Origin: Lampris incognitus
Lineage: Eukaryota; Chordata; Actinopteri; Lampriformes; Lampridae
Length of the DNA stretch: 64,000 nt
Direction: 5' to 3'
Assembly: GCF_029633865.1 (NCBI RefSeq)
Contig: NC_079221.1
Location: 35,001 to 99,000, forward strand
In this document: positions 1 to 64,000 of the stretch, piece by piece
How the letters are laid out: the number at the start of each line of letters is the position of its first letter
Position numbering within the stretch: position 1 is the first letter of the stretch
Made by a program: the position numbers and the translations under genes
Notes under the pieces: model-generated
What the model saw: only the letters and a program-made list of their open reading frames with translations
What the model was told of the DNA's origin: nothing
Databases searched by the model: none

Positions 1-1317
1 TGTGGATCTGTACTATCAAGCTGTGCTGTGTCGTTGCCCTGACGTTTAAGTCCAGCACGTCAGCAAAGTGTCACAGGTCAATGCGTTACAGCCTACTTGA
101 CAGCAGTTGGAGCTTGCTATTAAACGCCTTCACTGAGCTGATCATGTTTATCCTTTCCCTATTGTTCTAAATTCAGCTCATTTAGCGTGCTAGTGAGATC
201 GATGAGGAATGCCAAATCCAAAAGCCACTTGTCCTCCAGTTGTGTATTATCGGCATGTTTAGCAAACCTGAGAAAATCTTTGATTTCAGTTAACAACTCA
301 TTGAATCTCTCCTAAAATTTGCCTCGGCTCAGCCACCTTACACCCGTGTGCAGTAACAGTCTGTGTTCTGCTACCATCTCCACCATGTGTGCACAAAATA
401 GCCTCCTCGCCCTAACTGAGCACACAATCTTCATAGCTACATCCATTACTTTCATATTTAAGATCTTCCCACACAGCGCTTGTTGGTGAATTATGCAATG
501 ATAAAGAAGTCCGGTAAAGAATCACTTCGCTTGCACAATTCCACGAACCCATTAGTACAGCCTACCATAGCAGGTGCGCCATCAGTTGCAAGGGAGAGTT
601 TAAAAAAGGGTAAGTATAGTCTGGTTAACGAATTCCATGAATGCTTGAAAAATATATTCGCCTCTAGTCTGCCCTTTAAGCGGCAAAATGGGGAGTAGAT
701 CTTTTGCGCTCATGTCTTCAAAGAACATTCTAGCGAAAATGCATAACTGCGCCACAACTACCATATCAGTTAACTCGTCAAACTAGAAGGAAAAACACTC
801 GCATGCATCCATGTCATTCAGTTGCTCGTTAAGATTCTCGGCCATTTCCTCACAGCGCCGTCTAACAGTATTCCGGGATAGTTGAAGGTCTTTAATGGCA
901 GTCAGTGTCCGTTTTATTCTTGAAATCACCTTAGAGTGCATCCGCAGCCACAACAAACGTCTTTCACAATTTCACCGTCTTGAATGGTTGTATGCTTAAC
1001 AAGAACGTGACTGATTGCGATACGATATCATCATTGCAGCCTTACCCTTGGAGTTGTCTCATAAAAATTACTTGCGCTAATTGAGACTTCAATTCCTGCT
1101 ATTTTCTGGTTCTTAGAGCCGTTTTCACTGAGAAATCTGTATCATTACTTTTGTGCACCATTTTAAAATGCCGCTCCAAATTACTCTTCGTCGGCACTAG
1201 TATTGCAGATCAGACATATGGATTTTGCGTTGGAATAAAAAATAAAAATCTTCCTCCCATTCATTGTGAATGATGTTTTTGATCTTTTGGCTTCTGCCAG
1301 TTTTGTTGTCGGTCATC
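1..1317 (-). pseudogene. hAT-superfamily transposase relic (ZBED5/GTF2IRD2-like), runs off left edge
   Basis: Read on the minus strand, this stretch resembles the transposase family that also gave rise to vertebrate ZBED5, FAM200 and GTF2IRD2. Near the N-terminus (about 1150-1240) there is a zinc-finger-like segment with a CLIC start and the phrase NLERHFK. Further on, the phrases TDGAPAM-like, CIIHQQALCG (about 480-580) and TGVRWLSRGK (about 290-350) can be read, which are hallmarks of this family. Several in-frame stops and frame changes split the reading, so it is a dead copy. A plausible ORF start lies near 1317. The C-terminal dimerisation region would lie left of the window. Family assignment rests on recognised phrases and not on an alignment. 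Confidence 0.8.
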
Positions 1318-1574
1318 TCCCAACACTCAGAAAATTAAAGACAAGCCAATCTTATTAACATTAGGCACAGCTCTCGTCTCCTCTTTTCCACTTACTCACC
1401 GATAGTGAATGTAAGGTTACGCCTTCATTCGTCAGAGCTTGCAAGGGAGATAATTCGCCAATAATATATTGACATTGAATCTGACTAATACAGGACTGAT
1501 GCAGACCTTGCCACTTAATGGTTAGTCAGACCCATTCTTTCACAAATGTTTGTAAATGCAGGCTGCATGGCTAG
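1318..1574. other. Non-coding flank of the hAT relic
   Basis: No reading frame or RNA gene is recognisable. It probably holds the 5' untranslated part of the minus-strand hAT element and its outer end. I could not identify the terminal inverted repeat, because the partner end is outside the window. Confidence 0.35.
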
Positions 1575-1672
1575 CTGCTTAATTTTATACACCTATGGCA
1601 ATGAATCTGAATGAAACACCTGAATTCAATGATTAAGAGGTGTGTCCCAATACTTTTGTACATAGCGTATAT
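1575..1672. mobile_element. Tc1/mariner-like terminal repeat remnant
   Basis: The segment ends with GTGTCCCAATACTTTTGTAC followed by a TA-containing flank. This closely resembles terminal inverted repeats of Tc1-like elements in fish, which read as 'caaaagtattgggacac' on the other strand. Only one end is visible and no transposase is attached. A non-autonomous element with a similar end is an alternative. Confidence 0.5.
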
Positions 1673-1689
1673 TCGTTCTGAGGAATCTT

Positions 1690-2340
1690 CACTGGGATGG
1701 AAAAGACAACACTAATTTATCCCAGGAAGAAATTGAAGCTCTTAAGCAACTTCAAAACAAACACATTGTTATTAAACCCGCAGATAAAGGTAGTGGGGAG
1801 GTTATTTTGGATAGGGAATAATATGTCGCAGACAGAATTCAGTAACACCAGACATTACACCAAACTTATCCCCATTTTCCCATACACCATACCAGTAGTA
1901 CACAAAATATTGGAGGTTTGATGAATACTAAAAAGAACATATATACACACATATATATTTGAAGGGTAGTGACAATCCCCGCCCTAAAAGATTTTATTTA
2001 TTACCAAGATCCGAAATCCTGGAGTACACCCTATGAAATTCCTCCCGGTTACACAATTGTTTGACTGCAACAGTGATACTTAACAGCAGAATTTACTGAA
2101 TGTTATCTTAACCACATTTCTAACAAACATCCTAGCTACATCCAAGATACATAAGATTTCTTGGACAAAATGAAAAATCTTTCAATCAGCATGCCAACCT
2201 GCTTTTCAAAGCCCTGAGGGACTATAAAAATAGAGAAACAGAAGATAGGAGAGGAACGCTACATCAATGACGGATTTTTTTCCACGTAGCTATTTCAATG
2301 TATTTATTTTTACCATAAAACGTCATATAGGCCGGCCTGA
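1690..2340 (+). pseudogene. Penelope-like element reverse transcriptase relic, copy 1
   Basis: Translation near 1740-1815 gives LKQLQNKHIVIKPADKGSG, the conserved motif at the N-terminal side of Penelope-like RTs. About 200 bases on, RPKRFYLLP and then NHISNKHPSYIQDT-like phrases follow in the order expected for the RT fingers and palm. Frame changes and stops interrupt the region. No catalytic YADD-type box and no GIY-YIG endonuclease can be read downstream, so the copy is truncated as well as decayed. The same IKPADK motif recurs in the second copy near 8800, which belongs to a related but separate insertion. Confidence 0.75.
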
Positions 2341-2363
2341 ATGTCTCTTAAAAACCGAAACGT

Positions 2364-2556
2364 TGCAACATTCAACAGCCTGTCTAAGCAGAAACCAAGC
2401 CGATAGACGGCGCTGTGGTTTCTGGACAAAATACCCCCCCTCTCTTATTTAGAAAAAGTTAAAAAAAATGTTTTTTTTAGACAGAGCAACATCTCAATGG
2501 CCTGTCTAAACAGAAACCAAGCCAATTGACAACACTTTGGTTTCTGGACAAAATAC
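2364..2556. repeat. Pair of 71-bp direct repeats, 122 bp apart
   Basis: Copies at 2364-2434 and 2486-2556 share the start GCAACAT, the core CCTGTCTAA.CAGAAACCAAGC and the end TTTCTGGACAAAATAC. They differ at roughly a fifth of positions. They directly follow the Penelope-like relic, so they may belong to its 3' end. That link is inference from position only. Confidence 0.7.
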
Positions 2557-2639
2557 TTAAAAACCCAGAATTATTTATTTATTTATTTTTTAACTTTTAT
2601 CCGGACGAGTCAATCCACAGCATTATGGCGACCTAGGAC

Positions 2640-3195
2640 AGAAGAAACAAAACACTAAGTGGATGAACATCAACTATCGACACGGGCGTCGACAGCAGCA
2701 ACGACTATGGCTCGCCAGACCAAGACTTCGACGGCCGCGTTGGAAGGGAGTACCAACCACGCAACTACCAACACCGCCTTCACCAATAGAGCTACTTAAA
2801 TCAGAGACGGAACACGTTTTCCTCAACGACAAACCAACACGGGACCCCCTTACAGACGAGATGCGACTAACCGAAATGAAGGAGCCACCTACACGGATGA
2901 CAGACCACGTCTTTTCCACCACCGGCAAACCTACACGGAAGCCACCGAGTGGACGACAGTCAACTACCGGCACGGGCGCCCACACCAGCGCAACGGCTAT
3001 GGCTCACCAGACCGAGACTCCGACGGACTTGTGCTTCGGGGACCAGAGACGGACGCGTTGGAAAGCAAGACCAACCACAAAACTACCAACACCGCTCCCG
3101 CCAACGGAGCCATTTACGCCAACGACGGAACACGTTTTCTTCGTCGACGGACCAACGAAGGACCCAGGAGCAGACGGGATGGAGCTAGCATAAAG
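2640..3195 (+). repeat. Internal direct duplication in GC-rich, coding-like sequence
   Basis: Two copies (about 2675-2830 and 2965-3150; offset 290-319 bp) share GACACGGGCG/GGCACGGGCG, then CTATGGCTC.CCAGACC, GCGTTGGAA and GACGGAACACGTTTTC. Base composition here is richer in G+C than the flanks. One frame is open for 176 codons (2663-3193). Another frame gives Tyr/Arg/Asn/Gln-rich phrases such as NYRHGRPHQRNGYGSPDRD, so I cannot say which frame, if any, was used. A low-complexity linker of a retroelement ORF is one possibility. No known domain is recognised and I do not call a gene. Confidence 0.5.
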
Positions 3196-3654
3196 AAGGT
3201 GTAGGTGAGAGTATGTGGTCCAGGTGCGACAGCCGTCACCAATGTGTGTTGATCAAACAGAGGAGACAGAACTTCCCTTTACCCGTTTATTGGCAGGCAC
3301 CACAGTGGGTGGTCTACAGGAAACAAACATGCAAGCGCCAGAGAATCAGGTTACATGTTGTATGTTAATAACACTATGTTGGAAGCATGAAATGTCACCC
3401 AAATAACAGTACTAACTTCATATTACCTGCATTCCATGACATACTCTTAACACCAAAGTATTCACTCATTTGATCCACGCAAACATGTAATCCAAGAGGA
3501 ATTAACGGTCAATTTAACTAGTAAACTTAGCTTCACTTCCCGAGTTTTTCTTCACTTCCTGATTTACTGTAGGACCGGTGCTAACCGCCTGTGGCCACTC
3601 AAGAACACCCCCGGGGGGGGATAAGCTCATGCAGATCACGTGGTCACAAGTCCG
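3196..3654. other. Unassigned intergenic sequence
   Basis: No coding region, repeat or RNA gene is recognised. A run of eight G's lies at about 3613. This segment ends at the left end of the second hAT element. Confidence 0.4.
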
Positions 3655-3857
3655 CTGTTACCTTAACTGTCGCCAGGTAATTGGACGATTTTCGGTTGGA
3701 TTGTGCGGGTTAAAATGGCCTTGGGCAGGTGGGTGTCGTTTCGGCTGGTTTTCCATGAGTTGGGCAGGTTTTTTTGTATTACAAATTCCAGTACATTAAA
3801 ATATATATGGTTAACTAGGCTAAATAACATCTAAGCACAACATTCTGGTGAGAGGAG

Positions 3858-5560
3858 AAATGAGTTATGGTACTACCTACGAGACAAAGGCACATTGCAA
3901 ATTTTACAAAAACGGCATTAGGGCTCATTTAAAAGACTTAAGATCACGGTGCAACCAGCAAACACAAGGTTCGTTGCCTGTCTAGTGTGAAACCCTTTAC
4001 TGTGCCCATGACGAGCAACCAGAACATCAAAGACGACCGGAAACGCCACGAGCTCAGCATAGCAACGTCTATCGCTCGCCACACTTCTATTAACGCTGTT
4101 AACGACTTCTCAGATATACTGCAAGATGAGACCGGAGAATTTAAAACGCAGAACCAAGTGTACGGCTGTAATCAGATCAGTACTGGCACCGCATTTCAGA
4201 CAAGAGCTCAGAGAGGACATCGGTGAGTCCCCTTACTCACTTGACCTGAATGAAACCACCAACATTTCTGTAAACAAACTGCTTTGCATTTACGTGAAAT
4301 GTCGCTCCAAGAAACAACAACTTTGTCAGCAATTACCTCGGCCTGGCTGAACTTTCACGTTCAGATGCCAAAGGGATTGTGGAAGCTATCATTAGGTTTT
4401 TGGAAGATAGCCGTCTAAAAATTAACAACATGGTGGGAATTGCTCCTGACGGAGCCAGGGTCATAGTTGATAAACAACATTCAGTTTACACTACTCATAA
4501 AACAACAACCCGGTTTACAGCTAATTAGCTGTGTGTGCGCCATTCCCTTGACATCGTTGCTCACAAGGCGATGCAGCATCTCCCCAACAATCTGGATTAC
4601 ATACGAGTCCTACAACTGGTTCGCTCATTCAGCCAAGCGAGCTATCTACAAGACCATTAACAATGGGGAATGTCCGCTGAAATTTTTTTCACCAAGTGCT
4701 ACCCGTTGGTTAGTGACAGCTGACTGCATCGATAGAATACTTGAGCAAGAAAATAAGCTCAAGTTACACTTCACTCAGGCAACAAATGATGAGCACTGCT
4801 ATGCTGTGCGACTCCTGAGTGAGATGTATAATGACTCGACAAAGTCTTTTCATGCATTTTCTACATCTAATTCTTCAGGAGATCAAAGTTGTGATCAAGT
4901 ACTTTCAGATGGAAACAGGAGACAGCTTAGGCGTTTTCAGGGACCTTAACAGGCTGTTCATGTCAACACAGACGAATAATCAAGCAGATCATACGTCGCA
5001 TGAACACCGATCAACAGATCAGGTAACTGGACCTACAACACCCAAACATTCATTTCACCTCTTGAGGCAGCTCTGGTGACCTCTTTTAGTCAGAAATTAG
5101 AGACCAGTACTCCGCCCCTTGAGAAGACGCAGCTCATTACAACATGCTGCATGGAGTTTCTGAAAGAAGTCCTGGTGCAGCATCAGGTGTGCTTACCTGC
5201 CTCTTTGGAAATGCTGTGGAAACTAGAGCTACTGTGCCCGGCTTTTTTTCCATGCTCACTTGAGACCCAGTGGAGAAATATGGCATCAACAAATTTCTCC
5301 CATGATCAGCCCATCGATGCCTTTTGGCTGGAGGTGGAAACCTTTACAGATGTTGGAGGAAACCAGTGCTTCCAGGATTTAGCACTAGGTGCAATAAGAT
5401 TTCTGACCCTGCCCATCTCAACTGCGCATGTGGAAAGAACATTTCCCAAGTAACAAGGACGATACCAGAAATTGCATGGAATTACTGCTCCTTTCTGCTC
5501 TGATGGATGTGCGCACAAGTCTAACACAGATGTACCTCAGCCATGTTCCAACCTCCCCCA
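3858..5560 (+). pseudogene. hAT transposase relic (ZBED-like) with C-terminal dimerisation domain
   Basis: The beginning reads GTTYETKAHCKFYKN, near a BED-type zinc finger. The middle (about 4330-4470) gives LGLAELSRSDAKGIVEAI and NMVGIAPDGA, matching the hAT catalytic region in order. The end (5076-5453, one open frame) gives FWLEVETFTD...QDLALGAIRFLTLPISTAHVERTF, the classic hAT dimerisation (Dimer_Tnp_hAT) domain. After a frame change, LLLSALMDVRTSL closes the protein at about 5520. Several stops and shifts make it non-functional, although the C-terminal 125 codons are still open. It is not the same family as the relic at 1-1317. Confidence 0.85.
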
Positions 5561-5706
5561 CAGCTGTTGGGGAGGTTTGACTCATCCATGTACTACACAG
5601 CTATGTCAAACTGTACATAGTTCTATAAAGTTCACATGTGTTTTTCACCAGTGTGTTCAAGTTGCAACCGACAGCCTGTTCTGCATCTAAAGGCAAGATA
5701 TCACTC

Positions 5707-5733
5707 ACTCTCTCTCTCACACACACACACACG
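5707..5733. repeat. (TC)n/(CA)n microsatellite
   Basis: A short run of TC dinucleotides passes directly into a run of CA dinucleotides, inside the 3' non-coding part of the hAT element. Confidence 0.9.
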
Positions 5734-5739
5734 TCTGGA

Positions 5740-6260
5740 GTAAAAGCTAATATTGATTACTGTGTATGTTCACAGATAAACTCTATTTAAATCTACCCTG
5801 TAAAAGTGCAATACCTGCGTGCGCTTGAGCACACTGACCGCGCTCTGTGCCTCTGTGCTTTTGCAAAGAGGGACATAGATTTGATCGCAACATATTGTTG
5901 CTGCATTGACATGAAAACGATAATTGTTTGGTTCAGCTCTGTCTGACTTGCCGCTTCCCGAGGAGTAGAGAGATGCGCAGCACCATGGCGAACCCATTTG
6001 ATGACTCTCATACAGTATTTATATGTTGTCCAGAGGGTGGCAGTAGCACCTAAGATCGATATGCTGTGGTTTGCAGTGCTGTAATTTCTCATTATAAGAG
6101 TTAGGCTATTTTGTGCGTGCTTCGGCTGTCAGTGTACATTGTTTTTATGCTGGATAGTATGGCAATTAAATAACATTACTGAACTATATATTGATTTTAC
6201 ATTTTGGGCAGTTTTATGTACATCCTGGCGGTTTTTGGACAGCTTTTGGGCTGGAAACTA
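5740..6260. other. 3' non-coding part of the second hAT element
   Basis: Short open frames exist on both strands but none resembles a known protein. By position between the transposase and the right terminus this is untranslated transposon sequence. Confidence 0.4.
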
Positions 6261-6281
6261 TCAGCTGTATCTGGCAACCAC

Positions 6282-6572
6282 GCATTCTCCACCGCCAAAC
6301 CTAAGCAGAGCCCGGCTACAAACGAGATAAGAATACGTGTGCTGAACAGAGAAATGTTAAAAGACAATACAAAAATCAAAGTGTAAACCAATTTTACCTT
6401 CAGTTGCCCTTTCTACTTTTCAGTTTCAGCGTTGTGAAGATTTCTCCCGAGTGGCTGAATCAACTGGGTCGCAAAAAAACGTATCATCCAAAGCACTGTC
6501 TGGTTGTGTGGTCAGTTCGTTCTCACTATCTGGCTGTCTTTTTTAGTAATGACTGGGGGGCTTTGGCGCTAA
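6282..6572. other. Unassigned sequence
   Basis: Nothing recognisable lies between the right hAT end and the gag fossil. Confidence 0.3.
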
Positions 6573-6900
6573 CTATGGGCAATGCTGGTGTGGATCTGCA
6601 GCATTTAACAGAATGATTGAGTTTGCCACAATTATTGCATTGTTTATTGAATGCATAACATTTACTATGGTCAGGAACGTGTGTTGTCCATTGCAGTTGC
6701 CACAGCGAGTTTTCTGAATAGCGTACATATCCGCTTCTTTCTTTAACTCCTTGGAGCTCTTTTCTGACTGTTCATGAAGCACACAGGTGCTTATCGCTAA
6801 TTCCAGGGTGAGATTCTTTTCACGGAGTAGCTGCTTACAGACAAAGTCCCTTTCTATGCCACTGTGGTGATACACATTTGAGGGTAGATTCACCAGGGGC
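6573..6900 (-). pseudogene. LTR-retrotransposon gag fragment (fossil)
   Basis: On the minus strand a 106-codon frame contains LLREKNLTLELAISTCVLHEQS, then a spacer, then CGNCNGQHTF. This layout, a helical gag segment followed by the start of a zinc-knuckle region, is characteristic of Ty3/gypsy-group gag proteins in fish. Only this fragment remains. No LTRs or pol are found beside it, and it is an old broken copy. It is a different element from the gypsy copy at 18061-22476. Confidence 0.6.
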
Positions 6901-6904
6901 TGCT

Positions 6905-7925
6905 GCTCCTTTAAGGCCCTCTACAACAACAAATAGAGCTAAATGAAATTAAAGACAACGGTCTGATGACAGACTTCGGCTTAAAGACGGCGAATTTTCA
7001 TAAACTGCTCACAGCAAACCATCACTCGAAAACTGCGTCGGCCTCACAGCAGCCCCCAACCAACCAGTTAGTCTGGCCAACAATTTGACTACCACCATTA
7101 AACCAGCAGTCCTGAACGAAGACACGGAGAAAGATTGAGGACATTGCAAAAAAACTGGGCTGCCACAACCATGAGAATAGTACAGCAACACTACAAAAAC
7201 TTGATAAAAGGAGAAATGGATAAATTCACCAACCTATCCACACGGGACTAGGATGGCCCGTTCCAGGTAGCCTCATCCTCGGCAAGGAAAGGCCTGGGCT
7301 GCCACTTGCAGGAGGAGACGATTGACGACAGACAATATTCATCTCCAAATTGACAGACTTCGAGGCTGAGGACAGCCAATCGAAGCCACCAAACGCCCAA
7401 GTCAATCACCAATGGCGGGGCCATCTGGTACAACGAAGCTTGTGGTCACCCAAGTCCATGTGCCGCCGAATCGCATCACGGGGGCAGAAAACAACAAACA
7501 ACCTCCCCCACGCAAACAATGAGTGATCGCCCACAGCCGTCTACGGCCCCACAGCTGCAACTGAGGACCAGCGAGGCCGCGGAGATCAGGGGAGACTGGT
7601 CAGCTGAAAAGCAGGACTATACTCCCCACACCACCACTGCAGGCACCATCCCCAAAAGAACAGAGGCAGGGAAGGAACCACACTGGAATACCCACACAAC
7701 AGACTGATCCATATGGGAATCCAGACCAAATAAACACTCCTACAGGACGAGGCGGGACCGTCCCAACAACAACTCACCAATCCTGACTGGTCTGACCCTC
7801 ACGCCAAATCACACAACAGCTAAACAGAGCTGTCTGGAAGTGGACGAAAAATAAACCTGACCACTATACCCCAGACTATCTGGCAAACAAACAAAACAAA
7901 TGCCAAGACTAGAGGTTTAACATAA
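6905..7925 (+). pseudogene. N-terminal ORF region of Penelope-like element copy 2
   Basis: Open stretches in different frames give hydrophilic, Pro-, Thr- and Gln-rich sequence, for example the 62-codon frame at 7519-7707. Near 7140-7230 the phrase AKKLGCHNHEN can be read. I do not recognise a domain. It is assigned to the element because it runs without a break into the hydrolase-like and RT-like parts on the same strand. Confidence 0.4.
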
Positions 7926-7929
7926 GCAC

Positions 7930-8360
7930 AAGCAAAACTATACTGATAATGGGAAATTCAAATGCTGCCAAATTCCCACCTTTCGACTTGGCTAACCTAC
8001 AAATTGACAGTTATCCGGGAGCCACATTCAGACATGCGCAGAGCACAACCAACAAAGCCACCCACTCCAACACAATGGAAGAGGTGATTGTGTCCTTTAG
8101 GCGAAGTAATAGATCACAAAAACTGAAAAGGACCACCATCAAGCAGCTTCAGGGGGCATCAGAGCAGCATAAAGCAAATTACCACAGGCCAATGTGCAGA
8201 TACCCATGATTAACTACTCCACAAGCCTCCTGCTGGGGGAACAAACAAACCTACAAAAACTGAATGAATACATCAAAGGCAACTCCAACCATGCCACCAC
8301 TAAATAGGACTCTCTTCGAGACTTATAGAAGGACAAGGTGCACTGGACTCCACAGACAGC
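7930..8360 (+). pseudogene. SGNH/GDSL-hydrolase-like module of the Penelope-like element, decayed
   Basis: Near 7938 the frame reads ILIMGNSNAAKFPPF, which aligns by eye with block I (GDSN) of SGNH hydrolases; Asp is replaced by Asn here. Then come DSYPGATFRHAQ and VIVSFRRSNRSQ, similar to the block II/III region (normally G.ND-like). Near 8330 the phrase DKVHWTP matches the block V catalytic pair D-x-x-H. The order and spacing (about 130 codons) are right for a small SGNH esterase. A frame change separates block V from the rest, so the copy is dead. Esterase-like modules are known in several retroelement groups, such as CR1 LINE ORF1. The link to a Penelope-like RT here is seen in the sequence by adjacency. 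Confidence 0.55.
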
Positions 8361-8925
8361 AATATAATTACTGACAAAACTGGTTGGAGTATTTAAATTA
8401 AAAGTCCCCACAAGCCTGCCGATACAGGACGGGAATGAAAATGTAGTACTAGCGAAAAACTTTCTCCGAACTTCCCCACAATTAACCCTACTGAACAGAG
8501 GAATAAAATTCATTCCAACTAAGTAACAAAAAGCATAATGGAACAGATCAGAAGGGACATTCAACAATGCCACAGAAGACTGAAACTAGCAGTGTATTAC
8601 AAGGACAGCACAGATGCGGAGCCCCTGCCATTCACTCCCAAGTCAGAATAGACTCCTAACAGCACGCTGCTGGCAGAAATCGCGACCCTCATTGTGGCCA
8701 ATTTGAATTATTTTTACAAATTCTTCCGCATACAGCATGTAGTAAAACCTAATAGTACAAAAGACAGAGCCTTATCAGAACTCCTCGATAACAGACAGAT
8801 CATTAAACCGGCCGACAAGGAGTGCAATTGTCATGGCCAGAGAACAGTATCTGTGGTAAGCATAAAGACGACAATTACTACCTAAAACTGAGGAAACCCC
8901 ATCTATCTGGACACAGTCCCATTAG
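8361..8925 (+). pseudogene. Penelope-like RT, N-terminal part, copy 2
   Basis: Readable phrases in order are LTLLNRGIKFIPTK (about 8480-8525), DIQQCHRRLKLAVYY (about 8560-8605), PFTPKSE.TPNS (about 8630-8660), ALSELLDNRQI.KPADKE (about 8770-8825) and LRKPIYLDTVP (about 8888-8922). These match the stretch before the first RT motifs in Penelope-like elements of fish. Frame changes and stops interrupt it. The palm domain is absent because the element is cut off at the neighbouring LINE. Confidence 0.75.
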
Positions 8926-9029
8926 TTTGAAGCAAGCAAAATTTTATTTATATCACTGTTAAACACCGTTACAAAGTGCTTTACATTACATACACAAAAT
9001 GCGAACAAATACATAAAGTGAATGAAATC

Positions 9030-9096
<67 letters not shown>

Positions 9097-9375
9097 CCGG
9101 TAGTAACAGACCAAGCTAAAAAAACAAAACAGAAGTCAAACATGGGAATCCATTAAAAGATGGGTTTTTAGAAGCCGCTTAAAACAATCGAAGATTTAGC
9201 AAATTTAATAGATTGGGGGAGATTATTCCAGAGGCTTGGGGCTAAAACTGCAAAGGCGAAGTCATATTTTGTTTTGCAGTTGGAATAAGCAATAGATAAA
9301 AGACTGATGCCATCATGTTTACATAATTTGTAATATTCGTCTACCTTTTCCAAGACCAATGTTATGATTGAGAGT
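8925..9375 (-). pseudogene. LINE 3' end (CR1/L2/Rex1 group), C-terminal RT tail and 3' UTR
   Basis: On the minus strand, 9359-9168 encodes KTKYDFAFAVLAPSLWNNLPQSIKFAKS, the extreme C-terminus of ORF2 in this LINE group (AFAV.AP.LWN.LP). It is followed by KRLLKTHL. The 3' UTR contains GTAAAGCACTTTGTAACGG and ends in GATATAAATAAAATTTTGC at about 8930, a typical LINE tail. An AT microsatellite has expanded inside the UTR. Confidence 0.75.
9035..9092. repeat. (AT)n microsatellite, about 29 units
   Basis: Uninterrupted alternating T and A inside the minus-strand LINE 3' UTR. Confidence 0.97.
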
Positions 9376-11075
9376 TCATTTTAACTGCATTTGTTATGTA
9401 TACATCATTTCATTTATTATAAGTAATAGTACTATCATTTTGAAGTCTCAGCTTAAGGTTACATACACATACATATACGTCAGGAAGACTTAACCAGTAC
9501 CGGCAAGCAATTATTGTATTACATGCAACTATGATTTGTATTGAGACTTATTTTGACAGCCGATTTTAATGTTGAGGGGCAAATCCTGTTGGGTTTCTTT
9601 CACATAAGTTAGATGAAGGGAAGATCTCCGCAAGCAAGAAACTAACAAGACTTCATGTGTAATGAAAGTTTATGTCGTATATAGCGAACTTTGAGAAGTT
9701 AATATTTACAAACAAGATTTGACGACTTCCCTGTCGTAGCATGTAACCAACGAGGTGTAACCCCCCTGATTTTAGCTGCCCTAGAAAGAGTTAATGCATG
9801 TCCATGCAGTCCCCTGTAGAGGGCGCTAGCAGCCTGTCCAAACGGAAAATTACCAGGCCTTGTCAGATCAGAACTAGAGTAAAAGATTGACTGCAGACCT
9901 TTCTTGAGCTGCAGACGAATGAACCAAAGTCCAACTCGTAGAAGCTGGAACAGAGATACAAAATTTAAGCCTTTGTTATCCTTACTCATTTAAGTTTACC
10001 AGTTTAAATTAATTAATCCCGTTTGGATTGCAGAGGATTGCTTGCTTGGAAACCCGTTTTCTTTATTTGCCCGGATTCTTCAGTGAGTTTCTACAGTAGC
10101 TAACCATGCGCTAGTTTAGCCATGTTTGTCTTTTTTCTATCCATGCACTGTAGTAGCATAGTAGGTGTCTTATAATGTGTAGGCCTGTTAGGCCTAGAAC
10201 TGAAGAGAACCTAGAACATTTCATTACAAGAACCAATCGGAGGATTTTCAGATAGCCTATATCCTATAGCTTAATATGAATGTGAAATGTTATACGATTC
10301 CGCTGTGATTTGTACTTGTTAGCTGCAAGGACCTTCACTAGCTTCGTTTTGTTTCCTAATTCCATTATTTGGTAATGTGAAAGATTGATTCAAATATTCT
10401 AGATCTGGTGCTTTAGAGAGTAGAGACTTATTTTCTACCCTGCGGTATGCAGGTTGGTTTTTTTGTGTACTGGATTCCTTCCCCAAGAGAATGGAGCAGC
10501 AAGCCCTGTGACCCACGAGGCATAGACAGCACGTGGAAGAGTGGCGTCTTGCTTCTCCATTGAGGACGACCAGGAGAGACAGACAAGACCGTTTTGGAGA
10601 TCTCCATTTTTGTGAACAAACACTACACACACTACCCAGGTAGTTTCAGACTTTTATCTTTTCATATTCTCTCTTTTTGACCAGAGCTCTGAGTCTACAC
10701 ACTGAAAAGACATTACAGACAGCCCAAAAGGGGTCTGACCCTTATTCTTTATTATTTTCCTTATTGACCATTCAAAGTGCACTTGTATTGTTATTAATAT
10801 GTTTAATAAATGCCGGCCGTTTCTCTTTTATAATACTGTTGTCTGAATAATATTATTTTCCAATGCCTCCTTAGCCAAACCTATTTTAGATTATTTAGCC
10901 CAGTTTGCTTTATAACCCATTTTCTGAGTCATAGGCATTTTCTTTGTCTGTATGTTACTTCAATATATGTTATGCAACATGGAGCGTATACCATTTTTTC
11001 CACGTGAAGCTATTATGGTCTTCATGGGTCATTAATACTGTCAGTTTTCATGGTGGATTTGGAGGCAAAGACAAC
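9376..11075. other. Unassigned 1.7 kb segment, possibly an insertion, with weak LTR-like traits
   Basis: It separates two minus-strand LINE pieces that would be neighbours in an intact LINE. No protein is recognisable; short minus-strand frames at 10319-10632 overlap one another without family features. A polyadenylation-type signal (TTAATAAATG, about 10803) follows a pyrimidine-rich stretch, reminiscent of the R/U5 part of an LTR, but I could not define ends or a target duplication. A solo LTR or other dispersed repeat is possible. The evidence is thin. Confidence 0.25.
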
Positions 11076-11540
11076 TTTCAAATAAACCAGTAGCGAGAAA
11101 GCCACTTGCGTCTGTGCTTTGATGGAAATATAACTGAGGTTTGAGGATCAGAGTGGTCTGAAAGTGAAATGAGAAGATCGCAAATATAACTGGGGGCAAG
11201 ATCATGCAGTGCTTTAAATGTAATCAATAAACTCAAGATTATTCTGAACTTTACAGGAGGCCAATGAAGAGATGCAAGAATAGGGGTAATATGGGACCTA
11301 CAACTAGTTCTAGTTAGTTTAGCAACTGCATTTTGAACCAACTGTAGATGATTTAAAGTAGCATAGTTGAGGCCAGAGTAGAGAAAGTTACATTAATCTA
11401 GAAGGGAGAAAGTGTGAATTAATTTTTCAATGTCTTTAAAAGTGATTTTTGCAATATTTTGTAGCTGAAGGAAACAGGATTGGACAACCTTAGTAACATG
11501 GTGATCAAAAGACACTGGTCAAAGATGACACCAAATTTTT
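11076..11540 (-). pseudogene. LINE ORF2 fragment (CR1/L2/Rex1 group), late RT region
   Basis: On the minus strand, 11341-11078 reads VQNAVAKLTRT, then SHITPILASLHWPPVKFRI and TFKALHDLAPSYICDLL. This is the thumb-side segment found after the RT palm in this LINE group. Upstream on the same strand (about 11350-11480) NFLYSGLNYATLNHLQL-like words continue it. In an intact protein this segment precedes the AFAV.AP.LWN tail seen at 9168-9359, so the two may be one LINE. Confidence 0.8.
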
Positions 11541-11559
11541 AGCGGTAGGTTTCATGTTT

Positions 11560-11658
11560 GAATGAAGTGGACCAATAAACATCGACTTCATATATGTCTG
11601 TATAACATTTTGATTGTGAAATTTCAATAAATAAAATTTGTGAAAAAAGAAAAAAAAG
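11560..11658 (+). mobile_element. Short LINE-type tail with A-rich end
   Basis: The sequence TTTCAATAAATAAAATTTG is followed by an A-rich run with single Gs, as in the 3' ends of 5'-truncated LINE copies. It is too short to assign to a family. Confidence 0.4.
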
Positions 11659-12225
11659 GTACCGGATCAAACATCTACTGCTCGTCATTTTACTCAGCCA
11701 TTACCCGAGTCCATCATAACATCTTCTATTACAGTATTACCGTATGGTACAGCAGCACAGACAGTCAAACACGAAAAAACTGCAGCGGATTGTCAACTAG
11801 GCATCCAAAATCATAGGCAACCCATTCCCCTCAGTTGAATCTCTACATACTAACTGGACTGTAAAGCGAGCAAAGATCACCTGCGACCCCTCACATCCTG
11901 CTCATCACCTCTTCCAGCTCCTTCTCTCAGGGAAGCGCTACAGGTCACTGTCAACTAAGACTACACGCTTTGCAAACAGTTTTTTTCTCCCTGTCCATCA
12001 AGACTCTGAATTCCTCCCTATAGTCCCATCCTCACACACCATTGGCATAAATACCACCATTCACCGGTTATACCTGATATGTTTATTTCTGCTATTGTGT
12101 AACTGTATTGTTCATGATTTGTGGAGTGTCTGTTGTTGTACATGTATATATTGTGCTGCAGAATCAAAATGTAGCAAAAACTAATTCCACCGGTTTTGCT
12201 CGTGTGGCTAATAAAATTATTTACC
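11659..12225 (+). pseudogene. LINE 3' end (CR1/L2/Rex1 group), plus strand
   Basis: Readable phrases in order are YSITV.Y.S, KKLQRIV, SKIIGNPFPSVESLHT, CDPSHPAHHLFQLLLSGKRYRSLSTKTTRFANSFF in overlapping frames (about 11730-11990). This is the standard C-terminal block of ORF2 in this group. The copy is 5'-truncated, has frame changes, and ends near GGCTAATAAAATTATTTACC (about 12205-12225), which looks like the 3' terminus. Confidence 0.8.
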
Positions 12226-12256
12226 AAAAAGCATATCTTCAAATCAACTTGTCTCT

Positions 12257-12425
12257 GCCATGTTCTCTGCTCTATACTATTATATCCATCGATTATATCT
12301 AACTATACTATGTCCTATACTCTATGTTCTCTGCTCTATACTATCTAACGATTATATTACATCTATCTATACTATGTTCTATACTCTATGTTCTCTGTTC
12401 TATACTGTATTTATTATATCTATCA
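12257..12425. repeat. 64-bp minisatellite, about 2.6 copies
   Basis: The word ATGTTCTCTG.TCTATACT starts at 12260, 12324 and 12388, an exact period of 64. Intervening sequence is AT-rich with repeated CTATACTATG words, so a shorter ancestral unit is likely. Confidence 0.9.
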
Positions 12426-12433
12426 AATACCAT

Positions 12434-12462
12434 GTTGCACACACACAGACACACACACATCT
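12434..12462. repeat. (CA)n microsatellite, interrupted
   Basis: A run of CACACACA with one G interruption just after the 64-bp minisatellite. Confidence 0.9.
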
Positions 12463-12599
12463 CCAATACAAGTTCCTCTCACAGCTGGGGAACACAGTTA
12501 ATAAATAAAGAAGGGGGGCACATCTTTGTTAGGACCTTGGTTTGGTATGGACCCAAGTACAGAAAAAAAAAATCAGACAGAAACCAGGCTTCAAACAAT

Positions 12600-13030
12600 A
12601 ATCCAGTCTTTCACTTGACAAACTCACCAGGAACAAACAATAAACCAGTATTTATGACTTGACAAACTAAATCAGGGGAAAAAAAAAATAATCCAGCCTT
12701 TATGACTTGACAAACTAAATCAGGAACAAATAACCCAGTCTTCATGACTTGAGACCCTAACTCAAGAACATGTGCTTGCACATTGTTTTTAATGACAATA
12801 AAACTGAAAATAATCCAGTCTTTATGACTTGACATACTAAATCTGGAACAAACAATAATCCAGTCTTTATGACCTGACAAACTAAACCAAGTACAAACAA
12901 TAATCCAGTCTTTATGACTTGAGAAACTAAATCAGGAACAAATAATAATCCAGTCTTTATGACTTGACAAACTAAACCAGGAACAAACAAACCAGTCTTT
13001 ATGACGAGACAAACTAAATCAGGGACAAAT
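12600..13030. repeat. 45-bp minisatellite, about nine diverged copies
   Basis: The unit contains AATAATCCAGTCTTTATGAC, TTGACAAACTAAA and CAGGAACAAAC. Consecutive units at 12854 and 12899 are 45 bp apart. Some units are shortened, and one stretch (about 12760-12812) is unrelated or strongly diverged. Because 45 is a multiple of three, repeats of a hydrophobic 15-residue phrase can be read on the minus strand. I treat this as a by-product of the period. Confidence 0.9.
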
Positions 13031-13130
13031 GTCCCCCAAAGTATTTTTGGGGGATGCTGGTTTTTGTTAAAATTTGTTTGGGCACTATTTGGGTATGTGT
13101 AGTGAGGGGAGCTTGTTGCTGGTGGGTATA

Positions 13131-13285
13131 CTGTAAAATATCACAACAACAAAGACGAACTCTTAAGCTAACAATGGCAATGACATTTCTGATGGGAAGT
13201 ACCAAGCTTCTCGGAGTGACAGTTTTGGATAAATTGTACAGATGGCTCTTTCTATATGTTGCGGTTGAGGTATGTTTTGGGTTAT
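13131..13285 (+). repeat. Outermost satellite monomer at left array edge
   Basis: It contains AATGACATTTCTGATGGGAA and ACCAAGCTTCTCGGAGTGAC but has lost parts of the 5' portion and ends early. It is the most diverged recognisable unit and marks the left boundary of the array. Confidence 0.8.
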
Positions 13286-13629
13286 AGTGGAGCGGATAAA
13301 AGCCAAACTCGAGTGAAATTGTGCAAATTATGATACAAGCATGAAATTTGGTGCATTTCTTCTCCACAGGCTTCCAATCAAATCTGTCTGATTGGCCACT
13401 TGAAAATCCAAGATGGAGGCCATTTTTCAAGATGGCTGTCAAATTAGCCTCCAAAAATGGCATTTTTTTTTTTTTAAATATATTTTGTGTCGTTTTTTGG
13501 CTTGATTGATCTTGGTGTCAATTCCTATGTTTTCAAGCCTGTTGGGTTGGATTTTGGGATTTTTATATAGCAACACATTTTATATACCAAATTAATGAGT
13601 GGATGTGTTTTTCTTTTTAATTGTAATTT
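13286..13629. other. Unassigned insertion between the first monomer and the first spacer
   Basis: It contains CCAAGATGGAGGCCATTTTT and CAAGATGGCTGTCAAA, short words that partly invert on each other and recall the 'AAGATGGCGGCCATTTT' dispersed repeats of many animal genomes. It is not related to the satellite monomer. No coding potential is seen. Confidence 0.4.
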
Positions 13630-13950
13630 TCTGCAATTTAATGTTTTTAGGGTTAGGACTAAGGTTTAGATTTGGATAAAATTGATGAATTCTTGCATTT
13701 TTTTTCCCTTTTTACCACTCAGAACATGCTCCTTCCCTTGATGCTCCCATAAAAGGAACACTGAACGGTCACCAAAAGCACAGAGCTTGTGATTAAACCA
13801 CTTCTCTGTACCTGCTTCGCACTCAGGAAGAAGCACCCCAGCTCATCATTGTGGGTGGCGGGACTCACACTTTAGAAAAACATTTCTCAATATGAGAACT
13901 AAAGAAATTATCCCCGAAATTAGGATGAGGTGTAGATGAACGTAACGGGT
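13630..13950 (+). repeat. Spacer type A, 5'-truncated copy
   Basis: It begins at TTTTCTGCAATTTAATGTTT and contains ACCACTCAGAACATGCTCC, AAAGCACAGAGCTTGTGATT and GTGGGTGGCGGGACTCACAC. The first half of the full type A spacer is missing. Confidence 0.8.
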
Positions 13951-14325
13951 GGCTCTATATCTTTCAGTTAGCGTTGGGATAAGGGTTCTATCTGCTCTGG
14001 CACACAATCCTACAGAGCCACAGCAATACAGACTAACGTCGCGATAGCCAAGCTATCCATGGCAATGGCATTTCTAAAGCAAAGAACCGAGCTTTTCAGA
14101 GTAAAAGTTTTGCATAAAATTAACAGACAGCGCTTTCTACATGTTTCACTTGAGGTAGGGTTTGGGTTAGGGATTATCTGCTCAGTCAGACAATCCCACA
14201 AAAAAAAATACCACAACAGAGAATAACTCTTGACAGTAGCCAAGCTATCCATGACAAAGTCATTTCTGAGGGAAAGTACTAACCTTTTCTGAGTGAAACG
14301 TTTGGATAAAATTAAAAGATGGCTC

Positions 14326-14536
14326 ACAGTCATGTTTTTTCTTCTTTTGTTTGTTTTTTCCTCTTTTTTTTCTTCTTTCATTATTTCAGGATGTCTCTCC
14401 TATCTTTTATTTATTTTCGTTTGGTTGTGCTTGTTTCGTTCGTATTCTGATTTAATGTCCATGTTATTTCAAACTGAAATACTTGTTTATATGTTTTATT
14501 ATTGTGAAAAAAAACTATTAATCATAAAAAAGAAAA
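14326..14536 (+). mobile_element. Small retroposed insertion inside a monomer, probable LINE tail
   Basis: A pyrimidine-rich start passes into TTATTATTGTGAAAAAAAAC and an A-rich end. The flanks AAAAGATGGCTC (14314-14325) and AAAAGATAGCTC (14537-14548) are a 12-bp target duplication with one mismatch, and they rejoin to give the normal monomer text GATGGCTCTTTCTACAT. An A-rich 3' end plus a target duplication of this length fits a 5'-truncated LINE-mobilised copy. Confidence 0.55.
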
Positions 14537-17500
14537 AAAAGATAGCTCTTTCTACATCTTTCGGTTAGGGATGAGTTAGGCTAAGAGTTTTATCTGCTCA
14601 GGCAGATAATACCTCAGCAACAGCGACTAACTCTTCACAGTTACCAAACTAACCATGGCAAAGACATTTCTGATGGAAAGTACAGAGCTTCATGGAGTGA
14701 TAGTTTTGGATAAAATTAACAGATGGCTCTTTCTACACGTTTCGGTTGGGTTAGGGTAAGTGTTTTATCGGTTCAGGCAAACCATCCCACAGACAATACC
14801 ACAGCAACAGAGATCAACTCTTTGCGAAAACCAAACCAACCACAACAATGGCATTTCTGACAGAAAGTACTGAGCTTCACGGAGTGAAAAGAGAATAAAA
14901 TTAACGGATGGCTCTTTCGACATGTTTTGCTTAGGGTAGGGGTTTATCAGCTCAGGCAGACAATCGCACAGAACACCACCGAGACCAACTAAGCAGTAGC
15001 CAGGCTATGCACAGCAATGTCATTTCTGATGAAAAGTGCCAAGCTTCTAGGAGTGATAGTTTCTGATAACATTAACGTATGCTCTCTCTACGCATTTCAG
15101 TTTGGTTAGGGTGAGGGTTTTACTTACTCAGGCAGAAAATCCCACAGAGAATACCACAGCAAAAGAGACTAACTCTCCATGGTAGCAAAGCTAACCATGG
15201 CAATGGCATTTCTGACGGAAGGTATCGAGCTTCTCAGAGTGATAGTTTCGGATAAAATTAACATATGCTCTTTGTACATGTTTGGGTTGGGGTAGAGTAC
15301 GGGTTTTACCTGTTCAGGCAGAAAATCCTAAAGAGAATACCACTGCAAGAGAGAATACCTTCGCATACATAAGCCAACCATGGCAGTGGCATTTCAGAGG
15401 AAAAGTACAGCGCTTCTCGGAGTAAAACTTTTGGATAAAATTAAGGGTTGGCTCTTTCTACATCTTTTGGTTAGGTTTGGGATAGGGTTACTGTAAGGGT
15501 TTTATCAGCTCAGGCAAATCGATCCCACAGAAAATACCACAGCAACAGACACCAACTCTTCGTGGTAGCCAAGCTAACCACGGCAATGGCATTTCTGATG
15601 AAAAGTACCAAGCTTCTCGGAGTGATAGTTTCAGTTAAAATTAACGGACAACTCTTTCTACAGGTTTCACTTAAGAGTAATGGGTTTTATCTGCTCAGGC
15701 CAAAAATCCTACAGAGAATACCACCGCAACAGAGAATAACTTCGCCAGACAAGCTAACCACGTAAATGGCATTTCAGATGGAAAGTACCGAGCTTCTCGG
15801 AGGAACAGTTTGGGATAAAATTAACGGACGGCTCTTTCTACATGTTTGTCTTAGTTGTAAGGGTTTTATCTGCTCTGGCAGACGATCCTACAAAGAACAA
15901 TACAGCAATAGAGAAACTCTTCGCAGTAGCCAAGCTAACCACGGCAATTGCATTTCTGAAGAACCCAGCTTTTCAAAGTAAAAGGTTTGCATAAAATTAA
16001 CGGACAGCGCTTTCTACATGTTTCGCTTGAGGTAGGGTTTGGGCTTATCTACTCAGTCACACCATCTCACAACAAAATACCATAACAACAGAGAACAACT
16101 CTTAGCAGTAGCCAAGCTATCTATGGCAAAGTCATTTCTGAAAGAAAGAACCAAGCTTCTTAGAGTGAAAGTTTTGGATAGAATTAATGGAGAACTCTTT
16201 CTACATCTTTCGGTTAGGGATGAGTTAGGCTAAGATTTTTGTCTGCTCAGGCAAACAATCCAACACACAATACCACAGCAACAGAGAATAATTCTTCGCA
16301 GTAGCATTTCTGAACATGGAACGATAGTTTCAGATAAAACTAATGGATTGCTCTTTCTACATGTTTCGGTTGGGATAGGGTAAGGGTTTTACCTGCCCAG
16401 GCAGACAATCTCACAGCAACAGAGGCTAACTCTTCGCAATAGCAAAGCTCACCATGGCCATGACATTTCTGATGGAAAGTACCAAGCTTCTCGGAGTGAC
16501 AGTTTTTCGATCTTATTAACGTATGCACTTTCTACAAAGTTTCAGTTTGGTTGGCGCAAGGGATTTACCTGCTCAGGCAGACAATCCCACAGCAACAGAG
16601 AATTACTTCGTCGTAGACAAGCTAACCACAGCAATGGCACTGCTCTTCTCAAGTACCGAGCTTCTGAGTGATACTTTCGGGGCAAAAAATTGACAGAGGC
16701 CGTTTCTACATGTTTCACTTAGGCAGACAATCGCACAGAGAATACCACAGCAACAGAGACTAACTCTTCGCAGTAGCCAAGCTCATTACGGCAATGGCAT
16801 TTCTGATGAAAAGTACCAAGCTACTCAGAGTGAAAGTTTTGGATAACATTAATGGACGGCACTGTCTACATGTTTCACTTATGGTAAGGGTTTCATCTGT
16901 TCAGTCGGACAATCCCGCAAAAATACAACAGCAACAGAGACAGACTTTTCATGGTAGCCAAGCTAACTACGGCAACGGCATTCCTGATGGAATGTACCAA
17001 GCTTCTCGGAGTTAAAGTTTTGGAAAAAATTGCTGGACAGCTCTTTCTACATATTTCGCTTAGTGTGAGGGTTTTATCAGGCAGACAATCGCACAGAAAA
17101 TACCACAGCAACGGCATTCCAGATGGGAAGTATCAAGTTTCTTGCAGTGAAAGTTTTGGATAAAATTAATGGACGGCTATTCTACATATTTCACTTATAG
17201 TAAGGGTTTTATCTGTTCAGTCAGACAATCCCGCAGAAATACAATAGCAACAGAGACTAACTCTTCGTGGTAGCCAAGCAAACCAGGGCAATATCATTAC
17301 TGAGGGTAAGTACCAAGATTCTCGGAGTGAAAGTTTTGGATAAAATTAATGGACGGCTCTTTCTACATGTTTCGCTTACATCTAAGGGTTTTATCGGCTC
17401 AGACAGACAATCGCACAGAGAATACCACAGCAACAGAGACTAACTCTTCGCAGTAGCCAAGCTAACTACGGCAACTGCATTTCTGATGGAAAGTACCAAG

Positions 17501-18056
17501 CTTCTCGGAGTGCAAGTTTTGGATAAAATTACTGGACGGCTCTTTCTACATATTTCGCTTAGTGTAAGGATTTTATCAGCTCAGGCAGACAATCACACAG
17601 AACATCACAGCAACAGAGTCTAACTCTTCGTAGTAGCCAACCTAACTACAGCAATGGAATTACTGATTGAAAGTACGAAGCTTCTCAGAGTGAAAGTTTT
17701 GGATAAAATTAATGGACGGCTCTTTGTACATGTTTCACTTAGCGTTTTATCAGGTCAGTCAGTCAATCGCACAGAGAACACCACAGCAACAGAGACTAAC
17801 TCTTCATTGTAGCCAACCCAACTACGAAAATGGAATTTCTGATGGAAAGTACCAAGCTACTCGTAAAAGTTTTGGATAAAATCGCTGGACGGCTTTTGCT
17901 ATATATTTCGCTTAGTTGTAAGGGCATTATCTGCTCACGCAGACAATCGCACAGAGAATACCACAGCAACAGAGACTAACTCTTCGCAGTAGCGAAGCTA
18001 ACAACGGCAATGGCATTTCTGAAGGAAAGAACTGAGCTTCTCGGACTGAAAATGTT

Positions 18057-18060
18057 GGAT
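18057..18060. repeat. Target-site duplication GGAT, left
   Basis: Immediately before the 5' LTR. The same four bases follow the 3' LTR. A 4-bp duplication fits a Ty3/gypsy integrase. Confidence 0.85.
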
Positions 18061-18303
18061 TGTGGTGGACACGTATTGGGGACAGAATTCAACCCAGGAA
18101 CTAAGGGTTAAGTCATGGTTGCCCTGGCAGGTTAACGCAGGGTTAAGTTATGGTTGTCCAGCCAGTTTTCTGGTTATTCTTGCCACCCCCGCTCAGTCGA
18201 GCTGTGGGTTTTGTTTGTCTCGCTGATTTACCGTGGATTAAAGAAAGTTGCCTACACGGCTAAAGTGTGAACCTACGGTCTTCTCCGTTACTTCGGCTCT
18301 ACA
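18061..18303 (+). repeat. 5' LTR
   Basis: It starts TGTGGTGGACACG and ends CTCTACA (TG...CA). It contains GATTTACCGTGGATTAAAG, a likely polyadenylation-signal region. It is identical to the 3' LTR except for one base. Confidence 0.97.
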
Positions 18304-18304
18304 C

Positions 18305-18320
18305 TGGTGACCCCGACGTC
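18305..18320 (+). promoter_or_regulatory. Primer-binding site, tRNA-Trp type
   Basis: TGGTGACCCCGACGTC lies one base after the 5' LTR. It complements the 3' end of animal tRNA-Trp (…CGTCGGGGTCACCA) at 15 of 16 positions. Confidence 0.85.
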
Positions 18321-18355
18321 GGTTTTCGGATAAGTTTTCTGAAACCACACACATT

Positions 18356-18973
18356 ATGGCTACGAACGCCGTTGCAATTAAACTGCCGGAGTTTTGGGAG
18401 TCTTCCGCGGCTACATGGTTCGCGCAGGCTGAGGCACAGTTCGCGCTCAGAGACATAACAGCAGACGAGACCAGGTACTACTACGTAGTGGCAGCGCTGG
18501 GGTGCGCTACGGCTTCCAGGATAAGCGGTTTCATAACCAACCCACCGGCCGATGGTAAATACGCCGCACTTAAACATCTCCTCCTTGAAACTTTTGAACT
18601 GTCAGCAACGGAGAGAGCACGTCGCCTCTTCGCAATTCAGGGCTTGGGAGATGGCAAACCATCGGAGCTAATGAGCAGGATGTTAAACCTACTGGGTCAA
18701 GAAAAGCCATGTTTCCTGTTTATGGAGCTGTTTCTGCGCAACATGCCGCCCCACGTCCAGACTGCGCTCGCTAACTCCACCATCACTGATCCCCGTGAGC
18801 TGGCAAAGGAGGCTGACCGATTCTTCGTCGCTACACAACGTTCCTCCCATGCCGGGGTGCTGGCTCCTACCTTCACTGGCCCCCCGCCGACATCGCGGGC
18901 GTGGCCCGACGGTGGCGCCACAGCATCAGACCGCTACAAGCCCTCTGGACTCTGTATGTACCACGCTCGATAA
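18356..18973 (+). CDS. Gag-like frame of the gypsy element (fossil element)
   Basis: A 205-codon frame starts with MATNAVAIKLPEFWESSAAT, the typical opening of gag in this gypsy group (KLP.FW...WF.Q.EAQF). It continues through capsid-like helices with DKARYYYVV/ALG-type words and a SELMSRML stretch. The product would form the core particle around element RNA in the cytoplasm. It ends 14 bases before the pol frame starts. It is short compared with gag of related elements, so I regard the gag region as incomplete. Confidence 0.8.
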   Translation: MATNAVAIKLPEFWESSAATWFAQAEAQFALRDITADETRYYYVVAALGCATASRISGFITNPPADGKYAALKHLLLETFELSATERARRLFAIQGLGDGKPSELMSRMLNLLGQEKPCFLFMELFLRNMPPHVQTALANSTITDPRELAKEADRFFVATQRSSHAGVLAPTFTGPPPTSRAWPDGGATASDRYKPSGLCMYHAR

Positions 18974-18987
18974 GCGAAAGCTAAACG

Positions 18988-21900
18988 GTGCCGTTCCCCC
19001 TGCAACTACAGGCCGACGGGAAACGAGAGGGCCAACACTCAGTAGTGGCCATGAGTGTTGGCGATATGAGCAGGCTACTCTTCATCCTCGACACCATCTC
19101 CGGTCGGCGATTTCTTTGTGACACGGGCCCACAGAGAAGCGTGCTCCCTGCTACTGACGTCGACATCATGGGCGGGGAGCGGGGCCCCCAGTTGGCGACG
19201 GCTGACGGCAGCCCTATCCACACCTACGGCGTGCGGTCTGTAGAACTGTGTTTTGGTGGACAACGTTTCACGTGGGAGTTCGTCATGGCCAATGTAACGC
19301 TTCCCCTCCTCGGAGCTGATTTTTTGTGCGCTTACGGTTTGCTAGTGGACATTCAGAACAGCCGTCTGGTCGATGCCTTAACCTTCTCCTCCTTCGCATG
19401 TACGCGGAGGGAAGCGGCCTATGCAGGTCTAGCCAACTCTCTCTCAGAGGCAGACAAGTTCAACCGCCCCCTCCTCGCTGAGTTCCCTGACCTCACCCAG
19501 CCTACCTTCTCTGCACCCACCGCTAAGCATGGGGTGGAGCATCACATTGCTACGAAGGGGCCCCCGGTCTACGCCAGAGCCAGGCGTCTCGACCCCGCCA
19601 AACTCGCCATTGCCAAGTCTGAGTTCGAGCACCTGGAACGCATGGGGATCATCCGCCGCTCTGACAGCCCGTGGGCGTCCCCACTCCACATCGTCGCTAA
19701 GCCTGATGGAGGTTGGCGCCCATGCGGGGACTACCGCCGACTAAATGACGCCACCACGCCTGACCGCTATCCTGTCCCGCATATCCAGGACTTTTCTGCA
19801 AACCTGTCTGGCAAATGCGTCTTCTCAAAAGTCGACCTGGTCCGTGGTTATCATCAAGTTCCCGTGCACCCCTCAGACATCCCCAAGACAGCGGTGACAA
19901 CCCCATTCGGCCTATTTGAATTCCTACGAATGCCATTTGGACTCAAAAACGCGGCCCAGTCCTTTCAGCGGCTAATGGATTCAGTGCTCCGTGGCCTTCC
20001 TTTCATCTTCGTCTATTTGGACGACATACTCATCGCCAGCGCCTCCGAGGAAGAACACCTGTCCCATCTTCATGCCCTCTTCACACGCCTCAGCCAGCAT
20101 GGGCTGATCGTCAACCCGGCGAAGTGCCGGTTCGGGCTGACAGCCATTGATTTCCTCGGGCACCGCATCACTGGGGACGGGGCAGTCCCCCTGCCCTCAA
20201 AGGTGGAAGCGGTGGCGGCCTTTCCGCGCCCCCAAACAGCTCGTGCGCTCAGGGAGTTCATCGGGATGGTGACATTCTACCACCGCTTCATTCCTCGAGC
20301 CGCCTTTATCATCCGGCCACTGTACGAGGCGCTGAAAGGCATGTCCCCCAACCAGGCGGTCGACTGGACAGCAGAGCGGGACCGTGCGTTCACCGAGACT
20401 AAAGCTGCGCTCTCCCAGGCTACCCTGCTAGCGCATCCTTCACCTACAGCGCCTATTTTCATAACCACGGATGCATCGGACTATGCTGTTGGTGCGGTTC
20501 ACGAACAGTGGGTGGGGGGGGCTTGGCAGCCTTTGGCCTTTTTCAGTCGCCAGCTTACACCCCGAGAGCGCAAGTATAGTACTTTTGACAGGGAACTCCT
20601 CGGTCTCTGGCTCGCCGTCCGGCATTTCCGTTTCCTGCTAGAGGGCCGCGAGTTTACTGCGTACGTGGACCACAAGCCCCTCACGTTTGCCATGTCCAAG
20701 ACGGCCGAGCCATGGTCCGCTCGCCAGCAGCGACAACTCTCCTACATTTCGGAATTCACTACCGACATCCAGCACGTCGCTGGTAAGTCTAACCAGGTAG
20801 CTGACTGCCTGTCTAGGGCAGTGATTGGAGCGGTCCACCTAGGCCTTGACTATGCACAGATGGCTGCTGACCAGGCCACGGACCCGAGCATCCTCCGTCT
20901 CCGGGCCTCCGACACGGGGCTCCGCCTGCAGGACGTTCCTTTCAGCGACACAGGTGTCACCCTCCTGTGTGACGTCTCCACAGGACAGCCCAGGCCCATC
21001 GTCCCGCACAGCTGGAGACGCCCCGTATTTGAAGCTGTGCACGGCCTCTCTCATCCAGGCGGTAAGCCATCCGTGCGCCTGACCTCTGCTAAGTTTGTGT
21101 GGGAGGGACTTAAGAGAGACGTGAAAGCGTGGGCCGACTCGTGTGTTGCCTGTCAGCGGGCTAAGATACACCGCCACATTAAGGCGCCCCTGGAACGCTT
21201 CGCAGTGCCGGAGAGACGATTTGACCATGTCCACGTCGACCTGGTTGGTCCCCTACCCCCCTCCCATGGGTTCACCTACCTCTTCACTGTGGTGGACAGG
21301 ACTACGCGCTGGCCTGAAGCTGTTCCCCTGGCATCCACGACGTCTGCTGATGTGGCCCGGGCTTTTATTGGGTCGTGGGTCTCACGTTTCGGTACGCCTT
21401 CCGACCTTTCATCTGACCGTGGGCCACAGTTTACCTCAGAGCTATGGAATGCTGTGGGTGAGGCTCTGGGCGTCAAGCTTCATCGCACTACCGCCTACCA
21501 CCCTCAGGCGAACGGCCTATGTGAGCGGTTCCACCGGTCCATGAAGGCTGCGCTTCGGGCTACTCTCAAGGACTGCAACTGGGTTGACAAGCTCCCATGG
21601 GTCATGCTGGGCCTGCGGACCGCCCCGAAGGAAGACCTACAAGCCTCCTCTGCGGAGCTGGTGTACGGCACGCCGCTGCGAGTCCCAGGCGATTTCATGC
21701 CCAATGCAACGCGTCCCTGGTCAGCTGTGGACCAACGAGCCTCCTTGCTGGACGGGGTCAGAGCTTTCACACCCGTCCCTACCGCCCAACACGGCGCTCC
21801 GTCGTCCCAGGTGCCCCCAGGTCTGCAGTCAGCGGACTACGTGTTCATCCGTCACGACGCACACCGCCCCCCTCTGCAACCCCCTTATGACGGCCCCTTC

Positions 21901-22212
21901 CGCGTCCTGGAACGGGGAACTAAGCACCTGGTGGTGGATTTTGGGGGCACGGCCGAGCATGTTTCAGTGGATCGAGTTAAACCCGCACACCTGGACTTGA
22001 CGCAGCCGTTGGAGTTAGCCCAACCTCCTCGTCGCGGTCGTCCCCCGGCTCCGCCTCCTCCCCCCGTGGAGGCCCGAGCTGCCTCTTCTGCTCCTCAGGC
22101 CGACCTCCACAGGCCCGCGTCAATGCCTCCCACAGACACTCCGGCCCCTGTTATCCGGAGCCGCTGCGGACGGCCTGTCGTCCACCCGCGCCTGCCTGAC
22201 TTCGATTACTAG
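18988..22212 (+). CDS. Pol polyprotein of the gypsy element (protease, RT, RNase H, integrase)
   Basis: A single 1074-codon frame. Protease active site D-T-G is at residues 45-47. The RT domain spans about 190-400 with YLDD at 343-346. RNase H starts near [10 protein letters not shown] (Asp495). The integrase has an HHCC zinc finger (His685, His689, Cys719, Cys722) and a D,D-35-E core (Asp751, Asp810, Glu846). A GPF-type module ([11 protein letters not shown]) follows near residue 965, and the last 70 residues are Pro-rich. The product copies element RNA into DNA and inserts it. No chromodomain is evident at the C-terminus. Many overlapping minus-strand frames here are shadows of its GC-rich codon use. 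Confidence 0.95.
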
Positions 22213-22220
22213 GGCGAATT

Positions 22221-22233
22221 CTGGGGGGGCTCA
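22221..22233 (+). promoter_or_regulatory. Polypurine tract
   Basis: A G-rich run (CTGGGGGGGCTCA) directly precedes the 3' LTR, the position where plus-strand synthesis is primed in this family. Confidence 0.7.
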
Positions 22234-22476
22234 TGTGGTGGACACGTATTGGGGACAGAATTCAACCCAGGAACTAAGGGTTAAGTCATGGTTGCCCTGG
22301 CAGGTTAACGCAGGGTTAAGTTATGGTTGTCCAGCCAGTTTTCTGGTTATTCTTGCCACCTCCGCTCAGTCGAGCTGTGGGTTTTGTTTGTCTCGCTGAT
22401 TTACCGTGGATTAAAGAAAGTTGCCTACACGGCTAAAGTGTGAACCTACGGTCTTCTCCGTTACTTCGGCTCTACA
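22234..22476 (+). repeat. 3' LTR
   Basis: 243 bp, TG...CA, one substitution relative to the 5' LTR (within CTTGCCACC.CCGCTC). Confidence 0.97.
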
Positions 22477-22480
22477 GGAT
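22477..22480. repeat. Target-site duplication GGAT, right
   Basis: It follows the 3' LTR and rejoins the interrupted monomer (…TTGGAT + GAAATTAACGGAGTGC). Confidence 0.85.
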
Positions 22481-23094
22481 GAAATTAACGGAGTGCTTTC
22501 TAAATGTTTCACTTACAGTAAGGGGTTTATCTGTTTAGGCGGACAATCCCTCAGAAATATCATAGCGACAGAGACAAACTCTTCGTTGTAGCCAAGGTAA
22601 CCACGGCAATGGCATTTTTGAAGGAAAAACCGAGCATCTTGGAGTGAAAGTTTTGGACAAAATTAACGGATGGCTCTTCTTACATGTTTTGGTTGGGTTA
22701 GGGTAAGTGTGTTACCTGTTTAAGCAGATAATCGCACAGAGAATACCATAGCAACAGAGACTAACTTCATTGTAGCCAAGCTAACCACGGCAATGGCATT
22801 TATGATGGAAAGTAGAGGTACTCGTAGTAAACATTTTGAATAAAATTACCGAACGGCTCTTTCAACATATTTCACTTAGTATAAGGGTTTTATCAGCTCA
22901 GGCAGTCAATCGCACATAGAATATCACAGCAATAGAGACTAACTCCTCGCAGTAGCCAAGCTAACCAAGGGAATGGCATTTCAGATGGAAAGAACCAAGC
23001 TTCTCGTAGTAAACGTTTTGGATAAAAATCAACGGATGGTCCTTGCTACATGTTTTGGTTGACGTAGTGTTTGAGTTTAGGGTCAAGTTTTTCT
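22477..23094 (+). repeat. Satellite block 2
   Basis: It continues the monomer cut by the gypsy element. Its unusual variants (GGAGTGCTTTCTAAATGTTT; TTTTTGAAGGAAAAACCGAGC) recur in the same order near 36890 and 53855. Confidence 0.9.
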
Positions 23095-23560
23095 GCTCAG
23101 GCGGACAGTGCCCAACCGCTGGCTTAGCGATACCCCAATATGAGAGTTATGGAGAGATTGATGGGTTCAATTTGAATGTTTTTTCTTCTTTACAACTGAT
23201 CTGCCACTGTCCTGTATCTTGATTAGTTTATCCCGTGTTAAACTTGAAAAGTTATTGGTGGGGTTTGGAGCATTAAGTGATTTTTTTTTTAGTTGAAGTT
23301 CACTGCTATTGCAGTTTAATGTTTTTAGGGTTAGGTTTAAAATAAGAGTAATTGATGGCTTTCTCAATTTTTTTCTTTTACCACTCAGAGCACGCTCTTT
23401 GCCTCAAAAGCACAGAGCTTGTAATCAAATCACTTCTCTGTACCTGCTTCATGCTCAGGAAGAAGCACCGTAGCTCATCATCGTGGGTGGCGGACTCACA
23501 CTTAAACATTTTTCAAACCAAGAACGACAGAAATGACCGCTGAAAGTGTAGTCTTCTGAA
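23095..23560 (+). repeat. Spacer type B, copy 1 (shorter form)
   Basis: It starts CTCAGGCGGACAGTGCCCAA, has ACAACTGATCTGCCACTGTC and TGGCTTTCTCAATTTT, and ends GACCGCTGAAAGTGTAGTCT. It lacks the internal duplication (two copies of CCGTTTTAAACTTGAAAAGT) present in the later type B copies. Confidence 0.85.
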
Positions 23561-24134
23561 TCTTTTGGATAAAATTAATGGCCGTATCTTTCTACATCTT
23601 TTGGCAAGGGTTGGCGTAGGGTTACAGTGAGGGTTTTTCCTACTCAAAAGTAGTTCCACAGAGAATACCACAGCAGCAGACACTGTCTGCCTGAGCAGAT
23701 AAAACTCTTCTACTAAACCTATCGCAACCCTTACAGAAAGATGTATAAAGAGCCATCCGTTAATTATATCCAAATCTTAAGCTCCGTGACAGTATTTTCC
23801 ATCAAATACCATTGCCATGGTTAGCTTGACTTCTGCTAAGAATTAATCCCACAAAGAATACCATAGCAACAGAGACTGTCGTGGCAGTTGCCAAGCTAAC
23901 CATTGCAATGGCATTTCTGATGGAAAGTACAGAGCTTCTCGGTGTGAAAGGTTTGGATAAAAATCAACATACGGCTCTTTCAACACGTAAGGGTAGGGTT
24001 TGTGTTAAGGTAACGGTTTTACCTGCTCAGGCAGAAAATCCCACAGCAACAGAGATTAACTCTTCACGTTAGCCACGCCAACCATGGCAATGGCATTTTT
24101 GATGGGAGATACTAGGCTTCTCCGAGTGAAAGGT
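23561..24134 (+). repeat. Satellite monomers between B and A spacers, copy 1
   Basis: One partial direct monomer, the inverted monomer, then a direct monomer with GGTGTGAAAGGTTTGG. The same arrangement recurs at 32831, 38361, 43171 and 47136. Confidence 0.85.
23683..23845 (-). repeat. Inverted monomer 1
   Basis: CTGTCTGCCTGAGCAG, then AAAGAGCCATCCGTTAATTA, then GTTAGCTTGAC are reverse complements of monomer boxes. A direct monomer follows at once, forming a palindromic module. Confidence 0.85.
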
Positions 24135-24720
24135 AAGGGTTAGAATTGAATGCCAGAGCCAACACATGTCAACCAGGCGCCTCAACAATGCCCAAATACT
24201 GGCTTACAGATACCCCCAGGTTTAGGGTTACGAATTTGGAGAGAGTTTGATGGATTGGGTATAGGATCTATTTGGAGGTTGTTTATTCTTTACACTTGAT
24301 CCCCCATTGTCTTCCCTCTTGATTAGTTTATCCCGTTTTAAACTTGAAAAGTTGTTGGTGGGGTTTGCAGCAATACAAGTGGGTTTCTTTTATTGAATTG
24401 CACTTCTACAATCGTCATGTTTTTAGGGTTTGGACTAAGTTTTAGGGGTAGGTTTAAATAAAATTGATGAATTTCTACATTTTTGCCCCTCCTTTTTACC
24501 ACACAGAACATGCTCCTTCCTCTTGATAACTCCATAAAAGCAACACTGAACGGTCACCAAAAGCACAGAGTGAGTGATTAAACCACTTCTCTGTACCTGC
24601 TTCGCGGTCAGGGAGAAGCACCCCAGGCTCATCATGGTGAGTGGCGGGACTCGCACTTTAGAAAAACATTTCTCAAGATAAAAACTAAAGAAATTATCTC
24701 CGAAATTAGTATTAGGTTTT
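24135..24720 (+). repeat. Spacer type A, copy 1
   Basis: It starts GAATGCCAGAGCCAACACAT, contains CCCGTTTTAAACTTGAAAAG, a poly-T/AT segment, ACCACACAGAACATGCTCC and GTGAGTGGCGGGACTCGCAC, and ends near AGTATTAGGTTTTGATAAAC. Confidence 0.85.
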
Positions 24721-27044
24721 GATAAACTCAATGGATGGCTCTATATCTTTTGGTTACGGTTGGGGCAAGAGTTTTATCTGCTCTGGCAGACAATCCTACA
24801 GACAATACCACAGCAATGGAGACCAACTCGTTGCAGTAGCCAAGCTAACCACGGCAATGGTATTTCTGATGGAAAGTAGAGAGCTTCTCAGAGTAAAAGC
24901 TTTGCATAAAATTAACGGACAGCGCTTTCTACATATTTCGCTTGAGGTAGGATTTGGGTTTTATCTGCTCAGCCACACAATCCCAAAGAAAACACCACAG
25001 TAACAGAGACCAACTCTTCATAGTAGCCAAACTAACCACAGCAAAGTCATTTCTGATGGAAAGTACCGAGCTTCTCGGAGTGATAGTTCCGGATGAAATT
25101 AACAGACGACTCTTTCTACATGTTTCACGTAAGAGTAAGGGTTTTATCTGCTCAGCCAGATAATCCCAAAGAAATACCACAGCAACAGACAGTCTTGGTG
25201 GTAGCCAATGGCATTTCTGATGGAGAGTAGCAAGCTACTCACAGTGGTAGTTTTGGCTAAAATAAACGGATGGCTCTTTCTACATATTTCAGTTGGTTTA
25301 GTGTAAGTGTTTTACCAGCTCAGGCAGACAATCCCACACAAAATAGCACAGCAACAGAGACTAACACTTCACGGTAGCCAAGCTAAACACAGCAAGGAAA
25401 ATTCAGAAATTAAGTACCGACTTTCTCGTACTCGAAATTTTGGATCAAACTAACTGACTTTCTTCATGTTTTGGTTGAGAGTTTTATGTGCTCAGGCAAA
25501 CAATCTCACAGCAATAGAGACTAACCCTTCGCAGTAGCAAAGCTCGCCACGGCAATGGCATTTCTGATGGAAAGTACCCAGCTTCTTGGAGTGACAGTTT
25601 TGGATCTTACTGACGTAAGCTCTTTCTACAACGTTTCGTTTTAGTTAGCGTAAGTGTTTTACCTGCTCAGGCAGACAATCCCACAGCAACAGAGACTAAC
25701 TTCATCGTAGCCACGCTAAATACAGCAATGGCACTGCTCTTCTCAAGTACCGACTTTCTGAGTTACAGTTTCGGAAAAAAATTTCACGGAGGCCGTTTCT
25801 ACATGTTTCACTTAGAGTAAGGGTTTTATCAGCTCAGGCAGACAATCGCACAGAGAATACCACAGCAACAGAGACTAACTCTTCGTAGTAGCCAAGCTAA
25901 CTACAGCAATGGCATTACTAATGGAAATTACCAAGCTTCTCGGAGTGAAAGTTTTGGATAACATTAATGGACGGCTCTTTCTAAATGTTTCATTTATAGT
26001 AAGGATTTTATCTGTTCAGGCAGACAATCCCGCAGATATTACAATAGCAACAGAGTCTTCGTCGTAGCCAAGCTAACCACGGCAATGGCATTTCTGATGG
26101 AAAGTACCAAACCTCTCAGAGTATACGTTTTAGATAAAATTAATGGACGGCTCTTTCTACATTTTTCGCTTAGTTGTAAGGGTTTTATCAGCCAAACAAT
26201 CACACAAAGAATACCACAGCAACAAAGTCAAACTCTTCGCAGTAGCCAAGCTAACCACAGCAATGGCATTTCTGATGGAAAGTACCAAGCTTCTTGGAGT
26301 AATAGTTTTGGATGAAATTAATGGATGACTCCATCTGCATATTTCGCTTAATTGTAAGGGTTTTATCAGCTCAGGCAGTCAATCGCACAGAAAATACCAC
26401 AGCAACAGAGAAAAACTCTTTGTAGTAGCCAAGCTAACTACGGCAATGGCATTCCTGATGGAAAGTACCAAGCTTCTCGGAGTGAAAGTTTTGGTTAACA
26501 TTAATGGACGCCTCTTTCTACATGTTTCACTTATGGTAAGGGTTTTATCTGTTCAGGCGGACAATCCCGCAGAAATACAACAGCAACAGAGACTGTCTGC
26601 CTTAGCAGATAAAACCCTTATACTAAACCTATCCCAACCCTTACAAAAACATGTAGAAAGAGCCAGCCGCTAATTATATCCGAACCACAAACTCCGAAAC
26701 ACTCCGTATCTTCCACCAGAAATACCATTGGCGTGGTTAGCTTGGCTCCTGCTAAGAATTAATCCCACAAATAATACCATAGCAACAGAGACTGTCTTGG
26801 CGGTTGCCAAACTAATCACTGCAGTGGCATTTCTGATGCGAAGTACAGAGCTTCTCGGTATGCAAAATTTGGATAAAATTAACAGACGGCTCTTTCAACA
26901 CGTTTGGGTTGGGGTTTGTATTAGGGTAGAGGTTCTACCTGCTCAGGCAGCAAATCCCACAGAAAACCCCACAGCAAGAGACCAACTCTTCGCGGTAGCC
27001 AAGCTAACCACGGCTCCGGCATTTCACACTGAACATACTAGGTT
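24721..27044 (+). repeat. Satellite block 3
   Basis: About 12 monomers. It includes a variant with AAGCTTTGCATAAAATTAAC (altered box at the HindIII position) and ends with an inverted/direct module. Confidence 0.9.
26593..26760 (-). repeat. Inverted monomer 2
   Basis: CTGTCTGCCTTAGCAGATAA through GGTTAGCTTGGCTCCTGCTA, reverse complement of monomer boxes, followed by a direct monomer. Confidence 0.85.
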
Positions 27045-27635
27045 AACTTTATGGTTAGGGTTGAATGCCAGAGCCAACACATGTCAACTGAGCACCTCCG
27101 CCAATGCCCAAGTGCTGGATTAGAAATACCCCCAGGATTAGGGATATGGATAGAGTTTGATTGGTTAAGTCTGGGGTCAATTTGGGTGTTTATTCGTTAC
27201 AACTGATCTCCCAGTCTTATATCTTGATTACTTTATCCCGTTTTAAACGTGAAAAGTTGTTGGTGGGGTTTGAAACAATACAAGTGTTTGTTGTTTGTTT
27301 GTTTTTTTTTTCAAATTGAACTTTTCCGCAATTGCAATTTAATGTTTTAAGAGTTAAGAGTAAGGTTTAGGGTTAGATCAAATTGATGAATTTCTGCACT
27401 TTTTTCCTTTTTACCACTCAGAACATGCCCCTTCTCTTAATTCTCCCATAAAAGGAACATTGAACCTCATCTAAAGCACAGAGCTTGTGATTAAACAACT
27501 TCTCTGTACCCGCTTAGCGCTCAGGAAGAAGCACCCCAGGCTCATCATGGTGGGTGGCGGGACTCGCACTTCAGAAAAACATTTCTCAAGATAAAAACTA
27601 AAGAAATTATCCCCGAAATTAGTATTAGATTTTGA
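27045..27635 (+). repeat. Spacer type A, copy 2
   Basis: Same landmarks as copy 1, with TGTTTGTTTGTTTTTTTTTT in the T-rich part and CAACTGAGCACCTCCGCCAA near the start. Confidence 0.85.
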
Positions 27636-29789
27636 TAAACTCAATGGATGGCTCCATATCTTTCGGTTACGGTAAGAGTTTTATCTGCTCTGGCAGACAA
27701 TACCACAGCAATAGAGACCAACTCGTCGCAGTAGCCAAGCTAACCACAGCAATGGTATTTCTGATGGAAAGTAGAGAGCTTCTCAGAGTAAAAGCTTTGC
27801 ATAAAATTAACGGACAGCGCTTTCTACATGTTTCACTTGAGGTAGGATTTGGGTTAGGTTAAGGGTTTTATCTGCTCAGCCACACAATCCCAAAGAAAAT
27901 ACCACAGCAACAGAGACTAACTCTTCATAGTAGCCAAACTAACCACAGCAAAGTCATGTCTGATGGAAGGTACCGAGCTTCTCGGAGTGATAGCTCCGGA
28001 TGAAATTAACAGACGACTCTTTCTACAGGTTTCACGTAAGAGTTTTATCTGCTCAGCCAGATAATCCCAAAGAAATACCACAGCAACAGACAGTCTTGCT
28101 GGTAGCCAAGCCAACCATGGCAATGGCATTTCTGATAGAGAGTAGCAAGCTTCTCGCAGTGATAGTTTTGGGTAAAATAAACGGATGGCTCTTTATACAT
28201 GTTTCGCTTAGCGTTTTATCAGCTCAGGCAGTCAATCACACAGAGAACAACAGAGACTAACTCTTCGTAGTAGCCAAGCTAAGTACGGCAATGGCATTCC
28301 TGATGGAAAGTACCAAGTTTCTTGCAGTGAAAGTTTTGGATAAAATTAATGAAAGGCTATCCTACATATTTCACTTATAGTAAGGGTTTTATCTGTTCAG
28401 TCGGACAATCCCGCAGAAACACAATAGAAACAGAGACCAACTCTACATGGTAGCGAAGCAAACCAAGGCAATGTCATTACTGAGGGAAGGTACCAAGATT
28501 CTCGGAGTGAAAGTTTTGGATAAAATTACTGGACAGCTCTTGCCACATATTTCGCTTAGTGTAAGGGTTATATCAGCTTAGGCAGACAATCACACAGAGA
28601 ACACCACAGCAACAGACACCAACTCTTCGCAGTAGCCAAGCTAACCATGGGAATGGCATTTCAGATGGAAAGTACCAAGCTTCTCGGAGTGAAAGTTTTG
28701 GATAACATTAATGGACAGCTCTTTGTACATGTTTCGCTTAGCATTAGTGTTTTATCAGCTCAGGCAGTCAATCGCAAAGAGAACACCACAGCAAAGGAGA
28801 CTAACTCTTGGTAGTAGCCAAGCTTACTACGGAAATGGCATTCCTGATGGAAAGTACCAAGCTTCTCAAAGTGAAAGTTTTGGATAACATTATTGGACGG
28901 CTCTTTCTACAGGTTTCACATATGGTAAGGGTTTTATCTGTTCAGTCGGACAATCGCGCAGAAATACAACAGCAACAGAGATTAACTCTTTGTTGTAGCC
29001 AAGCAAACCAGGGCAATGGCATTACTGAAGAAAAGTACCAAGATTCTCGGAGTGAACGCTTTAGATAAAATTACTGGACAGCTCTTTCTACATGTGTCGC
29101 ATAGTATAAGGGTTTTATCAGCTCAGGCAGACAATTGCACAGAGAACACCACAGCAAGAGACTAACTCTTCGTAATAGCCAAGCTAACTACAGCAATGGC
29201 ATTCCTGATGGAAAGTACCAAGCTTCTCGGAGTGAAAGTTTTGTATAACATTAATGGACGGCTCTTTCTACATGTTTCACTTACGGTAAGGGTTTTATCT
29301 GTTCAGGCAGAAAATCCCGCAGAAATACAACAGCAATCGAGACTGTCTGCCTAAGCAGATAAAACCCTTATACTAAACCTATCCCAACCCTTACAAAAAC
29401 ATGAAGAGCCAGCTGCTAATTATATCTGAACCAAAAGCTCCGAAACACTCCGTATCTTCCACCAGAAATACCATTGCCGTGGTTAGCTTGGCTCCTGCTA
29501 AGAATTAATCCCACAAATAATACCGTAGCAACAGAGACTGTCTTGGAGGTTGCCAAGCCAACAATAGCATATCTGATGGAAAGTACAGAGCTTCTCGGTA
29601 TGCAAGATTTGGATAAAACTAACAGACGGCTCTTTCAAAAAGTTTGGGTTGGGTTTGGGTTTGTATTAAGGTAAAGGTTTTATCTGCTCAGGCAGCAAAT
29701 CCCACAGAAAACCCCACAGCAACAGAGACCAACTCTTCGCGGTAGCCAAGCTAACCACGGCAACAGCATTTCAGATTGAAAATACTAGG
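27636..29789 (+). repeat. Satellite block 4
   Basis: About 11 direct monomers and one inverted monomer. Confidence 0.9.
29343..29507 (-). repeat. Inverted monomer 3
   Basis: CTGTCTGCCTAAGCAGATAA through TAGCTTGGCTCCTGCTAAGA; it lacks a few bases in the AAAGAGCC region compared with other copies. Confidence 0.85.
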
Positions 29790-30360
29790 TTAACTTTATG
29801 GTTAGGGTTGAATGCCAGAGCCAACACGTCAACTGAGCACCTCTGCCAATGCCCAAGTGCTGGATTAGAAATACACCCAGGATTAGGGATATGGATAGAT
29901 TGGTTAAGTCTAGGAGCAAATTGGGTGTTTATTCATTATAACTGATCTCCCTTTGTCTTATGTCTTGATTACTTTATCCTGTTTTAAACTTGAAAAGTTG
30001 TTGGTGGGGTTTGAAACAATGCAAGTGTTTTTTTTGTTTTTTTTTTAATTGAACTTTTCTGCAATTGCAATTTAATGTTTGAAGAGTTAAGACTAAGGTT
30101 TAGATCAAATTGAAGATTTTCTGCACTTTTTTCCTTTTTACCACTCAGAACATGCCCCTTCTCTTGATGCTCCCATGAAAGGAACATTGAACATCATCTA
30201 AAGCACAGAGCTTGTGATTAAACCACGTCTCTGTACCCGCTTAGCGCTCAGGAAGAAGCACCCCAGCTCATCGTCGTGGGTGGCGGGACTCACTTTAGAA
30301 AAACATTTCTCACGATAAAACTGAAGAACCTATCCCCGAAAGTAGGATTAAGTTTGGCTA
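29790..30360 (+). repeat. Spacer type A, copy 3
   Basis: Landmarks as in copy 2. GTGGGTGGCGGGACTCAC lies near its right end. Confidence 0.85.
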
Positions 30361-32164
30361 AACGTAACGGATGGCTCTATATCTTTGGGTTAGGGTTAGG
30401 GTAAGGGTTTCATCTGCTCCGGCATACAATCCTACAGAGAATACCACAGGAAGACACCAACTCGTCGCAGTAGCCAAGCTAACCATGGCATTTCTGATGG
30501 AAAGTACTGAGCTTTTCAGAGTAAAAGATTTGCATAAAATGAACGAAGAGAGCTTTCTACATGTTTCACTTGAGATAAGGTTTGGGTTAGGGCTTATCTG
30601 CTCAGTCAGACAATCCCACAAAAAAATACTACAACAGAGAATAACTCTTAGCAGTAGCCAAGCTATCCATGACAGTCATTTCTGATGGAAATACTGAGAT
30701 TTTCCAACTGAAATGTTTGGATAAAATTAACAGATAGCCCTTTCTACATCTTTCGTTTAGGGATGAGTTAGGCTAAGAGTATTGTCTGCTCAGGCAAACA
30801 ATACAACACCACATCAACAGCGACTACCTCTTCGCAGTAGCATTTCTGAACATGGAGTGATAGTTTCAGATAAAAGTAATGGATTGCTCTTTCTAGATGT
30901 TTCGGTTGGGATAGGGTTAGGGTTTCACCTGCTAAAGTAGAAAATCTTAGAGAATACCACTGCAACAGAGAATAACTTCGATAGACAAGCTAACCACGGT
31001 AATGGTATTTCAGATGGAATGTACCAAGCTGCTCGGAATAAAATCTTGGGATACAATTAATGGACGGCTCCTTCTACATGTTTCGCTTAGGGTAAGTGTT
31101 TTATCAGCTCAGGTAGACAATCAAACAGAATACCATAGCAACAGAGTCTAACTCTTCATAGTAGCCAAACTAACCACAACAAAGTCATTTCTGATGTAAA
31201 GTACCGAGCTTCTCGGAGTGATAGTTCCGGATGAAATTAACAGATGACTCTTTCTACATGTTTCACTTAAGAGAAAGGGTTTTATCTGCTCAGCCGGATA
31301 ATCCCATAGAAGTACCACAGTACCAGACAGTGTTGGTGGTAGCCAAGCCAACCACGGCAATGGCATTTCTGACGGAGAGCAGCGAGCTTGTCGCAGCGAT
31401 AGTTTTGGGTAAAATAAACGGATGGTTCTTTCTACATACATGTTTGGGTTGGGTTAGGGTCAGTGTTTTACCTGCTCAGGCAGACAATCCCACAGCGACA
31501 GAGACTACCACTTCGCGGTAGCCAAGATAAACACAAATGAAAATTTTGAAATAAAGTACCGAATTCTCGTAGTCAATTTTGGATCAAATTAACTGATGAC
31601 TTTCTTCATGTTTTGGTTGAGGTAGGGTTTTATCTCCTCAGGCAAACAATCTCAGAGCAACAGAGACTAACTCTTCGCAGTAGCCAAGCTAATCACAGCA
31701 ATCGCATTTCTGATGGAAAGTACCAAGTTTCTCGGAGTGAAAGTCTTGGATAAAATTAACGGACGGCTCCTTCCATGTTTCGCTTAGTTTAAGGGTTTTA
31801 TTAGCTCAAGCAGACAATCGCAGAGAGAATACCACAGCAACAGACAGTCTTGCTGGTAGCCAAGCCAACCACGGCAATGGCATTTCTGATAGAAAGTACC
31901 AAGCTTCTCGGAGTGAAAGTCTTGGATAAAATTAACTGACGGCTCTTTCTATATGTTTCGCTTAGTGTAAGGGTTTTATCAGCTCAGGCAGACAATACCA
32001 CAGCAATAGAGACTAACTCTTCGCAGTAGCCAAGCTAACCACGCCAATTGCATTCCTGAAGGAAAGAACCAAGCTTCTCGTAGTAAAAGTTTTGGATAAA
32101 ATCAACGGATGGTCCTTGCTACATGTTTCGGTTGACAGTGTTTGAGTTTAGTGTCAAGTTTTTC
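30361..32164 (+). repeat. Satellite block 5
   Basis: About 10 monomers. The first contains GGGTTAGGGTTAGGGTAAGG (about 30386), the clearest telomere-like run in the window. Confidence 0.9.
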
Positions 32165-32830
32165 TGCTCAGGCGGACAGTGCCCAAGCGCTGGCTTAGCG
32201 ATACCCCAATATGAGAGTTATGGAGAGATTTATAGGTTCAATTTGGATGTTTTTTGTTCTTTACAACTGATCTGCCACTGTCCTGTATTTTGATTAGTTT
32301 ATCCCGTGTGAAACTTAAAAAATTGCTGGTGAGGTTTGGAGCATTATAAATCTTTTTTTTTTTTAAATTGAAGTTCTCTGCTATGGCAGAGTTATGTTTC
32401 AATAAAATAGATAGATTTCTCCATTTTACCAATCAGAGGATGCATCTTGCCTCAAAAGCACACAACTTGAGATTATCCACCGTTTATCCTGTTTTAAACT
32501 TGAAAAGTTGTTGATGGGGTTTGGAGCATTATAAGTGATTTTTTTTTTCAATTGAAGTTCACTGCTATTGCAGGTTAATGTTTTTAGGGTTAGGTTTAAA
32601 ATAAAAGTAATTGATGGCTTTCTCAATTTTTTTCTTTTACCACTCAGAGCACACTCTTTGCCTCAAAAGCACAGAGCTTGTAATCAAATCACTTCTCTGT
32701 ACCTGCTTCATGCTCAGGAAGAAGCACCGCAGCTCATCATCGTGGGTGGCGGACTCACACTTAGAAATATTTTTCAAGCCAAGAACGACAGAAATGACCG
32801 CTGAAAGTGTAGTCTTCTGAATCTTTTGGT
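32165..32830 (+). repeat. Spacer type B, copy 2 (long form)
   Basis: As type B copy 1 but with an internal duplication of about 200 bp. TTTAAACTTGAAAAG-type words occur twice, separated by ACCAATCAGAGGATGCATCT. Confidence 0.85.
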
Positions 32831-33474
32831 TAGGATTAGGTTTGCATAATTTGATGGAAATGGCATTTCTGATGGAAAGTACCGAGCTTCTCGAAATGAA
32901 AGTTTTGGATAAAATTAATGGAGATCTCTTTCTACATCTTTTGGCCAGGGTTGGCGTAGGGTTACAATGAGGGTTTTTCCTACTCAAAAGTAGTTCCACA
33001 GAGAATACCACAGCAGCAGACACTGTCTGCCTGAGCAGATAAAACTCTTATACTAAACCTATCCCAACCCTTACAGAAAGATGTAGAAAGAGCCATCCGT
33101 TAATTATATCCAAACCTTAAGCTCCGTGACATTATTTTCCGTCAAATACCATTGCCGTGGTTAGCTTGACTTCTGCTAAGAATTAATCCCACAAAGAATA
33201 CCATAGCAACAGAGACTGTCTTGGCGGTTGCCAAGCTAACCATTGCAATGACATTTCTGATGGAAAGTACAGAGCTTCTCGGTGTGAAAGGTTTGGATAA
33301 AAATCAACATACAGCTCTTTCAACACGTAAGAGTAGGGTTTGTGTTAAGGTAAAGGTTTTACCTGCTCAGGCAGAAAATCCCACAGCAACAGAGATTAAC
33401 TCTTCACGTTAGCCACGCCAACCATGGCAATGGCATTTTTGATGGGAAATACTAGGCTTCTCCGAGTGAAAGGT
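32831..33474 (+). repeat. Satellite monomers between B and A spacers, copy 2
   Basis: Direct, inverted and direct monomers in the same order as at 23561-24134. Confidence 0.85.
33023..33185 (-). repeat. Inverted monomer 4
   Basis: Near-identical to inverted monomer 1 (offset 9340). Confidence 0.85.
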
Positions 33475-34065
33475 AAGGGTTAGAGAATTGAATGCCAGAG
33501 CCAACATATGTCAACCAGGCGCCTCAACAATGCCCAAATACTGGCTTACAGATACCCCCAGGTTTAGGGTTACGAATTTGGAGAGTGTTTGATCGATTGA
33601 GTATAGGATCTATTTGGAGGTTGTTTATTCTTTACACTTGATCCCCCATTGTCTTCCCTCTTGATTAGTTTATCCCGTTTTAAACTTGAAAAGTTGCTGG
33701 TGGGGTTTTCAGCAATACAAGTGGGTTTCTTTTATTGAATTGCACTTCTACAATTGTCATGTTTTTAGGGTTAGGACTAAGTTTTAGGGGTAGGTTTAGA
33801 TAAAATTGATGAATTTCTACATTTTTGCCCCTCCTTTTTACCACACCGAACATGCTCCTTCCTCTTGATAACTCCTTAAAAGCAACATTGAACGGTCACC
33901 AAAAGCCCAGAGTGAGTGATTAAACCACTTCTCTGTACCTGCTTCGCGGTCAGGGAGAAGCAGCCCAGGCTCATCATGGTGAGTGGCGGGACTCGCACTT
34001 TAGAAAAATATTTCTCAAGATAAAAACTAAAGAAATTATCCCCGAAATTACTGTTGGGTTTTGAT
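33475..34065 (+). repeat. Spacer type A, copy 4
   Basis: Near-identical to type A copy 1, about 9340 bp to its left. Confidence 0.85.
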
Positions 34066-37000
34066 AAACTCAATGGATGGCTCTATATCTTTCGGTTACG
34101 GTTGGGGTAAGAGTTTTATCTGCTCTGGCAGACAATCCTACAGACAATACCACAGCAATAGAGACCAACTCGTCGCAGTAGCCAAGCTAACCACGGCAAT
34201 GGTATTTCTGATGGAAAGTAGAGAGCTTCTCAGAGTAAAAGCTTTGCAAAAAATTAACGGACAGCGCTTTCTACATGTTTCGCTTGAGGTAGGGTTTGGG
34301 CTTATCTACTCAGTCAGACAATCTCACAACAAAATACCACAACAACAGAGAACAACTCTTAGCAGTAGCCAAGATATCCATGGCAAAGTCATTTCTGATG
34401 GACAGTACTGAGCTTTTCCAACTAGAAGGTTTGGATAAAATTAACAGATGGCTCATTCTACATCTTTCAGTAAGGGATGAGTTAGGCTAAGAGTTTTATC
34501 TGCTCAGGCAAACAAACCCACAGCAACAGTGACTACCTTTTCGCAGTAGCCAAGCTAACCATGGCAAAGGCATTTCTGAACATGGAGTGATAGTTTCAGA
34601 TAAAATTAACGGATGGCTCTTTCCACGTTTCGGTTGGGATAGGGTAAGGGTTTTACCTGCTAAGGCAGAAAATCCTACAGAGAATAACTTCGATAGACAA
34701 GCCAACTATGGTAATGGCATTTCAGATGGAATGTACAGAGCTTCTCCGAATAAAAATTTTGGATAAAATTAAGGGTTGGGTCTTTCCACATCTTTTGGTT
34801 CGAGTAGAGTTACGATAAGGATTTTATCTGGCCAGGCAGATAATCCCACGGCAACAGAGACCAACTCTTCATAGTAGCTAAATTAACCAGAGAAAAGTCA
34901 TTTCTGATGGAAAGTACCGAGCTCCTCAGACTGATAGTTTTGGATAACATTGCTGAACAGCTCTTTCTACATATTTCGCTTAGTTGTAAGGGTTTTATCA
35001 GCGCAGTCACACAATCCCACAAAAAATGACCACAACAACAGAGAATAATTCTTAGAAGTAGCCAGGCTATCTATGGCAAAGTCATTTCTGAAAGAAAGAA
35101 CCAAGCTTCTTAGAGTGAAAGTTTTGGATAAAATTAATGGAGGACTCTTTCTACATCTTTCGGTTAGGGATGAGTTAGGCTAAGATTTTTATCTGCTCGG
35201 GCAAACAATCCAACACACAATACCACAGCAACAGAGAATAATTCTTCGCAGTAGCATTTCTGAACATGGAATGATAGTTTCAGATAAAACTAACGGATTG
35301 CTCTTTCTAAATGTTTCGGTTGGGATAGGGTTTTACCTGCTCAGGCAGACAGACAATCTCACAGCAACAGAGGCTAACTCTTCGCAGTAGAAAAGCTCAC
35401 TATGGCAATGACATTTCTGATGGAAAGTACCAAGCTTCTCAAAGTGACAGTTTTTTCGATCTTATTAACGTATGCACTTCCTACAATGTTTCGGTTTGGT
35501 TGGCACAAGGGATTTACCTGCTCAGGCACACAATCCCACAGCAACAGAGAATTACTTCGTCGTAGACAAGCTAACCACAGCAATGGCACAGCTCTTCAAG
35601 TACCGAGCTTCTGAGTGATACTTTCAGGGCAAAAAATTGACAGAGGCCGTTTCTACATATTTCACTTAGGGTAAGGGTTTTATCAGCTCAGGCAGACAAT
35701 CGCACAAAGACTACCACAGCAACAGAGACTAACTCTTCGCAGTAGCCAAGCTCATTACGGCAATGGCATTTCTGATGAAAAGTACCAAACTTCTCGGAGT
35801 GAAAGTTCTGGATAACATTGCTGAACATCTCTTTCTACATATTTCGCTTAGTCTAAGGGTTTTATCAGCTCAATCAGACAATCCCACAACAACAAAGAAT
35901 AATTCTTAGCAGTAGCCAGGCTATCTATGGCAAAGTCATTTCTGAAAGAACGTACCAAGCTTCTCGGAGTGAAAGTTTTGGATAAAATTACTGGACAGCT
36001 CTTTCTACATATTTCGCTAAGCGAAAGGGTTTTATCAGCTCAGACAAACAATCGCACAGAGAACACCACAGCAACAGAGAATGACTCTTCATAGTAGCCA
36101 AGCTAACTGCAGCAATGGCATTCCTGATGGAAAGCACCAAGCTTCTCAGAGTGAAAGTTTTGTATAACATTAATGGACGGGTCTTTCTACATGTTTCACT
36201 TACGGTAAGGGTTTTATCTGTTCAGGCGGACAAACCCACAGAAATACAACAACAGAGACTAATTCTTCGTGGTAGCCAAGCTAACCACAGCAATGGCATT
36301 TCTGATGGACAGTACCAAACTTCTTGGAGGGAAAGATTTGGGTAAAATTAATGCCCGGCTTTTTTACATATTTCGCTTAGTGTAAGAGTTTTATCCGTTT
36401 AGGCGGACAATCCCTCAGAAATACAACAGCAACAGAGACCAACTCTTCGTGGTAGCCAAGCTAACCACGGCAATGGAATTTCTGAAGCAAAGAACCGAGC
36501 TTCTTGGAGTGAATGTTTTGCATAAAATTAACGGACGGCTATTCCTACATGTTTTGGTTGGGTTAGGGTAAGTGTGTTACCTGTTTAAGCAGACAATCGC
36601 AGAAATACAACAGCAACAGAGACTACCCCTTCATTGTAGCCAAGCTAACTACGAAAATGGAATTTCTGATGGAAAGTACCAAGCTACTTGTAGTAAAAGT
36701 TTTGGATAAAATTACTGAACGGCTTTTTCTATATATTTCGCTTAGTTCTAATGGCATTATCTGCTCAGGCAGACAATCGCACAGAGAATATCACAGCAAC
36801 AGAGACTAACTCTTCGCATTAGCGAAGCTAACCACCGCAATGGCATTTCTGAAGGAAAGAACCGAGCTTCTCGGACTGAAAATTTTGGATGAAATTAACG
36901 GAGTGCTTTCTAAATGTTTCGCTTGAATTAAGGGGTTTATCTGTTTAGGCGGACAATCTCTCAGAAATACAACAGCGACAGAGACTAACTCTTCGTGGTA

Positions 37001-37684
37001 GCCAAGGTAACCACGGCAATGGCATTTTTGAAGGAGAAACCGAGCATCTTGGAGTGAAAGTTTTGGACAAAATTAACAGATGACTCTTACATGTTTTGGT
37101 TGGGTTAGGGTAAGGGTGTTACCCGTTTAAGCAGATAATCGCAAAAAAATACCATAGCAACAGAGACTAACTCTTCGTAGTAGCCAAACTAACTGCAGCA
37201 ATGGCATTCCTGATGGAAAGCACCAAGCAACTCAGAGTGAAAGTTTTGTATAACATTAATGGACGGCTATTTCTACATGTTTCACTTACGGTAAAGGTTT
37301 TATCTGTTCAGGCGGACAAACCCACAGAAATACAACAACAACAGAGACTAACTCTTCACAGTAGCCAAGCCAACCACGGCAATGGCATTTCTGATGGAAA
37401 GCACCAACCTTCTCGGAGTGAAAGTTTCGGATCAAATTAATGGATGGCTCTTTCTACATGTTTCACTTATGGTAAAAGTTTTATCAGCTCAGGCAGACAA
37501 TCGCACAGAGACTACCACAGCAATAGAGACCAACTCTTCGCAGTAGCCAAGCTAACCACGCCAATTGCATTCCTGAAGAACCAAGCTTCTCGTAGTAAAA
37601 GTTTTGGATAAAAATCAACGGATGGTCCTTGCTACATGTTTTGGTTGACGTAGTGTTTGAGTTTAGGGTCAAGTTTTTCTGCTC
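34066..37684 (+). repeat. Satellite block 6
   Basis: About 20 monomers. It includes at 36831-37080 a run of variants matching the monomers that flank the gypsy element, but uninterrupted. Confidence 0.9.
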
Positions 37685-38360
37685 AGGCGGACAGTGCCCA
37701 ACCGCTGGCTTAGCGATACCCCAATATGAGAGTTATGGAGAGATTGATGGGATCAATTTGGATGTTTTTTGTTCTTTACAACTGATCTGCCACTGTCCTG
37801 TATTTTGATTAGTTTATCCCGTGTGAAACTTGAAAAATTGCTGGTGAGGTTTGGAGCATTATAAATCTTTTTTTTTTAATTGAAGTTCTTCGCTATGGCA
37901 GTTTGTTTTTAAAGTAAAGTTTCAATAAAATTGATATATTTCTCCATTTTACCAATCAGAGGATGCATCTTGCCTCAAAAGCACACAGCTTGAGATTATC
38001 CACCGTTTATCCCGTTTTAAACTTGAAAAGTTGTTGGTGGAGTTTGGAGCATTATAACTGATTTTTTTTTTAATCCAAGTTCACTGCTATTGCAGTGTAA
38101 TGTTTTTAGGGTTAGGTTTAGAATAAAAGTAATTGATGGCTTTCTCAATTTTTTTTTTCTTTTACCACTCAGAGCACACTCTTTGCCTCAAAAGCACAGA
38201 ACTTGCAATCAAATCACTTCTCTGTACCTGCTTCATGCTCAGGAAGCAGCACCACAGCTCATCATCGTGGGTGGCGGACTCACACTTAGAAAAATTTTTC
38301 AAGCCAAGAACGACAGAAAAGACCGCTGAAAGTGTAGTCTTCTGAATCTTTTGGTTAGGA
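37685..38360 (+). repeat. Spacer type B, copy 3 (long form)
   Basis: Same layout as copy 2, about 5.5 kb to the left. Confidence 0.85.
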
Positions 38361-38979
38361 TTAGGTTCGCATAATTTGATGGAAAAGGCATTTCTGATGG
38401 AAAGTACCGAGCTTCTCGAAATGAAAGTTTGGGATAAAATTAATGGATGTCTCTTTCTACATCTTTTGGCCAGGGTTGGCGTAGGGTTACAGTGAGGGTT
38501 TTTCCTACTCAAAAGTGCTTCCACAGAGAATACTACAGCAACGGACACTTTCTGCCTGAGCAGATAAAACTCTTATACTAAACCTATCCCAACCCTTACA
38601 GAAAGATGTATAAAGAGCCATCCGTTAATTATACGCAAACCTTAAGCGTCGTGACAGTATTTTCCGTCAAATACCATTGCCGTGGTTAGCTTGACTTCTG
38701 CTAAGAATTAATCCCACAAAGAATACCATAGCAACAGAGACTGTCTTGGCGGTTGCCAAGCTAACCATTGCAATGGCATTTCTGATGGAAAGTACAGAGC
38801 TTCGGATAAAAATCAACATAAGGCTCTTTCAACACGTAAGAGTAGGGTTTGTGTTAAAGGTTTTACCTGCTCAGGCAGAAAATCCCACAGCAACAGAGAT
38901 TAACTCTTCATGTTAGCCACGCCAACCATGGCAATGGCATTTTTGATGGGAAATACTAGGCTTCTCCGAGTGAAAGGTA
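38361..38979 (+). repeat. Satellite monomers between B and A spacers, copy 3
   Basis: Same order as the other B-to-A intervals. The last direct monomer has lost about 20 bp after AGAGCTTC. Confidence 0.85.
38548..38708 (-). repeat. Inverted monomer 5
   Basis: CTTTCTGCCTGAGCAGATAA through GCTTGACTTCTGCTAAG, reverse complement of monomer boxes. Confidence 0.85.
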
Positions 38980-39570
38980 AGGGTTAGAGAGTTGAATGCC
39001 AGAGCCAACATATGTCAACCAGGCGCCTCAACAATGCCCAAATACTGGCTTACAGATACCCCCTGGTTTAGGGTTACGAATTTGGAGAGAGTTTGATCGA
39101 TTGAGCATAGGATCTATTTGGAGGTCGTTTATTCTTTACACTTGATCCCCCATTGTCTTCCCTCTTGATTAGTTTATCCCGTTTTAAACTTGAAAAGTTG
39201 TTGGTGGGGTTTGCAGCAATACAAGTGGGTTTCTTTTATTGAATTGCACTTCTACAATTGTCATGTTTTTAGGGTTAGGACTAAGTTTTAGGGGTAGGTT
39301 TAGATAAAATTGATGAATTTCTACATTTTTGCCCCTCCTTTTTACCACACCGAACATGCTCCTTCCTCTTGATAACTACATAAAAGCAACACTGATCGGT
39401 CACCAAAAGCACATAGCGAGTGATTAAACCACTTCTCTGTACCTGCTTCGCGGTCATGGAGAAGCACCCAAGGCTCTTCATGGTGAGTGGCGGGACTCGC
39501 ACTTTAGAAAAACATTTCTCAAGATAAAAACTAAAGAAATTATTCCCGAAATTACTGTTGGGTTTTGATA
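38980..39570 (+). repeat. Spacer type A, copy 5
   Basis: Landmarks as in type A copy 4. Confidence 0.85.
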
Positions 39571-42509
39571 AACTCAATGGATGGCTCCATCTTTCGGTTA
39601 CGGTTGGGGTAAGAGTTTTATCTGCTCTGGCAGACGATCCTACAGCAATAGAGACCAACTCGTCGCAGTAGCCAAGCTAACCACGGCAAGGGTATTTCTG
39701 ATGGAAAGTAGAGAGCTTCTCAGAGTAAAAGCTTTGCATAAAATTAACGGACAGCGCTTTCTACATGTTTCGCTTGAGGTAGGATTTGGGTTAGGTTAAG
39801 GGTTTTATCTGCTCAGCCACACAATCCCAAAGAAAATACCACAGCAACAAAGACTAACTCTTCATAGTAGCCAAACTAACCACAGCAAAGTCATTTCTGA
39901 TGGAAAGTACCGAGCTTCTCGGAGTGATAGTTCCGGATGAAATTAACAGACGACTCTTTCTACATGTTTCACGTAAGAGTAAGGGTTTTATCTGCTCAGC
40001 CAGATAATCCCAAAGAAATACCACAGCAACAGACAGTCTTGGTGGTAGCCAAGCCAACCATGGCAATGGCATTTCTGATGGAGAGTAGCAAGCTTCTCGA
40101 AGCGATAGTTTTGGGTAAAATAAACGGATGGCTCTTTCTACACGTTTCGGTTGGTTTAGGGTAAGTGTTTTACCTGCTCAGGCAGACAATCCCACACAGA
40201 ATAGCAAAGCAACAGAGACTAACACTTCACGGTAGTCAAGCTAAACACAGCAATGAAAATTCTGAAATAAAGTACCGACTTTCTCGTACTCAAAATTTTG
40301 GATCAAACTAACTGACTTTCTTCATGTTTTGGTTGAGGTAGGGTTTGGGATTGGTTAAGGGTTTTATGTGCTCAGGTAAACAATCTCACAGCAACAGAGA
40401 CTAACCCTTCGCAGTAGCAAAGCTCACCACGGCAATGGCATTTCGGGTTGGAAAATACCCAGCTTCTCGGAGTGACAGTTTTGGATCTTATTGACGCATG
40501 CTCTTGCTACAATGTTCTGATTAGGTTAGCGCAAGCGTTTTACCTACTCAGACAGACAATCCCATAGCAACAGAGACTAACTTCGTCGTAGCCAAGCTAA
40601 CCACAGCAATGGCACTGCTCTTTTCAAGTACCGGGTTTGAGTGACAGCTTCGGAAAAAAAATTTCACGGAGGCTGTTTCTAAATGTTTCACTTCGGGTAA
40701 GGGTTTTATCAGCTCAGGCAGACAATCGCACAGAGAATACCACAGCAACAGAGACTAACTCTTCGTAGTAGCCAAACTAACCACAGCAAAGTCATTTCTG
40801 ATGGAAGGTACCGAGCTTCTCGGAGTGATAGTTCCGGATGAAATTAACAGACGACTCTTTCTACATGTTTCACGTAAGAGTAAGGGTTTTATCTGCTCAG
40901 CCAGATAATCCCACAGAAATACCGCAGCAACAGACAGTCTTGGTGGTAGCCAAGCCAACCATGGCAATGGCATTTCTGATGGAGTGTAGCAAGCTTCTCG
41001 CAGCGATAGTTTTGGGTAAAATAAACGGATGGCTCTTTCTACATGTTTCGGTTGGTTTAGGGTAAGCGTTTTACCTGCTCAGGCAGACAATCCCACACAG
41101 AATACCACAGCAACAGAGACTAACTCTTCGTAGTAGCCAAGTTAACTACGGCAACGGCATTCCTGATGGAAAGTACCAAGCTTCTCGGAGTGAAAATTTT
41201 GGGTAAAATTAATGGACGGCTCTATCTACATGTTTCGCTTAGCGTTTTATCAGCTCAGGCACTCAGTCACACAGAAAACACCACAGCAACAGAGACTAAC
41301 TCTTCGTAGTAGCCAAGCTAACTACGGCAACGGCATTCCTGATGGAAAGTAACAAGCTTCTCGGAGTGAAAGTATTGGATAAAATTAACGGACGGCTCTA
41401 TGTTTCGCTTAGTGTAAGGGTTTTATCAGATCAGGCAGACAATCGCACAGACAATACCACAGCAACAGAGACTAACTCCTCACAGTAGCCAAGCTAACCA
41501 CGGCAATGGCATTCCTGATGGAAAGTACCAAGCTTCTCGGTGTGAAAGTTTTCGATAACATTAATGGACGGCTCTTTTTAAATGTTTCACTTAGGGTAAG
41601 GGTTTTATCTGTTCAGTCGGACAATCCCGCAGAAATACAACAGCAAGAGAGACTAACTCTTTGTGGTAGCCAAGCAAACCAGGGCAATGGCATTACTGAA
41701 GGGAAGTACCAAGATTCTCGGAGTGAAAGTTTTGGATAAAATTACTGGACAGCTCTTTCTACATGTTTCGCGTAGTGTAAGGGTTTTATCAGCTCAGGCA
41801 GACAATCACCCAGAGAACACCACAGCAACAGAGTCTAACTCTTCGTAGTAGCCAAGCTAACTACGGCAATGGCAGTACTGATGGAAAGTACCAAGCTTCT
41901 CGGAGTGAAAATTTTGGGTAAAATTAATGGACGGCTCTTTCTACATGTTTCGTCTAGCCTTTTATCAGCTCAAGCAGTCAATCGCACAGAGAACACCACA
42001 GCAACAGAGACTAACTCTTCATAGCAGCCAAGCTAACTACGGCAATGGCATTTCTGATGGAAAGTACCAAGCCTCTCGGAGTGAAAGTCTTGGATAAAAT
42101 TAATGGGCGGCTCTATGTTTCGCTTAGTGTAAGGGTTTTATCAGCACAGACAATACCACAGCAACAGAGACCAACTCCTCACAGTAGCCAAGCTAACCAC
42201 GGCAATTGCATTTATGATGGAAAGTACCAAGCTTCTCGGAGTCAAACTCTTGGATAAAATTAACGGATGGCTCCTTCTATGTTTCGCTTAGTGTAAGGGT
42301 TTTATCAGCTCAGGCAGACAATCGCACAGAGAATACCACAGCAACAGAGACCAACTCCTCGCAGTAGCCAAGCGAACCACGCCAATTGCATTCCTGAAGG
42401 AAAGAACCAAGCTTCTCGTAGTAAAAGTTTTGGATAAAATCAACGGATGGTCCTTGCTACATGTTTTGGTTGACGTAGTGTTTGAGTTTAGGGTCAAGTT
42501 TTTCTGCTC
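39571..42509 (+). repeat. Satellite block 7
   Basis: About 16 monomers. A pair of monomers (about 39850-40190) is repeated at about 40755-41090, about 900 bp apart. Confidence 0.9.
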
Positions 42510-43170
42510 AGGCGGACAGTGCCCAACCGCTGGCTTAGCGATACCCCAATATGAGAGTTATGGAGAGATTGATGGGTTCAATTTGGATGTTTTTTGTTCT
42601 TTACAACTGATCTGCCACTGTCCTGTGTTTTGATTAGTTTATCCCGTGTGAAACTTGAAAAATTGCTGGTTAGGTTTGGAGCATTATAAATGATTTTTTT
42701 TTAATTGAAGTTCTTTGCTATGGCAGTTTGTTTTTAAAGTTATGTTTCAATAAAATTGATAGATTTCTCCATTTTACCAATCAGAGGATGCATCTTGCCT
42801 CAAAAGCACACAGCTTGAGATTATCCACCGTTTATCCTGTTTTAAACTTGAAAAGTTGTTGGTGGGGTTAGGAGCATTAAGTGATTTTTTTTTAATTGAA
42901 GTCCACTGCTATTGCAGTTTAATGTTTTTAGGGTTAGGTTTAAAATAAAAGTAATTGATGGCTTTCTCAATTTTTTCTTTTACCACTCAGAGCACAATCT
43001 TTGCCTCAAAAGCACAGAACTTGTAATCAAATCACTTCGCTGTACCTGCTTCATGCTCAGGAAGAAGCACCGCAGCTCATCATCGTGGGTGGCGGACTCA
43101 CACTTAAACATTTTTCAAGCCAAGAACGACAGAAATGACCGCTGAAAGTGTAGTCTTCTGAATCTTTTGG
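42510..43170 (+). repeat. Spacer type B, copy 4
   Basis: Long form. Start of the first 3.96 kb unit's spacer. Confidence 0.85.
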
Positions 43171-43809
43171 TTAGGATTAGGTTTGCATAATTTGATAGAA
43201 ATGGTATTTCTGATGGAAAGTACCGAGCTTCTCAAAATGAAAGTTTTGGATAAAATTAATGGATGTCTTTTTCTACATCTTTTGGCCAGGGTTGGCGTAG
43301 GGTTACAATGAGCGTTTTTCCTACTCAAAAGTACTTCCACAGAGAATACCACAGCAACAGACACTGTCTGCCTGAGCAGATAAAACTCTTACACTAAACC
43401 TATCCCAACCCTTACAGAAAGATGTAGAATGAGCCATCCGTTAATTATATCCAAACCTTAAGCTCCGTGACAGTATTTTCCGTCAAATACCATTGCCGTG
43501 GTTAGCTTGACTTCTGCCAAGAATTAATCCCACAAAGAATACCATAGCAACAGAGACTGTCTTGGCGGTTGCCAAGCTAACCATTGCAATGGCATTTCTG
43601 ATGGAAAGTACAGAGCTTCTCGGTGTGAAAGGTTTGGATAAAATTCAACATACGGCTCTTTCAACACGCAAGGGTAGGGTTTGTGTTAAGGTAAAGGTTT
43701 TACCTGCTCAGGCAGAAAATCCCACAGCAACAGAGATTAACTCTTCATGTTAGCCACGCCAACCATGGCAATGGCACTTTTGATGGGAAATACTAGGCTT
43801 CTCTGAGTG
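43171..43809 (+). repeat. Satellite monomers between B and A spacers, copy 4
   Basis: Direct, inverted, direct order. Confidence 0.85.
43374..43526 (-). repeat. Inverted monomer 6
   Basis: CTGTCTGCCTGAGCAGATAA through TTAGCTTGACTTCTGCC. Confidence 0.85.
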
Positions 43810-44400
43810 AAAGGTAAGGGTTAGAGAATTGAATGCCAGAGCCAACATATGTCAACCAGGCGCCTCAACAATGCCCAAATACTGGCTTACAGATACCCCC
43901 AGGTTTAGGGTTACGAATTTGGAGAGAGTTTGATGGATTGGGTATAGGATCTATTTGGAGGTTTATTCTTTACACTTGATCCCCCATTGTCTTCCCTCTT
44001 GATTAGTTTATCCCGTTTTAAACTTGAAAAGTTGTTGGTGGGGTTTGCAGCAATACAAGTGTTTCTTTTATTGAATTGCACTTCTACAATTGTCATGTTT
44101 TTAGGGTTAGGACTAAGTTTTAGGGGTAGGTTTAGATAAAATTGATGAATTTCTACATTTTTGCCCCTCCTTTTTACCACACCGAACATGCTCCTTCCTC
44201 TTGATAACTCTATAAAAAGCAACACTGAATGGTCACCAAAAGCACATAGCGAGTGATTAAACCACTTCTCTGTACCTGCTTCGCGGTCAGGGAGAAGCAC
44301 CCCAGGCTCATCATGGTGGGTGGCGTGACTCGCACTTTAGAAAAACATTTCTCAAGATAAAAACTAAAGAAATTATCCCCGAAATTAGTATTAGGTTTTG
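43810..44400 (+). repeat. Spacer type A, copy 6
   Basis: Landmarks as in the other type A copies, with GTGGGTGGCGTGACTCGCAC near the right end. Confidence 0.85.
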
Positions 44401-46474
44401 ATAAACTCAATGGATGGCTCTATATCTTTTGGTTACGGTTGGGGTAAGAGTTCTATCTGCTCTGGCAGACAATCCTACAGACAATACCACAGCAATAGAG
44501 ACCAACTCATCGCAGTAGCCAAGCTTACCACGGCAATGGTATTTCTGATGGAAAGTAGAGAGCTTCTCAGAGTAAAAGCTTTGCATAAAATTAACGGATA
44601 GCGCTTTCTACATGTTTCGCTTGAGGTAGGATTTGAGTTAAGGTAAGGGTTTTATCTGCTCAGCCACACAATCGCAAAGAAAATACCACAGCAACAGAGA
44701 CTAACTCTTCATAGTGGCCAAACTAACCACAGCAAAGTCATTTCTGATGGAAAGTACCGAGCTTCTCGGAGTGATAGTTCCGGATGAAATTAACAGACGA
44801 CTCTTTCTACATGTTTCACGTAAGAGTTTTATCTGCTCAGCCAGATAATCCCACAGAAATACCGCAGCAACAGACAGTCTTGGTGGTAGCCAAGCCAACC
44901 ATGGCAATGGCATTTCTGATGGAGAGTAGCAAGCTTCTCGCAGCGATCGTTTTGGGTAAAATAAACGGATGGCTCTTTCTACATGTTTCGGTTGGTTTAG
45001 GGTAAGCGTTTTACCTGCTCAGGCAGACAATCCCACACAGAATAGCAAAGCAACAGAGACTAACACTTCACGGTAGCCAAGCTAAACACAGCAATGAAAA
45101 TTCTGAAATAAAGTACCGACTTTCTCGTACTCAAAATTTTGGATCAAACTAACTGACTTTCTTCATGTTTTGGTTGAGGTAGGATTTGGTTAAGGGTTTT
45201 ATGTGCTCAGGCAAACAATCTCACAGCAACTGAGACTAACCCTTTGCAGTAGCAAAGCTCACCACGGCAATGGCATTTCGGATGGAAAGTACCCAGCTTC
45301 TCGGAGTGACAGTTTTGGATCTTATTGACGTATGCTCTTGCTACAATGTTCCGATTAGGTTAGCGCACGTGTTTTACCTGCTCAGACAGACAATCCCACA
45401 GCAACAGAGACCAACTTCGTCGTAGCCACGCCAACCACAGCAATGGCACGGCTCTTTTCAAGTACCGGGTTTGAGCGACAGCTTCGGAAAATTTTTTTTC
45501 ACGGAGGCTGTTTCTACATGTTTCACTTAGAGTAAGGGTTTTATCTGTTCAGTCGGACAATCCCGCAGAAATACAATAGCAACAGAGACTAACTCTTCGT
45601 GGTAGCCAAGCTAACTACGGCAATGGCATTCCTGATGAAAAGTATCAAGTTTCTTGCAGTGAAACTTGTGGATAAAATTAATGAACGGCTATTCTACATA
45701 TTTCACTTATAGTAAGGGTTTTATCTGTTCAGTCGGAAAATCCCGCAGAAACACAATAGCAACAGAGACTGTCTGCCTAAGTAGATAAAACCCTTATACT
45801 AAACCTATCCCAACCCTTACAAAAAGATGTAGAAAGAGCCAGCCGCTAATTATATCTGAACCAAAGCTCCGAAACACCAGATATACCATTGCCGTGGTTA
45901 GCTTGGCTCCTGCTAAGAATTAATCCCACAAATACCATAGCAACAGACACTGTCTTGGAGGTTGCCAAGCTAACAATAACATTTCTGATGGAAAGTACAG
46001 AGCTTCTCGGTATGCAAGATTTGGATAAAACTAACAGACGGCTCTTTCAACACGTTTGGGTTGGGGTTTGTATTAGGGTAAAGGTTTTATCGGCTAAGGC
46101 AGCAAATCCCACAGAAAACCCCACATTAACAGACCAACTCTTCGCGGTAGCCAAACTAACCACGGCAACAGCATTTCTGATGGAAAGTACCAAGCTTCTC
46201 GGAGTGAAAGTCTTGGATAAAATTAATGGACGGCCCTTTCTATATGTTTCGCTTAGTTTAAGAGTTTTATCAGCTCAGGCAGACAATCGCACAGAGAATA
46301 CCACAGCAACAGAGACTGACTCTTCGCAGCAGCCAAGCTAACCACGCCAATTGCATTTCTGATGGAAAGTACCAAGCTTCTCGTAGTAAAAGTTTTGGAT
46401 AAAATCAACGGATGGTCCTTGCTACATGTTTTGGTTTACGTAGTGTTTGAGTTTAGGGTCAAGTTTTTCTGCTC
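44401..46474 (+). repeat. Satellite block 8
   Basis: About 11 monomers, one inverted. Confidence 0.9.
45769..45922 (-). repeat. Inverted monomer 7
   Basis: CTGTCTGCCTAAGTAGATAA through TAGCTTGGCTCCTGCTAAGA. Confidence 0.85.
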
Positions 46475-47135
46475 AGGCGGACGGTGCCCAACCGCTGGCT
46501 TAGCGATACCCCAATATGAGAGTTATGGAGAGATTGAAGGGTTCAATTTGGATGTTTTTTGTTCTTTACAACTGATCTGCCACTGTCCTGTATTTTGATT
46601 AGTTTATCCCGTGTTAAACTTTAAAAATTGCTGGTGAGGTTTGGAGCATTATAAATGATTTGTTTTTAATTGAAGTTCTTTGCTATGGCAGTTTGTTTTT
46701 AGAGTTATGTTTCAATAAAATTGATAGATTTCTCCATTTTACCAATCAGAGGATGCATCTTGCCTCAAAAGCACACAGCTTGAGATTATCCACCGTTTAT
46801 CCTGTTTTAAACTTGAAAAGTTGTTGGTGGGGTTTGGAGCATTAAGTGATTTTTTTTTAATTGAAGTCCACTGCTATTGCAGTTTAATGTTTTTAGGGTT
46901 AGGTTTAAAATAAAAGTAATTGATGGCTTTCTCAATTTTTTCTTTTACCACTCAGAGCACAATCTTTTCCTCAAAAGCACAGAACTTGTAATCAAATCAC
47001 TTCGCTGTACCTGCTTCATGCTCAGGAAGAAGCACCGCAGCTCATCATCGTGGGTGGCGGACTCACACAAACATTTTTCAAGCCAAGAACGACAGAAATG
47101 ACCGCTGAAAGTGTAGTCTTCTGAATCTTTTGGTT
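46475..47135 (+). repeat. Spacer type B, copy 5
   Basis: Near-identical to type B copy 4. Confidence 0.85.
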
Positions 47136-47774
47136 AGGATTAGGTTTGCATAATTTGATAGAAATGGTATTTCTGATGGAAAGTACCGAGCTTCTCAAAA
47201 TGAAAGTTTTGGATAAAATTAATGGTTGTCTTTTTCTACATCTTTTGGCCAGGGTTGGCGAAGGGTTACAGTGAGCGTTTTTCCTACTCAAAAGTACTTC
47301 CACAGAGAATACCACAGCAACAGACACTGTCTGCCTGAGCAGATAAAACTCTTACACTAAACCTATCCCAACCCTTACAGAAAGATGTAGAATGAGCCAT
47401 CCGTTAATTATATCCAAACCTTAAGCTCCGTGACAGTATTTTCCGTCAAATACCATTGCCGTGGTTAGCTTGACTTCTGCCAAGAATTAATCCCACAAAG
47501 AATACCATAGCAACAGAGACTGTCTTGGCGGTTGCCAAGCTAACCATTGCAATGGCATTTCTGATGGAAAGTACAGAGCTTCTCGGTGTGAAAGGTTTGG
47601 ATAAAATTCAACATACGGCTCTTTCAACACGCAAGGGTAGGGTTTGTGTTAAGGTAAAGGTTTTACCTGCTCAGGCAGAAAATCCCACAGTAACAGAGAT
47701 TAACTCTTCATGTTAGCCACGCCAACCATGGCAATGGCACTTTTGATGGGAAATACTAGGCTTCTCTGAGTGAA
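47136..47774 (+). repeat. Satellite monomers between B and A spacers, copy 5
   Basis: Direct, inverted, direct order; near-identical to copy 4. Confidence 0.85.
47327..47488 (-). repeat. Inverted monomer 8
   Basis: Near-identical to inverted monomer 6. Confidence 0.85.
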
Positions 47775-48365
47775 AGGTAAGGGTTAGAGAATTGAATGCC
47801 AGAGCCAACATATGTCAACCAGGCGCCTCAACAATGCCCAAACACTGGCTTACAGATACCCCCAGGTTTAGGGTTACGAATTTGGAGAGAGTTTGATGGA
47901 TTGGGTATAGGATCTATTTGGAGGTTGTTTATTCTTTACACTTGATCCCCCATTGTCTTCCCTCTTGATTAGTTTATCCCGTTTTAAACTTGAAAAGTTG
48001 TTGGTGGGGTTTGCAGCAATACAAGTGTGTTTCTTTTATTGAATTGCACTTCTACAATTGTCATGTTTTTAGGGTTAGGACTAAGTTTTAGGGGTAGGTT
48101 TAGATAAAATTGATGAATTTCTACATTTTTGCCCCTCCTTTTTACCACACCGAACATGCTCCTTCCTCTTGATAACTATAAAAAGCAACACTGAATGGTC
48201 ACCAAAAGCCCAGAGCGAGTGATTAAACCACTTCTCTGTACCTGCTTCGTGGTCAGGGAGAAGCACCCCAGGCTCATCATGGTGGGTGGCGTGACTCGCA
48301 CTTTAGAAAAACATTTCTCAAGATAAAAACTAAAGAAATTATCCCCGAAATTAGTATTAGGTTTT
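47775..48365 (+). repeat. Spacer type A, copy 7
   Basis: Near-identical to type A copy 6. Confidence 0.85.
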
Positions 48366-50399
48366 GATAAACTCAATGGATGGCTCTATATCTTTTGGTT
48401 ACGGTTGGGGTAAGAGTTCTATCTGCTCTGGCAGACAATACCACAGCAATAGAGACCAACTCATCGCAGTAGCCAAGCTAACCACGGCAATGGTATTTCT
48501 GATGGAAAGTAGAGAGCTTCTCAGAGTAAAAGCTTTGCATAAAATTAACGGACAGCGCTTTCTACATGTTTCGCTTGAGGTAGGATTTGAGTTAAGGTAA
48601 GGGTTTTATCTGCTCAGCCACACAATCGCAAAGAAAATACCACAGCAACAGAGACTAACTCTTCATAGTGGCCAAACTAACCACAGCAAAGTCATTTCTG
48701 ATGGAAAGTACCGAGCTTCTCGGAGTGATAGTTCCGGATGAAATTAACAGACGACTCTTTCTACATGTTTCACGTAAGAGTTTTATCTGCTCAGCCAGAT
48801 AATCCCACAGAAATACCGCAGCAACAGACAGTCTTGGTGGTAGCCAAGCCAACCATGGCAATGGCATTTCTGATGGAGAGTAGCAAGCTTCTCGCAGCGA
48901 TCGTTTTGGGTAAAATAAACGGATGGCTCTTTCTACATGTTTCGGTTGGTTTAGGGTAAGCGTTTTACCTGCTCAGGCAGACAATCCCACACAGAATAGC
49001 AAAGCAACAGAGACTAACACTTCACGGTAGCCAAGCTAAACACAGCAATGAAAATTCTGAAATAAAGTACCGACTTTCTCGTACTCAAAATTTTGGATCA
49101 AACTAACTGACTTTCTTCATGTTTTGGTTGAGGTAGGATTTGGTTAAGGGTTTTATGTGCTCAGGCAAACAATCTCACAGCAACTGAGACTAACCCTTTG
49201 CAGTAGCAAAGCTCACCACGGCAATGGCATTTCGGATGGAAAGTACCCAGCTTCTCGGAGTGACAGTTTTGGATCTTATTGACGTATGCTCTTGCTACAA
49301 TGTTCCGATTAGGTTAGCGCAAGTGTTTTACCTGCTCAGACAGACAATCCCACAGCAACAGAGACTAACTTCGTCGTAGCCACGCCAACCACAGCAATGG
49401 CACTGCTCTTTTCAAGTACCGGGTTTGAGCGACAGCTTCGGAAAATTTTTTTTCACGGAGGCTGTTTCTACATGTTTCACTTAGAGTAAGGGTTTTATCT
49501 GTTCAGTCGGACAATCCCGCAGAAATACAATAGCAACAGAGACTAACTCTTCGTGGTAGCCAAGCTAACTACGGCAATGGCATTCCTGATGAAAAGTATC
49601 AATTTCTTGCAGTGAAACTTGTGGATAAAATTAATGAACGGCTATTCTACATATTTCACTTATAGTAAGGGTTTTATCTGTTCAGTCGGAAAATCCCGCA
49701 GAAACACAATAGCGACAGAGACTGTCTGCCTAAGTAGATAAAACCCTTATACTAAACATATCCCAAACCTTACAAAAAGATGTAGAAAGAGCCAGCCGCT
49801 AATTATATCTGAACCAAAGCTCCGAAACACCAGATATACCATTGCCGTGGTTAGCTTGGCTCCTGCTAAGAATTAATCCCACAAATACCATAGCAACAGA
49901 CACTGTCTTGGAGGTTTGTATTAGGGTAAAGGTTTTATCTGCTCAGGCAGCATATCCCACAGAAAACCCCACATTAACAGACCAACTCTTCGCGGTAGCC
50001 AAGCTAACCACGGCAACAGCATTTCTGATGGAAAGTACCAAGCTTCTCGGAGTGAAAGTCTTGGATAAAATTAATGGACGGCCCTTTCTATATGTTTCGC
50101 TTAGTTTAAGAGTTTTATCAGCTCAGGCAGACAATCGCACAGAGAATACCACAGCAACAGAGACTGACTCTTCGCAGCAGCCAAGCTAACCACGGCAATG
50201 GCATTTCTGATGGAAAGTACCAAGTTTCTCGGAGTGAAAGTCTTGGATAAAATTTATGGACGGCTCTTTCTATATGTTTCGCTTAGTGTAAGGGTTTTAT
50301 CAGCTCAGGCAGTCAATCGCACAGAGAATACCACAGCAACAGAGACCAACTCTTCGCAGTAGCCAAGCTAACCACGGCAAGGGCATTTCAGATTGAAAA
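48366..50399 (+). repeat. Satellite block 9
   Basis: Near-identical to block 8 up to about 50190, with one ~113-bp deletion near 49918. Two further standard monomers follow. Confidence 0.9.
49722..49875 (-). repeat. Inverted monomer 9
   Basis: Near-identical to inverted monomer 7. Confidence 0.85.
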
Positions 50400-51010
50400 T
50401 ACTAGGTTAACTTTATGGTTAGGGTTGAATGCCAGAGCCAACACATGTCAACTGAGCACCTCCGCCAATGCCCAAGTGCTGGATTAGAAATACCCCAAGG
50501 ATTAGGGTTAGGGATAGAGTTTGATTGGTTAAGTCTAGGGGTAATTTGGGTGTTTAGTCGTTACAACTGATCTCCCATAGTCTTATATCTTGATTACTTT
50601 GTCCCGTTTTAAACTTGAAAAGTGTTGGTGGGGTTTGAAACAATACAAGTGTTTTTTGTTTGTTTTGTATTTTTTTTTTTTAAATTGAACTTTTCTGCAA
50701 TTGCAATTTAATGTTTTAAGAGTTAAGACTAAGGTTTAGGGTTAGCTTTAGATCAAATTGATGAATTTCTGCACTTTTTTCCCTTTTTACCACTCAGAAC
50801 ATGCCCCTTCTCTTGATGCTCCCATGAAAGAAACATTGAACATCTAAAGCACAGAGCTTGTGATTAAACCACTTCTCTGTACCCGCTTAGTGCTCAGGAA
50901 GAAGCACCCCAGCTCATCGTCGTGGGTGGCGGGACTCACTTTAGAAAAACATTTCTCACGATAAAACTAAAAAACTTAACCCCGAAAGTAGGATTAGGTT
51001 TGGCTAAACA
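50400..51010 (+). repeat. Spacer type A, copy 8
   Basis: Landmarks as in type A copies 2 and 3, with a long mixed T-rich tract near 50650. Confidence 0.85.
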
Positions 51011-54000
51011 TAACGGATGGCTCTATGTTTTTCCATTAGGGTTGGGGCAAGGGTTTCATCTGCTCTGGCACACAATCCTACAGAGAATACCACAGCAAGA
51101 CACCAACTCGTCGCAGTAGCCAAGCTAACCACGGCAATGGTATTTCTGATGGAAAGTACTGAGCTTTTCAGAGTAAAAGTTTTGCATAAAATGAACAAAG
51201 AGAGCTTTCTACATGTTTCACTTGAGATAAGGTTTGGGTTAGGGCTTATCTGCTCAGTCAGACAATCCCACAAAAAAAATACCACAACAGAGAATAACTC
51301 TTAGCAGTAGCCAAGCTATCCATGACAAAATCATTTCTGATGGAAAATGCTGAGCTTTTCCAACTGAAAGGTTTGGATAAAATTAACAGATTGCTCTTTC
51401 TACATCTTTCGTTTAGGGATGAGTTAGGCTAAGAGTTTTGTCTGCTCAGGCAAACAATACAACATCAACTACCTCTTCGCAGTAGCATTTCTGAACATGG
51501 ACTGATAGTTTCAGATAAAATTAACGGATTGCTCTTTCTAGATGTTTCGATTGGGATAGGGTTTTAGCTGCTAAGGCAGAAAATCTTAGAGAATACCAAT
51601 GCAGCAGAGAATAACTTCGATAGACAAGCTAACCACAGTAATGGCATTTCAGATGGAATGTACCGAGCTGCTCGGAATAAAATCTTTGGATAAAATTAAG
51701 GGTTGGGTAGTTCCACATCTTTAGGTTAGAGTAGAGTTACGGTTTTATCTGCTCAGGCAGACAATCCCACAGAAAATACCACGGCAGCAGAGACTAACTC
51801 TTCATAGTAGCCAAACTAACCACAGCAAAGTCATTTCTGATGGAAAGTACCGATCTTCTCGGAGTGATAGTTCCAGATGAAATTAACAGATGACTCTTTC
51901 TACATATTTTACTTAAGAGTAAGGGTTTTATCTGCTCAGCCAAATAATCCCATAGAAATACCACACCAATAGACAGTCTTGGTGGTAGCCAAGCCAACCA
52001 TAGCAATGGCATTTCTGATGGACAGCAGCGAGCTTGTCGCAGCAATAGTTATGGGTAAAATAAACGGATGGTTCTTTCTACATGTTTCAGTTGGGTTGGG
52101 GTAAGAGTTTTACCTGCTCAGGCGGACAATCCCACAGCGACAGAGACTAACTCTTCATAGTAGCCAAGCTAACTACAGCAATGGCATTTCTGATGGAAAG
52201 TACCAAGCTTCTCGGAGTGAAAGTATTGGATAAAATTAATGGACGTTTCTTTCTATATGTTTCGCTTAGTGTAAGGGTTTTATCAGCTCAGGCAGTCAAT
52301 CGCACAGAGAATACCACAGCAACAGAGACCAACTCTTCGCAGTAGCCAAGCTAACCACGGCAATGGCATTTCTGATGGAAAGTACCAAGCTTCTCGGAGT
52401 GAAAGTTTGGCATAAAATTACTGGACAGCTCTTTATATTTCGCTTAGTGTAAGGGTTTTATCAGCTCAGGCAGACAATCACACAGAGTACACCACAGCAA
52501 CAGTAACTCTTCGTAGTAGCCAAGCTAACTACGGCAATGGCAGTACTGATGGAAAGTACCAAGCTTCTCGGAGTGAAAATTTTGGGTAAAATGAATGGAC
52601 GGCTCTTCCTACATGTTTCGCTTAGCGTTTTATCAGCTCAGGCAGTCAATCGCACAGAGAACACCACAGCAACAGAGACTAACTCTTCGTAGTAGCCAAG
52701 CTAACTACGGCAATGGCATTCCTGATGGAAAGTACCAAGCTTCTCGGTGTGAATGTTTTGGATAACATTACTGGACGCCGCTGGCTACAAATTTCGCTTA
52801 AGATAAGGGTTTTATCTGTTCAGGCGGACAATCCCACAGAAATACAACAGCAACAGAGAATAACTCTTCGTGGTAGCCAAGCTAATTACGTCCATGGCAT
52901 TTTTGATGGAAAGTACCGAGCTTCTTGGAGGGAAAGATTTGGGTAAAATTAATGCACGGCTTTTCTACATATTTCCCTTTGTCTAAGGGTTTTATCCATT
53001 GAGGCAGACAATCCCTCAGAAATACAACAGAAACAGAGACCAACTCTTTGTGGTAGCCAAGCTAACCACGGCAATGGAATTTCTGAAGCAAAGAACCGAG
53101 CTTCTTGGAGTGAATGTTTTGGATAAAATTAACGGACGGCTCTTCCTACATGTTTTGGTTGGGTTAGGGTAAGTGCGTTACCCGTTTAAGCAAACAATCG
53201 CAGACATACAACAGCAACAGAGACTAACTCTTCGTGGTAGCCAAGCTAACCACGGCAATGGCATTTCTGATGGAAAGTACCAAGCTTCTTGGAGGGAAAG
53301 ATTAGGGTAAAATTAATGCCTGGCTTTTCTACATATTTCGCTTGGTCTAAGGGTTTTATCCGTTTAGGCGGACAATCCCTCAGAAATACAAAAGCAACAG
53401 AGACCAACTCTTCGTGGTAGCCAAGCTAACCACGGCAATGGAATTTCTGAAGCAAAGAACCGAGCTTCTTGGAGTGAATGTTTTTGGATAAAATTAACGG
53501 ACAGCTCTTCCTACATGCTTTGGTTGGGTTAGGGTAAGTGTGTTACCTGTTTAAGCAGACAATCGCAGAAATACAACAGCAACAGAGACTAACCCTTCAT
53601 TGTAGCCAAGCTAACTACGAAAATGGAATTTCTGATGAAAAGTACCAAGCTACTCATAGTAAAAGTTATGATAAAATTACTGGACGGCTTTTTCTATATA
53701 TTTTGTTAAGTTGTAAGGGCATTATCTGCTCAGGCAGACAATCGAACAGAGAATACCACAGCAACAGAGACTAACTCTTCGCAGTAGCGAAGCTACCCAC
53801 GGCAATGGCATTTCTGAAGGAAAGAACCAGGCTTCTCGGACTGAAAATTTTGGATGAAATTAACAGAGTGCTTTCTAAATGTTTCGCTTAGAGTAAGGGT
53901 TTTATCCGTTTAGGCGGACAATCCCTCAGAAACACAACAGCGACAGAGACTAACTCTTCGTGGTAGCCAAGGTAACCATGGCAATGGCATTTTTGAAGGA

Positions 54001-54539
54001 AAAACCGAGCATCTTGGAGTGAAAGTTTTGGACAAAATTAACGGATGGCTCTTCCTACATGTTTTGGTTGGGTTAGGGTAAGTGTGTTACCTGTTTTAGC
54101 AGATAATCGCACAGAGAATACCATAGCAACAGAGACCAACTCTTAATTGTAGCCAAACTAACCACGGCAATGGCATTTATGATGGAAAATAGAGGTACTC
54201 GTAAAAATTTTGAATAAAAATACTGAACGGCTCTTTCAAAATATTTCAGTTAGTATAAGGGTTTTATCAGCTCAGGCAGACAATCGCACAGAGAATACCA
54301 CAGCAACAGAGACCAACTCTTCGCAGTAGCCAAGCTTACCACGGCAATGGCATTTCTGATGGAATGTACCAAGCTTCTCGGAGTGAAAGTTTTGGATAAA
54401 ATTAATGGACGACTCTTTCTACATGTTTCGCTTAGCGTTAGGGTTTTACCAGCTCAGGCAGTCAATCGCACAGAGAATACCACAGCAACAGAGACCAACT
54501 CTTCGCAGTAGCCAAGCTAACCACGGCAAGGGCATTTCA
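51011..54539 (+). repeat. Satellite block 10
   Basis: About 20 monomers. At 53800-54100 it carries the same unusual monomer series as 17990-18060 plus 22477-22700, uninterrupted. Confidence 0.9.
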
Positions 54540-55160
54540 GATTGAAAATACTAGGTTAACTTTACGGTTAGGGTTGAATGCCAGAGCCAACACATGTCAA
54601 CTGAGCACCTCCGCCAATGCCCAAGTGCTGGATTAGAAATACCCCAAGGATTAGGGTTAGGGATAGAGTTTGATTGGTTAAGTCTAGGGGCAATTTGGGT
54701 GTTTATTCGTTACAACTGATCTCCCATTGTCTTATATCTTGATTACTTTATCCCGTTTTAAACTTGAAAAGTTGTTGGTGGGGTTTGAAACAATACAAGT
54801 GTTTTTTGTTTGTTTGTTTTTTTTTTTTTAAATTGAACTTTTCTGCAATTGCAATTTAATGTGTTAAGAGTTAAAACTAAGGTTTAGGGTTAGATCAAAT
54901 TGAGGAATTTCTGCACTTTTGTCCTTTTTACCACTCAGAACATGCCCCTTCTCTTGATGCTCCCATGAAAGGAACATTAAACATCATCTAAAGCACAGAG
55001 CTTGTGATTAAACCACTTCTCTGTACCCGCTTAGCGCTCAGGAAGAAGCACCCCAGCTCATCATCGTGGGTGGCAGGGCTCACTTTAGAAAAACATTTCT
55101 CACGATAAAACTAAAGAACTTAACCCCGAAAGTAGGATTAGGTTTGGCTGAACATAACGG
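54540..55160 (+). repeat. Spacer type A, copy 9
   Basis: Close to type A copy 8. Confidence 0.85.
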
Positions 55161-57284
55161 ATGGCTCCATATCTTTCAATTAGGTTTGGGGCAAGGGTTT
55201 CATCTGCTCTGGCACACAATCCAACAGAGAATACCACAGCAAGACACCAACTCGTCACAGCAGCCAAGCTAACCACGGCAATGGTATTTCTGATGGAAAG
55301 TACTGAGCTTTTCAGAGTAAAAGTTTTGCATAAAATGAACAAAGAGCTTTCTACATGTTTCACTTGAGATAAGGTTTGGGTTAGGGATTATCTGCTCAGG
55401 CAGACAATCCCACAAAAAAAAATACAACAGAGAATAACTCTTTGCAGTAGCCAAGCTAACCACGGCAATAGCATTTCTGATGGAAAGTACCAAGCTTCTC
55501 GGAGTGAAAGTCTTGGATAAAATTAATGGACCGCTCTTTCTATGTTTCGCTTAGTGTAAGGGTTTTATCAGCTCAGGCAGACAATCGCACAGAGAATACC
55601 ACAGCAACAGAGACTAACTCTTTGCAGTAGCCAAGCTAAACACGGCAATGGCATTTCTGATGGAAAGTACCAAGCTTCTCGGAGTGAAAGTCTTGGATAG
55701 AATTAATGGACGGCTCTTTTTATATGTTTCGCTTAGTGTAAGGGTTTTATCAGCTCAGGCAGACAATCGCACAGCAACAGAGACCAACTCTTCACAGTAG
55801 CCAAGCTAACCACGGCAATGGCATTTCTGATGGAAAGTACCAAGCTTCTCAGAGTGAAAGTCTTGGGTAAAATTAATGGACGGCTCTTTCTATGTTACGC
55901 TTAGCGTAAGGGATTTATCAGCTCAAGCAGACAATCGCACAGAGAATTCCACAGCAACAGAGACGAACTCTTCGCAGTAGCCAAGCTAACCACGGCAATG
56001 ACATTTCTGATGGAAAGTACCAAGCTTCTTGGAGTGAAAGTCTTGGATAAAATTAATGGATGGATCTTTCTATGATTCGCTAAGTGTAATGGTTTTATCA
56101 GCTCAGGCAGACAATCGCACAGAGAATACCACAGCAACAGAGACTAACTCTTCGCAGTAGCCAGCTGACCATGGCAATGGCATTTCTGATGGAAAGTACC
56201 AAGCTTCTCGGAGTGAAAGTCTCGGATGAAATTAAGGGACGGCTCTTTCTATGTTTCGCTTAGCGTAAGGGTTTTATCAGCTCAGGCAGACAATCGCACA
56301 GAGAATACCACAGAAACAGAGACGACCTCTTCGCAGTAGCCAAGCTAACCACGGCAATGGCATTTCTGATGGAAAGTACCAAGCTTCTCGGAGTGAAAGT
56401 CTTGGATAGAATTAATGGACGGCTCTTTTTATATGTTTCGCTTAGTGTAAGGGTTTTATCAGCTCAAGCAGACAATCGCACAGCAACAGAGACTAACTCT
56501 TCACAGTAGCCAAGCTAACCACGGCAATGGCATTTCTGATGGAAAGTATCAAGCTTCTCAGAGTGAAAGTCTTGGGTAAAATTAATGGACGGCTCTTTCT
56601 ATGTTACGCTTAGCGTAAGGGATTTATCAGCTCAGGCAGACAATCGCACAGAGAATTCCACAGCAACAGAGACGAACTCTTCGCAGCAGCCAAGCTAACC
56701 ACGGCAATGACATTTCTGATGGAAAGTACCAAGCTTCTTGGAGTGAAAGTCTTGGATAAAATTAATGGATGGATCTTTCTATGATTCGCTAAGTGTAAGG
56801 GTTTTATCAGCTCAGGCAGACAATCGCACAGAGAATACCACAGCAACAGAGACTAACTCTTCGCAGTAGCCAGCTGACCATGGCAATGGCATTTCTGATG
56901 GAAAGTACCAAGCTTCTCGGAGTGAAAGTCTCGGATGAAATTAAGGGACGGCTCTTTCTATGTTTCGCTTAGCGTAAGGGTTTTATCAGCTCAGGCAGAC
57001 AATCGCACAGAGAATACCACAGAAACAGAGACGACCTCTTCGCAGTAGCCAAGCTAACCACGGCAATGGCATTTCTGATGGAAGGACCAAGCTTCTCGAA
57101 GCGAAAGTTTTAGAGAAAATTACTGGACGGCTCTTTCTATGTTTCGCTTAGGGTAAGGGTTTTATCAGCTCAGGCAGACAATCGCACAGACAATACCACA
57201 GCAACAGAGACTAACTCTTCGCAGTAGCCAAGCTAACCACGGCAATGGCATTTCTGATGGATAATATTGAGCTTCTCGGAGTGA
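55161..57284 (+). repeat. Satellite block 11, with 709-bp higher-order units
   Basis: Highly alike monomers. From about 55640 the pattern repeats every 709 bp (four monomers of about 177), for example 55901 matches 56610 and the distinctive GATCTTTCTATGATTCGC box recurs at the same offset. Confidence 0.9.
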
Positions 57285-57690
57285 AAGTTAAGGGTTGAAT
57301 GCCCGGGCCAGCGCGTGTCACCAGAGTGCCTCCGCCAGTGCTGGCTTCGAGATATCCCCAGAATTAGGGTTAGGGATGTGGATAGAGTTTGATGGATTAA
57401 GGATACGGTAAATTTGGATGTTTCTTCTTTACAATTCACCTCCCATCTTGATTAGTTTACCCTGCTTTAAGCTTGAAAAGTTATTGGTGGGGTTTAGAGT
57501 AACATAAACTTCTTCTCTTTTTTTTGAAGTAGTCTGCTATTGCAATTTTATGTTTTAAGGGTAAGGGTTAGGACTAAGGTTTAGGTCTGGATAAAACTGG
57601 CGGATTTATGAAATGTTCCCCCTTTTTAACCCCTCAGAATGCGCTCCTTCCTCGAAGCTCCCATAAAGGAGCAAAAAAAAAAAAACAAAA
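57285..57690 (+). repeat. Spacer type C, copy 1
   Basis: Starts GAATGCCCGGGCCAGCGCGT. It is related to type A but shorter, ending in A-rich sequence (GAGCAAAAAAAAAAAAACAA) in place of the CACAGAGCTT...GGCGGGACTC part. Confidence 0.85.
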
Positions 57691-60529
57691 AAAAAATGTA
57701 GAATGAGCTATCCGTTAATTTTATCCAGTCCTTTCACACCGAGAAGCTCTGTACTTTGCATCAGAAATGCCACTGCAGTGGTTAGCTTGGCAACCGCCAA
57801 GACAGTCTCTATTACTATGGTATTCTTTGTGGGATTACTTCTTAGCAGGAGTCAAGCTAACCACAGCAATGGCATTTCTGATGGGAAATACTGAGTGTCT
57901 TGGAGCTTTAGGTTGGTATACAATAAACAAACGGCTCTTTCTACATTTTAAAGGGTTGGGATAGATTTAGTATGAGGGTTTTATCTGCACAGGCAGACAG
58001 TCTCTGTTGCTGACCATAACCCTACACCAACCCTGACGGAAAAATATAGAACAAGATGGCTCTTTCTACATGTTTCGCTTAGAGTATGGGTTTTATCAGC
58101 TGAGGCAGACAATCGCACAGAGAATACCACAGCAAAAGAGACTAACTCTTCGCAGTAGCCGAGCTAACCACGGCAATGGCATTTCTGATGGAAAGTACCA
58201 AGCTTCTCGGAGTGAAAGTCTTGGATAGAATTAATGGACGGTTCTTTCTATACGTTTTGCTTAGCGTAAGGATTTTTTCAGCTATGGCAGACAATCGCAC
58301 AGAGAATACCACAGCAACAGAGACGAACTCTTCGCAGTAGCCAAGCTAACCACGGCAATAGTATTTCTGATTTAAAGTACCAAGCTTCTCGGAGTGAAAG
58401 TCTTGGATAGAATTAATGGACGGCTCTTTTTATATGTTTCGCTTAGTGTAAGGGTTTTATCAGCTCAGGCAGACAATCGCACAGAGAATACCACAGCAAC
58501 AGAGACTAACTCTTTGCAGTAGCCAAGCTAACCACGGCAATGGCATTCCTGATGGAAGTACCAAGCTTCTCGGAGTGAAAGTCTCGGATAAAATTAATGG
58601 ACGGCTCTCTCTATGTTTCGCTTATTGTAAGGGTTTTATCAGATCAGGCAGACTTTCGCACAGAGAATACCACAGCAACAGAGACTAACTCTTTGCAGTA
58701 GCCAAGCTAACCATGGCAATGGCATTCCTGATGGAAAGTACCAAGCTTCTCGGAGTGAAAGTCTTGGATAAAATTAATGGACGGCTCTTTCTATGTTTCG
58801 CTTAGTGTAAGGGTTTTATCAGCTCAGGAAGACTTTCGCACAGAGAATACCACAGCAACAGAGACTAACTCTTTGCAGTAGCCAAGCTAAACACGGCAAT
58901 GGCATTTCTGATGGAAAGTACCAAGCTTCTCGGAGTGAAAGTCTTGGATAGAATTAATGGACGGCTCTTTTTATATGTTTCGCTTAGTTTAAGGGTTTTA
59001 TCAGCTCAGGCAGACAATCGCACAGCAACAGAGACTAACTCTTCACAGTAGCCAAGCTAACCACGGCAATGGCATTTCTGATGGAAAGTACCAAGCTTCT
59101 CAGAGTGAAAGTCTTGGGTAAAATTAATGGACGGCTCTTTCTATGTTACGCTTAGCGTAAGGGATTTATCAGCTCAAGCAGACAATCGCACAGAGAATTC
59201 CACAGCAACAGAGACGAACTCTTCGCAGTAGCCAAGCTAACCACGGCAATGACATTTCTGATGGAAAGTACCAAGCTTCTTGGAGTGAAAGTCTTGGATA
59301 AAATTAATGGATGGATCTTTCTATGATTCGCTAAGTGTAATGGTTTTATCAGCTCAGGCAGACAATCGCACAGAGAATACCACAGCATCAGAGACTAACT
59401 CTTCACAGTAGCCAGCTGACCATGGCAATGGCATTTCTGTTGGAAAGTACCAAGCTTCTCGGAGTGAAAGTCTTGGATAAAATTAATGGACCGCTCTTTC
59501 TATGTTTCGCTTAGTTTAAGGGTTTTATCAGCTCAGGCAGACAATCGCACAGAGAATACCACAGCAACAGAGACCAACTCTTTGCAGTAGCCAAGCTAAA
59601 CACGGCAATGGCATTCCTGATGGAAAGTACCAAGCTTCTCGGAGTTAAAGTCTTGGATAAAATTAATGGACGGCTCTTTCTATAGGTTTCGCTTAGTGTA
59701 AGGGTTTTATCAGCTCAGGCAGACAATCGCACAGAGACGAACTCTTCGCAGTAGCCAAGCTAACCACGGCAATGGCATTTCTGATGGAAAGTACCAAGCT
59801 TCTCGGAGTGAAAATCTTGGATAAAATTAATGGATGGCCCTTTCTATGTTTCCCTTAGCGTAAGGGTTTTATCAGCTCAGGCAGACAATCGCACAGAGAA
59901 TTCCACAGCAACAGAGACTAACTCTTCGCAGTAGCCAAGCTAACCACGGCAATGACATTTCTGATGGAAAGTACCAAGCTTCTTGGAGTGAAAGTCTTGG
60001 ATAAAATTAATGGATGGATCTTTCTATGATTCGCTAAGTGTAAGGGTTTTATCAGCTCAGGCAGACAATCGCACAGAGAATACCACAGCAACAGAGACTA
60101 ACTCTTCGCAGTAGCCAGCTGACCATGGCAATGGCATTTCTGATGGAAAGTACCAAGCTTCTCGGAGTGAAAGTCTCGGATGAAATTAAGGGACGGCTCT
60201 TTCTATGTTTCGCTTAGCGTAAGGGTTTTATCAGCTCAGGCAGACAATCGCACAGAGAATACCACAGCAACAGAGACGGTCTTCGCAGTAGCCAAGCTAC
60301 CCACAGCAATGGCATTTCTGATGGAAGGACCAAGCTTCTCGAAGCGAAAGTTTTAGAGAAAATTACTGGACGGCTCTTTCTATGTTTCGCTTAGGGTAAG
60401 GGTTTTATCAGCTCAGGCAGACAATCGCACAGACAATACCACAGCAACAGAGACTAACTCTTCGCAGTAGCCAAGCTAACCACGGCAATGGCATTTCTGA
60501 TGGATAATATTGAGCTTCTCGGAGTGAAA
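57691..60529 (+). repeat. Satellite block 12
   Basis: An inverted module, a second short inverted piece near 57997-58050, then about 14 homogeneous monomers. Confidence 0.9.
57697..57840 (-). repeat. Inverted monomer 10 (module in flipped form)
   Basis: GAGCTATCCGTTAATTTTAT through GGTTAGCTTGGCAACCGCCA, then CAGTCTCT and TGGTATTCTTTGTGGGATTA. The central part is the reverse complement of the centre of modules 1-9, so the loop of the palindrome is flipped here. Confidence 0.85.
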
Positions 60530-60935
60530 GTTAAGGGTTGAATGCCCGGGCCAGCGCGTGTCACCAGAGTGCCTCCGCCAGTGCTGGCTTCGAGATATCC
60601 CCAGAATTAGGGTTAGGGATGTGGATAGAGTTTGATGGATTAAGGATACGGTAAATTTGGATGTTTCTTCTTTACAATTCACCTCCCATCTTGATTAGTT
60701 TACCCTGCTTTAAGCTTGAAAAGTTATTGGTGGGGTTTAGAGTAACATAAACTTCTCTTTTTTTTGAAGTAGTCTGCTATTGCAATTTTATGTTTTAAGG
60801 GTAAGGGTTAGGACTAAGGTTTAGGTCTGGATAAAACTGGCGGATTTATGAAATGTTCCCCCTTTTTGACCCCTCAGAATGCGCTCCTTCCTCGAAGCTC
60901 CCATAAAGGAGCAAAAAAAAAAAAACAAAAAAAAA
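60530..60935 (+). repeat. Spacer type C, copy 2
   Basis: Near-identical to copy 1, with a 3-bp length change in the TTCTTCTC run. Confidence 0.9.
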
Positions 60936-63900
60936 ATGTAGAATGAGCTATCCGTTAATTTTATCCAGTCCTTTCACACCGAGAAGCTCTGTACTTTGCA
61001 TCAGAAATGCCACTGCAGTGGTTAGCTTGGCAACCGCCAAGACAGTCTCTGTTACTATGGTATTCTTTGTGGGATTACTTCTTAGCAGGAGTCAAGCTAA
61101 CCACAGCAATGGCATTTCTGATGGGAAATACTGAGTGTCTTGGAGCTTTAGGTTGGTATACAATAAACAAACGGCTCTTTCTACATTTTAAAGGGTTGGG
61201 ATAGATTTAGTATGAGGGTTTTATCTGCACAGGCAGACAGTCTCTGTTGCTGACCATAACCCTACACCAACCCTGACGGAAAAATATAGAACAAGATGGC
61301 TCTTTCTACATGTTTCGCTTAGAGTATGGGTTTTATCAGCTGAGGCAGACAATCGCACAGAGAATACCACAGCAAAAGAGACTAACTCTTCGCAGTAGCC
61401 GAGCTAACCACGGCAATGGCATTTCTGATGGAAAGTACCAAGCTTCTCGGAGTGAAAGTCTTGGATAGAATTAATGGACGGTTCTTTCTATACGTTTTGC
61501 TTAGCGTAAGGATTTTTTCAGCTATGGCAGACAATCGCACAGAGAATACCACAGCAACAGAGACGAACTCTTCGCAGTAGCCAAGCTAACCACGGCAATA
61601 GTATTTCTGATTTAAAGTACCAAGCTTCTCGGAGTGAAAGTCTTGGATAGAATTAATGGACGGCTCTTTTTATATGTTTCGCTTAGTGTAAGGGTTTTAT
61701 CAGCTCAGGCAGACAATCGCACAGAGAATACCACAGCAACAGAGACTAACTCTTTGCAGTAGCCAAGCTAACCACGGCAATGGCATTCCTGATGGAAGTA
61801 CCAAGCTTCTCGGAGTGAAAGTCTCGGATAAAATTAATGGACGGCTCTCTCTATGTTTCGCTTATTGTAAGGGTTTTATCAGATCAGGCAGACTTTCGCA
61901 CAGAGAATACCACAGCAACAGAGACTAACTCTTTGCAGTAGCCAAGCTAACCATGGCAATGGCATTCCTGATGGAAAGTACCAAGCTTCTCGGAGTGAAA
62001 GTCTTGGATAAAATTAATGGACGGCTCTTTCTATGTTTCGCTTAGTGTAAGGGTTTTATCAGCTCAGGAAGACTTTCGCACAGAGAATACCACAGCAACA
62101 GAGACTAACTCTTTGCAGTAGCCAAGCTAAACACGGCAATGGCATTTCTGATGGAAAGTACCAAGCTTCTCGGAGTGAAAGTCTTGGATAGAATTAATGG
62201 ACGGCTCTTTTTATATGTTTCGCTTAGTTTAAGGGTTTTATCAGCTCAGGCAGACAATCGCACAGCAACAGAGACTAACTCTTCACAGTAGCCAAGCTAA
62301 CCACGGCAATGTTATTTCTGATGGAAAGTACCAAGCTTCTCAGAGTGAAAGTCTTGGGTAAAATTAATGGACGGCTCTTTCTATGTTACGCTTAGCGTAA
62401 GGGATTTATCAGCTCAAGCAGACAATCGCACAGAGAATTCCACAGCAACAGAGACGAACTCTTCGCAGTAGCCAAGCTAACCACGGCAATGACATTTCTG
62501 ATGGAAAGTACCAAGCTTCTTGGAGTGAAAGTCTTGGATAAAATTAATGGATGGATCTTTCTATGATTCGCTAAGTGTAATGGTTTTATCAGCTCAGGCA
62601 GACAATCGCACAGAGAATACCACAGCATCAGAGACTAACTCTTCACAGTAGCCAGCTGACCATGGCAATGGCATTTCTGTTGGAAAGTACCAAGCTTCTC
62701 GGAGTGAAAGTCTTGGATAAAATTAATGGACCGCTCTTTCTATGTTTCGCTTAGTTTAAGGGTTTTATCAGCTCAGGCAGACAATCGCACAGAGAATACC
62801 ACAGCAACAGAGACCAACTCTTTGCAGTAGCCAAGCTAAACACGGCAATGGCATTCCTGATGGAAAGTACCAAGCTTCTCGGAGTTAAAGTCTTGGATAA
62901 AATTAATGGACGGCTCTTTCTATAGGTTTCGCTTAGTGTAAGGGTTTTATCAGCTCAGGCAGACAATCGCACAGAGACGAACTCTTCGCAGTAGCCAAGC
63001 TAACCACGGCAATGGCATTTCTGATGGAAAGTACCAAGCTTCTCGGAGTGAAAATCTTGGATAAAATTAATGGATGGCCCTTTCTATGTTTCCCTTAGCG
63101 TAAGGGTTTTATCAGCTCAGGCAGACAATCGCACAGAGAATTCCACAGCAACAGAGACTAACTCTTCGCAGTAGCCAAGCTAACCACAGCAATAGCATTT
63201 CTGATGGAAGGACCAAGCTTCTCGAAGCTAAAGTTTTAGAGAAAATTACTTGACGGCTCTTTATGTTTCGCTTAGGGTAAGGGTTTTATCAGCTCAGGCA
63301 GACAATCGCACAGAGAATACCACAGCAACAGAGACGAACTCTTCGCAGTAGCCAAGCTAACCACGGCAATAGTATTTCTGATGTAAAGTACCAAGCTTCT
63401 CGGAGTGAAAGTCTTGGATAAAATTAATGGAAGTTTCTTTCTATATTTTTCGGTTAGTGTAAGGGTTTTATCAGCTCAGGCAGACAATCGCACAGAGAAT
63501 ACCACAGCAACAGAGACCAACTCTTTACACTAGCCAAGCTAACCATGGCAATGGCATTCCTGATGGAAAGTACCAAGCTTCTCGGAGTGAAAGTCTTGGA
63601 TAAAATTAATGGACGGCTCTTTTTATATGTTTCGCTTAGTGTAAGGGTTTTATCAGCTCAGGCAGACAATCGCACAGAGAATACCACAGCAACAGAGACT
63701 AAGTCTTCGCAGTAGCCAAGCTAACCGAGACAATGGCATTTCTGATGGAAAGTACCAAGCTTCTCGGAGTGAAAGTCTTGGATAAAATTAATGGACGTTT
63801 CTTTCTATATGTTTCGCTTAGTGTAAGGGTTTTATCAGCTCAGGCAGACAATCGCACAGAGAATACCACAGCAACAGAGACTAACTCTTCGCAGTAGCCA

Positions 63901-63956
63901 AGCTAACCACGGCAATGGCATTTCTGATGGATAATATTGAGCTTCTCGGAGTGAAA
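60936..63956 (+). repeat. Satellite block 13
   Basis: Copy of block 12 up to about 63185, then about four monomers of 180-182 bp that are closest to the array consensus. Confidence 0.9.
60937..61080 (-). repeat. Inverted monomer 11
   Basis: Near-identical to inverted monomer 10. Confidence 0.85.
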
Positions 63957-64000
63957 GTTAAGGGTTGAATGCCCGGGCCAGCGCGTGTCACCAGAGTGCC
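63957..64000 (+). repeat. Spacer type C, copy 3, cut by window edge
   Basis: The first 44 bases match the start of type C copies 1 and 2, which shows the array continues to the right. Confidence 0.85.

Follow-up and report, generated by a model that had tools for sequence, protein, structure and literature searches.

The composite repeat near the start of C14

What is the long composite repeat near the start of C14 (NC_079221.1), and what are the regular spacers that interrupt it? The window analysed here is a 64,000-nucleotide stretch, C14:35,001-99,000, of a 1.48-Gb assembly; positions without a contig name are those of the window. An initial annotation described the repeat as a composite satellite with nested units, built from 177-182 bp monomers with levels at 709 bp, 3.24 kb, 3.96 kb and 9.34 kb. 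We indeed found monomers of a single family arranged head to tail, with longer periods that comprise multiple monomers. A monomer profile yielded 232 matches between 13,135 and 63,959 (171 full length, 22 on the minus strand), with a consensus of 179 bp and a median spacing of 180 bp, and TRF reported periods of ~172-199 bp, together with their doubles, across 14,996-63,959. The 16-mers shared within the window had prominent offsets of 709, 3240, 3954/3963 and 9340/9342 bp. The two 3.24-kb units (57,300 vs 60,540) are 97.7% identical over 3,203 bp, and sequences at the ~3.95-kb offset are 96.1% identical over 4,023 bp and 98.7% over 2,987 bp. The 9.34-kb level stood only in part: of the two pairs proposed, 23,881 vs 33,221 reaches 96.8% identity over 899 bp, whereas identity drops to 75.8% for 24,719 vs 34,061, which makes this level patchy and not a clean higher-order unit.

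The range from 13,131 to 64,000 that had been assigned to the array is neither satellite throughout nor complete. The telomere-proximal edge of the satellite and its first monomer block lie at 13,135-18,060 (plus strand; monomer profile, and recurrence of the edge at other ends), and the main array with its spacers and inverted modules lies at 22,477-63,959 (plus strand; TRF and monomer profile), continuing past position 64,000. With interruptions, the C14 array extends from ~C14:48 kb to ~C14:173,066; the monomer and U3 profiles had no match at C14:179-182 kb and 194-196 kb. Identity to the monomer consensus is 93-94% from 55 kb on vs 84-89% elsewhere in the window, making the former part the more uniform. 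A 22-mer of the monomer had no match in one viral and one prokaryotic contig collection.

The stretch between the two blocks, 18,061-22,476 on the plus strand, is occupied by a Gypsy LTR retrotransposon whose insertion split a monomer; it was recognised by its ORFs, Pfam domains, LTRs and flanks. Its 243-bp LTRs (18,061-18,303 and 22,234-22,476) differ by one base, and a GGAT duplication flanks the element, which is separate from the satellite.

The inverted units of the initial annotation were also recovered: the strand map of the monomers resolved the 22 inverted pieces in the window into 11 modules. One of these palindromic modules, at 43,363-43,632, was characterised by strand map, fold and arm comparison; it was the sole module folded, with a free energy of -98 kcal/mol and a z-score of -7.5 for 43,340-43,640. 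The others start near 23,682, 26,589, 29,339, 33,022, 38,547, 45,765, 47,326, 49,718, 57,694 and 60,934.

U3 snoRNA copies in the spacers

U3 is a small RNA required for ribosome production. The spacers proved as regular as first described, and 15 of those in the window contain a full-length match to U3 snoRNA (RF00012), all on the minus strand and scoring 62-107 bits, above the gathering score of 34 of the covariance model. Neither this identity nor the Gypsy insertion had been noted in the initial annotation. Model matches and alignment divided the copies into an outermost 'edge' copy (13,714-13,928; 107.5 bits), which belongs to a group of edge copies forming one clade, and three subfamilies. 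Subfamily A comprises the copies at 23,380-23,555, 32,639-32,816, 38,164-38,341, 42,982-43,157 and 46,947-47,120, which are short and lack the box C region; subfamily B those at 24,498-24,718, 33,840-34,055, 39,344-39,559, 44,176-44,397 and 48,144-48,363; and subfamily C those at 27,413-27,631, 30,140-30,351, 50,789-50,997 and 54,930-55,141. The three subfamilies have spacer sequence beyond U3 in common, and an A-rich stretch lies immediately 3' of the U3 end in the window copies.

The spacers of the two 3.24-kb units (57,290-57,693 and 60,533-60,933, minus strand), identified by spacer comparison and by the identity of the units, differ from the above: the first retains only ~50 nt of the U3 3' end, and the second likewise carries a U3 3' stub. 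Along C14, full U3 copies occupy two zones, 48.7-90.1 kb and 136-172 kb; the stretch between them, 92-135 kb, has none, and its spacers carry the 3' stub. An Rfam search of loci L013 and L025-L028 returned no matches.

Origin of the array copies

To place these copies, we scored the best 63 of 8272 first-look candidates from a U3 search of the genome. They comprise 10 canonical U3 genes (146-166 bits; C6:3.56 Mb and two clusters on C26), three lone internal copies, three copies on unplaced contigs and 47 placed array-type copies. The array copies are about 80-84% identical to gene U3, and the similarity is confined to the mature RNA: all 368 HSPs between gene and array fell at query positions 1501-1717, the U3 RNA itself occupying 1500-1715. 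The 28 array copies tested formed one clade (support 96/91). Signs of a target-site duplication around the array U3 are weak and only suggestive: similarity between the flanks on either side is limited to some of the copies, and monomer-like sequence 3' of U3 is seen in subfamilies A and B and in the edge copy tested but is absent from most C copies. In A and B this likeness is weak, which blurs the original U3 junction.

The single clade and the similarity confined to the RNA are consistent with a single retroposition of U3, presumably by LINE-type machinery. Precise U3 ends and A-rich stretches would also be expected if a SINE-like mobile element with a U3 head had inserted repeatedly into a satellite already present, and lone full-length copies do occur at C9:45.8 Mb and C12:20.6 Mb. 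SINEs with heads derived from small nuclear RNAs (SINEU) similarly join such an RNA to a repeat, and are dispersed. In the present case, however, no dispersed copy of U3 plus spacer was found among the best 63 of the 8272 candidates, the lone copies lack the array spacer, and the single clade and the spacer sequence shared by A, B and C argue against multiple insertions. We regard this alternative as improbable. Slightly less probable still is a DNA-level origin, in which segmental duplication carried a U3 gene together with its neighbouring sequence into the array and the flanks later decayed. The blurred junction in A and B would fit such an event, but none of the 10 U3-masked genes had flank similarity to C14:1-179,000 at E 1e-3, despite the ~80-84% identity of U3 itself.

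Location at chromosome ends

All 47 placed array-type matches among the 63 scored lie within 210 kb of the end of a chromosome-scale contig, on 23 ends. When a search for the satellite edge was added, which found a matching edge at 23 placed ends and on one unplaced contig, U3-bearing arrays were located at no fewer than 24 of the 42 ends of 21 chromosome-scale contigs, at most 221 kb from the end, and at both ends of at least seven chromosomes. The arrays adjoin chromosome ends, and do so on several chromosomes. At the right end of C1, a TTAGGG block lies beyond the array. U3 points to the telomere at 23 of the 24 array-bearing ends; the exception, the left end of C2, looks inverted: there the minus strand carries the array, and plus-strand TTAGGG lies inside it at 245.8 kb.

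The centromeric or pericentromeric role raised in the initial annotation is difficult to reconcile with this distribution. The nucleosome-sized monomer of ~180 bp, the higher-order units and the uniform core between older layers do resemble centromeric satellites. Nevertheless, the scored matches place the array only near contig ends, at both ends of seven chromosomes, with the C14 array itself 48-173 kb from the contig start, and CENP-B boxes are not enriched (sites with no, one and two mismatches: 0, 2 and 101, vs means of 0.2, 7.4 and 82.6 after shuffling). The scored matches are the best candidates of the genome searches, and a relative of the monomer at centromeres may lie outside them. 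We consider a centromeric satellite very unlikely.

Do the array copies function as U3?

Box sequences (A, C', B, C and D) were taken from the genes and from the boxes generally described for U3. Box A carries 2-5 mismatches in all 28 array copies tested, whereas the U3 genes have at most one mismatch per box (10 of 10). With subfamily A lacking the box C region and subfamily B having changes in box D, none of the array copies tested has the full set of undamaged boxes of a functional gene. A PSE-like motif, sought as an upstream promoter element of the snRNA type and scored with a matrix built from nine of the U3 genes themselves, gave -13.8 to -1.7 for the 15 window and 18 edge copies vs 32.9-35.7 for those nine genes, the 95th percentile of random 200-mers being -1.7. 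The gene on C6 (L051; score -0.8) and both lone copies also lack the motif, which thus does not by itself separate genes from relics.

Variability, measured as variable gap-free alignment columns in U3 vs its flanks, differed among the groups. On C14, U3 is as variable as the flanks both in subfamily B (19/197 vs 29/431 columns) and in subfamily C (35/174 vs 68/352 columns). Subfamily A U3 is less variable than its flanks, the flank figure being inflated by one divergent copy. The edge U3 is likewise less variable (11/200 vs 170/1332 columns, p 0.002), and across 18 ends its 215 bases are the least variable of 11 non-overlapping stretches of the edge locus. Pure decay does not predict this, although the sequence pattern is suggestive only. 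It is attractive to speculate that selection maintains the edge copy, present once per end and directed towards the telomere, as a subtelomeric non-coding RNA or protein-binding element derived from the U3 retrocopy, which might for instance recruit box C/D proteins or tether ends to the nucleolus; we give this idea only a slim chance.

A functional tandem cluster of U3 genes, or one still making a variant U3, might be read from the full length of all window copies in model coordinates and from the low variability of the edge copies. Against it stand the damaged box A, the box losses and changes in A and B, the absence of a gene-like promoter motif, and B and C copies on C14 as variable as their flanks. 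We therefore rejected this highly improbable reading; judged from sequence, the array pieces have most likely lost U3 function.

An assembly artefact of collapsed or falsely interleaved repeats is scarcely credible, as, although such regions are hard to assemble and the left end of C2 looks inverted, the edge recurs in the same order at the ends of 22 contigs with 92-97% identity and not as exact copies.

A proposed history

We consider it likely that the array is a subtelomeric composite satellite in which a once-retroposed U3 is a passenger that was amplified, spread between ends and lost from a younger core. In this scenario, a mature U3 snoRNA would have been retroposed once by LINE-type machinery, landing at a spacer/monomer junction of the ~179-bp satellite and travelling with the repeat unit from then on. 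Within each array, the unit may then have been amplified by unequal exchange, from which the A, B and C subfamilies would have arisen; exchange from one chromosome end to another, as we infer, would have spread the array while keeping its direction relative to the telomere constant. The younger, more uniform core probably grew from units that had already lost most of U3 by deletion, which would explain why older, U3-bearing layers flank it. If the array acts at all, it may do so as bulk subtelomeric repeat DNA, possibly with a role in heterochromatin.

Alpha-satellite-like arrays show the same layering, a uniform, younger core between more diverged layers; here, however, the arrays lie at chromosome ends and their units include non-monomer spacers. 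We found no satellite carrying a U3 snoRNA copy in searches of the open-licence PMC literature, while satellites that originated from 5S rRNA genes have been published. The latter, PcP190 of Physalaemus frogs (PMC4201667) and a centromeric repeat of Hoplias malabaricus (referenced in PMC4201667), resemble the present case in that a satellite family has grown from a small structural RNA gene. Their source in these accounts is a tandem gene family, and the location reported for them is centromeric or pericentromeric, whereas here U3 travels within the spacer of a different monomer, at subtelomeric sites. In primates, U3 retrocopies and U3/LINE-1 chimeras are described, U3 being present in 8.5% of 253 chimeric insertions (PMC13174262). 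There, too, U3 snoRNA was copied into DNA by retrotransposon machinery, as would be the case here, but the insertions as described are single and their U3 recurrently truncated, unlike the full-length copy amplified within a satellite. PO41 of chicken and quail, with a 41-bp unit, is also a subtelomeric tandem repeat; transcripts of both its strands are reported, in which inverted repeats give short double-stranded stretches (PMC4301066). Its abstract reports no small-RNA gene.

If our reading is upheld, the system offers a means to date and polarise satellite growth: with the U3 genes as an outgroup, layers, deletions and exchange between ends become readable on one tree. Meanwhile, an Rfam-based annotation of this genome would label many subtelomeric relics as U3 genes. 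Other, weak Rfam candidates in the window (mir-651, MIR4227 and vertebrate telomerase RNA) all fell short of their gathering scores, coincided with monomers or inverted modules, and were rejected. As a separate observation, matches to vertebrate telomerase RNA above the family cut-off are present in the assembly.

Structure of the satellite and its spacers

The ~180-bp monomer array described in the initial annotation holds up in the window: repeats detected by TRF reach its right end, and a profile built from them matched 232 monomers at 13,135-63,959, 171 of which are full length. The offsets proposed there reappeared as peaks among common 16-mers, and the 3.24-kb and ~3.95-kb units showed 96-99% identity across 3-4 kb. 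One of the pairs cited for a 9.34-kb relationship was recovered at 96.8% identity, but the other at just 75.8%. Inverted modules had also been claimed, and the monomer strand map located inverted monomer pieces in 11 modules; the folding of one module was far more stable than that of shuffled versions. Nevertheless, the span 13131-64000 is not satellite throughout, as a Gypsy LTR retrotransposon occupies 18,061-22,476. Its LTRs differ at 1/243 positions, by which it looks young, and a GGAT duplication flanks it; its ORFs include pol (1074 aa) and a first ORF matching DUF7041 (Pfam). Minisatellites with 64-bp and 45-bp units lie at 12260-13029, immediately outside the satellite edge.

The spacers carry U3 snoRNA sequence. 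Rfam model RF00012 gave 15 whole-model matches in the window (62-107 bits; gathering score, 34); every one lies in a spacer and on the minus strand. Their alignment with flanks separated subfamilies A (n = 5), B (n = 5) and C (n = 4) and a single edge copy at 13,714 (minus strand). Subfamily A retains about 176 nt of U3 and lacks the box C region. In the two spacers at 57.3 and 60.5 kb, U3 is reduced to ~50 nt of its 3' end. The non-U3 part of the spacer is common to different U3 subfamilies.

Chromosomal location and polarity

The assembly (1.48 Gb, 537 contigs) includes 21 chromosome-scale contigs among C1-C30 (30-155 Mb, 1.416 Gb in sum). On C14, which holds the window at 35,001-99,000, monomers occur at 48,135-173,066 with interruptions; full U3 copies lie on either side of 92-135 kb, a stretch in which none was found. 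We scored the best 63 of 8272 first-look candidates from a genome-wide RF00012 search: ten canonical genes, three lone internal copies, three copies on unplaced contigs and 47 near ends. Among these 63, the end-located copies lie ≤210 kb from the end, are spread over 23 ends, and point toward the telomere on 22 of them. A search with the edge sequence found at least 23 placed ends, with equal polarity at 22/23. Both searches combined place the array on at least 24 of 42 ends and at least 17 of 21 chromosomes, at least seven of which carry it at both ends. The right end of C1 has the edge at 154.907 Mb and, farther out, TTAGGG blocks at 154.987 Mb, on a contig of 154.991 Mb.

The polarity exception is the left end of C2, with the edge at 220 kb and an inward TTAGGG block beyond it at 245.8 kb. 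Array, U3 and TTAGGG block in these first 246 kb are all oriented as at a right end, yet stand at the left one. The end appears to be inverted, perhaps as an effect of assembly; the segment could be an inverted or misjoined subtelomere, or the trace of a fusion.

The start of C14 (G000:C14:1-35000, L013-L016), directly upstream of the window, is filled by near-identical 5858-bp tandem units, and a long telomere block is absent there. Each unit holds a (CCCTAA)3 block and two ORFs: one of 912 aa matches GIY-YIG (25.2 bits; cut-off, 22.6) and, below threshold, reverse transcriptase, and one of 768 aa has a sub-threshold GDSL match. The repeat would be a Penelope-like element arrayed in tandem close to a chromosome end.

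Origin of the U3 copies

The ten canonical U3 genes among the 63 scored matches (146-166 bits) comprise one at C6:3.56 Mb and nine in two C26 clusters. When 3.2-kb gene loci were compared with C14:1-179,000 by BLAST, 368/368 matches fell inside query positions 1501-1717, the RNA itself spanning 1500-1715. Masking U3 in the ten loci left no match to this C14 region at E 1e-3. Thus, the array copies have the U3 RNA and not the gene promoter or 3' flank, a pattern that would be expected of a retrocopy. The window copies show an A-rich stretch 3' of the U3 end in the alignment, and a possible target-site duplication around the array U3 is suggestive only.

All 28 array copies tested formed one clade in the tree (support 96/91), and therefore a single U3 capture was followed by amplification. 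The clade adjoins L061 (C9:45815014) and L062 (C12:20626770), with the canonical genes on the opposite side. These two lone full-length copies have no gene-like promoter motif and are probably ordinary retrocopies. The nine C26 genes (L052-L060; 28.52-28.53 and 10.47-10.49 Mb) end in TCAGAGTGGT with CAGA as box D, whereas many array copies, like the C6 gene, retain the TCTGAGTGGT form.

Function and variability of the array U3

Box A carries 2-5 mismatches in 28/28 array copies tested; the canonical genes (10/10) have at most one mismatch in any of the five boxes. A motif common to nine canonical genes, which we take to be PSE-like, is absent from 15 window and 18 edge copies, but also from the C6 gene. 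On C14, variable columns in U3 and flank numbered 19/197 and 29/431 in subfamily B (p 0.20), and 35/174 and 68/352 in subfamily C (p 0.82); in both, U3 is as variable as the flank, which is what relics should show. Subfamily A gave 15/161 in U3 against 93/300 in the flank, the latter inflated by one divergent copy. In the comparison of 18 edge loci, variable columns were rarer in the U3 body than in the rest (11/200 against 170/1332 gap-free columns, p 0.002), also after removal of homopolymers and CpG (7/172 against 140/1164, p 0.001). The edge U3 was the least variable of 11 non-overlapping segments of the edge locus (0.055; next, 0.062 and 0.077). Local exchange between chromosome ends could be the cause, and we regard the reduced variability as a lead.

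Proposed growth and related systems

The core of the array is more uniform and lacks full U3, with the U3-bearing layers outside it. This layering would fit growth through unequal exchange, the newest units being central and the U3-bearing layers older. Edge identity is 92-97% among most ends and nearly 100% among C14, C9 and unplaced C42; such likeness fits exchange between chromosome ends, which would preserve orientation toward the telomere. The U3 pieces would then be passengers in the array.

No satellite bearing U3 was found in the literature searched. 5S-derived satellites are the nearest published kind (PMC4201667), U3 retrocopies are known in primates (PMC13174262), and the avian PO41 repeat indicates that transcription of subtelomeric repeats is possible (PMC4301066).

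A genome search for vertebrate telomerase RNA gave two matches above cut-off (82.6 bits each, 332-336 bases) at C14:45632858 and C14:45864371, ~231 kb apart on opposite strands; they point to a vertebrate, the fish origin implied in the initial annotation is plausible, and the match length presumably fits ray-finned fish.
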